A stretch of DNA of 64,000 nt from Sphaerolaimus hirsutus (lineage: Eukaryota > Nematoda > Chromadorea > Monhysterida > Sphaerolaimidae). The notes under the pieces were generated by a model. That model ran no database searches and was not told where the DNA came from. It saw only the letters and a program-made list of their open reading frames with translations. This document shows positions 1-64,000 of the stretch, piece after piece. The DNA lies in NCBI GenBank assembly GCA_964036195.1, contig OZ038460.1, positions 2,669,504-2,733,503 of the forward strand, in the 5' to 3' direction. The stretch's first letter is position 1; the number at the start of each line of letters is the position of its first letter. The position numbers and the translations under genes were made by a program.

Positions 1-1
1 A

Positions 2-1235
2 CCTTGCACCGGACCCGTGACAACTTTGATATTTATGTGGCGACCACATTCGTTCCAAACTGTGCTAAAAGCTCCGCCCACTTTGGGCAAGAAAATGTCC
101 AAGGATGGCATCAGTTTTTCAGCAGTTATGCCCAAAAAGGTAAACTCGAGTGACCTATTGTATTTTATACATACAACCACTTGTTTACTGCTGAAATTAA
201 CTTTAACGAAAAATCATTACGTACTCAGCTTCAAACGGATTTCGGCTTATCGGGATCTGTTATTTTTCATTTCCTTTAATTAGGGGCCTTATGCTTGATT
301 CTGGTAAACTCAATTATGTTCGAAGTTTTCATTTGAATCGGCGAGCGTTGAGGACAGGGACGTATCCAGGATTTTTGAGCGGGGGGGGCTGCTTGTTTAC
401 GGAGGCCGGCGAGGGGGGGGGGGGGGCTCAGCCCCCCCCCCTAAAATTTTAGCTACATAGTGGCGGAATGGCGCCATGGCGCCACGCCATGGCGCCATTG
501 GCATTGGCGTCAGCGCAATGGAAGCCCCCCCCCCCTGGATACGGCCCTGGTTGAGGATCACACGTGGGCGCTTTTTTGTCTCATTTACCTAATTGTATCG
601 CAAATAAGTCACACGAGTGAAACATACTTGTTGCTGATTTCTGTGTTTCCTACGATGATTTTGGCGATGTAAACACAAATTTTACTGTGTGTTTTTTTGC
701 AGAAAGATATGGCTGCGATTTTGAACGGCTGCTCAAAAGAAATTCAAGGGACTAATGCCGCGGAAAAATTGGTTGTCGTCGATTCGGAACGAAATGAGGT
801 GATTTTTTTTCTGCGTGTGGTGTATTTGCTGCGTGAACAGATGAAAAAATTCGAATATTACAGTGATTCATTAAAATGCAGAGTAAAAATGTAGTGAACA
901 ATATTTTAAGCAATTTTGATCGTGAAATAGTTTAAAGGTAAATAAATACAAAAATAGGCTTTTTGGGGTCTATTAGACTGAATTTGTCCAGACAAGTATC
1001 GCATTTTTCTAACTATTTGTAAAACCAAAGATATTCACTTTTTTCTTATGCACATTTTTCTCAAAAAAACAACATTCTAAATAATATTCAGGTCATCGAA
1101 CCAGACAAAAATCACTCATTGGAAATACAACGAGCTCACAGGATAAATAAGGAATTGTATGAATTTTGCCTGAGGAATGTTTTGTTGCCGAAAAAAGATG
1201 GGAAGGATTCCGATGATGATATTGAAATGCTGTAG
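2..1235 (+). CDS. 3' end of an unidentified split gene
   Basis: I do not recognise this protein. Three exons fit one reading frame: 2-139, 703-798 and 1092-1232, with stop TAG at 1233-1235. All junctions are phase 0, with GT donors at 140 and 799 and AG acceptors before 703 and 1092. Exon 2 includes AEKLVVVDSERNE. Exon 3 includes LEIQRAHRINKELYEFC and ends in an acidic DSDDDIEML tail. The gene begins upstream of the window. Exon 1 is the least certain: another frame of it is also open and protein-like, but it joins exon 2 in a frame that soon stops. The first intron holds the hAT-like element at 355-549. The acidic tail and frame continuity support a real gene; no function is proposed. Confidence 0.55.
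355..549. mobile_element. hAT-like MITE, CAGGGACGTATCC family
   Basis: The ends are CAGGGACGTATCCAGG and its near-complement CCTGGATACGGCCCTG. A perfect 8-bp duplication, GTTGAGGA, flanks it at 347-354 and 550-557. The interior is G/C homopolymer runs plus a GGCGCC/CCATGG-rich block; there is no coding capacity. It lies in the first intron of the left-edge gene. Other copies are at 4130-4570, 8239-8655 and, diverged, 44901-45281. Confidence 0.9.
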
Positions 1236-1698
1236 AATTTTATTGTGTTTTTTTTGTTGCGTTGTAAATCGTGATGCAAAAAGCGCCAAGATATTGGAGC
1301 CAGGGGTCTCCTAGGGGGGGGCTGCCCCCCCCAAATCGGCCAGCTATCTATCTATCCCGAGGCAAAATTTTTGGCTACTACCCCCAAAGACCCCCCCCCC
1401 CAATCGCTCAGCTATCTATCGATCTGGAGTGGTTTTTGAGAAATTTTGCCCCAATTTTCGCTCAAAATCACTAATTTTCGCACGTTTTTATAGTTTTTCA
1501 CCTTCAAAATCGTGCTTTCCGGCTATATGCATGGTTATATACCTATTTTTAGCCATTTTAAACCTACTTTTGGCTACTTTAAACTTATTATTAGCGATTT
1601 TTTCTCCTTTCTGCCTTCTTAACCTTGAAAAAGCCTATATATTGTGCCCCCGCCAGCCCCCCCAAGCCCCCCCCCAGAAAAATTTTGAGCTATGTATC

Positions 1699-2669
1699 TA
1701 GGGCTCGAACTCGACTCGACTCGACTCGACTCGACTCGTGACTCGAGGGTAAAACAGGGTACCGACTCGACTCGTCTGACTCGACCGGAAAAATAAGGCC
1801 CAAACTCGAGACTCGAGGTTTTTGCCCGACTCGACTCGAAATTTTGGCAAATTTCGAGTCAGGGTTTCCATTGAATAATGTCCTAAAATATCAATTTTGA
1901 TATGAAATTTTAAACCTAATTTTCAAAAATTTTGTGCGCGAGCGCGCATTTCCGCAACAAATGCGTGATATATTGTGGATTGGCTTGGCATAAATATGTA
2001 TTGAATGGTGTTAAAACTCAAATTTCGTATTGCCGTACAATTCTACATAATGTGCATGTGCACGCTAGTTTAGCGCCAGATTTTGGTAAACTCATAAATT
2101 GGCTTTGATAAAACGCATTTGAGTTTACTGAAATGAGTTATTCTTAATGCCCATCAACTGCAGTTGACAGATACATCATTATGGTAAATTTAAATGTGTT
2201 CAAAGCTGATTTATGGGGTTACCAAAATCTGACAGTAAACTAGCATGTGCAGCACCACATGTGAAACAGACACACACCACCTCAAATGCATTGCACAATG
2301 TTGGCACTGATCCAAAAAAATGTTGTAAAAGATTTTCCATCCCTGGACCAATTTTATTTTTGCAACTTTATTTGTAGCAACATGAGTGATAAAAAGTTCT
2401 ATTTTTGTTTTATCTTGGTATTTAAATGAACTGTTGGCATTTAGACTCCAAGTGTGTGTGAAAACATTGGTAGAGAAACCAGTATCAAAAATGACTGCAA
2501 GGGTCATACCAAAAAGTAACGCATCCGACTCGACTCGAGACTCGAGATTTTTGCCCGACTCGACTCGATCTTTCACTGGCTTGCTCGACTCGACTCGCCG
2601 ACTCGACCAGCAAAAATTTGAAGTTGCGACTCGAACTCGAGTTTGAGAAAAATCGAGTTTCGAGCCCTA
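1699..2669. mobile_element. hAT-like element with GACTC satellite arms
   Basis: It starts TAGGGCTCGAA, ends TTTCGAGCCCTA, and is flanked by TATGTATC at 1691-1698 and 2670-2677. It is inserted in the element 1301-2741. Both arms carry GACTC/GAGTC pentamer arrays in mirrored orientation (about 1705-1860 and 2525-2650). The interior has GCGCGAGCGCGC at 1936-1947 and a separate palindromic repeat near 2052-2262. Confidence 0.9.
2052..2262. repeat. Palindromic MITE with CTGCAGTTGAC core
   Basis: The arms are complementary: CATGTGCACGCTAGTTT at the left and AAACTAGCATGTGCA at the right, with GGTAAACTCATAAA-type blocks inside. The centre holds CAACTGCAGTTGAC. Related copies, judged by eye, are at 24739-24938, 36200-36430, 52764-52966, 56580-56750 and 62920-63110. 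Confidence 0.65.
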
Positions 2670-2924
2670 TATGTATCCCTCGGGAGGAGCGATTTGCTAT
2701 CTATCCAGTTCCCGCGAGGGCCAAAATCTTGGAGACCCCTGATTGGAGCCGAGAGCGCCATGGCGCTTTTTGGTTGATAGCGCCAATGGCGCAAAGCGCT
2801 AGTGACAGTCTCCGAGCTAGTAATAATTGGGCCAAAATTTGTATGACATATCGCAGGTAGCTGAACGATTTACCGGGCGGTGACCTGAACTGAACTATTT
2901 ACGGGGGATTTACGTGCCTGTGCC

Positions 2925-3096
2925 TGGGGCCAGTTCCGCAAAATGAGAAGTGAGAAGTGAAATCGCAAAGGCGAACTGAAACGGCTAGTGCATTGGCAAA
3001 AGCGAAATAAAATTAAAATAAAAAGTAATTTTTCTCCGCTTTTGCCATTGCACTTGCCATTTCACTTCTCATTTTTCGGGGCTGGCACCAGGCCCC
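2925..3096. repeat. Short palindromic repeat
   Basis: Inverted arms run from the GGGGCCAG side to CTGGCACCAGGCCCC, with AATGAGAAGTGAGAAG on the left matched by CACTTCTCATTTTTC on the right, and GCAAAAGCG matched by CGCTTTTGC. It is non-coding and MITE-like. A target duplication is not evident. Confidence 0.55.
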
Positions 3097-3476
3097 ACCG
3101 ATAAATAACGCTAGGTGTTACAGCAATATTTCGCAAAAAACGCCATTGCGCTTTTCCATCACTAGTTATGGAATTGTTTATCAACTTTGAATTATTGTTG
3201 CTTTTTGTTTTCGAGTTATGGCATTCGTTAAAGTTGTATTTATGTGTGATAAACCTCGAAAAATGAATAAAAAATAATAAAAATGAAATTGAATTTCGAT
3301 AACCCGATCTTATAAATACTTGTAGTAGTTTAAACTATTTACTACCGCGCATGCGTCTAGATATTTAGATTTAAATATTTAGATCTTTGGCCATGCAAAT
3401 ATATTTTTTAAATCTCCCGACAACATTTTTTTTTTGTGAAAAAGTCCTTCATAGGGAATATTTATAAAAAACTACA

Positions 3477-6400
3477 ATGCCGCCGAAATCGAAGGAAGCT
3501 CCAAAGCTGCCGCCGCTAATTGGTCGATTGGGCACCAATTTGAAGGTGGGCGGAGTTACCGGATTTTTACTTTTGTTTTCCATCTCGGGTCTGTACTTCT
3601 GTACTGGTTATTCTACCGTATGTTTGATATTTACATCGGACAAAAATACCGCTATTCTGATCTCTAAATTATTATGTTTATTCATTGGGAAAATTCATAT
3701 TTAAGAATCGACAGAAAAAGTATTTTTATTTGCTTTTTGAAAATCTAGGAAAATACTGAAATCATCGCATTAAGGTATATTTCTATTTTGGTTTTATGGT
3801 TTTCACGCTTTCACATTTATTTTTCACACCCAAAAAAATCCTCAGGTCGGCATAGTGGGCGTTCCCAACGTGGGAAAATCGACATTTTTCAATGTGCTCA
3901 CGAAAAGTGCCGCGTCGGCGGAAAATTTTCCATTTTGCACGATCGAGCCGAACGAAGCCCGGGTGCCCGTTCCCGATGATCGATTCGATTGGCTGTGCGA
4001 ACATTATAAGCCTGCCAGGTTTGTGGGGGGGGGGTTGTAGATTTGAATCCCTACCAGGGTAAATCCTTCCTCCGGAGGGGTGGATAGCCGACAAAAATTT
4101 CTGGGGGTGGCGGGGGTTGGGGGTGCACTCAGGGACGTATCCAGTATTTTTGAGCGGGGGGGGGCTGCTTGTTTACGGGGGCCGGCAACGGGGGGGGGGG
4201 CTCAGCCCCTCTCCCTTAAATTTTTCCCTATGTAAGGGCGGAAAAGCGTTTTGGCGCTAGCGCCATACAAAGGCGCCACGCCATGGCGCTATTGGCGTTG
4301 GCGCCAACGCCAGGAACCGCTTTATATGTATGGAAATATGCATACATATGCAGCGAAATTTGCAAAAATGTGTTCATTTCCAAGGATTTTGGTTTAAAGT
4401 GGCCGATCCACTGAAAATACACTGCATGGGGAAGAAATTGCGCGCTTGCGCGCAAAATTTTTAAGAAACATCGAAAAAAAATATAGGAAAAGTTGCATTT
4501 TCCGGTACTTTTTAGGTCTCACACCGGGAAGGGGCCCCCCCCCCCGCCCCCCCCCCTGGATACGTCCTTGGGTGCACTGATAAGCACATCTGCCCGTTAC
4601 GCACATTTGCCCGTTTTTTTCACTTTCAGATATGAGTGAAGTGAAAAAAGTTCACTAATGTCATTGCGCAGCGTTTTTCACTTCACTCGTATCCAGGGGT
4701 CTCCAGGATTTTGGCCCTCGCGGGGGCTGGATAGATAGCAAATCGCTCCTCCGGAGGGATAGATAGCTGAAAAAAATTTCTGGGGGGGGGGCTGGCGGGG
4801 GCACAATATATAGGCTTTTTCAAGGTTAAGAAGGCAGAAAGGGGAAAAAATCGCTAATAATCAGTTAAAAGTAGCCAAAATTAGGTATAAAATGGCTAAA
4901 AATAGGTATATAACCATGTATATAGCCGGAAAGCACGATTTTGAAGGTGAAAAACTATAAAAAGGTGCGAAAATTGGTGATTTTGAGCGAAAATTGGGGC
5001 AAAATTTCTCAAAAACCACTCCAGATAGATAGATAGCTGAGCGATTTGGGGGGGGTCTTTGGGGGTAGTAGCCAAAAATTTTGCCTCGGGATAGATAGAT
5101 AGCTGAGCGGCCTCCGGGATAGATAGATAGCTGGCCGATTTGGGGGGGGGCAGCCCCCCCCCCCCAGCCCCCCCCCCCTAGGAGACCCCTGCTCGTATCT
5201 GAAAATCACTTAAAAAAGTGTCAAGCGAAAAAAACGGGCAAATGTGCATAACGGGCAGATGTGCGTATCAGGCATGCCCCGCGGGGGTTCACGGGTGTTC
5301 AATTATATGCTTTTTTGAGGTGTAAAGGGCAGAGAATAGTAAAAAACGCAACAACAAATAAACATTAGAAATGGGTAAGCACCAGGGGTCTCGAATGGGG
5401 GTGGGGGTTACTCCCCAAACCGCCCAACTATCTATCTATCCCGGAGGCCGCTCTATCTATCTATCGCGTAGGCAAAATTTTGGGCTACTACCCCCTAAAC
5501 CCCCCCCCCCCCCCAAATCGTCCAGCTATCTACCTATCTGGAGCGATTTTTGAGAAACTATACCCAAATTTTCGCTCAAATTCGCACTTTTTCCTACCTT
5601 TTTATAGATTTTCACTTCCAAATTCATAGTTCTGGTTCCTGTTTGCCTATTTTCAGCTATTTTTAGTACTAAATTCTCTTGTATACCATTTTTGAGCTAT
5701 TTTACACCTACATTTAGCGATTATTCTCCCTTTTCTTCCTTCTATGCCCCGAAAAAGCCTGTATATCGAACCACCACAACACCCCCCCCCCAGAAACATT
5801 TTCAGCTATCTATCCCTCCGGAGGGGCGATTTGTTATCTATCCAACCATTCAGAGCGTCGAAATTCAAGATACCCCTGGTAAGCACATAGCTAAAAATAG
5901 CTCAAAATAGGCAAAGCATTTGCGGTTCAATTTGCTGTTCCAAGCAAATCTCGGAGTTGTATTTTTTGGAAAGTAAAATATATAAATTTCGTTAAAAACA
6001 GTCCAGTTCCATCTTGTGTACAAAAACCCTTGAATTGAACGATCCTTCAGGAAAATTTCTGTCGAAAAAATACCCCCGCACCTCGAATTAACCCCCGAAA
6101 ATTTTCTGGGTATTTCTAGTACTTGAAAACGTATTTTACAATTTTTTTAAATTACCTCCAGTGAGCACTGATCAAAAGTAATACACCGAGTTCAAAATTG
6201 TGCCCAAATCAAAACAAAACAGCGTAAATACAGACTAAATTTCTCACATTTCTATCGGTATTCAATTTGAAATTATATTTGCAGTAAAGTGCCGGCCTTT
6301 CTGAACGTGGTGGACATTGCGGGACTTGTAAAAGGCGCCAGCGAGGGACAGGGTTTGGGAAATGCATTTTTGTCCCACATTGCCGCCTGTGATGCAATTT

Positions 6401-9400
6401 TCCATTTGTGTCGTTGGTTGGGGGGCTTTTTTGCTGTTTTTTATTGAAGCTGTAAAACAGCTTTTTTAATTTTTTTTATTTTATTTTTTATTGGATTGTA
6501 AAATCAATTGCGTTCCACCCGCACACTCTACAATGAAATCTACCATATCTGTCTGACATTTTACAGAGTGGTACTGGTCCCCTATCATGATACAAAAAAA
6601 ACGACCGAAATTCCCCTTGGGGTTCGAAGGGGATCGACTTTTCGGGATCGGAATTGTTTTTTTATTTCCTGGATCGGGATCTGGATTAGGATTTGAAAAT
6701 TTTGCGGATCGTCGTCGGCATTTTGAATTTGAAAATTATTCGGGATCGGGATCGGGCTTCCGGGTTGGAATCCCCGAATCCGAAAATTATCGGTAAAATT
6801 TCGGATCGGGATCCCGTTTGAATCCCAACCCCCCTCCCCCCAAATATTCAGGCGCGTTCGACTGTGTCGAAGTGACACATGTCGAAGGTGAAGTCGACCC
6901 AGTCCGCGATCTTTCAATCATCTCTGACGAATTGAGACTAAAGGATATCCAGTATTTGGCCGGGCCTCTGGACAAAATGCACAAAACCGTCGGCAGGGGT
7001 GCCGATAAACAGAGCAAGGCTGAATATGTTCGTTTTTTTTGGGGGGGGGGTCTTCTTATTTGATGCCTGTATACCGGTATTCGAAAATTTTCGGTACCGG
7101 TGGATTTGTGGTTGCAAATGGTCTGGCCTCCGGTAAACGGGTAATTTCCGGTAAACTTACACTTCTACCAACAATGGCCCTGCGCACACTAGTTGCCAAT
7201 AACGTAGGATGTCAACTGGGCAGACTGAATTCCATTCAGATTTTAGTTGACGGGTAGCCGAAACCGTGTTTAAAGTCACATGGCGTACTGATTCCTTTTC
7301 CACATTGCCACATGTGCACTTGAAAAGAGTCCTGTTAAAAACTGTCCTAGAACAAAAGCCAATTGTCACCGCATAACCAGAATATGTAATTTTTGCAGGA
7401 ATTACTCATGAAAGTGGATGATTTGTTGCAAAATCAAAAGCGACATGTGAGATTTGAAACTTGGAACGCGAACGAGGTGCGTTTCATTTTGTGGAATAGA
7501 TAAGGTTGCGACTATCTTTTTATTTCTAATTAAAATTGATATTCATACTCTGCTGACATCGCACTTCGTATGGGAAACCTTAAATTATTGTAGGATTCTG
7601 CATACCTATACTTTGCGATCCGCCGAGTATACCGATAAATAAAATTTTGAAAATGTTTGGCAGTGTCTATCTGTTGAGAAAAAAGTTCTATTTTTTGAGA
7701 CGCAAAAAAAAAAATAAGCGTAAAACTCTTGACTATTCGGTGTAATGGGACATGGTAATTACGGTATGTGATAAGCGGATAGTTAATCATTTTTCGCTAC
7801 ACATTTTCTTGAATACGGGACAATTTGACCCAAAACATTTCACAAAACTATTCAAATTCGGTTTATTTTTTTACCATGTTTGGAAAGTTTCTATCAAAAT
7901 ATTTTTTTGCACCTTTAATTTACGACCCTTTTTCAGATTGAAATTCTGAACAAGCATCTATTCTTGACGTCGAAAACAGTCGTCTATCTGATCAACTTGT
8001 CACAAGATCATTATTGCAAGAAAAAGAATAAATGGTTTGTTGTCGTCACATTCACACTTATACGTTATATCTGTCACTTTTCGTGTCACTTGTCCACTTT
8101 AAGATTTTTTGGGGGAGTGACAGGGACCACCCCCCCATTAGCACCCACTCCCCCAAGCTACCATTGAGTGTAGCAGCATAAATAAATGTTCCAAACTTGA
8201 ATACAACGAATCAGGTGCCAATTCCCCATGGAGACAAGCAGGGCCGTATCCAGGCTGCAGCCCCCCCCCCCCCTTCCCGGGGCGAGACCAGAAAGTGACC
8301 GGAAAATGCGACTTTTTCAACGTAAGCGTAAAAAAGTATTGCGCGCAAGCGCGCATTCTTCACCAGACATAAGGTGTTTTCATCAGATTTGCTCCATGTG
8401 GCCGCAAATCATTATAAATACACTCAATGTTGTCCTTTTTGATGTTTTGTATGTATATTTACATACATGTACAGCGTTCCATGGCGCTGGCGCCAACGCC
8501 AATGGCGCCATGGCGTGGCGCCTACTAATGTCGCCAGCGCCATGGCGTCCTTCCGCCAGTATGTAGCTAAAATTTTAGGGGGGGGGCTGGCCCCCCCCCT
8601 CGCCGGCCACCGTAAACAAACAGCCCCCCGCTCAAAAATCCTGGATACGTCCCTGGAGACAAGTGACAAGTAAATTTCATACATTTCTACCTACTTACGT
8701 TTATTTTACTTGCCGAACACTTTATTAGTTTGTATGATTTGTCCCTTTGAATTGCCACTTGAACACTGAAAGCTAAGTCAAAGAAAGGTAACCTACAAAA
8801 TAACTCATCAATTATCTTGGCACTTTTCCAATTTTTCATTGTTTTTCAAACCACAATCTCAAACGAAACCTTATTTTAAAACTGCCAGGCTTGCGAAAAT
8901 CAAAGCTTGGGTAGATGAACATGACCCGGGCGCAATTATAATTCCATTCAGCGGGGAGTTGGAACAAAAACTGGTCGATATGCCCGAAGATGAGAGACAG
9001 ACGTTTTTGAAGGACATCGCTGCGCAGAGGTTTGTTTTGTTTTCTTATTTATTTTTTCTGTTTGTTTTTTTACTACACAATTGGATTTGTGAATATTTAT
9101 TGTGATTGGATTGTCGCTAGACGAAAATGTTGATTATTTTGATAAATAACGTGCCGTAAATTGTGCACCAAATTCACTCATAATGTGGGCTGGGCGGCGT
9201 AATGTTATTAAGGAACATAGTTATGATGGAAAAAAAAACTTTCATTGTGCTTATTGTTCATAACCATTGTTTATTTTTTAATCTGTCAAAAAGCATCGAA
9301 AAAAATTAAGGGTAAAACGTTTTTACGCAAACTCCTGCGCCATTGCACCTCACAATGAAATCTACCATATCCCATCTGTACAAAAGAACAAACTTAAAAA

Positions 9401-12400
9401 AATTATCATGACATTTTATCACATTGCTATTAGGGTTGGCCGATGTTTTTTTTAAACGTTTTTTATTTAAAAAAACGTTGTTTTTTTAAAAAAAACATGA
9501 CGTCCGAAATGTTTTTTTTTTTTAACCATCGACCGAAATTTTTAGTACTAAACACTAGGCATGTTGCAAAATTTTTGCGCGCAAGCGCGCAATTTCACAC
9601 ACAAATTGACATTGGTGGTTGTTTTAATTGGTTTTGTGGCATTTTTAGTATCAAAGTATCCATTTCTATGTGCTACCATGGGTTAATAAGCCGTCATATG
9701 TTGCTGTAGTATATAATATTGAGGTAATGTGCTTCCATGTACCTCCACAGTGTGTAACTTCACTCCCAAAGTAACAACCTCCTTTTATAACCTTGTTTGA
9801 TCACTATTCCGTGCCAAACTTTACCTGAAGTCACAAACATTCGACTATAAGGCGATATACGAACAATATGTTGACGAAAAATGGATATTTTTGACACAAA
9901 TAACCACTTATAATGCTATCCCATGGCTCCACAGACATTATATGGTTATATATAACATCACAGAGTATTGCCACTGTCTGATATACCTATATATGTTGAC
10001 ACGCAAGGTCATATCTGGGAGCTTTAAATAAAAAACGTTTTTTATTTTAAAAAACGTTGTTTTTTTAAAAAACATCGAGTTAAAAAAAAACGTTTTTTTT
10101 CCAACCCTAATTGCTATACTCGGCAGACACGATACTCTACAAACAGATAGGAGTTATGTCTTGGGCTGGCAGACGGCCAGCCGAGAACTTATGGAAGACG
10201 TGGTGAAGACGACGTGATGGCGAGAGATGATGATGGCGACGAAAGTGATCACGTCATGGTGGAGTGTTTCCTCCGGGAAAATGTACGGCGTTATGTCATC
10301 CGAGTATACTACTTTGGGTGAATCTGGTGCAATTTTTATGTGATTTTATTCATAAAAGTGTGGTATCATTCATTATAAGGCGATCTGTCTGTCCAGTTAA
10401 AATATTTTATGCAAATTCTTAAAACGTGCAAAAACATTAATTTCCATAAATCCATTTTTCAGTGCTTTAGAGCGAATTATAAAAATCGGATACAAGGCAT
10501 TGAATTTGGAATATTTCTTCACTGTGGGTAAAGATGAGGTGAAAGCTTGGACTATTCATGTAAGTTTTTCTATATTTTTTAATTGGGCTGTTTTGGTCCT
10601 AATAAACGTTGTGAAGTGAAATTTCCGGTAAAATGCGAAAGTACTAGTGAAACGTACAGTGAAATCGCTCCAGGCGCCAACGGTGCCATGACGCCATCCA
10701 AAAAATGGCGTCATGTCGCTGGCGCCCTTTGGCACCATTAACTGGTGCCAGCGCTATGGCGCCATTCCGTCACTAGAAAGAACATATTGCCGGTTAACCT
10801 GACATTTTACAGAGTGTGGTACTGGCCCCAAGCGCCATCATGTGTAAGTAAAATTGGTATATAGGGAAAGTAAACTAAAATTGTCCAGTACCTTTGGGAA
10901 CTTTAATTGTCACAAATAAGTTTTCTCAACACTTGACTTAGCACTTTTCTTGTCACTTGCCGTTGGCACATTTTCAAAAAATTCCGCAGCACGGTACAGT
11001 GGCTCCGAAAGCGGCCGGTAGGATTCATACGGATTTCGAAAAAGGTTTCATAATGGCTGAAGTCATGAAATATGCGGATTTGAAGGAAGCTGGCAGTGAA
11101 CCCGCTGTGAAGGTAAGATTTTTTACGTTTGTCCATTTTTCGAGGCGGGTTAGTGTTTTTGTTTGGGCAATTTGGAGTCTTTCATTTGTCAACAATTTTG
11201 TCATGTTCCAATATCAACTTGCCCCGCGTTTTTTCGACAAATGGGCATACTTTATACTTTTTCTAACTTGCCACTTGTCCATTTGCGGTCCTGAGCCGCT
11301 CCCAGACCATGTAAAATGTCAAATGTCATGCATTGTGTCTCAAGTAATGTAAAATGGCCTGAAAAATGTCACAAAACTGGTAAAAAATATAGTCAACTGG
11401 TGGACCATTTAAATGGAAAATTGACTACATCAATTTTCGAAATATTCTCATGTGCAAATTGTCAGCCCAATCTAGCTAAAACTTTGTGTGAATGTGGGGC
11501 CAACATTTCTTTACATTGTCCCCAAATGGCACCACCCAGCACCCCCCTGGTCAGCCGTGAAAGCCTTATATATATTTTTTCGATTTTTTTTCTGGCAAAT
11601 ATAAATGGAAAATTTTGGAATCCCACACAGAATATTGCTGCGGGAAAGCGCGCTGCCATTTTTGGCATGCTGCCAACACAAGCATTGGATACGCCTGTGC
11701 TGGCAGTTTTTTGATGAAAAAAATATCACTAATTGGTCACTCAGAGCCGCACAAAGGTTGCAGGGTGATTTTTACCTGCTGCTGTCCCCCCACTGCTGCT
11801 GCCTCACAAAAATCCATCTTAAATTGCAGATATCAGCCACTTCATGACATTCAAACATATTAAGAACTTTATAAGTTCAAACATTTTGATTGTGATTGCA
11901 AAAACCACAAATTTACACTTTCTTGGAATGACCTCTTCATCTGTCTGGCCCATTTACACAAAATACAGGACACATTTCCAGTTGTCCCCTGGTATATCTT
12001 TGACAGATAATTGTTGCCTGAATTCAATGGGCACTAGCATTTAATTATTTGCATGCAGAGGCCGGTCACGCTTTTACGGTAATGCTGTCTTTGAACAGTG
12101 GTATTTCCACTGATCGCCATAAATGCAATCTTTGAGCAACAATGTAGTGCAGGACCAGCCACATGTTGCTCATGACACTTAGGAAGCCAATCCTGGCCAC
12201 CATGTGCTGTATCATTAGCCTGGGGCTGTGTAAGACACATTAGTTCCAATATATGTTTTGTTCAAAAAAATATTTCAGGTTTGATCTTCAGCAAAATTTT
12301 GGTGTGGGGATTGTGTGGGTTGTGAGGGGGTGGAAAAGTTGCAGGAAGTTACCATCTCATATGTCCAAAAAAATCTATGGCCTAAACCATCCCCAAATTA

Positions 12401-12955
12401 TTTTATAAGTAAATCAAATTCCAGCCTGAACAAAAATTTATATGTTATTTTCCATTTATATTTACCAGAAAAAAAGTGAAAAAAAATATTTTCAGCAACA
12501 AGGGTGGCCTGAGGGTGTGACACTTTGGTTATATATAGTATATACTTTGGGGCACCCTCACACCAAGTGACAGCCTAATGACTCGCTTGTGTGATTTTTA
12601 AAATGTTATTTTGTGAATTTTCCATTTATATTTTCCACCAGTTTAAGAGTTGACATTTTTCGGGGTTTTATACATGACTTTTTACATTTTACATGACTTT
12701 TTACACTCTGCATGATATTTGACATTTCACATGGTCTAGTGGCACCTGACACAGTGTCCTCTCATAAATATAACAAAATTTGCCTCACAAATTTCTCCCA
12801 CACATTCATTCACATTATAAATAATTAAACTTAAAAAAACTCTCCAGGCGGCCGGCAAATATCGCCAACAAGGGAGGCAGTACGTAGTGGAAGATGGGGA
12901 TGTTATTCTATTCAAATTCAATGCTGGCGCTGGACTTACGTCGAAGAAAAAATAG
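3477..12955 (+). CDS. OLA1: Obg-like ATPase 1 (YchF/OLA1 family)
   Basis: A cytosolic P-loop NTPase of the YchF/OLA1 branch, which prefers ATP to GTP and associates with ribosomes and stress responses (family knowledge). The ten exons are 3477-3545, 3846-4018, 6285-6412, 6852-7027, 7399-7476, 7937-8034, 8889-9029, 10463-10559, 10990-11112 and 12848-12955. Together they encode 396 residues, the same length as I recall for human OLA1. All ten junctions keep frame and have GT-AG borders. Visible motifs are the P-loop GVPNVGKST near residue 30, DIAGLVKGA, the THVEG segment, and a C-terminal TGS domain with [16 protein letters not shown] and [13 protein letters not shown]. The start MPPKSK matches the family N-terminus. 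Oddity: the NLSE-type base-recognition motif reads NLSQ here. Introns 2, 3, 6 and 7 contain MITEs. Confidence 0.97.
4130..4570. mobile_element. hAT-like MITE, CAGGGACGTATCC family
   Basis: It starts CAGGGACGTATCCAG, ends CTGGATACGTCCTTG, and is flanked by GGTGCACT at 4122-4129 and 4571-4578. It contains the GGCGCC/CCATGG block and the internal hairpin GCGCGCTTGCGCGC (4440-4453). It lies in OLA1 intron 2, abutting the next TIR element. Confidence 0.9.
4577..5271. mobile_element. TIR element with CTGATA-GCACATCTGCCCG ends
   Basis: About 45 bp at each end are complementary, beginning CTGATAAGCACATCTGCCCG on the left and ending CGGGCAGATGTGCGTATCAG on the right, with one mismatch in that stretch. 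Its middle is interrupted by the hAT-like insertion 4694-5191; without it the element is about 190 bp. It lies in OLA1 intron 2. The superfamily is unassigned. Confidence 0.75.
4694..5191. mobile_element. hAT-like MITE, CAGGGGTCTCC family
   Basis: The ends CAGGGGTCTCC and GGAGACCCCTG are flanked by CTCGTATC at 4686-4693 and 5192-5199. It is inserted in the TIR element 4577-5271. Its body runs in the opposite orientation to the copy at 1301-2741. Confidence 0.92.
5383..5878. mobile_element. hAT-like MITE, CAGGGGTCTC family
   Basis: It starts CAGGGGTCTC and ends GATACCCCTG, with GTAAGCAC duplicated at 5375-5382 and 5879-5886. It is the third copy of this family within 5 kb, in OLA1 intron 2, and more diverged internally than the other two. 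Confidence 0.9.
6618..6828. mobile_element. Diverged GGATCG-satellite element
   Basis: The palindromic ends TTGGGGTTCGAA and TTTGAATCCCAA enclose GGGATCGGGATC-type runs. It is a degenerate relative of the TAGGGTTCAAACGGGATC family, best seen at 47932-48552. It ends 23 bp before OLA1 exon 4, so it lies inside the acceptor region. No clear target duplication. Confidence 0.6.
8239..8655. mobile_element. hAT-like MITE, CAGGGCCGTATCC family
   Basis: It starts CAGGGCCGTATCCAGG, ends CTGGATACGTCCCTG, and has an 8-bp duplication GAGACAAG at 8231-8238 and 8656-8663. It contains the shared hairpin GCGCGCAAGCGCGC (8341-8354) and a GGCGCC/CCATGG block. It lies in OLA1 intron 6. Confidence 0.92.
9431..10109. 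mobile_element. hAT-like element with AACGTTTTTT satellite arms
   Basis: It starts TAGGGTTGG, ends CCAACCCTA, and is flanked by ATTGCTAT at 9423-9430 and 10110-10117. Mirrored AACGTTTTTT-type repeats follow each end. The interior has GCGCGCAAGCGCGC at 9577-9590. The target overlaps the left terminus of the TATACTCGG element at 10115. Confidence 0.9.
10115..10308. mobile_element. TATACTCGG-family MITE, recent copy
   Basis: It runs from TATACTCGGC to CCGAGTATA and is flanked by TA-containing termini. Apart from one ~21-bp indel and a few substitutions it matches, in inverted orientation, the element at 61999-62215. It is non-coding and lies in OLA1 intron 7. Confidence 0.8.
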
Positions 12956-14212
12956 AAAAAATATTTGTGCGTTTCAGAAATGTTGGGACAGTGGGAAGAA
13001 ATTGATTGAACTCGAGTGACCTATAACCGTTATAACAGCAATGAATATTTATGAAAATCGCGCCAATTCAATTGCGCAAACCAAAGTTGGCACTGGTCCA
13101 ATTAATAGTTTTATTTCGCTTAAAAATGAGAAAGTATGTAAACTACATCAATATGAAACGAATGGAATCCATCACATGAAATTTAACTTTTTCGCACATT
13201 TGTATTCTTGGCTAACTGGTCCAAAATGGCAAGAAGAAGTATGGCCAGAAGTCACTCGTGTTTAATATTGCTATTACTTTTTGTTGTTTTAAAAATACCG
13301 TATTACCTCAAATAACTTGTTCCCTTAAACAGTTCCCCAGTCTCAAATAAGTGAGCGTTATAAGTGCCCCCTTTGAATAACTCGCTATACTGAAATTTTC
13401 AAGGATAGAAACTTGCCCCAGTTTAAAAATTTGAATACAATGTATACAACTGATACACTGACTGTACTGATATCTACCGTATTCTATCTGAATAACAAAC
13501 CAAAAATGCAATATTTTATCACCAGAATATTTTGGTTTCACTATACACCAATAAATCTGTCTTTTCTCTTTGAATAGCCTCTCAGTCGGAAGAAATCCGA
13601 TTAGAATACCCAGACATATTGTTTTAGGTATTACGGTATTTAAAAGTTTATTGGTTGCATTGATTTTGTTGCTTAGGTGACTTTTGTTTTGTTTCCGTCC
13701 TTCCAAAAATAATATTCGTATTTGATCGTCAACTGGCGAGTATATTTGATATTTATTTAATATTTTTATAAATGGACGAAAAAATTTCTATTATATAGAA
13801 TAACAATTGACGAAATGAATGGTGAACGGCTAATACTGCAATATGAAATAAAGCTTGCTGACGGGTGGACGAACGACGATCAAACGCAATCTTTGAATTA
13901 GGAACGGAACCAGTTGACATTTGGTGTCGTTGTCAACTAGCGTGTGTGGGGCCATTCACATTATTATTTACAAAGATTGTAATTTACGGTTTTCGGCTAT
14001 ATATCGAACACTTAAAATTTAAAAAAATAGCAAAATATCGAAAAGAAATCTCATTGGTCATCTAAAAGTTGCTACCGTGAATTGATTTTTTTTGGTCATA
14101 GTGGGATTGGAGGCGGAGGGGCAAATCAATTTCACCAGGCTGTTATACTTAAAAACACATCAATTCAAACCGTCACATTAAATAAAATACAACAAACCAG
14201 TCAATAAAATCA
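12956..14212. other. Gap between OLA1 and the convergent minus-strand gene
   Basis: About 1.26 kb between the OLA1 stop and the stop of the minus-strand gene. It holds the TA-flanked MITE 13298-13636 and otherwise plain AT-rich sequence. Long ORFs here overlap the MITE, have no family features and are not called. Confidence 0.6.
13298..13636. mobile_element. CCGTATT-ended TA-flanked MITE
   Basis: It starts CCGTATTACCTCAAATAA, ends TATTACGG, and sits between TA dinucleotides at 13296-13297 and 13637-13638. It is a diverged member of the CCGTATTTCC family (37974, 42208, 62385). TA targets and such ends suggest a Tc1/mariner/pogo-type non-autonomous element; that assignment is inferred. Confidence 0.65.
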
Positions 14213-14595
14213 CTACCCCATCATCATTCCCGCATACCCTGGGTATCCATACCCAGGATACCCCATACCCGGGTGCCCGATACCCGGATGTCCACCAAAA
14301 TTTGGGTACGGCCTGGCTCCGTATAATTCAGTGTCGAGTGTCAATCCGTTAGGAGCCATATTCATGTAGGGAAATCCAAAGGGATCGTTGAAAAACATGT
14401 CCGCGCCGCCTGAAAAGTGGTTTCAAGTGTTTTTTGGGTTTGATTTAAAAGTGCGGGCTTACCTAAGTGATTTTTCAAGTACCGTGTAAAGTGGAGTGTT
14501 TGATAAATTTGTTGAGCTTCCGGAAAATTTTCATTAAGTGCATTTAACATAATAACTTGATAACAAAGGGTGATTGACACAATGTTAGGTGACAT
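14213..14595 (-). CDS. 3' end of a gene with Gly/Pro/Tyr/Met-rich tail
   Basis: Two exons on the minus strand. The last exon is about 14411-14213, ending GYPGYAGMMMG then stop. The one before runs upstream of a short ~53-bp intron with a GTAAG donor (about 14463) and TTTTCAG acceptor. The upstream exon includes NENFPEAQQIYQTLHFTRYL and joins to GGADMFFNDPFGFPYMN, then repeated HPG/GYPGY units. Its true 5' border is unclear; the frame is open to 14595. Upstream exons were not found; they may lie beyond the large repeat 14967-20244 or be too diverged to see. I do not recognise the protein. The low-complexity tail could be an assembly or RNP-type disordered region, but that is speculation. Confidence 0.5.
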
Positions 14596-15505
14596 TCTCT
14601 ATGTTCTTGTTGACATTGGAATTTTCTTCATTCTTGTGTTGACATTGAATGTATATTGCCTTTATACTGTATCCTGTGTGGAAGGACCAGACCTTATCTT
14701 GGTTGTCCCTTATATATGAGTAATTTTTCAAAATTGCTTGTATGTTGATCCACTCTAATCTTAAATTAAATTAAATTAAACATTTTACATGAACATCGAC
14801 GTAAACAATTTCATTCAACAGGTTCCAACTCGCAACTGGAGAAGTAAACACCATTTGAGAAATGAGAAGTAGACAAGGAAGTGAGGAAAAGTTGAATGCC
14901 AAGTAAACTTTGGTGTATCGTTCAACTTCTCACTTCTCTTTTAACTTTCTACATGCCATTTCATTTGAGGCGTCGAATTCTAAAAGTCGACAAGTCCAAA
15001 TTTGGAAAATTTGAGTTAACCCCGTGAAAATGATCTGGGGATGGTCCCTCTCATTTTTCAAAATTTTCCATAAATTTTCCTACCTCACATTCCCCTATAC
15101 GACCATGCCAAATTTGACCATTTTGGGGGAAAATGGAGAAAATTTGGGCAAGAAGTCGACAAGTACGCCTAGTTTTTGGGCAAAAAGTCGACAAGTCCAC
15201 CTTGTGCAGCCTTTTTTGTTGGGACAAAAAAAGCAAGAAATGTGTTAAGTCCGCTATGGGCAGTGATTTCTAAAAGTCAACAAGTACAAAAATGGCCCAT
15301 AAGGCAAATTTTTTCAAGCTGGGGACAAAAATGTTTGCAAGTGCAAGAAGTCGACAAGTCCACTCCCCTGCCCATAAAATTTTTTTGGGCAAGAAGTCGA
15401 CAAGTCCATGCCTGATTAGAGCTAAAAGTCGACAAGTCCATTTCATTAACGCAAGAAGTCGACAAGTCCACTTTTGTTTACTGAACATTGTTTGTAAAAG
15501 TAGTG

Positions 15506-16372
15506 CCATTTCCATGGCGTTGGCGCCATTTTTATGGAGTGGCACTATCAACTCCAAAATAGCGCCATTTCCATGGCGTTGGCGCCATTTTTATGGAGTG
15601 GCACTATTGACTCCAAAGTAGCGCCATTTTTATGGCATTGGCGCCATTTTTATGGAGTGGCACTATCAACTCCAAAATAGCGCCATTTCCATGGCGTTGG
15701 TGCCATTTTTATGGAGTGTTGCTGTTGACTCCAAAGTAGCGCCATTTCCATGGCATTGGTGCCATTTTTATGGAGTGGCACTATTGACTCCAAAATAGCG
15801 CCATTTCCATGGCGTTGGCGCCATTTTTATGGAGTGTTGCTGTTGACTCCAAAGTAGCGCCATTTCCATGGCATTGGCGCCATTTTTATGGAGTGGCACT
15901 ATTGACTCCAAAATAGCGCCATTTCCATGGCGTTGGCGCCATTTTTATGGAGTGGCACTATTGACTCCAAAGTAGCGCCATTTCCATGGCGTTGGCGCCA
16001 TTTTTATGGAGTGTTGCTGTTGACTCCAAAGTAGCGCCATTTCCATGGCGTTGGCGCCATTTTTATGGAGTGGCACTATTGACTCCAAAGTAGCGCCATT
16101 TCCATGGCGTTGGCGCCATTTTTATGGAGTGGCACTATTGACTCCGAAGTAGCGCCATTTCCATGGCGTTGGCGCCATTTTTATGGAGTGTTGCTGTTGA
16201 CTCCAAAGTAGCGCCATTTCCATGGCGTTGGCGCCATTTTTATGGAGTGGCACTATTGACTCCAAAGTAGTGCCATTTCCATGGCGTTGGCGCCATTTTT
16301 ATGGAGTGGCACTATCAACTCCAAAATAGCGCCATTTCCATGGCGTTGGCGCCATTTTTCTGGAGTGGCACT
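15506..16372 (+). repeat. Tandem satellite, ~59-bp unit, left array
   Basis: Roughly 15 head-to-tail copies of a unit containing TAGCGCCATTTCCATGGCGT, TGGCGCCATTTTTATGGAGT and GGCACTATTGACTCCAAA. Units differ mainly in a GGCACTATT versus GTTGCTGTT segment, suggesting variant units. The CCATGG and GGCGCC cores make each unit partly self-complementary. Confidence 0.9.
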
Positions 16373-17035
16373 ACACTTTTTTCAAAAAAATTTTTAATAT
16401 TTTTTTTAAATATTTTTTTCAACATTTTTTTCAAAATTTTTTTTCAAAAAAATTTTTTAAATTTTTTTTTTTAAATTTTTTTTTAAATTTTTTTTATAAA
16501 TTTTTTTATAATTTTTTTTTTAAATTTTTTTTATTTTATTTTATTTTTTTATTATTTTTTTTTTAAAGTTTTTTTTTTTTGTTTCAATTTTTTCTTCAAT
16601 TTTTTTTATTTTTTTAATATTTTTTCTTTATTTTTTTTTTCTTTTTTCAAATTTTTTTTATTATTTTTTTCAATTTTTTTTCAAATTTTTTTTATATAAT
16701 TTTTTTATTATTTTTTTCAAATTTTTTTTCACATTTTTTTTTGTTTCAATTTATTTTTCAAATTTTTTTAAATTTTTTTTTTAATTTTTTTAAAATTTTT
16801 TTATATATTTTTTATTATTTTTTTAAAAATTTTTTCACACTTTTTTATAAATTTTTTTTTTAAATTTTCTTAAAATTTTTTTTGTTAAATTTTTTTTCTC
16901 AAATTTTGTGTTTATATTTTTCCATTTCCTTGGCTCCATTCCAATGCAAGAGTCTTGTATGAGAACTTGGCAGCTGGCCAAAATTTCAAAATCCGCTATA
17001 AATATGGATAAAATAGGGCCAACACTAGATATATA

Positions 17036-17422
17036 CCGTATTTCTTCGATTTTATTGACCGTCAATGTATTGTTTCATAAGCTATTTTGGGGGGCAATGT
17101 AAACGAGCACGGCAAAGTGAATGAACATGGCAAAATATATTTCAGAGTCTTTTCTCATGTCCATTTGTAAAGTAAATATAAATATGTTTGATGAAAACTC
17201 TTCTTTGCATTCATCATAAATAAGGTAAATTTTCGCAGCCGTATAGTTTTGACACTCTTACAGCAGCAAACATAAAGGGAACAGTTTGATAATGTAACAT
17301 CGATATTTCATACGCCAATGTATTTGAACATGGCAATGTATTTTTCGGATGCCCCACAGACCTGTCAAAGTAAACGAGCAAGCCAATGTAAATGAACAGT
17401 CAATAAAATTGAAGAAATACGG
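17036..17422. mobile_element. TA-flanked MITE at the dyad of the foldback element
   Basis: It runs from CCGTATTTCTTCGATTTTAT to ATAAAATTGAAGAAATACGG, with TA at 17034-17035 and 17423-17424. Subterminal CAATGTAAACGAGCA-like blocks are also inverted. It is probably a pogo/Tc1-mariner-type non-autonomous element, related at its tips to the CCGTATTTCC family. Confidence 0.8.
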
Positions 17423-18361
17423 TAACCATGTATATGAATGAAAATAGAGATTATGAAGGTGGAAATTGGCAAAGTAGAGCAAATTTGACGATTTTTAGAT
17501 AAGTTTGAGTTTTCACTCTCATTTGTATAATACGCAACTGATAAGTGGGATGAGGGCCATGTTCTGATACATGACCCAATCCATTCCAATCCTTTGAATA
17601 TGGCGACACAAAAATGACGTCATGCACTCTCCACTGGAGAGATTGACGCAAATGTTTGTAGGGTGATACGTCTGCCAACTTATACATAATTTTATTTATT
17701 GAGTTTTATCAATTTTGCATATCAATTATTTCAACAAAACAATATTTTTTCAGAATCACACAAAATTAAACAATGAACAACAGTGTCATCTCAGTAACAT
17801 CTAGGGATGGAAAGTACATCCTAGTACAACTAGTCTAGTTTTTGATACAGCCCTGAACAATGATGTCCATAACAAATCATGGCAGCACGCTAACTCAAAT
17901 TAAATCTGAAAAAGATTCACATAATAGGGCCAACTTCTTCCACTGAAGAATAAAAGCAACTTAAAAACTTAAAACTTTATTTAAAAAATTTAAAAACAAT
18001 AAAAAAGAAAAAAATTATTTAAAAAATTTTGAAAAAAAAAGAAGAAAAAAATTGATACAAAAATTTTTAAAATTTTTTTTGAAAATTTTGAGAAAAAAAA
18101 TTTATGAAAATTTTTTTTGAAAAACGTTATAAAAAAGAAAAAAAATTTTTTTGAAAAAAAAATAAAAAAAAAAATTTTATTTAAAAATTTTTAAAAAAAA
18201 TTGAAAAAAATGTATAAATAAATTTTTCAAAGATAAAACTTGAAGAAAAATTTTTGAAAAAAGTTATAAAAATAAAGAAAAATTTGAAAAAAAAATTTTG
18301 TTAAAAAGAAAAATATTAAAAAAAATTTATAAAAAAAATTTGAAAAATTTTTTTTGAAAAT

Positions 18362-19862
18362 TTTGGAGTCGACAGCACCACTCCATAAGAATGGCGCCAA
18401 TGCCATGGAAATGGCGCTATTTTGGAGTTGATAGCGCCACTCCATAAAAATGGTGCCAACGCCATGGAAATGGCGCTGTTTTGGAGTCGATAGCCACTCC
18501 ATAAAAATGGCACCAACGACATGGAAATGGCGCTACTTTGGAGTCGATAGTGCCACTCCATAAAAATGGCGCCATCGCCATGGAAATGGCGCTATTTTGG
18601 AGTTGATAGTGCCACTCCATAAAAATGGCGCCAACGCCATGGAAATGGCGCTATTTTGGAGTTGATAGTGCCACTCCATAAAAATGGTGCCAACGCCATG
18701 GAAATGGCGCTGTTTTGGAGTCGATAGCCACTCCGTAAAAATGGCACCAACGCCATGGACATGGCGCTACTTTGGAGTCGATAGTGCCACTCCATAAAAA
18801 TGGCACCAACGCCATGGAAATGGCGCTATTTTGGAGTTGATAGTGCCACTCCATAAAAATGGTGCCAACGCCATGGAAATGGCGCTATTTTGGAGTTGAT
18901 AGCACCACTCCATAAAAATGGCACCAACGCCATGGAAATGGCGCTACTTTGGAGTCGATAGCGCCACTCCATAAAAATGGCGCCAACGCCATGGAAATGG
19001 CGCTACTTTGGAGTCGATAGCGCCACTCCATAAAAATGGTGCCAACGCCATGGAAATGGCACTATTTTGGAGTTGATAGCGCCACTCCATAAAAATGGCG
19101 CCAATGCCATGGAAATGGCGCTACTTTGGAGTCGATAGTGCCACTCCATAAAAATGGTGCCAACGCCATGGAAATGGCGCTGTTTTGGAGTCGATAGCCA
19201 CTCCGTAAAAATGGCACCAACGCCATGGAAATGGCGCTACTTTGGAGTCGATAGTGCCACTCCATAAAAATGGCACCAACGCCATGGAAATGGCGCTACT
19301 TTGGAGTTGATAGCACCACTCCATAAAAATGGCGCCAACGCCATGGAAATGGCGCTATTTTGGAGTTGATAGCGCCACTCCATAAAAATGGCGCCAATGC
19401 CATGGAAATGGCGCTACTTTGGAGTCGATAGTGCCACTCCATAAAAATGGCGCCAACGCCATGGAAATGGCGCTATTTTGGAGTTGATAGTGCCACTCCA
19501 TAAAAATGGCGCCAACGCCATGGAAATGGCACTATTTTGGAGTTGATAGCACCACTCCATAAAAATGGCGCCAACACCATGGAAATGGCGCTACTTTGGA
19601 GTCGACAGTGCCACTCCATAAAAATGGCGCCAACGCCATGGAAATGGCACTATTTTGGAGTTGATAGCACCACTCCATAAAAATGGCGCCAACGCCATGG
19701 AAATGGCGCTACTTTGGAGTCGATAGTGCCACTCCATAAAAATGGCGCCAACGCCATGGAAATGGCGCTATTTTGGAGTTGATAGCACCACTCCATAAAA
19801 ATGGCGCCAACGCCATGGAAATGGCGCTATTTTGGAGTCGATAGCGTGACTCCATAAAAATG
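18362..19862 (-). repeat. Tandem satellite, ~59-bp unit, right array (inverted)
   Basis: About 25 copies of the same unit as 15506-16372 but reverse-complemented: TTTTGGAGTTGATAGCGCC, then CACTCCATAAAAATGGCG, then CCAACGCCATGGAAATGGC. Two main variants (TATTTTGGAGTTG and TACTTTGGAGTCG) alternate irregularly. ORFs across it are translations of the repeat, not genes. Confidence 0.9.
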
Positions 19863-22430
19863 GTGCAACTTCCAGGTGCTTTTAAATCAAATGTTTGCAA
19901 GTGCAAAAAGTCGACAAGTCCACATGGTTTAAAGCAAGAAGTCGACAAGTCCGAAGGTGTTTGCAGCAAGAAGTCGACAAGTCCACCTTTGTTTACTGGA
20001 TTTTGCTGCTGATTTCTTGCAAATATCCAAATGGCATTTTATGGACACCCCATTTTTCACATAAACGTTGAGAGCAGGGGTTGAAAATTTGACACTTTAT
20101 TGTCAACATATGGAACTTAATGTAAAGCATGAGAGAGCCAGATTGGACACGCTGCACAGACCACAAATTGGATCTGAAACTTAAAATGCGATTTACTCGA
20201 AATCGCATTTTGTGGACTTGTCGACTTTTAGAATTAGACGCCTCATTTCTATAATATTTTTTTTACTTCAGCTGTGGAATTGACCACATACTCACTTCAT
20301 GCCAATTCCACAACCGCGCAAGCGAAGACATAAGTCACAAACTTATTACTGACGAATATTTTCTTTTTAGAAGTTACATGCTACTTGACTTGTCCATTTT
20401 CTCGCCACTTGTCTAGTGTTTTCTGAGAAATGTGTAGAAATGTGGAAAGTGAAGAAGTGTCGAATGTCATGCAAAATGTCAATTCAAATAAAAAGAAAAG
20501 ATTTCATTACTGAACTCTTGACATTTTCACAACATTTGACAAATTTGTCTGGCATTTCACATGAATTTGACACTTAACAGGGTGCGGGCTGTCGCCTGGC
20601 CTAACTGCCTAAGGACGCCCTCAAAAAAATTTCCAAGAAGTTGGAAACTTGCCAAGATTGAAGCCAAGCATTCTGGAGTCCGGTCTCGCTTGAATCTCGT
20701 AGAGGTTAGGCGCCATCAGAAAAATCGCCAGTAGGGATGTAATTTTGAATGTTCCCATAATTTTCAGTAGATTTGCTTTTGTTTGTTTTTACCGCTGAAT
20801 ATTTTTCAGAGTGATTTTTTGAACGTGTTGGCGTGCTTTTATATGTCCAATATTTTAGGTGCAATTCAGATTATTTTTCGCGGCACATTCTCAGGGTAAA
20901 AGTCTAGGATTATCTATCACAGTGGGAGTAATTTGCAGACAGATTTGTGATAGATCGCAGATTATCATCACGTATTAATGCAACCTATCTTATTTACACA
21001 CCCTTGATCAAATTAAAATGAAATCTACCATATACCATCTGTAAAAAATATTGTTTCCATCACATTACCTACGTTGCTCTCTCCGGGGTTTAATTTTGTG
21101 TTCATTTTTACGTGACTTCATTCATAAGATTACGGTAGCGTTCTCTGTATTTATAGAGTTAATTCGGATCAGTATATTCAATTGCGATATCATGGAATGG
21201 TAATAACCAATGGACAATTAACAAATGTTTTTGATCTTTCGCACCCGCTGAGTTGCATTTTCACACAACTTCTAAAGCCATTTACTGCCCGAAGTCGTTT
21301 TGAATGTGTGGTAGACTGCTTTTAGCGGTGACAAACAAAAAACCCGGGAACATTTTCATATTGTATATCTAGGGTTCGTCGAAAAATTCGCCGCGGGAAA
21401 AATGCATGAAATTTTTCCCTTGAAAATTAGAAATTAAAATTTATCGGGAGACTTTAGATAAAAAAATTTAGATGTGTAGTGACCAGACATATTTTAACAC
21501 AATGAAATAACGTTAAAGACAAACGTGATTCCAAAACACTCAAACGTTTTAAAATGTTCCAACTAATCTGTAAATTCAGAATAGGTATGGTATTTTAATC
21601 CAAAAAAAAGTTTCGGAATATTTTTTTAATACTCAAAATTATGTGGAAAAAAGCTCAAAACACATTTTCAAATTTCCACATTTTTGTCAAATAATCTGCC
21701 ATCGTCAGTCTGATTTAAAATGTTCTTTTGCTCTAAATTCGTGTGGGCCAGTGCAAAGCAAAACAGCTGTTTTCACTGGATGCCTAATATGGAAAAAGTT
21801 TGCGCAGAGTTACACAATTTTTCTAATTTGGTAAACACGTATTACCTTATATTAACGAATAAGTCCCCTGGGTGTTATTTAATCAGTTTTACAGTAGCGT
21901 GATATCTTCAACGGAATATTACCATGAACCTGTCATTTTATCAACTTCGATGTGCATGGAGATCTTGACCAAAGATATGGAATACACTCACAATATTCTC
22001 TCAGTACCTTCGGTCTGGTTTCAGCTACTAATTTCAGCTTTTAGTTTCACTTGCACTTGTGCCAGTCCCGCGCCCTGTAAAGTGTAAAGTCAAGTGTCAA
22101 TTGACAAAGGTTAAGTACGAAAATCTTTTATTCATTTTGGCATTTTGCCAAACTTTTTGACAAATTTATATGGTATTTTGCTTGATATTTGACACTTGAA
22201 TTTCAACTTTACGGGGTGCAGGACTGCCCCTTGATCCGTATTATGCAATTTCTCACATACTCTCAAATTTTGTTAAGGGGGTAGTTCATAAACCCAACTA
22301 AACATGTCTGCCCAAATATGTACCTTCACCCAGACAAAATGTACGCCCACCCAAATCTCCTCAATGTGGCTTATAATGACAGAAAACTGTTTAGCACATC
22401 TTCAGAAGTTTTCTTTCACTCGCTCAGCTA

Positions 22431-22759
22431 TAGTGATGTGAAAAGCGCCAGAACTTTGGCGCCAAGCGGCAAAGGCGCCATGGCGCTTTTCCGACCGTTA
22501 GCGCCAAGCGCCAATGGCATCTGGCCAAGCGCCAGAAGCGCCATGGCGCTTTTTGCTTTGGCGCTAGTGCCAAGCGCCAGCGCCAGGCATTTTGTTCCTG
22601 GAGCCGGTCAGAAATAGCGCCAAAAGCGCCATGTCGCTTTTCATAGGCATGGCGCCAAGCGCCAATGGTGCCACAGAAAAATAGCGCCAAAAGCGCCATG
22701 GCGGTTTTTGTTTTGGCGCTAGCGCCAAGCGCCAGCGCCATGGCGCTTTTACATCACTA
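22431..22759. mobile_element. hAT-like MITE, TAGTGATG family with GGCGCC satellite
   Basis: It starts TAGTGATGTGAAAAGCGCC and ends GGCGCTTTTACATCACTA. The left duplication is CTCAGCTA (22423-22430). The right copy is split by the later insertion 22765-23566: CTCAG at 22760-22764 and CTA at 23575-23577. The body is almost entirely AAGCGCCA/GGCGCC/CCATGG repeats. Confidence 0.88.
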
Positions 22760-22764
22760 CTCAG

Positions 22765-23566
22765 TAGGGTTGGGACGATATGACTTTTCGATATCGATAT
22801 TCGATATTTTTTTCTGAAAGTCGATATTCGATATCGATACGATATGGACCCTCGATATTTGATATGGAAATATGCTCGATATTTGATATCGATATTTCGA
22901 TTTTTTCGATATTTCGATATTTTTGTACAGTGGGGCATATTGTATTTCCATTTGGACACAAACATGGTTGATAATCTTTTTAAATGAGGCTCACAACAGT
23001 TGAAATGAGGTAATGAAATAAAAACAGGATGAATCGAATAATATAAGGTGAAAAATTATTAAGCAAACACTTCAGGTCATAGTTGTGACTAGTGGTGGCT
23101 GGCTTTTTACATTTTTAAAAGGTTGGTATTTTAAAATAAACGGCCAAATTTTTGAGCCATGCTGCCATGCAAAGGTTTGGTGAAATGGTTTCCTTGTGGT
23201 GCAGTTTGCTGTGTTAATATCATATATTTTGTATGGATGTGTATACATTACCCTTGATATCCTACTTTTGATAGCTCAATGTGAAAATAACATGGCATTT
23301 ATATATGATATATTATTTTGTGCATTCATAAGCATACGTGTTTGGCTGCAGCATCCACTTTTTGTTGGCTTCAGCCATTTTTATGGGATCACAAATACCT
23401 CAAAAAGAATACCAGAATATCGAAAAATATCGAAAAAATGGTCGATATTCGATATCAATATTCGATATTTTTTCAAAATTTTCGATATCGATATTCGATA
23501 TTCTATATGAAAAAATGGTCGATATCCGATATTCGATATTCGATACGATATATCGTCCCAACCCTA
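22765..23566. mobile_element. hAT-like element with CGATAT satellite arms
   Basis: It starts TAGGGTTGGGACGATAT, ends ATATCGTCCCAACCCTA, and is flanked by CTACTCAG at 22757-22764 and 23567-23574. Both arms are runs of CGATATTCGATATCGATA-type repeats. It inserted across the right end of the TAGTGATG element, so it is the younger of the two. Confidence 0.92.
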
Positions 23567-24738
23567 CTACTCAGCTAATGATGGATAAACGCCAGTAATG
23601 TATGACGCCATTTCACGAAAATGGCGTCACGTTCGCTACGTACTAAAAAATGGCGCCACTTAATCAGCCATGGCCCGTGATAACAATTGGCGCTATTATT
23701 TTAAAGTGTATTGCGCCAAAGAAAATGGCGCTAGCGCCAATTGCGCCAAAGGATACGCGGTGAAGTGATACACTTGTGTTATGGCATTTATTTGAAAAAG
23801 AAAATAAAAGAATCATACTGGTCCTTCACCCGGTAAAGTAAAATGCTAGTCAATCAAAATAGTACAAAAACTTATCTTTGAACCTTTAACATTTGACAAA
23901 TTTGTATGACATTTTGCATGCGGTTTGACACTTAGCAGGGTGCGTGATTTCCCCCAAGCCTTGATTGTGAATTCATGTAAAATTATAAGTCATGTCGGCA
24001 GCACCAAACTTGGCGTCAAGCGCCGTGGCGCTTTTTATAGGTGTTGTTCCATGACAAAAGCCAATATATGGACCCACACAAATATAGCGCCGAGAACACC
24101 ATGTTATTTTCTGTTTTGGTGCTGGCACCAGGATCTTTTGCACTGGGCGCCATCGAAAAATGGCGCCAAAAGCGCTGTAGGGCCACAGTAAAATGGCGTT
24201 TTTATGCTCTGGCGCCAGCGCCATGGCGCTTTCACATAACTACAAAAGGATATTTCCCTTACGGGCGACATTTTTGTCTGTAGCTAACTGAGTTTCTATT
24301 TAGCTAACTTCACTTGCAGCGGAAAGCCTTATTACTAAATAAAACAGACTTTTCCCGCGTCAAAAAGGCACCATATTTGTTGTTTTTGCCGTGCCTCGGT
24401 GCCAATTTGTGATTTCGCTTATTAATTTTGTTTAATTCTAAAAAAAATTTTACTGAACTAAAATTTACTATTGTATTCATTCAAATTGCTAAGTGGTTTG
24501 ACTTTGGAATTCACTGGATTTTTGTCTGTTTTGTGTTATTTATTTATATCTATAATTGTTGATCAAAGGGTCTGAAAAATTTTGGTTGGTTGGGAGTTAT
24601 TTTGATTAAAAAACTGATATCACAAAGTGCCATGTAAATGTTAATTTCAAAAAATAAGCGATGCCATTTCCGCAAGTAAATATATAGCAAGTGAAAAGAA
24701 AGGTGGTATAAAATTAAGTTAAATTTTATTTACATGAT

Positions 24739-24938
24739 GCGTGTGCACATGCTCAACTGCAAACTGTGTTCTGGTAAACTCATAAATCGGCTTTGAACGC
24801 ATTTGAGTTTACTGGAATGAGTTATTCTTGATCCCCATCAACTGCAGTTGACAGACACCTCATTTCGGTAAACTCACATGCATTCAAAGCCGATTTATGA
24901 GTTTACCAGCACACAGTTTGCAGTTTAGCGTGTGTACC
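24739..24938. repeat. Palindromic MITE with CTGCAGTTGAC core
   Basis: The left arm GCGTGTGCACATGC... is matched by ...GCGTGTGTACC on the right. GGTAAACTCATAAATCGGC on the left mirrors GCCGATTTATGAGTTTACC on the right. The centre is CAACTGCAGTTGACAGAC. A second palindrome of similar style follows at about 24970-25192. Confidence 0.75.
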
Positions 24939-25535
24939 CCCAATGATACAAGTATTTACGCATCAGAGCGGTACACCCGCTAGTTGGAATTTGAATGTCA
25001 ACTGGTTTATACACTCAGAGTATAGTTCACGTGTAGCTGAGCGTTCTTCCAATTAATGCACTTTCCGTAATATTTATTTTCAACGTGTGCAATTGTGATT
25101 TAGATTTCTCTACGAAACGTGAGCTGAAATCTGAGTTAACATACCAAACCAGTTGACATTCAAATTTCAACTACCTAGTGTGTGTAGCGCCAAAACGACA
25201 AGTGTTTTTTACAAAAGTAATTATTTGTAACCTATAAATGAAAACACGGAAAACAAATGAAATTTTCTATATTCCTACTAACGATGGCAAACCCTACAAA
25301 AAAAAGTATTTAAATTTTTAAGCGTTTTTTCCGAAATGAATTTTCGAATTTTCGAATTTTTCCTGAAATGAATTTTCGAATTTCGAATTTAATTTTCGAA
25401 TTTTCGAATCTTTTTTGGCAATTTTCGAATTTTTTTGGCGATTTTTTGAATTTTTTCAAATAATTTTCGAATTTTTTTGTAAAAAAATTGAATCTGAAGT
25501 TTTAAATGAAGAATTTGGACTGTTTTGGAAGTGGC

Positions 25536-25754
25536 TATACTCGGCAGATGTGATACTCTACAAATAGATATGATTTATGTCTAGGCTGGCAGACAGCCAA
25601 CCAAAAACTTGTGAACCGACTCCCCACTCCACTCCACCTCATCCCAACTCTGAACCGGTTCAGTGTACCGTAAGTTCACTGCCAACTGCAGTTACGACAT
25701 CATGATGGAGTGTTACCTCCAGAAAAATGTACAGTGTAATGTCGCCTGAGTATA
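25536..25754. mobile_element. TATACTCGG-family MITE
   Basis: It runs from TATACTCGGCAGATGTGATA to GCCTGAGTATA. It is a diverged relative of 10115-10308 and 61999-62215; it shares GATACTCTACAAA, GGCTGGCAGAC and ATGGAGTGTTACCTCC-like blocks. Confidence 0.75.
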
Positions 25755-25853
25755 GCGCACTGAGCGTAGTGCATACAGTGCTAACTTCACAAGATACAGG
25801 TAAATACATTTCAAACCACTCTTCTTTGATAATGTCTTTGATCACATCTCTTT

Positions 25854-26085
25854 TATACTCCAGTAACATTACACCACGCACGCGTGGTTCCCGCTGGAAG
25901 TGTGCCAAATATTTTTATAAAAAGTTGAAAGAATTCATCTCAGTTATAACGTGATACATTAACTTATTCACAACAATGATTTTTTCATATTTTATACAAA
26001 AATAGCATGCTTTATGATTATTGGCACGCTTCCAACGTGAGACATAAATCAGTACGACGGCAGAGTATCATGTTCACCGAGTATA
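25854..26085. mobile_element. TATACTC MITE, CACGCGTGGTTCCCGC subtype
   Basis: It runs from TATACTCCAGTAACATTACA to CACCGAGTATA. The subterminal TTCCCGCTGGAAGTGTGCCA is partly mirrored by TTGGCACGCTTCCAACGTGA. The same subtype occurs at 58742-58991. Confidence 0.75.
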
Positions 26086-26738
26086 CTGATGTGCAGTTCC
26101 TATGGGCCGTCCCAGACACCTGTAAAATGCTCTGTGAAATGTCAAATGTTATGCAAATTGTCTAAAGTCATGGAAATGCTGTGGAAAATTGCAAATACTT
26201 TAACCATTTTCCTGGGCATTTTCATAACTTTTGACACTTGCATGACACTCCACATTTTACAGGGCATTTTACATTTCAACGTTTTTGGAAGTTTTTTTGT
26301 TTTGTTTCGCTTTTTCATACGCACCTCGTACCAATTGTCAATTTATTGAGCACGTTGAACCCAAGAGTACGTTTTGTTGCCTTGAATTCCCTGAAAAATT
26401 CGAAAAGTATTTTCGAATTTTTGAATTTTCGAATTTTCGAATTTTTTGAAAAATAAATCGATTTTTAAGTGTTTTTTCTAGGGGTGAAATAAAAATTCGA
26501 AAATTATGAAAAAATTCGAAAATTCGAAAATGTTTTCGAATTTTCGAATCTTTTTTTGCCATCGTTAATTCCTACAGAATCATTTTTTATTTTGCTCATC
26601 GCATCAGGCACATTTCTCCCATTGGGTGAATCTAGTGGACAATTTTTCATCACCTAATTGATCAAATTATGGTAAAAAATTATTATAGCGTTCCGTCTGT
26701 AAGTATGACAAATTATTGGCACCCGGACCCGGCATGAT

Positions 26739-27850
26739 TAGTGATGGAATGGCGACATGGCGCTGGCGCCCTTTAATGGCGCCAAAGGGCGCCAGCGCCA
26801 TGGCGCCATTGGCGCCCTTTTCTCTGGCGCCTGGCGCCCTTATTTTGAATGGCGCCCTTGGCGCTTGGCGCCAATTTGGCGCCCGGCGCCATTGTTTTGA
26901 ATGGCGCCAGATATGGCGCCAAGATGCCGTGATGAGAGTTGATTTTTAGCCATTTTTAAGTGCCTTATCTTCGGAATTATATGATTTTATGGTATTTAGC
27001 ATTTTACCTATGTAATTTCTTGCTAACATTGAAAGTTTTGGTTTATGTTCACAATTTTTATTCCACATAAACTGCAAATCTTCACACGCTTCCACACTGA
27101 TATTCACATGAGTGCTGTTCACATCAGTTTTGTGACACTGAAGTGAGAAAACTTCATTTCTGTATGCTAGCATGTACATGTAATAATAAATGAGTGATCA
27201 TAAAATTTTTTTTGAAATATCAGTCTCAATGCATCTTATCCTCTGACCTATTGTAAACACTTTCCTGACTAATTAATTCATTTGTATGTCACAAAAATTT
27301 TATTTGAAGGTGGCTAAAATCTGTAACAACTCAGCTAAATTTGTTTTTGTATTTAGAAATCACCAGCTCAACCTGCCTCTTGTATTCTCACTGCCATTAC
27401 AAATCTGTGTTCACAATAGACAAAATAATTTAGACATAAGGTACACTGCAATAGTATAAAATTGTGAAAATTCTGGCAGAATGTATATTCCGCTTAAAAT
27501 ACTTGCCATTGAAAAAGTGCATCTCATGGGCAGAAAATAAAAACACTGATCCCCATACAATGTTTGAATATAGGTAAATAAATATAGATAATATTCATGA
27601 TAGGATGCAGTTTCTTGGTTGTGGCAGATCACTTTTACGCTTTTACATAAATCAAAAAATTGTATAACACACTTGCTATTCTACCACAACACTACTACAC
27701 AACGTCTCTGTTCTTTGTTACCTGCTGAAATAAGGACTTTTATCGTTGGCGCTATTTTGGCGCCCTTTGGCGCCCGGCGCCATTATTTTGAATGGCGCCA
27801 TGGCGCCATTGGCGCCTGGCGCCATTTTTCCTGGCGCTTTTCCATCACTA
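26739..27850. mobile_element. hAT-like element, TAGTGATGG family with GGCGCC arms
   Basis: It starts TAGTGATGGAATGGCG, ends GCGCTTTTCCATCACTA, and is flanked by GGCATGAT at 26731-26738 and 27851-27858. GGCGCC-rich arms (about 26755-26930 and 27745-27840) enclose about 800 bp of ordinary AT-rich sequence. Small ORFs in the middle show no transposase motif I recognise. Confidence 0.9.
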
Positions 27851-27989
27851 GGCATGATACAAAAATACCTGGCCTCTGGCGCAGCGCCAAATAACATAAA
27901 CTGTGCCATGTCCCAAATTTAGATCTCAAAAAAACTTCACAATTGAAATTTCTCGATTCCAGCTCTAATCACTGCAAAAATTTGCAAAA

Positions 27990-30900
27990 ATGCGCAATTT
28001 GCGTCAAAGAGTCATCGAAGATGTGGACTGCGCCACATTGAATTGGTTCAATCGGCCGGTGGAGAATAAGTTTTGGAGCGATTATACCAGGTTGGTTTTG
28101 AGTTTTGACGTAAAAATTTTGCGTAAATTTTGACAAAAATTATCAGTTTTTGTACTGCGCGGAGCCTATGCCTAATTTAGTCTTCTGATAGGAACTTGAT
28201 TCATGACATCAACAATTCATATTTACAATGAACATTTTTTTAATAATTGAAAAGTTTTTCTTTGAACAGCAGTTGACGGAAATCAGAAAATCAGAAATTA
28301 TGCACAACTGTAAACTCAACCATGTTCAGTTGACCACTCTGTTTTATCGGCAACGATATTCGTACGCAGGCCGCGCGCAACGTATTATCAGTTCGTCCAA
28401 GAGCAGTTCGCGCCCGCAAACATTCTTTGCCGGTCAGTTGACTAACTCACGGGGATGAGAAATAAAAGGGTTGCCTTAAGAAATAAAACGAGTTGCCTAA
28501 TTTCAATACATACCTAGGTCTCGCTTCGAATCTTCCTGTCAAATAGATTTGCATCAACAGTACCGTATTTGATCGAATAATTCCCCTGGGGAATTACTTT
28601 TTCGTCAGACAAGACAAGATCTATTCAAGAGGGGAGTTACCTATTATTTCGTCAAAACTTTCAACCATGTTTCTATCAACTCAATTCATGAAATATTCCT
28701 TATTAACAAAATAACATGCCATTTTTGTTCAGATTGGACACAGCAAACTTATCGCATGCCCAAACAGGGTATTTAAGTATTCGAGATCAGGGCAATATTT
28801 TTTCCCAGTAATCTAACAGAGAGGAGTTATTCGAGGGGGGCGGATTATTTGAGCAAGAACGTTACTAATTATTTGAGAAGACCATGTAATATTTTCTGAA
28901 ACAAGCTCTCCGTGATTTACCCATTCAGCGTGGGACAAACCAAGGGACAAGTGATCTATCCCGGAATGTGGGGGTCTTATTCAAGCACCTAGGGTGTCAA
29001 AAAAATTTTTTACGGAAAACGGAAACGGAAAACGGAAAAAAAAGTTGCACTTGGCGGAAAACGGAAACGGAAAAAAAATTTCAGCAGCCGGAAAACGGAA
29101 AAAAAGCCGGAAAAACGGAAATGGAAAAATCTAATTTGCACGGAAATGGAAAAACTTGCTGAAATTTTCCCAGAAAATGGATAAAATTTGCTGAAATTTT
29201 GCTGGAAGTGGAAAAAATTTGCAGTTATTTTGCTGGAAACAGAAATTTTTTTACATCATTGACAATCTGCATGAATTTTTACCAGTTTGGCTGATCAGAA
29301 AACAGTAAGTTGAGCCAGAAAAAGGTAAAATGAGGCAGAAAAATGGAAAATTGAGGCAGAAAATGGAAAAAAGGCAGAAAAACTGGAAATTGAGGCGGAA
29401 AATGGAAAAAAGGCGGCAAAACTGAAAATTTAGCCGGAAAACGGAAAATGAGCCGGAAAAACGGAAACGGAAAAAAATGTTGCCGGAAAATGGAACGGAA
29501 AACAGAAAAAAATTTGCCTGCGGAAAACGGAAACGGAAAACGGAAAACAGAAATTTGACACCCTACAAGCACCCCATAAAAAACCGCCCAAATAAAATAC
29601 CCACCCAGAACCGCCAGCTCGTCCACACTGAAAGCTGATTTCGACGCGCGCTACGACACTGGCGAACTGCGCCGCAGCTCCAGCTACACTTCCTTGGCGC
29701 CGAGTCTGGGCATGGCGCAGGAGGACAGACTGGCGCCCAGGTATGGCGCCATCACCAGTCCTTACAGGTGCCAGTCCCGGACCAGGTGAAATGGCCTGTG
29801 AAATGTAAAATGTAATGCAAAGTGTCAAAGTCATGGAAAATGCCATGCAAAATGGCAACCGAGTTGCCATTTTGCAGGGCATTTTACATGACTTTTGACA
29901 CTTTGCGTGACATTTTACATTTTACAGGGAATTTGACAGGGTGTGGGACTGGCACCAGGATGTACTCCTCGAAGACTTATAACTGGCGCACGGAGAATAA
30001 CGAGGCGAGCAAAATTTGCGCGCATAAAAGGAATTTGTATGAGAAGAGGGTCGGGTTGGTTCTTCAAATTTATTTTTGAAGTCAACAGACTTTTCATCTT
30101 GAAATTCAATGTAATTAAACAGAAATGAAATACCTACACATTGAGGCTTATGCTCGCTGCTCATCTAAATCTAATCGCTAATATACTTATCTAGATCCAC
30201 CCGCTACTCATCTACACCCACACACGTGTGCACTGTGCCGCAATTATTATAGGTATAACTCGGCGGACAGCACACTTAGTATGAAAACCTACCATAATTT
30301 AATGAATAATTTTTTTTGATAAATTTCGCAATTTATTATTTCATAGTAAAAACGAAATATTATGATGAAAAAATGTAAAAGTTTTGGTTCATTATTCAGA
30401 TGGGTTATGGTAGGTTTTTATACTAAGTGTGATGTCCGCCGCGTATATGTTATTACTCCGCTGCACGCAAGTATATTTTATGTTTATGCCAATCGACAGT
30501 GCGCAGTTTTGCAGTTTTGTCTGACGTCTGTGGCTGTGGAGGTTCAGATGAGTAGCGGGCAGATATAGATAAGTGCTGGGACTAGATGAGTATCGGGTTT
30601 AGATGAGTACCGGCACAGGCTTGATTGTGCCCAAACACTAGGTTTCAATCAAAATTTCTGACCAATTTGCAATGAACGCATTTGAGTTTACCGGAATGAG
30701 TTGACAAACACCTCAATCCTGTAAACTCAGATGCTTACAAAGCTGATCAGTTTTCAAAATTTCAGTTGAAAACCAATTATTATATATTTACAAATAGTAT
30801 GAGTATACCCTTGAAGCCCCTAACCCTCGAACACCCCCCCCCCAGCCGAATTCACCGTTCAGAAGCGCGTGCAGCCCTCTCCGGATATACACCCCCCTCA

Positions 30901-31510
30901 GTGCGCGAATACAAGTCGCCCTATGAAACACCGATAAATGCCAGCGCCAGGCTGCATATTTACAGGTTGGCCAGTTGACGGGCTGTTTTAGTTGACGGAA
31001 ATATTTTTTTACTTTGGGTGCCGTTGCCCTGTGCGCACCAGTTATCTAATGGAATTTTGAAAGATATGGAATGCTCATGATTCAGCTTTGAAAGACATTT
31101 CAGTTTACCTCGTTCGGTATACCACACGAAACTACATTTACAGTCATTTTACACATTTAAATTAAATTTCTATTTTACCGGCGGTGAACTAGTGTGAACA
31201 TCACCAACATACTACAGGCTCCATCATGAACAAAACGCAACCAAAAATGCAAATTCAAAACCCTCGAAAACCCTTTCCCAGGCCAGTGTCCCAAACGCGT
31301 CCGCACTTGGACTTCACATACTTTAGCGGCCGACTTCTTGGCACCGAGCGAATAATGCCCTTCCGCTACCGGAACTATTACGGTATAAATTATGATGAAC
31401 GGTACCTGAATAGACTTCATTACGGTACCAGGACCGAAAGGACCGGTTATATGAAAGCTTTACCCTATGTGAGGACTGTGAGTAGGAGTAGCCTACTTGT
31501 AGGGTATTAG
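27990..31510 (+). CDS. Small basic Tyr/Arg-rich protein, unidentified
   Basis: A five-exon model: 27990-28090, 29609-29740, 29959-30036, 30846-30965 and 31282-31510, 219 residues, every intron in phase 2. The start ATG follows an in-frame upstream stop. Protein features: N-terminal TLNWFNRPVENKFWSDYTR, a Ser-rich stretch, MYSSKTYNWRTENNEAS, GYTPPSVREYKSPYETPI, then a Tyr/Arg-rich end with PFRYRNYYGINYDERYL. No signal peptide or membrane segment is apparent. It resembles small structural or filament-associated proteins in composition (insect myofilin/flightin came to mind), but I cannot confirm a family. Weak points: the exon 3 donor (TTT|GTATGA) was chosen to keep phase, and a strong donor ACT|GTGAGT at 31478 could skip the last ten codons and lead to a further exon. 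Confidence 0.6.
28990..29565. mobile_element. hAT-like element with CGGAAA satellite arms
   Basis: It starts TAGGGTGTCAAA, ends TTTGACACCCTA, and is flanked by CAAGCACC at 28982-28989 and 29566-29573. The arms are ACGGAAAACGGAAACGG repeats that decay toward the centre into GGCAGAAAAT-type units. It lies in intron 1 of the Tyr/Arg-rich gene, ending 43 bp before exon 2. Confidence 0.92.
29766..29957. repeat. Palindromic TGTAAAATG-family MITE abutting exon 3
   Basis: The ends are GGTGCCAGTCCC and GGGACTGGCACC; inside are mirrored AAATGTAAAATGTAATGC and TTTTACATGACTTTTGACAC blocks. It fills most of intron 2 of the Tyr/Arg-rich gene, and its right end is one base before the AG of the exon 3 acceptor. 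Relatives by eye: 11290-11360, 12655-12760, 20440-20600, 22070-22225, 23830-23950, 26100-26290, 35095-35350, 39625-39815, 40180-40355. Confidence 0.75.
30254..30447. mobile_element. TATA-CTCGGCGGAC palindromic MITE
   Basis: It runs from TATAACTCGGCGGACAGCAC to GATGTCCGCCGCGTATA, with AGTATGAAAACCTACCAT mirrored by ATGGTAGGTTTTTATACT. It lies inside a larger mirrored block (about 30165-30590) whose arms repeat GATGAGTAGCGGG / CCCGCTACTCATC. Both are in intron 3 of the Tyr/Arg-rich gene. Confidence 0.75.
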
Positions 31511-32137
31511 ATGGGTTCAAATGGGATCCCGATCCTGAATCCAAATAATTTTTAGGATTCAGCAATCCTAATCCCAAAATTTTTAAATGCGAATCCCGAT
31601 CCCGCAAACTTGAAATGCGAATCACGATCCTGAAAAAAGTTGCCCAATGACGTTTTGCACTGAGAAATGTGAATGGCATTTTACGCCACAATTTTCAGTG
31701 CAAAATGCAATTTGTGGTATCAAAGTGTGCTTTTAGACATTTTTTGTGAAGATATCCGGAAGAACCCTGAATACCATAACTTTGTTCAAACTCCTGAAAC
31801 CCTAATCCCGAAAACTAAAAAATCCTGATCCTGAAAATTAAAAAAAAACAATACTGTTCCTGATCCTGAGAAGTTGATAACGTTTGAACCCTAGTAAATA
31901 TTAGTAGGGTGTAGGGTGAACCTTTGAAGTGGTTTTTAGGGTGCCCTTTGGGTATTTTTGGTGACATTTTGACAAATCTGGATACTTTGGAAGTGGTTTA
32001 ATGTCACTGTTTTTTATTTACACAAATTTTTATTGATTTAATTTATCTACATGGTCCGGCTGAAAAGTCCCCGGGCAGTGCTTGCCATTCGCGCTAGGGG
32101 TAAGCTACGGTCATAAAATTTTCACACGTTAATATAT

Positions 32138-32870
32138 CAGGTGTTTTGAGTTACCACCCAAAATTTCAACCCTCTACCTCCACCCACTGCGGAACTGTGG
32201 GGGTTACAATTTCGGTCATTTTGTACTGATGTACAAATGGTGCTCCAGCTCAATGTGGCTTTAAGTTGTGATCATGAAACTTTGGCTAGTGTAAGCCAGT
32301 GTGTTGGCAATGTGCTGATAGTATTCAACACTTCATCAACGTCATTGCTATTAAGGTAAAATGAATATGCAGATCAGGGTGATGTGCAAGAAACGTGGGA
32401 ACTGTGGTGGATGTTTTTGGTGATTATCTGAGATCATGTTGTAATGCAGTGATTTTAATGTTTTTTGAAATGTGCAGTGAGTTATGTGTTTAAAATTTCC
32501 CTATGTTTCATTACTAATCTGTAGTGGTCACATTACCTGTGTTCAACAGCAGTGTGCATTCAAAATGCATCCTGTATTAACCACTTTTTGAGAAGGAGAG
32601 GCAGAATGATGAATTTGGTAGTGAGAGTAGTGACAGTAATGACAATATGGACTAGACTTATGATATCATAGCTAATGTTCGTTGGTGCTGGCACATTGCC
32701 AACACTGGTGGCTTACACTAGCCAAAGTTTCACGATCACAACTTAAAGCAGCGTTGAGCTAGAGCACCATTTGTACATCAGTACAAAATGACCGAAATTG
32801 TAACCCCCACAGTTCCGCAGTGGGTGGAGCTAGAGGGTTGAAATTTTGGGTGAAAACTCAAAACACCTGG
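32138..32870. mobile_element. Long-TIR element with CAGGTGTTTTGAG ends
   Basis: About 170 bp at each end are complementary: CAGGTGTTTTGAGTTACCAC at the left, CTCAAAACACCTG at the right, with ACAATTTCGGTCATTTTGTA and TACAAAATGACCGAAATTGT further in. It is flanked by TATA and inserted in the left arm of the 4-kb palindrome only, which explains the asymmetry of the arms. It is probably Tc1/mariner-like and non-coding. Confidence 0.8.
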
Positions 32871-33891
32871 TATATTAACGGCGGATGCTCGGCCGTAATG
32901 TAAACCCGGCCGTAATGTAGGCCCGGCCGTAATGTACGCCTGACCCGGCCGTAAAGTAGACCCGGCCGTAAAGTAGGGGTTGCTACATTACGACCGGGTC
33001 TACTTTACTGGCGGGTTTACTTTACGGCCGGGTTTACATTCCGGCCGGGTCTACATTCCGGCCGAGCAGGGGGATTAGTTGGCGGGGTGCGGCAAACACA
33101 AAGGGCACATAACAATACAAATTAGGCCTAACAATGCATTGCCCTTTGTGTTTGGCCACCAAGACTAGTGATGCAAAAGCGCTATCGCGCTGGCGCTTGG
33201 CGCTAGCGCCAATGAAAAAAGCGCCATGGTGCTTTTGGCACTTGGCGCCATTTTGCTGTGGCGCCATTGGCGCTTGGCGCTGGACTTTTGAAAAGCGCCA
33301 TGGTGCTTTTGGTGCTTGGCACTATAATGCCCTGGCGCCAATGGCGCTTGGTGCTAGTGTTTTGAAAAGCGCCAAAAAGAAAAGCACCAGAGAGCAGTGG
33401 CGCCAAGCGCCAAAAGTGCCAGTGCCAAAATAACTTCTATATTTGTACATGCAGCAGTGCACTTGAAACGTTTTGGATCCAGTTCTATCTACCGTATTTC
33501 CTCGAAATACCCCCAGTGGGTTTATTTTTTCAGAGTAGACATTTTGAGGGGGGGGGGCTTATTCGAGGGGGAGGGTCTATTATTTCATCAGAAATTTTCA
33601 CGAAATTCATAGTAAATTGTACGCTTTTGTATACCCAAAACTGGTAATCAACGTGTCCAAGTAGGATATACATATTTGGACATATCAAAGTCCATCGCAA
33701 CACAAACTATATGTGTAGCTGTGATGCAAACTGCAACCAATATATACATCATGTACATTGCATACATGATTTACATCATCCCAGATGGGGGTATTTTGAG
33801 GGGGGGGGGTATTTTTTCCCCAGCTCAAAAACACCTGGGTTTTTTTTCGAGGGGGTGGTTATTCAATGGGAAGTATTTCAAGGAAATATGG

Positions 33892-34952
33892 TAGGGTTGG
33901 GGAACCGAACCGACCCGAACCGAACCGAACCGAGAACCGAGCACTATTTTGGAACCGAGAACCGGAACCGAGCTTGAGAACCGAACCGGAACCGAGAACC
34001 GGCACTTATACCCGGAACCGAAGTAAATACCCGAAAGAACCGAAATTTTCTAGGAATCGTAAAGTTTTGAACAGCGTTTTTTCAACACCTATTTACATCT
34101 AATCCTTTAAAAAGCAGCTGAAAATCTGGTGCGTGTTCAGAATTGCAAAATTCATTTGTTTGCAAAATGATTGCGCGGGAGCGTGTAATTTCACATATAC
34201 TCCAGCGACATTACACCTTACAATGAAATCTACCATATCCCACCTGAATAAAAGAACAAACAAAAAAATTTCATCATATTTATCAAATTGCTTTGATAAA
34301 TATGATGAAATTTTTTATGTATGTTCGTTTATTCAGATGGGATATGGTAGATTTCATTGTAAGGTGTAATGTCGCTGCAGTATACACATTATCACTGGTA
34401 GTAGTTTTCATTGGTTTTGTGGCAGTTTTAACCGTAGTTGGCAAAAGTTATTTTTGTTTGTACTTAAAATAATACGCATACTCACTCGCGTACTACATAA
34501 ATACATTTACGTTTCTTCCAGAAAAAAATACCAGTACTCATTTACTTGTGTACTTTTTGAAAGTACGCGAGTACAGAAAACGTATATGTTTGCTTTTACA
34601 CTTTTTTAAATACCAGTATTATTATAACAACTCTGATTTCTGCATTCTACCATGAAATTATAAGCTGTGATATGCTCCTGTAGTATGAAATATCCAACCA
34701 ATGTACTTACACATGTAAATTTGGGTATATTGTTTTTCTGTTGTTCAGCCGATTATTACCCGATACCCGGTTATTTTATTACCCGGAACTGAAATTTTGA
34801 TCATTTTAGAACCGAACCGGAACCGAGTTTAAGAACCGAACCGAGAACCGGAACCGGAAATTTTCAGGAACCGAGAACCGATACCCGAACCGAAATCTTT
34901 TGGAACCGAGAACCGCGAACCGGAACCGAAAATTTTGAAATTCCCAACCCTA
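33892..34952. mobile_element. hAT-like element with ACCGAA satellite arms
   Basis: It starts TAGGGTTGGGGAACCGAACC, ends CCCAACCCTA, and is flanked by AAATATGG at 33884-33891 and 34953-34960. GAACCGAACCGG repeats fill both arms. The interior resembles 9431-10109 (a diverged TTGCGCGGGAGCG hairpin near 34171 and a CATTGGTTTTGTGGCA block) and is itself interrupted by the snapback element 34196-34384. Confidence 0.92.
34196..34384. mobile_element. Near-perfect snapback MITE
   Basis: It runs TATACTCCAGCGACATTACA to TGTAATGTCGCTGCAGTATA with arms of about 85 bp that pair almost without mismatch; the arms include TACAATGAAATCTACCATAT. The dyad is near 34290 (ATCAAATTGCTTTGAT). Half-copies with AATGAAATCTACCATATCCC occur at 9355, 59340 and 61120, and more diverged ones at 6533 and 21018. 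Confidence 0.88.
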
Positions 34953-36546
34953 AAATATGGTATTTATTTTTTTCATTAACAGTGAGAAAAAGCTTCTTGG
35001 AGATAAGTTAAGTTTTTATCAGATCAGATTGATCGAACTCTTTTAGAACTGATCAGAGAAGATGTTGCTTCTGATGTGAATTCAGGGAGGCTTCCCAGAC
35101 CATGTAAAATGTCAAATCTCATGCAAAGTACCAAAAGTCATGTAAAGTGTCCTTTCAAATGTAAAACATACATTTGCCATTTTCCAGGGTATTTTACATG
35201 ACTTTTGATACTTTGCATGACATTTAACATTTTACATGACTTTAAACACTCTGCAAGACATTTCACATTTTGCAGGGCATATTACTATACTTTTGACATT
35301 CTGCATTACATTTCACATCTTGCAGGGTATATTACATGACTTTTGACTTTTAGGAAAAGTAGTCCTCTGAGATTATTCCTTACTACTGTGATATCCAATA
35401 AATATGGGTCTCATCAAAAACTAAAAATGGAAATTTTAACATTCATGCATTGTTCATATTTCATTTCATGCATATCACATCACCTTGTTGTAACATTCTC
35501 AGTAAAGCAAGCAGTGAGAATGCCAATTTTAGAGTGCAAGTTTTGAAAAATAACATTACACACATCTTTTTGCAGCAATTAATCTTGTGAATTTTCATTT
35601 ATGTGGTGCTTTTTGGCGCTTTTCAAAAGTCCAGCGCCAAGCGCCAATGGCGCCACAGCAAAATGGCGCCAAGCGCCAAAAGCGCCATGGCGCTTTTTGC
35701 TTTGGCGCTAGCACCAAGCGCCAGCTCCATGGCGCTTTGACATCACTAGTCTTGGCGGCCAAACAAAAAGGGCAATGCATTGTTAGGCCTAATTTGTATT
35801 GTTATGTGCCCTTTGTGCTTGCCATACCGCGCCCCCATCGCTCCCGCCCGCTAATCCCCCCACTCGGCCGGAATGTAGACCCGGCCGGAATGTAAACCCG
35901 GCTGTAAAGTAGACCCGGCCGTAATGTAGCACCCCCTACTTTACGGCCGGGTCTACTTTACGGCCGGGCTAGGCGTACATTACGGCCGGTCCTACATTAC
36001 GGCCGGGTTTACATTACGGCCGCTACACCCCCGTATATTAACGTGTTGAAATTTTATTACCGTAGCTTACCCCTAGCGCGAATGGCGAGCACTGCCCGGG
36101 GACTTTTCAGCCCGACCATGTACAATTTATGACAGAACTTATGCCTTCGACTTCATGGCTATTTTATTTTACATTTTTTATGCTTTCCTAATGTGCCCAT
36201 GCACACTGGTACACCATCGAAATTTGGTAAACTCATATCTGTATTAAAAGCATTTGTCAAACGAGAATCAATGATTTTCTTATGTCAACCCTAATCCTCT
36301 CTTACAAGAATCAATGATTTCCGTTGTCAGCAGTTGACAGACCCCTCATTCCGGTCAACTCAAATGCGTTTTCAAAACCGATTTACGAGTTTCCCAAATT
36401 TCGGTATTAAACTAGTGCATACCCGAACCAATGTATCCACCGGAAGATACGCAAATGTTCACATATTCACTGCCCTGATAATATTATCGGTGAACCTAAT
36501 AAAACATTTTTAGGCTTTTTCGCTTTGAATTAATTGTACATCTATT

Positions 36547-36798
36547 TATACTCGGCGGACCGCAAGATATGCGCTCTTAGCTCCGAAAAATTACTTATGT
36601 ACCTATTACAGAATTACTTATGTATGTACACGCCAGCAGGATACTTATGTATGCACTTCAGAGAAAAAAAAATTTAGAAAGCGGACCCGAGTACACCAAT
36701 ACATTTTTTTTCTTGAAACAATTTTTTTCAATAAACGATGACGTCATGAATGGGGTGTTTCCTCCAGAAAAATGCATAGCGTGCGGTCCGCGGAGTAC
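36547..36798. mobile_element. TATACTCGGCGGACCGCA MITE
   Basis: It runs from TATACTCGGCGGACCGCA to TGCGGTCCGCGGAGTA. The GGGGTGTTTCCTCCAGAAAAA block near the right end resembles one in 10115-10308. A fragment of the same subtype ends at 45486, inside an AMFR intron next to the RING exon. Confidence 0.7.
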
Positions 36799-37973
36799 AT
36801 CAAAAAAATAGTTAATTTTAGTTTTTCATCATACCTACTAACAAATTCGGCTATCTAGGAATCGAATGGGCCCATTGGCGTGAGCGCCATTTTTCTATGG
36901 CACCAGCGCCATTATTTCGAGTGGCGCCATTCACACATGTTTAACTTCTCCAGCACTCCTCTGTGCAATTTGATCTTATTTATTAATAATATTATTTATC
37001 TAGGGAGCTTTTTATCTTGAAATATATATTATTTTATAAATACATAAATATATTGTTCAACTAATAAACACCCAAAAATATTTGAGACATAAAAATGTGT
37101 GTAATATTTTTCGATAAATAGGAAAACAAGTCTTTCGATGGCTATTTTAAATTGATAAAATATCAATTAATCAATTTCACAGTGAATACTCCAACAGTGA
37201 GTATTTTCAAAATAAATAGATTTTGGTAGCAGCGGAAAACACAACATTCAAATTTCTACAGTAACCCATTGAATGTGGAATATATTTAGAAGTTCAAATT
37301 AGGTGCTACATACTAAATACATTTGGTGAACAATGCAAATCACGGCAAAAATTCTAAAAACTTAAATAGGTATATGCCTGGAGCCTAAAACTAAAGAAAT
37401 TCATTTTAAAAGACACCAGGGTCCAATTCCAAGTTGACAAGTCACAATCAAAACAATAAGTCAAATTAAATGTTCTAAATATAGCGACAAATTTAAATTT
37501 TGAGTGACTCGCATCTCGCAAAAAAGTTTCTTACATGTCACCATAAAGTGACAAATTTCCTTATCACTTGCCACCTTTGAAATTGGTACCTGCGCTAGCC
37601 TAAAAACCATGATAATAAAAAACCAATATGGCGAGGACATACGCCACACGATATATGTTCATTTTTCTAAAATGCACATATTTACAATCAATATATTAAG
37701 AATCTTGACTAAATAAAGACAATTTCCCGTATTCTGTAGAAATTTTAAACAACCAAAAAGCCTAAAACCTAAATACTAAAATGCGAAAAGTAGAATAATA
37801 CCAGTTTAGATAGCTACCTTACCTGGAAAAGCATGTAAATGTAATTTTTAAACAAGAAACACCCATGGCGTTTACCGCATTTCCTCGACATACACCCTTG
37901 AATGTAAAGATGTATTAATTGGAGCCGATTTGCACCGCAGCTACACAGACTATTTTGTGTAGATATGTATTTA

Positions 37974-38403
37974 CCGTATTTCCTCAAAATACCCCCCGGG
38001 GGGTGATTGTTTCATAGTGCTCCCGAGAGGGGGGGGGGGGGTTAAACGAGGGGGGTATTTCGAGGGGGGTATTATTTCACAAGAATTTTTTTGAAATCCT
38101 AGTACAAAATCGTTGTTTGTGATGTGCGCTGGGGTAGAAAAATGCATCAATAACTGACATGTAAAGACTCCTGTAGACTAATATTAGTATGTAGATGGTA
38201 TAAACACTGTTCTAACGTGATTCCGACATTGTTTTAACGTGTGTTCTGCACTACGCAGAACACAAACTGCAGTATTTGTCATGTACGCCCTCTTTACACT
38301 CAATTGAGGGGGGGTATTTCGAGGGGGGGGGGTGATTGTTTCATAGTGGTCTCGAGAGGGGGGGGGGTCAAACGAGGGGGGTGGGTATTTCGAGTAAATA
38401 CGG
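37974..38403. mobile_element. CCGTATTTCC TA-flanked MITE
   Basis: The ends are CCGTATTTCCTCAAAATACC and TTTCGAGTAAATACGG, with TA at 37972-37973 and 38404-38405. G-rich stretches with GGGGGGTATTTCGAG are duplicated near the right end. The internal block with ATGGTATAAACACTGTTCTA is shared, with changes, with 42208-42625, 45817-46178 and 62385-62624. Confidence 0.82.
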
Positions 38404-39139
38404 TACGTTAGTAAACAAGTGAAACTATAAGGGTGTATTATCACTCATTTTGACATGTCGGCAAAACTCCTTTGCTCGATCATGCTCGTTTATGTTCTAA
38501 TAATTATATCCCGTTTGGTGACATGTACCACCAGTGGGTATGTACTACGATCTTTACGAGAATTTCTGGCGAAAAACCCACGTAGAATAAGCCGCCTCAC
38601 CTAATTATCTGGCTCAATAATACACCAACTGTGGGTATTTCGGGGGAATAAGGTTAAATTTTTTTTTACTTCAGAATTATTCAAGGTGGTTTTCAAGAAA
38701 ATGTTGTATTTCTGTTTGAATCTACAATCGTTTATATAAAAAATTCCATAAAAACAGGTACATATAATTTTTTTCCACGTATCTCCCTATTAAGTACTAA
38801 ATTGTTTGCAAGAGCGAAAAAACGCTGACTAAAAACACACGCATACTTTTTTGGGTATCACACAATGAACCAATGAACCACCACACATAATCCACAATTT
38901 GTCTGCGCCGTTAAACTTACCTTGAAGTCCCTAACTTGCGACTAAAATATTGAAAACCCCCTAAACTATGACAATAAAAAGCAAAAACTACATTTTCCAA
39001 TCATTTCTAACGAACCGAAAATGAATTTGTGACTTGCAATAAGATGGCTTAATAAACGCCAAACACCCCTGGAGCTAAATTTAATCAGAATATAATGCGC
39101 TAGTAAAAAGCCCCGACACGCGGCAGAGGACACGAAATA

Positions 39140-39597
39140 TTAGGTTGTTAACTAAATAAGTTTAATTTTTTGCGATCTCACATGCACATACATTCATGCG
39201 TCCCATTCTGTTGTACATTGGCCGATTTTGATGCCGTTCAAGTATGTTGGGGTTTGGGGCATGGGCTAGGACGAATTGTTTTGGTTTGCTCGAATTATCC
39301 CCCAGTTCCGAGATAAAGGGGGTCTATAAAAAGGCGGTCATTTTGCACGGATGATCTGCACATTGAATTTAAAGCTTAATAACTTGGCCATTTCTGGGCC
39401 GATTTGGATCGTTCAACACTTAAAATGATCAGAACCTGCAGATCCAATTTTTTGGATAATTGGTCCTAGCCGAGACCCCAAACCCCAAGATACTCGAACG
39501 GCATCAAAATCGGCCAATGTACAACAGAATGGGACGCATGAATGTATGTGTATGTGAAATCGCAAAAAAAATTAAACTTATTTAGTTTACAACCTAA
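39140..39597. mobile_element. mariner-like palindromic MITE, TTAGGTTGT ends
   Basis: It starts TTAGGTTGTTAACTAAATAA and ends AGTTTACAACCTAA between TA dinucleotides (39138-39139, 39598-39599). Arms of about 160 bp are complementary, including TGGGACGCATGAATGTATGT. TTAGGTTG(T/G)CAACTAAGTAA ends are typical of mellifera-type mariners (family knowledge). There is no transposase. Confidence 0.85.
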
Positions 39598-39877
39598 TAC
39601 TACAGTGAGTGTAATGCACGCCGGGGTGCACTCCCAGGTCCAGAAAAATATCAAATGTCATGTAAAATGCCCGGTAGAAATGGTAAACGACTTTTGCCAT
39701 TTTCCAGGGCATTTTCATGATTTTTGTCACCTGTGAATGGCATTTAACACCCTCCAGGGCATTTTACATGACGTTAGGCACTTTGCATGACATTTTACAG
39801 GGTCTGGAAGTGTCCTCGGGGACTCCACTCACGTAACTTCACTTTTCACCAAAAAACCACAAACTCATTTTCCCAGC

Positions 39878-42800
39878 TCAAAGCAACCTCTGCACACTGG
39901 ACGCATCGAAATTTTTCCTTTGCCTGAGGTCACTATTTTCCGGCACACTTTCGCTACCTTTGCTATAGTTTCCATTCGAGCTTGGCGCGTTGCCAGAATT
40001 ATTGGGTTGGCATGGCGCCAAAATGTTGATATAATCCTTGCCGAGCCAATATTCACGTTCCGAGTGAAGATCGTTTGCGCGGCTGCTTATGAGGTAACGT
40101 CTGCGTAAAAATGTGCTATTTATTACTTTTCAGGATTGCTATTGGGAAGGATTACGTTACCGTACCGGCCGCGACCACCAGAACCTATAAAATGTGAAAT
40201 GTCGTGCAATGTGTCAAAAGTAAAGCGTCCTGTAAATGTAAAATGTATATTTTATTTTTTACCGTTCATTTGACATTTTACAGGGAATTTACGCGACTTT
40301 TGACACTATGACATTCTACATTTTACAGAGCATATTACATGACTTTTGACACTTTTGTTGCAACTTGCAAGTTGAAAAAAGTTTCAAGATGCATAGTGAA
40401 TTGCTACAAAAAATTCTTTGTAATTTCACACATCACTTATAACTTCTCAGTGGGGGGGGGGGGGGTACCTGACGCACTGTGCCATTACACTGCCAGTTTA
40501 CATGTTTTTATTCCTGTATGACCTGAATATACCTGTATGTGTTGAGCCATTACCATATTTGGGAGGTTTTGAAGAAAACGTTTTATTAAAAAAACGGGGT
40601 CGTTGAGAACAAAAAACGTTTTTTTTTTCATCCCCACAGACGAGCGAGGTAAAATGATTCCTCCTTTAAATAGTTCTTCCTCAAAAATCTGGCGAAAAAA
40701 AATTCCCCAGGGCAATTATTAGATCGAATACGGTACTATCACTAGCCAACCAGTCATTTTCCGGCACGAGAGAACAAAAGTATCCCCAACCTTACTAACC
40801 TCCTATTGACATCCACCATTCTCCGTTTACTATCAACCAGTAAACTTTGCCTTTCGTTTTGGGTCGCCGCGAACACTTGCGCGCTTGAAGTGGCACTTGA
40901 AAGTGCCACTTGTTGTGTTACAGAAAAGTTGCTTGTCGATGGCATTTGAGGGTCCACGATGTGCGATGTCTGTGGGTTTTTTTTGATGGATTATGGTTAG
41001 GGTTCAAATGGGATCCAAATCCTGAAACCCCAATGCCAACCCCGATACTGAAATTTTTGAACTCCCAATCCTGAAAAATTATCGTGAAGTAACCTGAACA
41101 CAGAAAACACGTCTAGGTAGAAAAACGTCGCAAAAATCGAACAATTTACGGTTGCGACACTTTAAATAAACACTGTTGATAACAAAAATAAACAAAAAAT
41201 GACAAAGGGTGACAAAACCCCCCACAAACAATCATAATATACTTTAAAAATATCTTTATAAGTATATCTATGCATAAATTTATATTGGCTCTCGCAAAGA
41301 GAAACTGCGTCCTGAACGATATTGAAACATTTATCTCACGGGTTCAGTGTCATGTTGGACATTTTTTACATAACAATGTAGTAAATATTCAATGAATCTT
41401 TTTTTAAATAAAGAAAAAACGATAATTTCGGTGCAGCAAAATGTTGCTCCTCCAAATAATTGAAAAATCTCAAAATGGTGAATTTTAATCCATTCTGAAT
41501 TAATGAATTATCGAATTAAAATATGGACAATAAAAGAGAGAAAGATATTTGAACAATGCAACTTCATAATTACGGGTTGTTTTTTCCAATGCACATATGC
41601 TTACTTATTTTATGCAGGTGTTTAAATTGAGGGGACCCGTCGAATCTATTTATCTATCACGCCGATTTTTTTGCTCCCCGTCTCAATTTTTTTAATTTGA
41701 TTTAATTTTTCACCCAAATTTCTATCTACATTGGCTATCTAAATATCTATGAATCTTTCTACCAACAAAATACAATCAAATTTGACAAAAATAGCTGAAA
41801 ATTTAAGGAAAATGCCAAAAATCTATTCTCGCCTGAAGCCATCAACCATCACAAAAAGAACGCTACCTACCCCCTGACTGCTTGCAGCCCCAAAGGCATC
41901 CCCATAAGCGCCCACATTCCAAACGGGCTGGCCAAGGCGTGGCCCTTGCCCGAGGTGGGCATCGACGCGCCCGACATGGTCGCGATTGATCCCGTGAACA
42001 TGCCCATTATCACTTTCGTTGTCATGATCGTTGTCAATGTCGGTGGGGTCGGAGTCCTGGTCCGAGTCGTCGGAGGGCGCCATGTCGGCCAGCTGGCATA
42101 TTGGGTTTTTGAGTATTTGAAGTTGTGGTGCGATAGCTCTCAAATTCGATGTATGTTGCACTTTTAACAGATAACACATTTTAGGGATGAAATGCAATTA
42201 TTATATACCGTATTTCCTCGAATTATCCCCCGGAGGGTTTATTTTTTCAGAGTGGAAATTTTGAGGGGAGAGGGGTGAAACGAGGGGGGGTATTTCGAGG
42301 GGGGTTTATTATTTCGCCAGAAATTTTTCGAAATCCCAGTACTAAATTGTTGTTTGAAAAGTACACAAACGTCAAAAAATGGAACAAAAACCGCCATTTA
42401 TAACAATCCATGTACGTAGACAGTATATAACCTGTTCTAACATAACACAGTCATTGTTTTTAACATGTGTTCTGCGTTTCCCGGATCACAAACCGCATTA
42501 CGTTCTCTATACAGTAAATTGGGGGGGGGGGTATTTCGAGGGGCGTTTATAAGTTCATAGTGCCCATTTTGGGGGGGGTATTTCGAGGGGGGGTATTTCG
42601 AGGGGGGTATTTCGAGGAAATACGGTAGATGGAACGCCTAGATCGATCATGATTGATTGCGTCTCATTGCATGGAGCAACACTAAATTTTATAATTACTC
42701 AATAATGCGCCTAGATTTTTATAACATTTTTTTATAATTATTCTACAACATATTTTTCTCGTTGTCGGAGAATTTGTTCTATGCAGCCTCGTTAGCGAGG

Positions 42801-45800
42801 CGACGCGGAGCAAATCCTTCGACAACAAGAAAAATATCGTATCTAGTGTGCATCAATAAAATCTAATGATCATTCCATGCAGTTAGGTCGTTAAAATCAT
42901 GATCTATTGTGGAATCAAATCTATCTAATAGTCAATTTTCATCCCAAAAATGGTTGCAAAAAGTCGCAATTTTTGTCTTCACATTATTACGATTATGACC
43001 TTAGTTAAACGCCATTAAACGGTAATGTATTTCATCGTTGGTAAATTACGATAAACGATCTCTTATACCTTAAAAAAGTACAAATTGATTTTCTAACCTA
43101 GTATCGGGAAAATAAACATTATAAACATTATAATAGCCCAATTATTTACCTGTTCATGAACCCAAATTCTCTCTTCAATAATATTTTCCACTGTCAAGTT
43201 GACATGGTTTGTCAATCTCAAATCGGCTTCGATCAAATGCGCCGGCACGTGGGGGAACATTTCTCGCACTTGCGCCGTCTGAGTGATTTGGGGGGGGGGG
43301 GGGTCAACAAAAAGTTGCCAAAAAGTCATTGTTTTCGAGGAAAAAATATTCCTCACAAAAGTTATGGGGTTTGGAAAAATTTGTAATTATGTTTTATCAA
43401 TTTCACCACCAATATATGAAAACCTTATAAATGATTTCATTTTTTTTTGGGACATCAGAAAGATTGGATAAAACAAATACTTACAAGTACAATAAAGAAA
43501 AAGTATCAAAAATGTCAAATTAAAACCAAAAATGGCGCCAGTTACGCGCTCAGTAAAATTTAAAATGTCCATTTTTTTCGCTGAACATTTTACATTTAGA
43601 AAATCGCGTTTTTTAAAAATATCGCGTGACAGGACCCCCATTTCGCAACATTAAACAGATACCTCTACGATAAAAAGACTAAAAAACAAAAACTCCCACC
43701 GCACCGACCCACTGCGCGTACTGCAGCTCAGCCACGGGGCCGGGGTGCGGCAGGGGGTGCCCCAGTCTGGCGAAAATCTGCCCCAGGTTGTGCGACACTT
43801 GCACGCGGAAAGTGGGCAGCCAGCGGCTGAAACGACGGCCTGGGGGGGGGGGGTAAAAAATCCAACTTTTGTAAAAACTTGTTGTTTTGTCGGTTTTGTT
43901 AAAAAATAATTTTGTTGCTACATTTGAGAGTTCTACACTATAAGTCCATGGAGTTTGGACACACTGAAGGGGAGTTTTTGTCCAGAAAAATGTTACTTGA
44001 AATTGAGACAAATCAGCTTGAATAAATACGCTATCTGACATATTTAAGCAAAAACTTTATCGTAAGCATTTTATAAAAATACGCGTGTACAAGCATTGAG
44101 CTGAAAAGCTAGAAAACGAGAATAAACAGTGTCAATCCGGATCACGAGCACAATAAAAAGTCTAGATTTTCCAGCCCGATAACAAAAAAAATGCAAATAG
44201 TCAGTGAAATGTTCTGCTGCCGTTTTTTTGTTTTGTTATTTTCTCAAAAAAACCCCGCTTAAACCGCTACGACCCGCATTATTTTCGCTAAAGACCTCCC
44301 GCCATACCCAAAATCTGGATCCCAGATACATTTTTTCACCATACACCATCCAAAAAACCCGACATTCAACCGACCATCGAACTCAAAAAAGTGCTGTACA
44401 TGATTCACACGCCTCTGTTCCACTTCGGCGCCCTCTCCGCCTTGTTCATCAGGGTTATTATTGTTATTTCCATCATTGTTATTATTGTTATTTCTACTGG
44501 ATTGGTCGATTGCCAAGGCCACCCTACAAGTGGGGCAGCTGTGGTCCTGTTCCAGCCACGATTGCAGGCACCAGCTGAAATTTTTTTATTTTTTTTGTGG
44601 GTGAGTGACAAGTGATAATAAAAAGTGTATTTAGGTGGAAAAGAGAAATGGGAATAATAAATGTCAACAGGGGTATTCTAAATTTTGACCCTCCGGGGGC
44701 TAGATATAAATAAAATCGTTCGTCCGGTGGGATAGAAAGCTGGGAATAATTATGGGGGGGGGGCGATGGAGTTCGCAGGGGTTCAATATATAGGCTTTTC
44801 AAGGTGTAGAAGGAAGACAATGGAGGAAAAGCACTAATAGTAGGTGAAAATAGCACAAACGAGGTATATAAGAACATTGGTACTAAAAATAGCTGAAAAT
44901 CAAGGACGTAGCCAGGGGGCGGGGGGGGGGGGGGCCCTTCCCGGGCCGGACCAAAAATGTGCCAGAAATGGCACTTTCAGAGGACGATTTTGTCGACAGT
45001 TTGAAAAAAATTGCGCGCAAGCGCGCATGTTCACTTCACAACATATATTTTTGGCTGACCGTTCTCCGCGGTCTCAAAGCCAGTGAAAATGGACTCAATT
45101 ACAATCTATGTCGTGATATGCCTGTAAAATACAAACGTATACTGCTGCTTTGGCGCCAATGCCAACGCCAGTGGCGCCATGGCGTGGCGCCTACGAATGG
45201 CGCCAGCGCCATGGCGCCATTCCTCTACTACAGGGGTAAAATTTGAGGGGGGGCGCCGCCCCCCCGTTCGCCTGGCTCCGTGTATTTAAAATACACATGA
45301 ACACTCGCTCACTGTCACATTCAATCGTATTACGTCGTCATTGATGAAATACAAAATTGTACCCAAATAAATGTGTCGCACGTATGAGACTCCACCTTTT
45401 TTGGTTTGAATTATCTTTCTGCTCGCGCGTGATCAACAAAGACATAAGTAATTTTCGAGGCACGCATTGCGGTCCGCCGAGTATACCCAAAAATCCAAAC
45501 CAACTGATGAAAAATGTGCGCGCAGGGCAATTTCCTAGCGCTGTCGCTCAAAGACTCCCAGCAAATGGCGCAAGTGTCATCGTCCAGAGTACTCAATTCC
45601 CTCCTAGACGCAATCGGGTACTTTTTATTGAGGTGGGCCATAACTCTCCGGTGATTCTTATGTCTCCGTAGACAAGAATCGATTTCGGACCAAATTTGAC
45701 GCAACTGCACGCCGATCACGAGCGACACCACGCTCAGAACTATGTTCGACCAGATCTGCGTGGGGTTTGGGGGATGTAAGGGGTTTTATTAGGGGGGGGG

Positions 45801-48800
45801 GGGGTTGAAATACGCGTACGGTATTTCCTCGAATTAGCCCCGGTGGTATATTTTTTCAGTGAAAATTTTGAGTGGTGGTTCTTCGAGGGGTGTAATGTTT
45901 CAGAACTCCCAGTAATTATTTGTTGTTTGTAACGTAATACGCAAACGTATTTAGAAATAACAACAATAACCGCCATGTACGAGTCTATATACTTATATAT
46001 TTCAGTAGATATATAGAGCATATATAGTGGATAAATATGTATAAAGATGTTATAAACCCTGTTCTAACGTAACAGTCATTATTTTTAACGTGTGTTCTAC
46101 TTACACAGATCACAAACTGAATTTTTTGTCATTACATCCGCTTTATATTGATTTCGGGTTGGTGTATTTCGAGGAAATGATAAGCCTAACAAATAAGCAG
46201 TCATAGAAGACCGCCTACGCAAATACATAATGGATTGTAATGAATTTCGAAAAATTATTACAAACACTTTTAAATACTTTTTTCCGGTTAGATTCGAAAA
46301 CTCGGATACGGGTGCCTTGAAAAATGCGTGTAGGATCACTATTGAAACGGGAAAATAGCGGGTTCCATTTCAAAGAATTAAATCGACATTAAATTGCCCC
46401 GATGCAATATTTTCGGGAATAAATACAAGTATTCTCATATCGTAAATTTTGAAACAATATGTAATATCGAAATATCGAGTTTTTTTAAAAAGTATCGCCA
46501 AAAAATCGCACCAACACGCAAAGTATCGCACGCAATTACCGCACCAACATTGAAAATTCCAAAAACTCGGGTAGCTCGACAAATCATCGGACAAACAACA
46601 ATAACACACAAAACTTCCCGAAAAAATTCTCCGAAAACCCACCAGCATGTGCAACAAATGCACAAATTCAATCAATAATGTAGCCAATGTGAAGCACAAA
46701 TCGGCATAGTACACAAATTCCATGCGACTTAGGTTTCTTTCTCTACCTTGTTCATATAAAACGGCTGCGTAGCGTAGAGCACCGTAGACAGATCTGCGTA
46801 GAAATCCAGAGATTTGCGTAGAAATTGAGTGATTTGCGTAGAAGTTGGTGTTAGGGTTCAAACGGAATTGACCCGTCGGGGTAGGGATTGGCATTTTGAA
46901 TTTTTGTGATCGCGACCGGGATTGGGGTCACGGGATCGGTATAGAAGGTTTTTCTTTAATTTTCCACAAAAAAACGTCTAAAACACACTTGCACCCCAAG
47001 TGGCATAAAACAGGAGAAGTGGCATAAAACGTACATACAGGATATTTCCGTTCACAGTTGGGAATTTCACAAAATTGGGAAGTTGTGAAATTTAGGTTCA
47101 CAGCGGAAATTAAAATAAAAAATCAATTTAACCCCCCCCCCACCAACCTAACCCACAGAGTCAAGGCATCGGCAGCCAACAGTGCCCCGTAGTTGGTGCC
47201 TAGCGTGGTGGCCATGCAGAAGGCCACGCCCAGCAGGGCGCAGGCGCACCCGCAGCACGCAGCCATCAGCACCAGCGTGCGGTACAATTGCTGCCTGCCG
47301 CTGGCTGAGCTCGCTGTGGACACCACCTGGGGGGGATGGGGGGGGGGGGTGAAAACAAGTTGTTTTGAGGTTTGTGAGGTTGAAACTTGAAAGTGGAAAG
47401 GTTGTGGCAGCGCTGAGTTCAAGACTGTGTGCCAGTGTGGTGATTTGAATCCAGCTTTCGTTTTGACCAACGCGCAAACTAGAAGAGCGGGTTCGACTCT
47501 TACCAATGACAGTGCAATTTTTGCACTCTATTTTGGTAAACAACTTTTTTTAAATCACAACGGCAAATTTCAGACAGTGTAGAATTTCTTTAAAAACATT
47601 AACATTTCGATTGCAAATTTACATGATGATTTCACACAAGGAAATACAAATCCGCCAACAATAAAAGAAAAACGTCCAAAAACAAACATATTTGATTCTA
47701 TCCTGTGCCAAAAGCGTCAAATAATACAAACATCCGACGAGTACAAACCACAGAACCCATAGCATTACTTCAGCGGCATCTTGTACATTTAAAACGCCAC
47801 AAATCACGGCAAATTTGAATATGGCAAAGTTCCAAAAACGGTCGTGAAGTTGCTGCAAGGGGGGGGGGATTTTGTTTGATAGTAATTTGTAAATCTGTAA
47901 ATAAATGAAATTTGTAAATATAACACTTGACTAGGGTTCAAACGGGATTGACTTTTCGGGATCGGGATCGGGATCGGGATTCACTTTTTGAGATTTCGGG
48001 ATCGGGATCGGGATTGGGGTTTCGGGATCGGGATCGGGATCGGGATTGGTTTTTTGAGATTTCGGGATCGGGATCGGGATCGGGATTGGCCGGGATTGGG
48101 GTCACGGGATCGGGATCGGGATTGGGATAGGCATTTTTCCGGGATCGGGATTGGGTTCTAAGGATAGATATTTTGGCCATTTTTCTGGCATTCACAGTTG
48201 TTCATAAAAGTCTCAAAACACTGTTGGATGCCAGAAAAGTGGCATAAAATTGACACTGGGGGTTTGCATCCACTTTTTTGCATGCAAAAACGTCATTATT
48301 TCACTTTTTATAATTTCCACTAATTTTTCCGGGATCGGGATCCCGGACTTGGAAGTTTCTCGGGATCGGGATCGGGATTTGAAAACTTTCGGGATCGGGA
48401 TCGGGATCGGGATTGGTATTTTTGAGATTTCGGGATCGGGATCGGGATCGGGATTGGGGTTTCGGGATCGGGATCGGGATCGGGATCGGGACTGGTAAAT
48501 CCCGGAATTTCACGGGATCCGGGATCGGGATCGGGATCCCGTTTGAACCCTACACTTGACACTTGTAAATTTGTTTATCCTTTGACATATCACTTAATAA
48601 ACCTAAATCCACGTAAATATCACTTCCCACTTTTCTTGCCATCTGCCTAAATACTTGCGAATTTGGCATCAGAAATACCAAATATTCCTCGATGTCTTTT
48701 TAAAAAAAATCAAAAGTCTCAAGTTTCCAGAACTTTAAAAAAGTTTAAAAAATGACCATCATTTCGGCGGTGCGCAGCTTGCCGAACACGAGCCAGCGGG

Positions 48801-49374
48801 CAAAATTGGTGCAAGTGATTATGAAACAGCACACTGCGTTCAGCACGATCTGAAAAGGACCGGTTTTTATGTTTTTAAAATGATTTTTTAAACATCTCGT
48901 TGAAAAACAGTCCATTCTTCAATTTTTTTTATTCAAACGTTTTTCAAATGGTAATGATTACAAAACCTATTTTACCATCGATTTTGGTTGTATACGGACT
49001 GGACCGTATGCTTCGAACAGAATGTCACAGTAATTTGATGAATAGAATTTGAACCGCGAAAAAAAACGAAACGTCCCTCGGCGCTACCGGCGCCATGTTT
49101 CTGTGGCACTACGGTTCTGACCAGCGCAAAATCGTGGCACTTTTTATATCACAGATTTTTAATCAAACATCTCACTTAAAAATACCCAAACTCACACAGC
49201 AGCACAGAGGTTCTGTTACCAGGTAAAAAAGTAATTTCAATGGCACTGATTGTGCGATCAATTTATGACTCTGTTCACTCAATCGCACATCGGTACTGTT
49301 CAACATGAGATATTTGTTCATGTGCGCTTCCCAGGGATCCAGATTTTCTGGAATTTCTTCCCCGGTGTCGATGT
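39878..49374 (-). CDS. AMFR: ER membrane E3 ubiquitin ligase, AMFR/gp78-like
   Basis: An ER-associated-degradation ubiquitin ligase. Twelve exons in transcript order: 49374-49220, 48849-48757, 47852-47688, 47326-47148, 46793-46643, 45755-45505, 44574-44375, 43839-43709, 43278-43150, 42092-41871, 40969-40800, 40100-39878. All junctions keep frame and give 688 residues to the stop; the start exon was not found. Hydrophobic TM segments fill exons 1-6 (LFYLIVLNAVCC, FWNFAIFKFAVICGVLNVQ). They are followed by RRHKNHRRVM and a complete RING-H2: CAIC, CAHIFHHWC, CPTC. After an Asn/acidic linker come FSRWLPTFRVQVSHN, a CUE domain (VREMFPHVPAHLIEADLRLT), an Asp-rich linker, and NERQSLLVDSKRRMVDVNRR matching the gp78 Ube2g2-binding region (G2BR). 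The C-terminus DLRQRKNFDASSVQRLL may be a weak p97-binding (VIM) motif. The exon 43709 donor has an alternative nine bases further on. Confidence 0.95.
42208..42625. mobile_element. CCGTATTTCC TA-flanked MITE
   Basis: The ends are CCGTATTTCCTCGAATTATC and ATTTCGAGGAAATACGG, flanked by TA (42206-42207, 42626-42627). It lies in the AMFR intron between the CUE exon and the Asp-rich-linker exon. It is the best-preserved full-length copy of the family here. Confidence 0.88.
44901..45281. mobile_element. Diverged CAAGGACGTAGCC element
   Basis: It starts CAAGGACGTAGCCAGG and ends CCTGGCTCCGTG, with the family hairpin GCGCGCAAGCGCGC (45013-45026) and a GGCGCC/CCATGG block. No matching 8-bp flanks were found. 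A truncated CAGGGGT-family remnant lies just left of it (about 44671-44900). Both are in the AMFR intron between the two RING exons. Confidence 0.7.
45817..46178. mobile_element. Degenerate CCGTATTTCC MITE
   Basis: It starts near ACGGTATTTCCTCGAATTAG and ends near TATTTCGAGGAAATGA. The internal GTTATAAACCCTGTTCTAAC and GTGTGTTCTAC blocks match other family members. The ends are altered and the TA flanks uncertain. It lies in an AMFR intron 5' of the RING exon. Confidence 0.65.
46785..46855 (+). repeat. Three ~20-bp tandem repeats across an AMFR acceptor
   Basis: Units read GATCTGCGTAGAAATCCAGA, GATTTGCGTAGAAATTGAGT and GATTTGCGTAGAAGTTGG on the plus strand. On the coding (minus) strand the unit closest to the exon has CTACGCAG where the others have CTACGCAA, and this AG is the apparent acceptor of exon 46793-46643. 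Confidence 0.75.
47932..48552. mobile_element. hAT-like element with GGATCG satellite arms
   Basis: It starts TAGGGTTCAAACGGGATT, ends ATCCCGTTTGAACCCTA, and is flanked by CACTTGAC at 47924-47931 and 48553-48560. GGGATCGGGATCGGGATC runs fill both arms. It lies in an AMFR intron. Fragments or diverged copies occur at 6618-6828, ~31509-31894, ~40996, 46852-46960 and 55845-55965. Confidence 0.93.
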
Positions 49375-51735
49375 CTGAAAAAGTGTGGGATTGTTTAAAA
49401 AATGATTGAAAAGTTACATTTCATTGTGAAAAAGTGTACAATTTGGGGTGAAAATGAGTGTGGAGTTGGCGAGGGAACATTATCTTTTCGATATTTCAGA
49501 CATTATTGTCTATATCAATTTTCATTGATAATTAGATTAGCACGGAATGCTTCTCAACGCATGATAGTCAACATTTTGTTATCGACACGAGAATTGGTGG
49601 GAATGGTCAAAGAAATCCTAAAAGTGACATTTTACATTCGATTACATTTTATCGGTTGACTGATCCCAAGCACTAATAAGTCATACATTATCACGTAATG
49701 CTATGGTGCACACGTTTTTCACATGCAAATTTTAGTAATCCTTGTAAAGCCACGAAACGTCGAATCATCGAAATTCCCCAAGAATAAACAGCGCATTAAA
49801 AACCTTTATTGGCAATATGCCCATTCTGCCCGGTTACCACAGCGACAGCTTGATATAAAGCACAGCAGAGCAATATACACGAAGTTAATGAATAAATTTG
49901 AAGCAACGGCAATGGAACGTTCCGCAAAAACGCCGGGGACCACAATTGAGGCATTTTTGCGTGGTCAGGTGACCGACAAGGCTATCGCTATTTTCCTTTT
50001 TTGTGTAAAAATACGTTTTGGATACCGGCTACATTAGTTGATAATTTTTCAGCGATTTAAACACTTTTTGTTACGGGAATGGTTGTTTTAAACATTTTTC
50101 AGAACGTTTATTACTACTGGATGACTTGACGCTGTTTTTCAAGTAGCGTCCGTCGTAATTTCTTTAAATATTGCGTAAATTCTGTTAAATTGTAAATAAC
50201 GCAATTTACATTTGGGAGAGTTGTATTTATACGTTTTAGTCAGATATGTTTATATTTCTGTCAATTTCTAGTATCAGTCCAAACTTTCTATTCCAATGTC
50301 AATCCAAACAAAAACACAATGTTTTTGTCACAATAAGACACATAAAAACGATGAAAATGCCAATGTACTCTCCAAACCAAAACTCAACACTGTATAATTT
50401 CTCTCCTTTCCGTATAATTCATGCATAATTTTGGCATGATGCCAATCGCTTGTCGGCGGCGCTGAGATCAAAGAACAAAGTCATTTCTCACTTATTTGGT
50501 CGCGACGCCGCCCCCTATTTTCCGTGTAAAGGCGGCCCTTTTGCGGTATTTACGTTTTGATGTTTATAAGTGCAGGTGATTTAATACGCCACCCCCGAAT
50601 TTTAGGATTTGTTTTTTTGGTGGTTTTGTGATTTTGTGCTCGATCTTTATTGTTTGGTGGTCAATTTGACGATTTTTTGCCGCTTATTATTTTTGGGCGA
50701 CATTTATTAATCTTGTTTATGGACATTTTGCAGACATTTCGAAGCGACTGCTACCAATCTGAAGGGCGATTATTTATTGACATTTCTGGATCATATGCGG
50801 ACGTCATGTAACTTGTCAGTTGACTGGGCAGAAAATTTATTGTCTGGTTACTATATTTTTATTCCCGTTAATATTTGCTGAAAGGCCACATTCCAAATTG
50901 ACAGGTGACTCAATTTTCCCCCTTAATTTTTATGTTTTCATATTTATTTTGCTTGGTATCTCATTTTTGATGTTAATTTTTATTCACTTTTGAGATTAAT
51001 GTTAGCGAAGACTGAACCCCTCATTTATCGAATGGACCTTAAATTTTGCTCCGGATTTGTTTGACTACGATTCAAAATCTAAATTTAGGACCAACACTAA
51101 AAATTGTAGTCATTTTTAGACTAGCGCTGTTCTATTGTTCTTCGGAATGTGCCTAACTATAATGCTAGCAGTAATTACGAACAGTAAATAGGTCTTTTTG
51201 CAGTTTTACTAACCGTAAATATTGAGGGTTTTGCCCATTTTTTCGAAGCATCTTCCTTGTAAAACACGTGGACCCAATTTATATGCACAAGGGTGGAGTC
51301 TCATTCAAAAAGTGCATAAGCACCAAATACATATAAACTCGAGTGTTGTTTATTTGACATCCACATATAGCTTTCCACATATAAAATATGCTTAAGTGTC
51401 CATGGCGCATTAATTGAAACAAAGATATGGAACATTCATATTTCGGGCTTGATTTTTGGAGTTGTAACCGTGCACAAAAATGTATTCAAACACAAACTAA
51501 GTTTAACATTTTTTGTTATATTATATTTTGTTCTATTATTTTCTTTGTGGTGGTTATCTCTTTTCCATATGCAAATACAAACCCCTAGCCAAAAAAATTT
51601 TAGTCATATTTTGAATTCGGTAAAGAAGCAACAAAATCAAAAAAAATCGTTCCTCCAATCCTTCACATTCTAAATTCATTCGTCCCCATTCATCCTTCCA
51701 CAGAAACAACAACAAAACCAAACAACCTTCAAAAA
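49375..51735. other. Divergent intergenic region, AMFR / TCF-like gene
   Basis: It should hold the missing first exon(s) of AMFR (minus strand) and 5' untranslated sequence of the TCF-like gene (plus strand). I could not identify the AMFR start codon. An open plus-strand stretch at 49729-49968 (Lys/Arg-rich, containing NKQRIKNLYWQYAHSARLP, ending at a GGTCAG|GTGACC donor-like site) could be an exon of another gene but matches nothing I know. Around 50440-50560 the DNA is less AT-rich and may be promoter-proximal. Confidence 0.4.
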
Positions 51736-52531
51736 ATGTCCATGCCGAGCACCTCGAACCAGTCCGGCGTGGCCGGCACCGACCCCGCCGGCGACGACAA
51801 TCTCGGCCCGACGGATTCTGATCAAGTCAAAGTTTTCGCCGAAATTTCTGATGAAAATGATGAAATGATGGATAAATACGCGGGGCAAACTTTGAGCGAG
51901 GACAAGAATGAATTGCTTTTTCATTCTGCCAGCGCTAAAGGGGATCAGAGGGATATCAAGGGGGCTCAGAGGGGTCTCAAAAATGGTTTGGGGGTGACGG
52001 GTTTTTGCGGGTGCTATTTTACTCAATTTTCCCCATTTGTTTTTTTTTATATTTGAGATTTCAATAGTTAATCTAGCTTAGATGTAATCTTTGTTTATAA
52101 AGTCAAGTAGCTTTTGAATTTTTTCGCCGCCTTCCGTAAATGGGGTGTTTTTCCTCTCTCGAAATTTCTGTAAAAATAAATAAATAAAATTCGAATCGAA
52201 CCTCTCTCAATCGCGATTTTTCAAATTATCCACAAAGTCATCGATCGACCTAAAAAAAACTCTCATTCAAACTCAAATTTCATTTCCCCCCCCCCCCCCA
52301 GGCAAACCAAGCACGAGCACAGCCTTCAGCAAGACCTCATCGGGGGGCACCCCCCAGCACCCCTCACATTCAACGGGGGGTGCCGCGGCCGCGTCAACTA
52401 GCGGCGGCGCGGCGGCGCAAAATCTCGACGCGCAGCAGAGAGCGGCTGCTGCCGCGGCGGCGGGATTTCACGCCGCCGCGGCGGCTAGTAACCCGTTTAT
52501 GTTTTGGCCTTATGGAGCCGGTGGATTGGTG
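51736..52531 (+). CDS. N-terminal exons of a TCF/LEF-like factor
   Basis: TCF/LEF proteins bind beta-catenin through an acidic N-terminal motif and DNA through an HMG box, and carry Wnt output in the nucleus (family knowledge). Two exons are seen. The first starts at ATG 51736 and ends near 51973 or 51985; the second is 52302-52531, closing with TTGGTG|GTGAGT. Exon 1 has GDDNLGPTDSDQVKVF followed by acidic ISDENDEMMDK and LSEDKNELL. This resembles the beta-catenin-binding segment of POP-1/Pangolin as I recall them, although the usual FKDEG core reads FAEIS. Exon 2 is Ser/Gly/Ala-rich with poly-Ala and ends NPFMFWPYGAGGLV. The upstream CCTTCCACAG at 51695-51704 suggests an acceptor and a 5' UTR exon. 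No HMG box lies in the window, so the gene would continue to the right; identification is provisional. Confidence 0.55.
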
Positions 52532-52763
52532 GTGAGTGGGGGGTTGTTTGAGGGGTTTTTTGTTCATTTTTCAACATTTTGTCAAATTTTCGACGATAAA
52601 AGTTCTCGCTATTTGCGATTTGTGATATCGTTGCAATCTCTGCTGGGTTAGCGCTTTTGCGTATATATGCGTAGTTACGAATCACTATTTTGCATGTGTA
52701 AATTCACGGTTTTCACCGCGCTCACAAATAGATACATAAAATTTCCCGATGACTTTGGCCCTA

Positions 52764-52966
52764 CACACTAGTTGACAACCAAAATTTCCACATTTCCAAG
52801 TTGACAACAAAAAATCTGATAAATATGTGTTGAACACATTTGAGTTTGAGGAGTCCGTCAACTGCTGTTGACAGAGATAAAAATGTTCATTTTGGTAAAC
52901 TCGAGTGTGTTCAACACATTTCAGTTTTGATAGTTGTGAAATATGTCAACTGGGGTGTTTCTAATG
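52764..52966. repeat. Palindromic CACACTAGTTGAC repeat
   Basis: The left side has CACACTAGTTGACA, the centre GTCAACTGCTGTTGACAG, the right side GTCAACTGGGGTG. GTGTTGAACACATTTGAGTT on the left mirrors AACTCGAGTGTGTTCAACAC on the right. It is a diverged member of the group described at 24739-24938. Confidence 0.6.
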
Positions 52967-55900
52967 TTTAGGCGCGGTAAATATTTTTGTAATTAGCGCA
53001 TGTCTATGTTTTGCTATCCGCCCGGCGCCAGTCATTTTTTATCTCCGCGCGAAAAATCGACTTTTTTCCTACTTGTTGCCATTTTGGCGTAGTGACAAAT
53101 GTCCGCATTTATGCCGCTAAAAGATTTTGGCTCCGCGGGGACGTTTTTTAGCTCAAGTTCTGCAAAGTGTCTACTTTTATGTTTTGTCTGGCGTAAATAG
53201 AAGGCCATTTATTAAGCGTTCACCCTGCTTGCAAAATTGATTGTTTCTGCGTTTTTTACACTTTGTTTCATCTAGACACTTCCCGCATCGCTGCGAGATT
53301 AATGCACTCTATACATTTTGTTTTTATGTAGTTTGCATCTAGCATTGGGGGTTGGGTTATATTGAATTTTTGCTACATCGATAGATATGTATATTGAATT
53401 TTTAGATATCGAAAATGATCACTTTTACAGTGTTTACATTTCAAAATTGATGAACTTTCTAACCTACTTTTTGGCTTTTCAAAAGGTCGAAAAGTTCCCA
53501 TGAAGTTCAAGTTCTCAATTTTCACCACATCAAAAAGTGTATCATCATTCCGAAAATGTCTACTTTTCCGATTTCGATCGATCGATCGATCAATCAAAAT
53601 CGATCGATTACCGGTGCACATTTTGCCACTCATTTTTGCATATAATAAATCGATGGGGGAGGTTATAGAGAAATAAACTGCGTGTCATGTGCGATTATTT
53701 ATGCACTGTCAATTTTATGGCGCGCCGGGAAAGATAGTTATCAGTTTTATATCGCAATTGAACTTGCGCGGAAATACTTTCATGGATATTTGTGTGTGGA
53801 TTTTACACATTTGCAAGTTTTGCGCCAGTTTGAATATGTTTAAAATCACATTTTTCATCGAACTAAAATGGTGTATGATCATAATAAAAGATGTGACATA
53901 AGCTTTATCCCTGTAAAGTGCTTTTAGGCGCCTTCAAAAAGGGTCACCACCTAATCACTCAAAAAGACACATTTTCACGCATTGCAAACACATCCAGTTT
54001 CTTTGATTTATTTGGTTAATTACAGTGTGGCTCAACCTTGAATTCTGTTGTGTAATAAGTGCCCCAATTTTTTTATGGATATGCTGCCATGTGCAAGCAA
54101 ATGCTTTTTTGCCAATAAATGGACATGTGCGGTTGTGATCTGTGACCTTTTTTGTCGAGCTACAGGGTGTTTCACTTTCTGTGAGTGAGATTTGTGAATT
54201 CAAGATATTAAGTGTGTAAATTTTGGTTCAAACCAGAGCAGTGAACAAATTTTGAAAGATGCATAAAAGAACTCTTACAATTTTCCCTGTAATTTCAACC
54301 ACCCTCTATCCCAATTTCCCCAACAAACACTTCATATTTGTCTACTAGGGGGTGGGGTTAACTAGTACTCAGTGTTAAGCTGTGACATTGGTTCGCCAGT
54401 CACACTTGTATGCACACTGTATTTTCTCTAGCACAGTGTGCATACTGCATACATATGTAAATATGTACAGTTTGCAGCTCAGTGAATCAAGTGGGCAGGT
54501 GCTTTGTTTGCTTATTAGCTGCTGTCTGTGAATTTTGAGGAATGGATTTAGTGCAGAAGTGTTTGAATGGGGTGGGGTTGATTTTTGCTTTGACCTTGAA
54601 AAGTGAGTGTACCATATTGATATGCAGAAAATTTCATGCAAAAAGTGCACAACTTTGAAGTGGTGAATTTTTGATGGAATTGATTGAACTTCCCCGATTA
54701 CATTTGTCAATGTCATGGATGTTTAACAAGTCACAGAAAAATGGATTTTTCAGCTGAAATCATTACTTGTCTTGTTATTTTAGTTCATGACTACATATAA
54801 TATAAATATTTTTGATTCAAACAGACATGGCAAGACATTATCTGTCCCATTATGTATTTACAATCATAAATACCCAAACTTTTGTCATTTGCTATTTTGA
54901 GCAGGATAATTTTACAGATAATTTTTTCATCCCTGAATATTAATTATTAATATTTTATGGTATTGCTTATGGTGAAAACACCCTTATTTTGAGTGCTCTT
55001 AATTTAAATTTTTCTTCACAATTTTCAAAACCACCCCCAAAAATCCCCCACCAAATCTGTGCAATGTTATTTCTTGCTCTGTACTGGGTAGGCAAATAAA
55101 GCACTTCAAAGTGTGTGCCCTTATGCCTGATTGTGATGAATTATGTGTGACTCTGATTGATGCCATTCTAAAGACTGACCCCACCCCACTTTGTATCAAA
55201 TAAAGGGATGAAAAAGCGCTTTTTAATTACATTGTTTAAAAAAATTTTAAGTTCTCAATTCAGGTTACGAGTCAACATATACAGGTATATCAGACAAGTG
55301 CCGGTATTTTGTGATGTGAAATATAGCCATAGAATGGCTATGGAGCCATAGGATAGCATTATTTATGTCAAAAATATCCTTTTTATGTCGAGTGTTACTC
55401 GCTGACAAAAAACAGCCACCCCTTTAACCAAGTGGCTATATTTCAGTGGGGGGTGCTCGACTAGTAGAACACTTTCAAGTGCTATGTATTCAGTGGGAAG
55501 TTTGAGTCGGTGGTCAGTTGTCTGTTTGGATGAAATGAAATATTTTTGGGAGTGACCAGTGGTCATCTTGAATTTCTGCACATCAAAGGGACTTCCCGCC
55601 CCAAATAAAAATTGGGGTGTGGCTTCTGTTTTTGAGTAGCACATATATATTCACGTATGCGTATTCAAATTCCCATGTATTATGTATGCACATTTCTGTG
55701 TGTACCGGAATTCGTATATCGTATACCGGATGTTTGAAAAGCATTTTTGACGCATGCACAATGGATGGGTCAAAAATAATTGATGTGTGCGCCTATGGGG
55801 ATTTCGGCACGGGGTGCCAAATTCGAATTTGAGCACCTTTGATGTGGGGTTCGAATGCGACCGGGTTTTCTGGATCGGGATGTGCACCGGAATTGTGAAG

Positions 55901-58525
55901 TTTTGGATCGGAATTATTGTTAATTCGGGATCGGAATAATAGTGATAAATCGGGGTCGAGCTTGCATTTTTATTTTCTTCCAAGGAACGTTACAAGAACA
56001 ACTTAGAAAAGTGATCAGTCATGTTACGGTTATATCATTGAAATTTTAGAAAATTGTCTCTTGAAATGTTTGTGCGTCTGAAAATCGCCATCATTTCTCA
56101 TTCTCAGCATATTTTGGTGCTTGTACGGTGTAAACAAAAAAAAGCAATTTCCCCGTATTTGTCGCAATTTTTTCCGGCGTGAAAACAGCAGGTGGAGATA
56201 AAGTTCCCGCGGTGAAAAACGTCACTTTTTATCACAAAATCTCCAATGCAGTCTACTTTTTGTCAGCACGAGTGTTTCTATGTTGCCGCCATGTCTGGTG
56301 TCCCGAAAAAATGGTCGCGCGGCGACAAAACTTTTTTTTACACCCCGCTGCGTATGATACATTGGCCGTAATTTTTGCGTCGGGGATTTTTTTACATAAC
56401 TCTCGTTTTAGACCGTTTTATGTACGCATTTAGCTCGGGATAAATTCACGAATAGGGGAAAATTGATTTGTGAATGTGATTTTGTTTCAAAAAGTTGTAA
56501 ATAATGTAAATGCGTAATAATGACGGTAAACATAAAATAAATATCACCGTAAAATGTTCCATAATATATGACATTTTATAAAACATTGCCGGTTGACACT
56601 GGTTGACAACTGAAAGCTTCAATTTTCACAAGGATGGGGATTCCGTCAACTACTTTCAGTGGATATGAGAAATAATTAATTATGGTAAACTCAAACGTGT
56701 TGAAAACAATTTATTAGTTTAGAAATTTCGGTTTTGACCTAGTGTGCGTGGGGTCATTAATTTGTATTTGTGTACACAAAAACATAAATCTCAAAAACCC
56801 AGTCAATTGAAACCTTCTCTTCAAACCGTCACGATCACTTAAATATAAATTAAAAATCGCCACAAAAATTTGTAATGGCTTCGGTATGCGAAATTTATCC
56901 ACCGCCAGGAAAATCACGCATTAAATTTCGAAGGTTGAACTTAATTTCGCGATCACATATTTCATTGGATTTTGTTTCAAAAATTGTTTTCAAAGTTTTT
57001 ATGCGCATCCCCGCCCGGGTACTTAGTAGTGTTTTGTGCGGTTTACAGGGTGGGTCGTTTTCTGTGTTGCTGTCTTTTATATTTTTTTGAATGTGATAGA
57101 TTGTGTTTCTGCTCCTGTTATTGTAGTTTTCTGCTTGTAATTGTTGTTTCTGTTCACTTGAAGGCTTTAAAATTTCTGTGTTTTCTTCATTCTGTGTAAA
57201 TAAAAACACAGAAAAGTCAAATAAACCCTGTGCTTCACATACAAATCTTTCTCAATTGACATCCCCCAGTGGGAAATCAATCCATTTGGTGAAAAAATGT
57301 TTCCAAATTTCTGGAGACTTAACTTTCTGAACCACCGTGTATAACATTGGCCGTAAAAAATCGCTGTGTGATCTGCATAGAGTGCATTTGTGCATACTAA
57401 ATATGTATATACTATGCACTTTTTTCCCGGCGCGCCACTTTTGCAAAATAGTGTGGAAATAAGATACACCAGGGGGCGGTATTTTTCTTTGAAGTGTCTC
57501 GCTTCCGCGAAACTTTGAATGATGGTACACGCTAATTGTTGTGTTGCATGAAAATGATTTCTTGGTGCTTAAATGATGAAAAAAACACAGATTTTTGTGC
57601 AGCGGCAGGTGTTTTTTTGGGCGCCAGTTTGATTGATACTCGCTGCTTAAATGCATTAGTTAGTGTAGCCTCGAAATCTATGCACATTCCGGAGTTTAGT
57701 GGTGCTGTTTTTTCAAAGTGCATTGGTTTGGTGGTGAATAATTGTTCACCATTTTGGGGAATTTTTTCAGTTGGGAAAAAATTATTTTCTCAATATGAAA
57801 TTCCTACCCATGCATAAATATGGTGGAAAATTATAATTTTATCATCATAAAATTTTCTGCCAATGCCCTGTGCAAGCTGCACAGGGGTTGAAAGCTGTGT
57901 AAAAAGGGGCTTCCCTATAGTAATCTGAAATGCAAGAATTTTATGTAGGAACACCTGCATTTGTGTGATTTGCATAGGTAAAAACCACAGCACACAGGAG
58001 ATCTTTTGCTTTACAACACAACAAAACGCAAAAATTTGTGTGGTTGAATTTTGAATGTTGTCTGGCTGAATGATTTTTGATAAGCCTGAATTTTTGGGGG
58101 ATGTCAAATAGAAAATATAATGGGAAAAATAATTTTTTCACCATTTTATTTATTATCCATGCTAGATAAAGCAAGTATATAACTGAGTAAATAAATACAT
58201 GAAGGTTCCTTTCATGCAGCCAGTGCACATGACAGATTAATGTGCTAATAGCAATGCCTTCACACCTTGAAAATCAGGATTTGTGCTGCCTTGGAGATAA
58301 TGCATGTGATCTGTGTGTGTTTAAAGTGCCATTCATGAGGGTCTCTGAATATATATTGAATTTTTAATAATGATATTGAAACGTTTGAAATTCAAATGTG
58401 AAATTGGCTTGACACACACGAGTTGACAACGGTACTGAACTGGTTCCCATTCCAATTCAAAGCTTGTTGACGAGTAACAACACTACACATTATTGTAAAC
58501 ACATATACGCCATGCCGGCCTTGTA

Positions 58526-58605
58526 TTAGGTTGTCAACTAAGTAACCTTAATTTTTTGCGTATGTGTGATCGCAAAAAATTTATGTCACTTAGTTGACAA
58601 CCTAA
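58526..58605. mobile_element. 80-bp mariner-type miniature palindrome
   Basis: It starts TTAGGTTGTCAACTAAGTAA, ends CTTAGTTGACAACCTAA, and lies between TA dinucleotides (58524-58525, 58606-58607). The two ends are nearly perfect complements with a short spacer. It has the same terminal sequence type as 39140-39597 but little else, so it is close to the smallest unit with two complete ends. Confidence 0.88.
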
Positions 58606-58741
58606 TACATTACACAACCCACAATATTTTCTTTAACACTACAACTTCATTTGCAACATGATTAAGCACTTTTGCCTGGGAACGTCATCAGTTGGCTTTT
58701 TGCCAAGCTTTGAATTGGGATTGGAACCAGTAGACATTTGT

Positions 58742-58991
58742 TATACTCTGGTTACTTTACACCCTGCACGCGTGGTTCCCGCTGGAAGTGTGCCAACAAT
58801 GGTTAACGCGTCCGGGTTTCATAAAAAGATGACAAAATTGATTGTTGTTATAATGCTATTCATTATCATATTCACATGGATGAATTTTTTTCATATTTTT
58901 ACGGAAATCGCATGATTTAATAATCATTGGCACGCTTCCAACACGAGACATAAATCAGTGCGAGGGCAGAGTATCACGTATGTGGAGTATA
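58742..58991. mobile_element. TATACTC MITE, CACGCGTGGTTCCCGC subtype
   Basis: It runs from TATACTCTGGTTACTTTACA to GTATGTGGAGTATA. It shares CACGCGTGGTTCCCGCTGG and GACATAAATCAGT with 25854-26085, 33 kb away. Confidence 0.78.
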
Positions 58992-61900
58992 CTGTTGTCA
59001 ACTAGTGTGTGTAGGGCCAATGTTAAAGAAATTTAACCCACAGCTTGTTGGATGTCAATGGCAATTTTAAAAAATTCAACACCAAATTTGTGTGATTCCT
59101 TATCCAAATTCAAGCATTTTAATCTTCTATTCACATCTCAACATAAAAAAATCATTACACACAAAACGACAACCCTCATGAATGTCACTATATATACTTA
59201 TATAGTCTAATGAAAGCCATTGCAAGCTACCTGTCCAAAGAGTTAAGCCGCCACCACAGATCACATGCTTATTGCACCTTTTTATGTGTCTGTTATATTG
59301 CAGATTGAAGCAGCCTTTCCAGTGTAAGTAGCTTTCAATCAAATCTACCATATCCCATCTGAATGAAAAGATAAAATTATTATTGTTCTTATCACATTGG
59401 ATTGCCCTCATAGGGCCCACACAGACTAGTTGACATCGAAATTTGGGTCAACTAAATTCAACTAAATTTTTTAATAATGTGATTTTGTTATAATCTTATA
59501 ACGTGACACTTAATTTTCATTGTTACTGTTTAGTGTGATGCTTTAGATTTTTTTGTGTTATTTAGTGTCAACTAGTGTGTGTATTGGCCCACTACTGATG
59601 AATTTGGTTATAAATTTTGTTCTCGCGTGACTTTATTCATCAAAATACGGTAGCATCATTTGTACAGCGTTCAGTCGGATCGGTGAATATAAACAAGTCG
59701 GTTTTAATGTATGACAAAATGGGGGTGATAATTTTATTGAAGGTGCCTCGAATGGGCTGGCGCTAATTTGCGAATTGCTTTGATGTATTTGGTCTTTGAT
59801 TTGTTTTCGCTTTTGCTTGCAGAAATGGACGGCTGAGATTTCTCGCTCTATGGCAACTGAATATTTCTTCGGATATTGTTAGGTTTTATATATTTTTATA
59901 CTCGGCATGAGTTTGTGGGGGGTTGTATAAATGGGAATTTGTGACTTTTGGACATATTGTCTAGTGCTGAGTAGGGTACGAAAGTTTACCATACCGTACC
60001 GATGGTTTACCGTACCGGTAATGTACTGTGCCAGTAAATGTGACGCTTAACCCCACTACTGTCCTGTGGATTTCGAGATTTTTCCATAACGCAGTACCGT
60101 TTATTGCCAGTTTCTATGTTTACCGTACTGTTTACGAAATTTTGAAGATTTACCGTACTACGCTGTTTACCGGATTTTCCAAATTTTACCGGAACTCCGT
60201 ACCGTTTTCCACTCTGAGTCAGTACTTCATTTCTGCTCATTGTAAAATATGTAATTTGAAATGACACTTTGTTGTGGTGTGTGGCTTTTTCGAAGTTTCA
60301 TTTTAAGCAACAGATGGTGTTCCGGTGTACTCAAAGTGCCAAATTCCACATAGGTAGGCCATCTGGTGCAAAATAAAACATTTTAGTCAACTGGGCATGA
60401 TTGTGAATTCTGTTGGGATGTGGTGCTTAATGGGGTCGGTTAATTTCTGAAATTGGAAGTGGAAATAAAATAAAATAAAATTTCAGTAACTGAGGATAGA
60501 GTTTTTTATTATATTTTTTTCATTTTTAAGATAAATATATACTTTTTCTTTTGTTTGTTGTTTTCGAACTTAACTTTGGATAGAACAAAATAAGAATACA
60601 AAATAACGCAAAAAATCTACAAAGTTTTTATTATTTTTTCATCAAAATAAATTTCAATCAATCACCCCTTCACAAACCAATGATTGACTGACAAATGGGA
60701 AATACTGATAAATATTCAAATATCAAGCCACTCAATCATGAAATGGATACACACATGTCCACGGCGCTCCGAAAAAGTGATGCATCTTACATTTGACGCA
60801 TCTATTGTTTCAACTGACAACAATTGTCAATATATCGAAATCATTGTCAAATTTTCAAAGCCCGCGGCCCGACAATTTTGATGTTTGATGCGTTTCGGTG
60901 ATAAGCGATAAGCACATGCGTGACACGCTTCAAAATGTACCGATTTCGAAATGTCCGCATGCGTTTGCATGTGACATGTGGCGTACTGAACGCTGTGCAA
61001 ATGCTGTTACCGTATTTTGATGAATAAAGTCACTTGGGAAATGGTACATCGAATTCAACCATAGTGATAACGTTGTAACATGATGTGAAGAATACAATGT
61101 TTATGGGTTTTATTCAGATGGGTTATGGTAGATTTCATTGTAAAGTGTCAATGGACTATAGTACAATGCGTGCGATGCGTGTCGGCGCTTCTGTTTCAGA
61201 CATTTAGAGCGTTTGTGCACCGGAATTGGGTTGGCCCATTTTTGTGCCGTCCGCCGTGGGTCGCGTTTGGGCATTGTAGCGACACATTTTAGTTAACCGC
61301 AGGTACACTCCTGGAAAAATGTCTTTAGCCTCCTGATCGGGAACAAAAAAATTCAATGTCTTTCCTGCTAACGTGCGACCTGATTTGGGATATATTTACA
61401 TGGGATGATTTCTTGTAGGTTAAGGTGCTTTTATGCCACACGTTCACTTTTGTTCATGGGAAAAAATAACGAAAATATAATATGATTTCACTTTTTTTCT
61501 GTGGCGTTGTCAGCGCCCTTTATAAGTATATCACATCTCAAAATCACAAGTAAATCACACCACAAATGCAAATACGCAATAAAAAAATCGCTGGAATGTC
61601 CAAACGCGTCCTTCGCGTGCGTGTGATCGCGTAAATAGACAATAAACGCCCCGAAGCACATGGAAACGGCAGGTGGCCTATACACGCGGAATTTCTGGCC
61701 CATTTTCGGTTCAAAAATGATGCCGCTTGGGTTTTGGGGAAAATTCAAAAATTCATTCCGTCGATTTGATGGGCATTTTTTCGGAATGTTATGATTTTCA
61801 AGTGAATTTTGGCAATGACGCCATGAAATTGCTTATTTTTGTGGCTTCGTAAAATTTGAAATGGGAAGGGGGTTTTGGATGAGCAAGGGTTACGTTACAG

Positions 61901-61998
61901 AAAAAGTTTTATGTTGTTTGGGGGACGTAAAAACGTAGTTGCAAGTATTTACAAATAAATGTTGATCAAGCGCAGCGATTGTTGGTGCGAAATTACAA

Positions 61999-62215
61999 GT
62001 ATACTCGGATGACATAACGCCGTACATTTATCCGGAGGAAACACTCCACCATGACGTGATCACTTCCGTCGCCATCATCATCTCTCGCCATCACGGCGTC
62101 TTCACGACGTCATCACTTCGTCGTCACCACGTCTTCCATAAGTTCTCGGCTGGCCGTCTGCCAGCCCAAGACATAACTCCTATCTGTTTGTAGAGTATCG
62201 TGTCTGCTGAGCATA
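61999..62215. mobile_element. TATACTCGG-family MITE, recent copy
   Basis: It runs from TATACTCGGATGACATAACG to GTGTCTGCTGAGCATA. Reverse-complemented, it matches 10115-10308 closely across its length, with one extra ~21-bp GACGAAGTGATGACG-containing segment. The near-identity points to recent mobility. Confidence 0.82.
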
Positions 62216-62384
62216 CCCATAAAAAATTTGTCTGAAACTTTTGTGGGAACGTTTTTTTAATGAATTTGCATACATGTTTACAAAAATACATTCTTTTTTT
62301 TGCGTCCGTGTGGATATTTTTGTATGTCCGATAAATCTCGCATCCAAGACACCTTAAACCGAAAAACAATAGTGTAAATACATA

Positions 62385-62624
62385 CCGTATTTCCTCGAAT
62401 TACCCCCGGGGGGTTTATTTTTTCAAAGTGAAAATTTTGAGAGAAAAACGTGAAAAATGCAACAATAACCACCATTTATAAGTTTTTACAGCCTTATATA
62501 AGGATGTAGATGGTATAAAAGATGTTCTAACGTAACACAGTAAGTGTTTTGAACGTTGTTATGCATTTCCCGGACCACAAATTCATAGTGCCCATTTTGA
62601 GGGGGGTATTTCGAGGAAATACGG
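62385..62624. mobile_element. CCGTATTTCC TA-flanked MITE, short form
   Basis: The ends are CCGTATTTCCTCGAATTACC and ATTTCGAGGAAATACGG, with TA at 62383-62384 and 62625-62626. At 240 bp it is an internally deleted version of 42208-42625, keeping the TATAAAAGATGTTCTAACGT block. Confidence 0.85.
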
Positions 62625-64000
62625 TATATAACTTTTCGGGGCACTTTATACCCCACCCCCACTGAGAAAATTGGCTCCATAACACACGTCTTGTTTACAC
62701 AGTAATTAATTCATACGTTTTTACAAATATTTAAATACAAAGGTCAAATGCGAAAGTCATTTGTTTTTGCTGGCCAATTAGGAAGGGGCGCGGCACATTA
62801 TTTGTATTTCAAACGTTTTTATTTATTGGGAGAAACGTGTACAATAGCGTTGGAAAAGCGCCAAGAAAATTGACCACATTAAAAAAATGGCCGGCTTATA
62901 CATACATTGGATACACGCACACTATTCAGTTGACGGTCGAAAGTTCGGGAACTTATAAATCAGCTTTGTACGCGATTCAGTTTACCGGAATGAGGAGCCC
63001 GTCAACTACTCCTGATGGAGACGAAAATCGTTCATTTTGGTGAATCCAATCGTGTTTAAAGCAGATTGGTAAACTTTATGGATTTGGGTTGTCAACTGGT
63101 TCGAAAGGTTTCAATACAGATTTTGGTTGACGAAACGTGTTCAAATGCGCATACCAACATTCATTCCTTTTCGCGGGCGCATGTGCACTTGAAATTTGTG
63201 TTGCGACTTGTCAACTAAACTGTGAATTGACATGGAACCAGTTGACTGACAATGACGCCTTTTTGGCGCCAGGAAAAATGGCGTCATGGCTCCATTCCAC
63301 CACTAAAAATGTGGGCTCCCGAAAAACCATATTCATATTCGTATCTTATTTCAATGTCGGCCAATATAAAGTGCCTTTTTATATGACATTCTATATGGCT
63401 GGGAGGGGAATCATTTGTTTAATTGCGATAGTAAAAAATGTTGGATCTTCAATTTGGGGGTGACCGGTTAAAATGTATTTTTTCACTTTATGGACTGAAT
63501 GAAATGCAAAGTTTTGCACTTTGAAAGGGGTTCCATTGATGTTTGAATGATGCTCGCGCAGGTAAAAAGCAGGTTTTGCATGGTGGTTTATGGATTTTTT
63601 GTAGGATTGACCTAATCTTGTAACTGCCAAGATTGGACTTATTTCATTATTTCAGTAAATTCTGAGAGAGATTTTATGTTCATTACTTTGAACAACGTTC
63701 GCAAATTTGATAACAATCGAGAAAATGAAATTTTAAAGTTCTAAAATTCTAAAATGCCATAATTTTAAAGGTATCTTAAAGCACCACAAATCAATTTATC
63801 ATGAATCACCCTGTAATGCCGTTTTACACGTTTTACCTGTGTTTTTATGTTGTTTTTTCAATGTTACGTACCCTGAAAATTGAAAGGAACGTTTTTTCCC
63901 AGTGAAATGTCTGAGTTTTTGATGCTTCAAATTGATGGTATACTACCCGTTTGTGTTACCGTTATCCATTGATCATGGGTTATGGTAGTGTTTTTAAAGT

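Follow-up and report, generated by a model that had tools for sequence, protein, structure and literature searches.

Transposons of the hAT type are recognized by an 8-bp target duplication (TSD), short inverted tips of the T/CA(G) form, a C-terminal dimerisation domain (PF05699) and an N-terminal BED zinc finger. Hermes, one of them, is reported to prefer targets of the form nTnnnnAn.

Subterminal repeats have been described in several related systems, cited here from excerpts of the respective reports. In Hermes they are bound by the BED domain: its 4-bp site occurs 17 times in one end and 14 times in the other, left and right being asymmetric; on the right side the repeats make no contact with BED, and activity stays at ∼70% when two inner left-end sites of a donor are mutated (PMC10368747). 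For Herves, the transposase recognizes the word CG/AATTCAT and also binds a probe made of four direct copies (PMC3143072). For Ac, binding of the transposase to AAACGG repeats is cooperative; however, some Ds1 elements without AAACGG are still mobile, while tested Ds-like elements that have it are immobile (PMC3260210). The tandem units in the long ends of Galileo/Foldback elements are THAP-domain sites, and subfamilies cross-react weakly or not at all (PMC3688188). Proteins derived from hAT transposases for the most part each recognize a different word, in which CGG or CGC is usual; for the four hAT-encoded ones among them, the match is to subterminal parts of the element that encodes them (PMC8097297). 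Other MITEs are covered by PMC2872659 and PMC8449440.

hAT-type elements with word-packed ends

We analysed a stretch of 64,000 nucleotides (the window) from Sphaerolaimus hirsutus, a genome in which small cut-and-paste transposons with word-packed ends number in the thousands. Nine such elements lie in the window (Table 1). All nine have inverted tips and exact 8-bp TSDs, which the first-pass annotation had claimed for most of its insertions; the tips are short and start with T/CA(G) (TAGGG, TAGTG, TAACG and CAGAG types), and 8-bp TSDs also flank all 12 GGATCG loci, as is typical of hAT elements. The TSD of the element at 22431, CTCAGCTA, is visible only once the nested CGATAT element is removed, which adjoins the former and was inserted within its target duplication. 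Ends like those of the AACGTT element recur at L067 397 and L072 3769 (with a variant at L081 2340), and the longer GGCGCC element has relatives in the sampled flanks, some of them with the word GCACCG.

Table 1. Elements of the window, with their tips, target duplications and counts of the family word on the forward and reverse strand over both ends.
Feature	Position	Strand	Tips	TSD	Word fwd/rev
hAT-type non-autonomous element, word ACTCG, direct arrays at both ends	1699..2669	+	TAGGGCTCGA	TATGTATC (exact)	24/3
hAT-type element, palindromic word AACGTT plus T/A runs	9431..10109	.	TAGGGTTGGC and TAGGGTTGGA	ATTGCTAT (exact)	
hAT-type element, word GGCGCC/AGCGCC	22431..22759	.	TAGTGATGT	CTCAGCTA (exact)	
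hAT-type element, word CGATAT	22765..23566	+	TAGGGTTGGGACGATAT	CTACTCAG (exact)	22/7
hAT-type element, palindromic word TTCGAA	25279..26567	.	TAACGATGGC	ATTCCTAC (exact)	
hAT-type element, palindromic word GGCGCC	26739..27850	.	TAGTGATGGA	GGCATGAT (exact)	
hAT-type element, word CGGAAA, direct arrays	28990..29565	+	TAGGGTGTCAA	CAAGCACC (exact)	24/0
hAT-type element, word ACCGAA/AACCGA (AACCGA counted), direct arrays	33892..34952	+	TAGGGTTGGG	AAATATGG (exact)	21/0
hAT-type element, word CGGGAT, direct arrays	47932..48552	+	TAGGGTTCAAACGGGAT	CACTTGAC (exact)	43/3
Probable decayed relative of the CGGGAT element (read by eye)	6617..6827, limits approximate	+			
Probable decayed relative of the CGGGAT element (remainder read by eye)	31510..31893, left limit approximate	-	exact tip at 31893		

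Family words crowd near both ends of all nine elements, and in the 329-bp element at 22431 they occur throughout. Counts in the own element against those in the 56,560 bp outside all nine elements were 27 versus 53 for ACTCG, 10 versus 44 for AACGTT, 29 versus 22 for CGATAT, 16 versus 9 for TTTTCGAA, 24 versus 31 for CGGAAA, 21 versus 12 for AACCGA and 46 versus 24 for CGGGAT. GGCGCC or AGCGCC was counted 26 and 45 times in its two elements versus 231 times outside the nine, so that the GGCGCC word in particular is also frequent elsewhere in the window. When nine tandem doublets from six families were examined (GGCGCC and AACGTT excluded), eight proved to be confined to the nine elements. The exception, CGGGATCGGGAT, has 28 of its 30 occurrences inside them, and the remaining two, at 6741 and 31604, probably sit within the decayed relatives of the CGGGAT element.

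The first-pass annotation had described the arrays as mirrored, whereas words that are not palindromes mostly occupy a single strand, the same at either end (Table 1): the majority strand agrees between the two halves of 23 out of 24 elements, with one tie; this differs from Foldback/Galileo elements, in which the arrays are inverted relative to each other. Likewise, all 18 two-block (CGGGAT)4 clusters on C1 are single-strand (the other 17 of 35 clusters are uninformative for strand), and mirrored arrays are thereby ruled out. For the palindromes GGCGCC, TTCGAA and AACGTT orientation is undefined. Nor is the repeat private to each family, since a single tip occurs with several words and a single word behind two tips. 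The unit does extend the tip at both ends for TAGGGTTCAAA followed by CGGGAT and TAGGGTTGGGA followed by CGATAT, partially for GACTC and GGCGCC and at one end for ACCGAA, but not for CGGAAA, TCGAA or AACGTT. The original observation is thus confirmed in part. A CpG is present in 14 of the 16 listed words (ACTCG, AACGTT, CGATAT, TTCGAA, CGGAAA, ACCGAA, CGGGAT, CGGGAC, ACCCGA, GGCGCC, GCACCG, AAACGTA, AAGCGTA and AAGCGATT) and is missing from two, AAGTGTA and the word AAACAC found in CAACGATGG elements; CpG was therefore rejected as a feature of every word and retained as a tendency.

Array constancy and unit number in genomic copies

One 13-base tip occurs 15,514 times in the genome, compared with 8 occurrences of its reversed control. 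Forty copies were scored for each of four families. Matches to positions 1–802 of the CGATAT element were found in 35/40 (3000 first-look candidates), to 1–1061 of the element at 33892 in 35/40 (4235 candidates) and to 1–621 of the CGGGAT element in 40/40 (1210 candidates); the 40 GACTC copies came from 2902 candidates. Of 30 GACTC loci, 28 were bounded and aligned (L021 and L029, with no matching end pair, were dropped), and all 28 carry words at both ends, at least five at the 5′ and at least two at the 3′ end. The same holds for words at both ends of all 12 GGATCG loci. Arrays are a standing part of these tested families, as sampled from the best matches to array-containing queries, so that array-less copies are under-sampled. 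Two CAGAGTTG ends (L017 208 and L020 3713) carry no word array, and the array is also absent from a CAGGG-type 1301–2741 element. Arrays of (CGGGAT)4 are rarely found free of termini: the stretches between paired exact tips make up 0.65% of C1:0.30–3.13 Mb, yet contain 31 of its 32 (CGGGAT)4 sites and seven of its eight clusters, the eighth (C1:2908861) having no exact tip nearby among those listed. In this region (CGGGAT)4 does not behave as a dispersed satellite, with arrays away from element ends.

Unit number varies between copies. The GACTC 5′ word count ranges from 5 to 25, and the first 60 consensus columns of the GACTC alignment take up 202 of its 260 inserted bases; for GGATCG, 26 alignment lengths depart from 621, 22 of them by a multiple of 6. 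Such variation by mostly whole units, including the outer GACTC run, and a first unit that in some families belongs to the tip are what one would expect of simple satellites that expand by slippage from the tips and have no role in movement, the families being different seeds. We regard this as quite unlikely. Words stand at both ends in every aligned GACTC copy, though the sample favours array-bearing copies, and slippage duplicates spacer and unit jointly, whereas in CAGAGTTG elements the units undergo one and the same base change between spacers that are kept (see below). Array length also fails as a clock, because it bears no relation to divergence in the 28 GACTC copies (Spearman 0.04, P = 0.85 for the 5′ end; 0.15, P = 0.46 for the 3′ end). 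The first-pass idea of satellites growing out of the ends finds only partial support: unit number does vary, but without relation to divergence, and the idea is inadequate for word switching, in which the same base is altered in units of either orientation and at either end while the spacers around them are kept. The diversification of families that it foresaw is supported as diversification of the word. Overall, the earlier interpretation is partly supported.

Concerted word change on a retained layout

Concerted word change is observed in one tip family. Elements with CAGAGTTG tips, for which two unit patterns give 3,592 and 1,855 genome sites, comprise AAACGTA, AAGCGTA and AAGTGTA subfamilies with common spacers. 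The switch from A to G affects 15/15 units at both ends (one 3′ unit, a gap in the AAACGTA class, is excluded) compared with 61/310 other columns, and the switch from C to T affects 15/16 units at both ends compared with 46/329. The unit table omits two of 14 5′ ends (L017 and L020_3713, array-less) and six of 14 3′ ends, whose layouts are different or broken, and the decayed L073_5448 is in no class. In a second tip family, TAGGGTTGGG, ACCGAA and ACCCGA stand as variants on a common layout. Switching of the word with the layout kept did not come up in the mostly open-access literature, consulted in excerpts, on hAT subterminal and tandem repeats, BED, AAACGG, coevolution, Galileo/foldback and concerted evolution.

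Both changes are transitions, and in the GACTC core the frequency of change at CpG sites was ∼4.7 times that at the remaining C and G positions (140/720 CpG changed, versus 154/1963 in the arrays, where CpG is better kept). A mutational process, either CpG deamination or an editing enzyme, might thus have changed the words instead of selection, but we consider this very unlikely. The A to G change is not on a CpG. Deamination also predicts G to A from the other strand, and older copies (L003, L043) do show such mixtures, with ATG and ACA units; in contrast, the AAGTGTA class carries C to T in 7/7 units of two 5′ ends and 8/9 units of two 3′ ends, from three elements. On these unit states we reject CpG decay as the origin of AAGTGTA.

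Among the genome places listed first for one pattern (42 of 100, reaching up to 12.72 Mb), a single word fills 88 of 100 three-unit runs, and the other 12 are mixed, partly through single-site decay. Of 33 five-unit elements, 28 read a single word at all five scored units and two are mosaics reading AC.AC.AC.AC.GC. The search patterns accept R/Y states only, so otherwise decayed units are uncounted, and copies of a subfamily stem from few masters, so that single-word runs are not independent events. Mosaics and mixed runs would fit a new word that arose in one unit and was spread by gene conversion or recombination between arrays. Conversion tracts, however, usually take the spacer too, and here spacers differ between units and remain in place; we think conversion an unlikely source of the switches, although it could act together with enzyme binding.

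Transposase remnants and comparison with known systems

Coding remnants of hAT transposases were found for four of the tip types. PF05699 matched at 28 places, 19 of them within complete tip-and-duplication elements: eight with TAGGGTGTCAA tips, seven with TAACGATGGC, three with CAGAGTTG and one with TAGGGTTCAAACG and CGATAT (one TSD mismatch). Of the nine matches outside complete elements, six have one such end. Together with the exact TSDs, the matches in complete elements support the original hAT assignment. The remnants are 73–151 aa long and not intact genes, and none of the 28 was placed in elements of the GACTC, TAGGGTTGGG, TAGTGATG, AACGTT or CGGGAT families, bar L073, where the match lies in a CAGAGTTG element itself nested in a TAGGGTTGGG element. 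Two loci, L034 and L035, had been taken for TAGTGATG and TAGGGTTGGG hATs from one-sided ends, but their domain is actually in CAGAGTTG elements.

A long copy at L072 1144–7149 (TSD CCTTGGCG, tips CAGAGTTGTTA; alternative weaker end pair 380–7967 with 10/12 tip bases) contains PF05699 and also, once two exons are joined at GT-AG sites, a zf-BED match of 23.5 bits against a Pfam cut-off of 20.6. Among seven pieces compared with Pfam, the PF05699 pieces of L072 and L073 matched, and five L072 exon pieces hit no family. The BED finger is linked to L072 alone, whose ends are the least array-like; a PF02892 search gave eight matches, six in one C1 cluster and none placed in an element.

We consider it probable that these are non-autonomous hAT elements whose word arrays form a multi-site landing strip for a matching transposase, with changes in enzyme preference driving word replacement. 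The short inverted tip at each end would be cut by the catalytic domain, and the dense one-word array next to it would receive the N-terminal DNA-binding domain (BED finger and Hermes-type domain), many weak sites jointly serving as the enzyme's address in a large genome. If the enzyme reads the word, a shift in its preference would lead to a new word at every site, with tips and spacers kept, and yield a new transposition subfamily. What is seen directly are the limits of the elements, arrays that are conserved across the sampled copies and run in direct orientation, hAT coding remnants for four tip types and the word change in one family. From these we infer the protein side: binding of the words by family-specific transposases, for which the arrays would be docking sites that change together with them, and enzyme-driven selection of the change. 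The better-kept CpGs of the GACTC arrays, the prevalence of single-word runs and the binding precedents of Hermes, Herves and Ac speak for the landing-strip explanation, while the array-less ends, the two words lacking CpG and the families for which no transposase was found speak against it; the Hermes (right-end and mutated-donor) and Ds results slightly lower our confidence in it.

More tentatively, the genome may hold a natural record of partner change between transposases and their sites, in which whole sets of sites on one ∼15-site layout moved in step to a neighbouring word and the systems no longer cross-read. The pattern is plain in one tip family, with two switches, and probable in another; further families hint at it, and hAT families may diversify in this way here. 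It is a long-standing question how a DNA-binding protein shifts its specificity jointly with its many sites; here the starting points and end points of the word changes, and some mixed states, survive in thousands of insertions, the spacers provide an internal control, and natural word pairs are available for specificity tests of BED fingers. It is also a possible reason why hAT families that share a genome need not mobilise one another.

Like Hermes, these elements carry short subterminal repeats, which in Hermes are bound by the BED domain at asymmetric ends, but the series of families with swapped words is not described in the Hermes excerpts (PMC10368747). Herves also has a subterminal word at both ends, although it is one word in one element (PMC3143072). 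Maize Ac/Ds elements, likewise hAT, share T/CAGGG tips, the 8-bp TSD and several CG-containing hexamers near the ends (PMC3260210), whereas the window elements have 10–46 words each, largely on one strand, and related families bear different words on one layout. Galileo/Foldback resembles them in repeated units inside the element ends, which there are transposase sites (PMC3688188), yet it belongs to the P superfamily and has long inverted repeats in place of short tips and direct arrays. For the CGG-binding hAT-derived proteins, finally, it was the proteins that were measured (PMC8097297), while here the record is that of the DNA side in one genome.

Arrays, tips and target duplications

All nine named hAT-type insertions are flanked by exact 8-bp target site duplications (TSDs), where the first-pass annotation had reported most. 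The element at 22765-23566 was inserted within the target duplication of the one at 22431-22759, whose duplication (CTCAGCTA) is therefore visible only once the later insertion is set aside. Exact duplications were likewise present at 12/12 loci of the GGATCG family. The short inverted tips are TAGGGCTCGA, TAGGGTTGG(G/C/A), TAACGATGGC, TAGGGTGTCAA, TAGGGTTCAAACG and TAGTGATG(G/T)A; inside each end lies an array of a short unit, the word. Words are dense within the elements, and GGCGCC in particular is also frequent in the 56.6 kb not covered by the nine (231 sites). We searched the 348-Mb genome (762 contigs) and read, beyond the window (C16:2669504-2733503), about 297 kb as 81 loci (L-numbers), some overlapping one another or the window.

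Positions of the elements and arrays discussed (bare numbers, window; L-numbers, sampled loci; C1, contig)
Feature	Position	Details
hAT-type element, GACTC (ACTCG)	1699-2669	
hAT-type element	9431-10109	
hAT-type element	22431-22759	
hAT-type element, CGATAT	22765-23566	
hAT-type element	25279-26567	
hAT-type element	26739-27850	
hAT-type element	28990-29565	
hAT-type element, ACCGAA	33892-34952	
hAT-type element, GGATCG (CGGGAT)	47932-48552	
CAGGG-tipped element	1301-2741	8-bp duplication; encloses GACTC element; no array seen in its ends
CAGGG-tipped element	4130-4570	8-bp duplication; G or C runs inside ends
CAGGG-tipped element	4694-5191	8-bp duplication; G or C runs inside ends
CAGGG-tipped element	8239-8655	8-bp duplication; G or C runs inside ends
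Foldback-like element	32880-36032	mirrored 17-bp arrays (CGGCCGTAATGTAGACC); ACCGAA hAT element nested within
59-bp satellite array	15497-16373	near repeats of GCAAGAAGTCGACAAGTCCA on either side
59-bp satellite array	18360-19863	near repeats of GCAAGAAGTCGACAAGTCCA on either side; mirrors the preceding array
Complete CAGAGTTG copy, AAACGTA	L035 1138-2403	TSD GCACCATG
Complete CAGAGTTG copy, AAGCGTA	L063 739-1387	TSD GTAAATAG
Complete CAGAGTTG copy, AAGTGTA	L015 3072-3845	TSD GCATGAAG
TAGGGTGTCAA/CGGAAA elements		8 PF05699 hits in complete elements
TAACGATGGC/TTCGAA elements		7 PF05699 hits in complete elements, two of them on one small contig
CAGAGTTG elements	L035, L038, L034 (via longer locus L072)	3 PF05699 hits in complete elements
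TAGGGTTCAAACG/CGATAT element		1 PF05699 hit; one mismatch in duplication
6-kb element	L072 1144-7149	contains PF05699
BED-finger cluster	G000:C1:7466186-7488779	L074-L076, L078, L079, L081

For GACTC, 40 copies were scored (the best 40 of 2902 first-look candidates); limits could be set for 28 of 30 loci, and all 28 carried words in each end (5′, 5-25; 3′, 2-10) around cores 1.7-5.2% from the consensus. Among the best 40 candidates of each other family, 40/40 GGATCG copies matched 1-621, 35/40 ACCGAA copies 1-1061 and 35/40 CGATAT copies 1-802; array-less copies are under-sampled in all four tables, because only the best 40 were scored, the window copy is included and the queries contain arrays. 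Tip pairs give a less biased test. Tip TAGGGTTCAAACG occurs at 7752 + 7762 sites genome-wide (reversed control, 5 + 3) and (CGGGAT)4 at 2316 + 2225 (control, 0). Between C1:296967 and C1:3127048, 31 of 32 (CGGGAT)4 sites, in seven of eight clusters, lie between paired TAGGGTTCAAACG tips, which cover 0.65% of that interval; for this word, the result argues against chance association of array and termini. No word array was found at two CAGAGTTG ends (L017 208, L020 3713), where CAACGACAA-type tandem repeats follow the tip instead. Together with the CAGGG-type element lacking an array, these ends indicate that arrays are common, not universal, among the 8-bp-duplication elements here.

The arrays are direct, whereas the tips are inverted, so the mirrored arrangement first described does not hold. 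Forward/reverse word counts in the window elements were 24/0 (CGGAAA), 21/0 (AACCGA), 43/3 (CGGGAT), 24/3 (ACTCG) and 22/7 (CGATAT). The majority strand was the same in both halves of 23 of the 24 elements so counted (L038 was a tie), and none of the 35 clusters formed by the first 100 (CGGGAT)4 sites among the matches listed was of mixed strand, 18 of them being able to test orientation (two blocks > 200 bp apart).

Mirrored arrays of other kinds were seen in the window. By eye, the G-rich tips of the Foldback-like element lie between copies of a 10-base direct repeat, GTATATTAAC, an arrangement of Mutator-like appearance; the scripted search did not find this duplication. Nor did that search find a target duplication for the two long 59-bp arrays.

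Change of word behind a shared tip

The repeat had been thought private to each family. We found several words per tip: CGGGAT, CGATAT and CGGGAC with TAGGGTTCAAACG; CGATAT, ACCGAA and ACCCGA with TAGGGTTGGG; GGCGCC and GCACCG with TAGTGATG. CGATAT is common to two tips, and the elements concerned align over 501/617 columns.

The clearest switch is that of CAGAGTTG. Here, spacers separate the units, and the 3′ units are mostly opposite when read inward from the tip, i.e. again direct within the element. Between class consensuses, one word base changes from A to G in 7/7 and 8/8 units, against 35/167 and 26/143 other columns differing, and the next from C to T in 7/7 and 8/9 units, against 25/167 and 21/162; each class comprises only a few copies (5′ end: 5, 4 and 2; 3′ end: 3, 3 and 2). 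We claim two word switches in CAGAGTTG, which alone is covered by unit-by-unit counts. One further switch probably occurred in TAGGGTTGGG, where ACCGAA and ACCCGA ends align over 148/195 and 135/183 columns and the words differ at many positions. The candidate CGATAT/CGGGAT (136/199 and 127/191 columns) and GGCGCC/GCACCG switches, for which both alignments are gappy, are only suggestive.

Genome-wide counts agree with word switching. Pattern GGAAARYGTAARYGTAARYGTAAATAC matched 1816 + 1776 sites (control, 0); the first 100 among the matches listed comprised 42 all AC, 24 GC, 22 GT and 12 mixed, with 13.1 homogeneous runs expected if units were independent. Units 4 and 5, flanking a 24-base spacer, matched jointly 921 + 934 times (control, 0), and one word ran throughout 28 of the 33 listed elements with all five units (independent expectation, 1.4). 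Since copies share masters, these counts reflect linkage and abundance rather than many separate events. Conversion between arrays could also spread a word, and a few mosaic copies do exist; we rate it next after an explanation in which enzyme and site change together. The mosaic runs GC.AC.GT (G000:C1:10110894) and GC.AC.GC (G000:C1:10131869) could represent intermediate states, products of conversion or decay.

A relation of array length to copy age, raised by the first-pass annotation, was not seen: GACTC array count showed no relation to core divergence. CpG is present in 14 of the 16 words listed here. In GACTC, CpG sites had changed in 154/1963 array cells and 140/720 core cells (cells of related copies not being independent), so that array CpGs are better kept; other C or G sites had changed in 81/2349 and 222/5428 respectively. 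Selection for intact words in moved copies, lower methylation or recent unit gain could account for this.

Transposase remnants and known hAT systems

A genome profile search for PF05699 gave 28 hits, and none in 14 control genomes. Nineteen lie inside a complete tip-and-duplication element; of the remaining nine, six have a single such end and three none of their own. Several families here had no transposase among the hits placed in elements. In the 6-kb element, joining two exons at GT-AG sites yields a BED finger (23.5 bits against a cut-off of 20.6); the element's remaining exon pieces had no match in Pfam. Six of the eight genomic BED-finger hits fall within 23 kb, perhaps a hAT-derived host gene or gene cluster.

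According to excerpts of the respective reports, the Hermes (PMC10368747), Herves (PMC3143072) and Ac (PMC3260210) transposases bind subterminal repeats, and hAT-derived proteins have mostly distinct words, CGG or CGC being usual (PMC8097297). The arrays probably serve as multi-site landing strips for transposase, with the word as the address it reads; switched families would then be cases in which the enzyme is inferred to have changed along with its sites. Against landing strips, the Hermes excerpts describe right-end repeats making no contact with BED domains and a donor with mutated inner left-end sites keeping about 70% activity (PMC10368747); in those on maize, some Ds1 elements move without AAACGG, while tested Ds-like elements with AAACGG do not (PMC3260210). 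The Hermes excerpts also term left-end repeats 2-7 antisense and right-end repeats 1-5 sense, which is or is not the geometry of our direct arrays depending on that paper's frame, and report little or no activity for symmetrised ends (PMC10368747).
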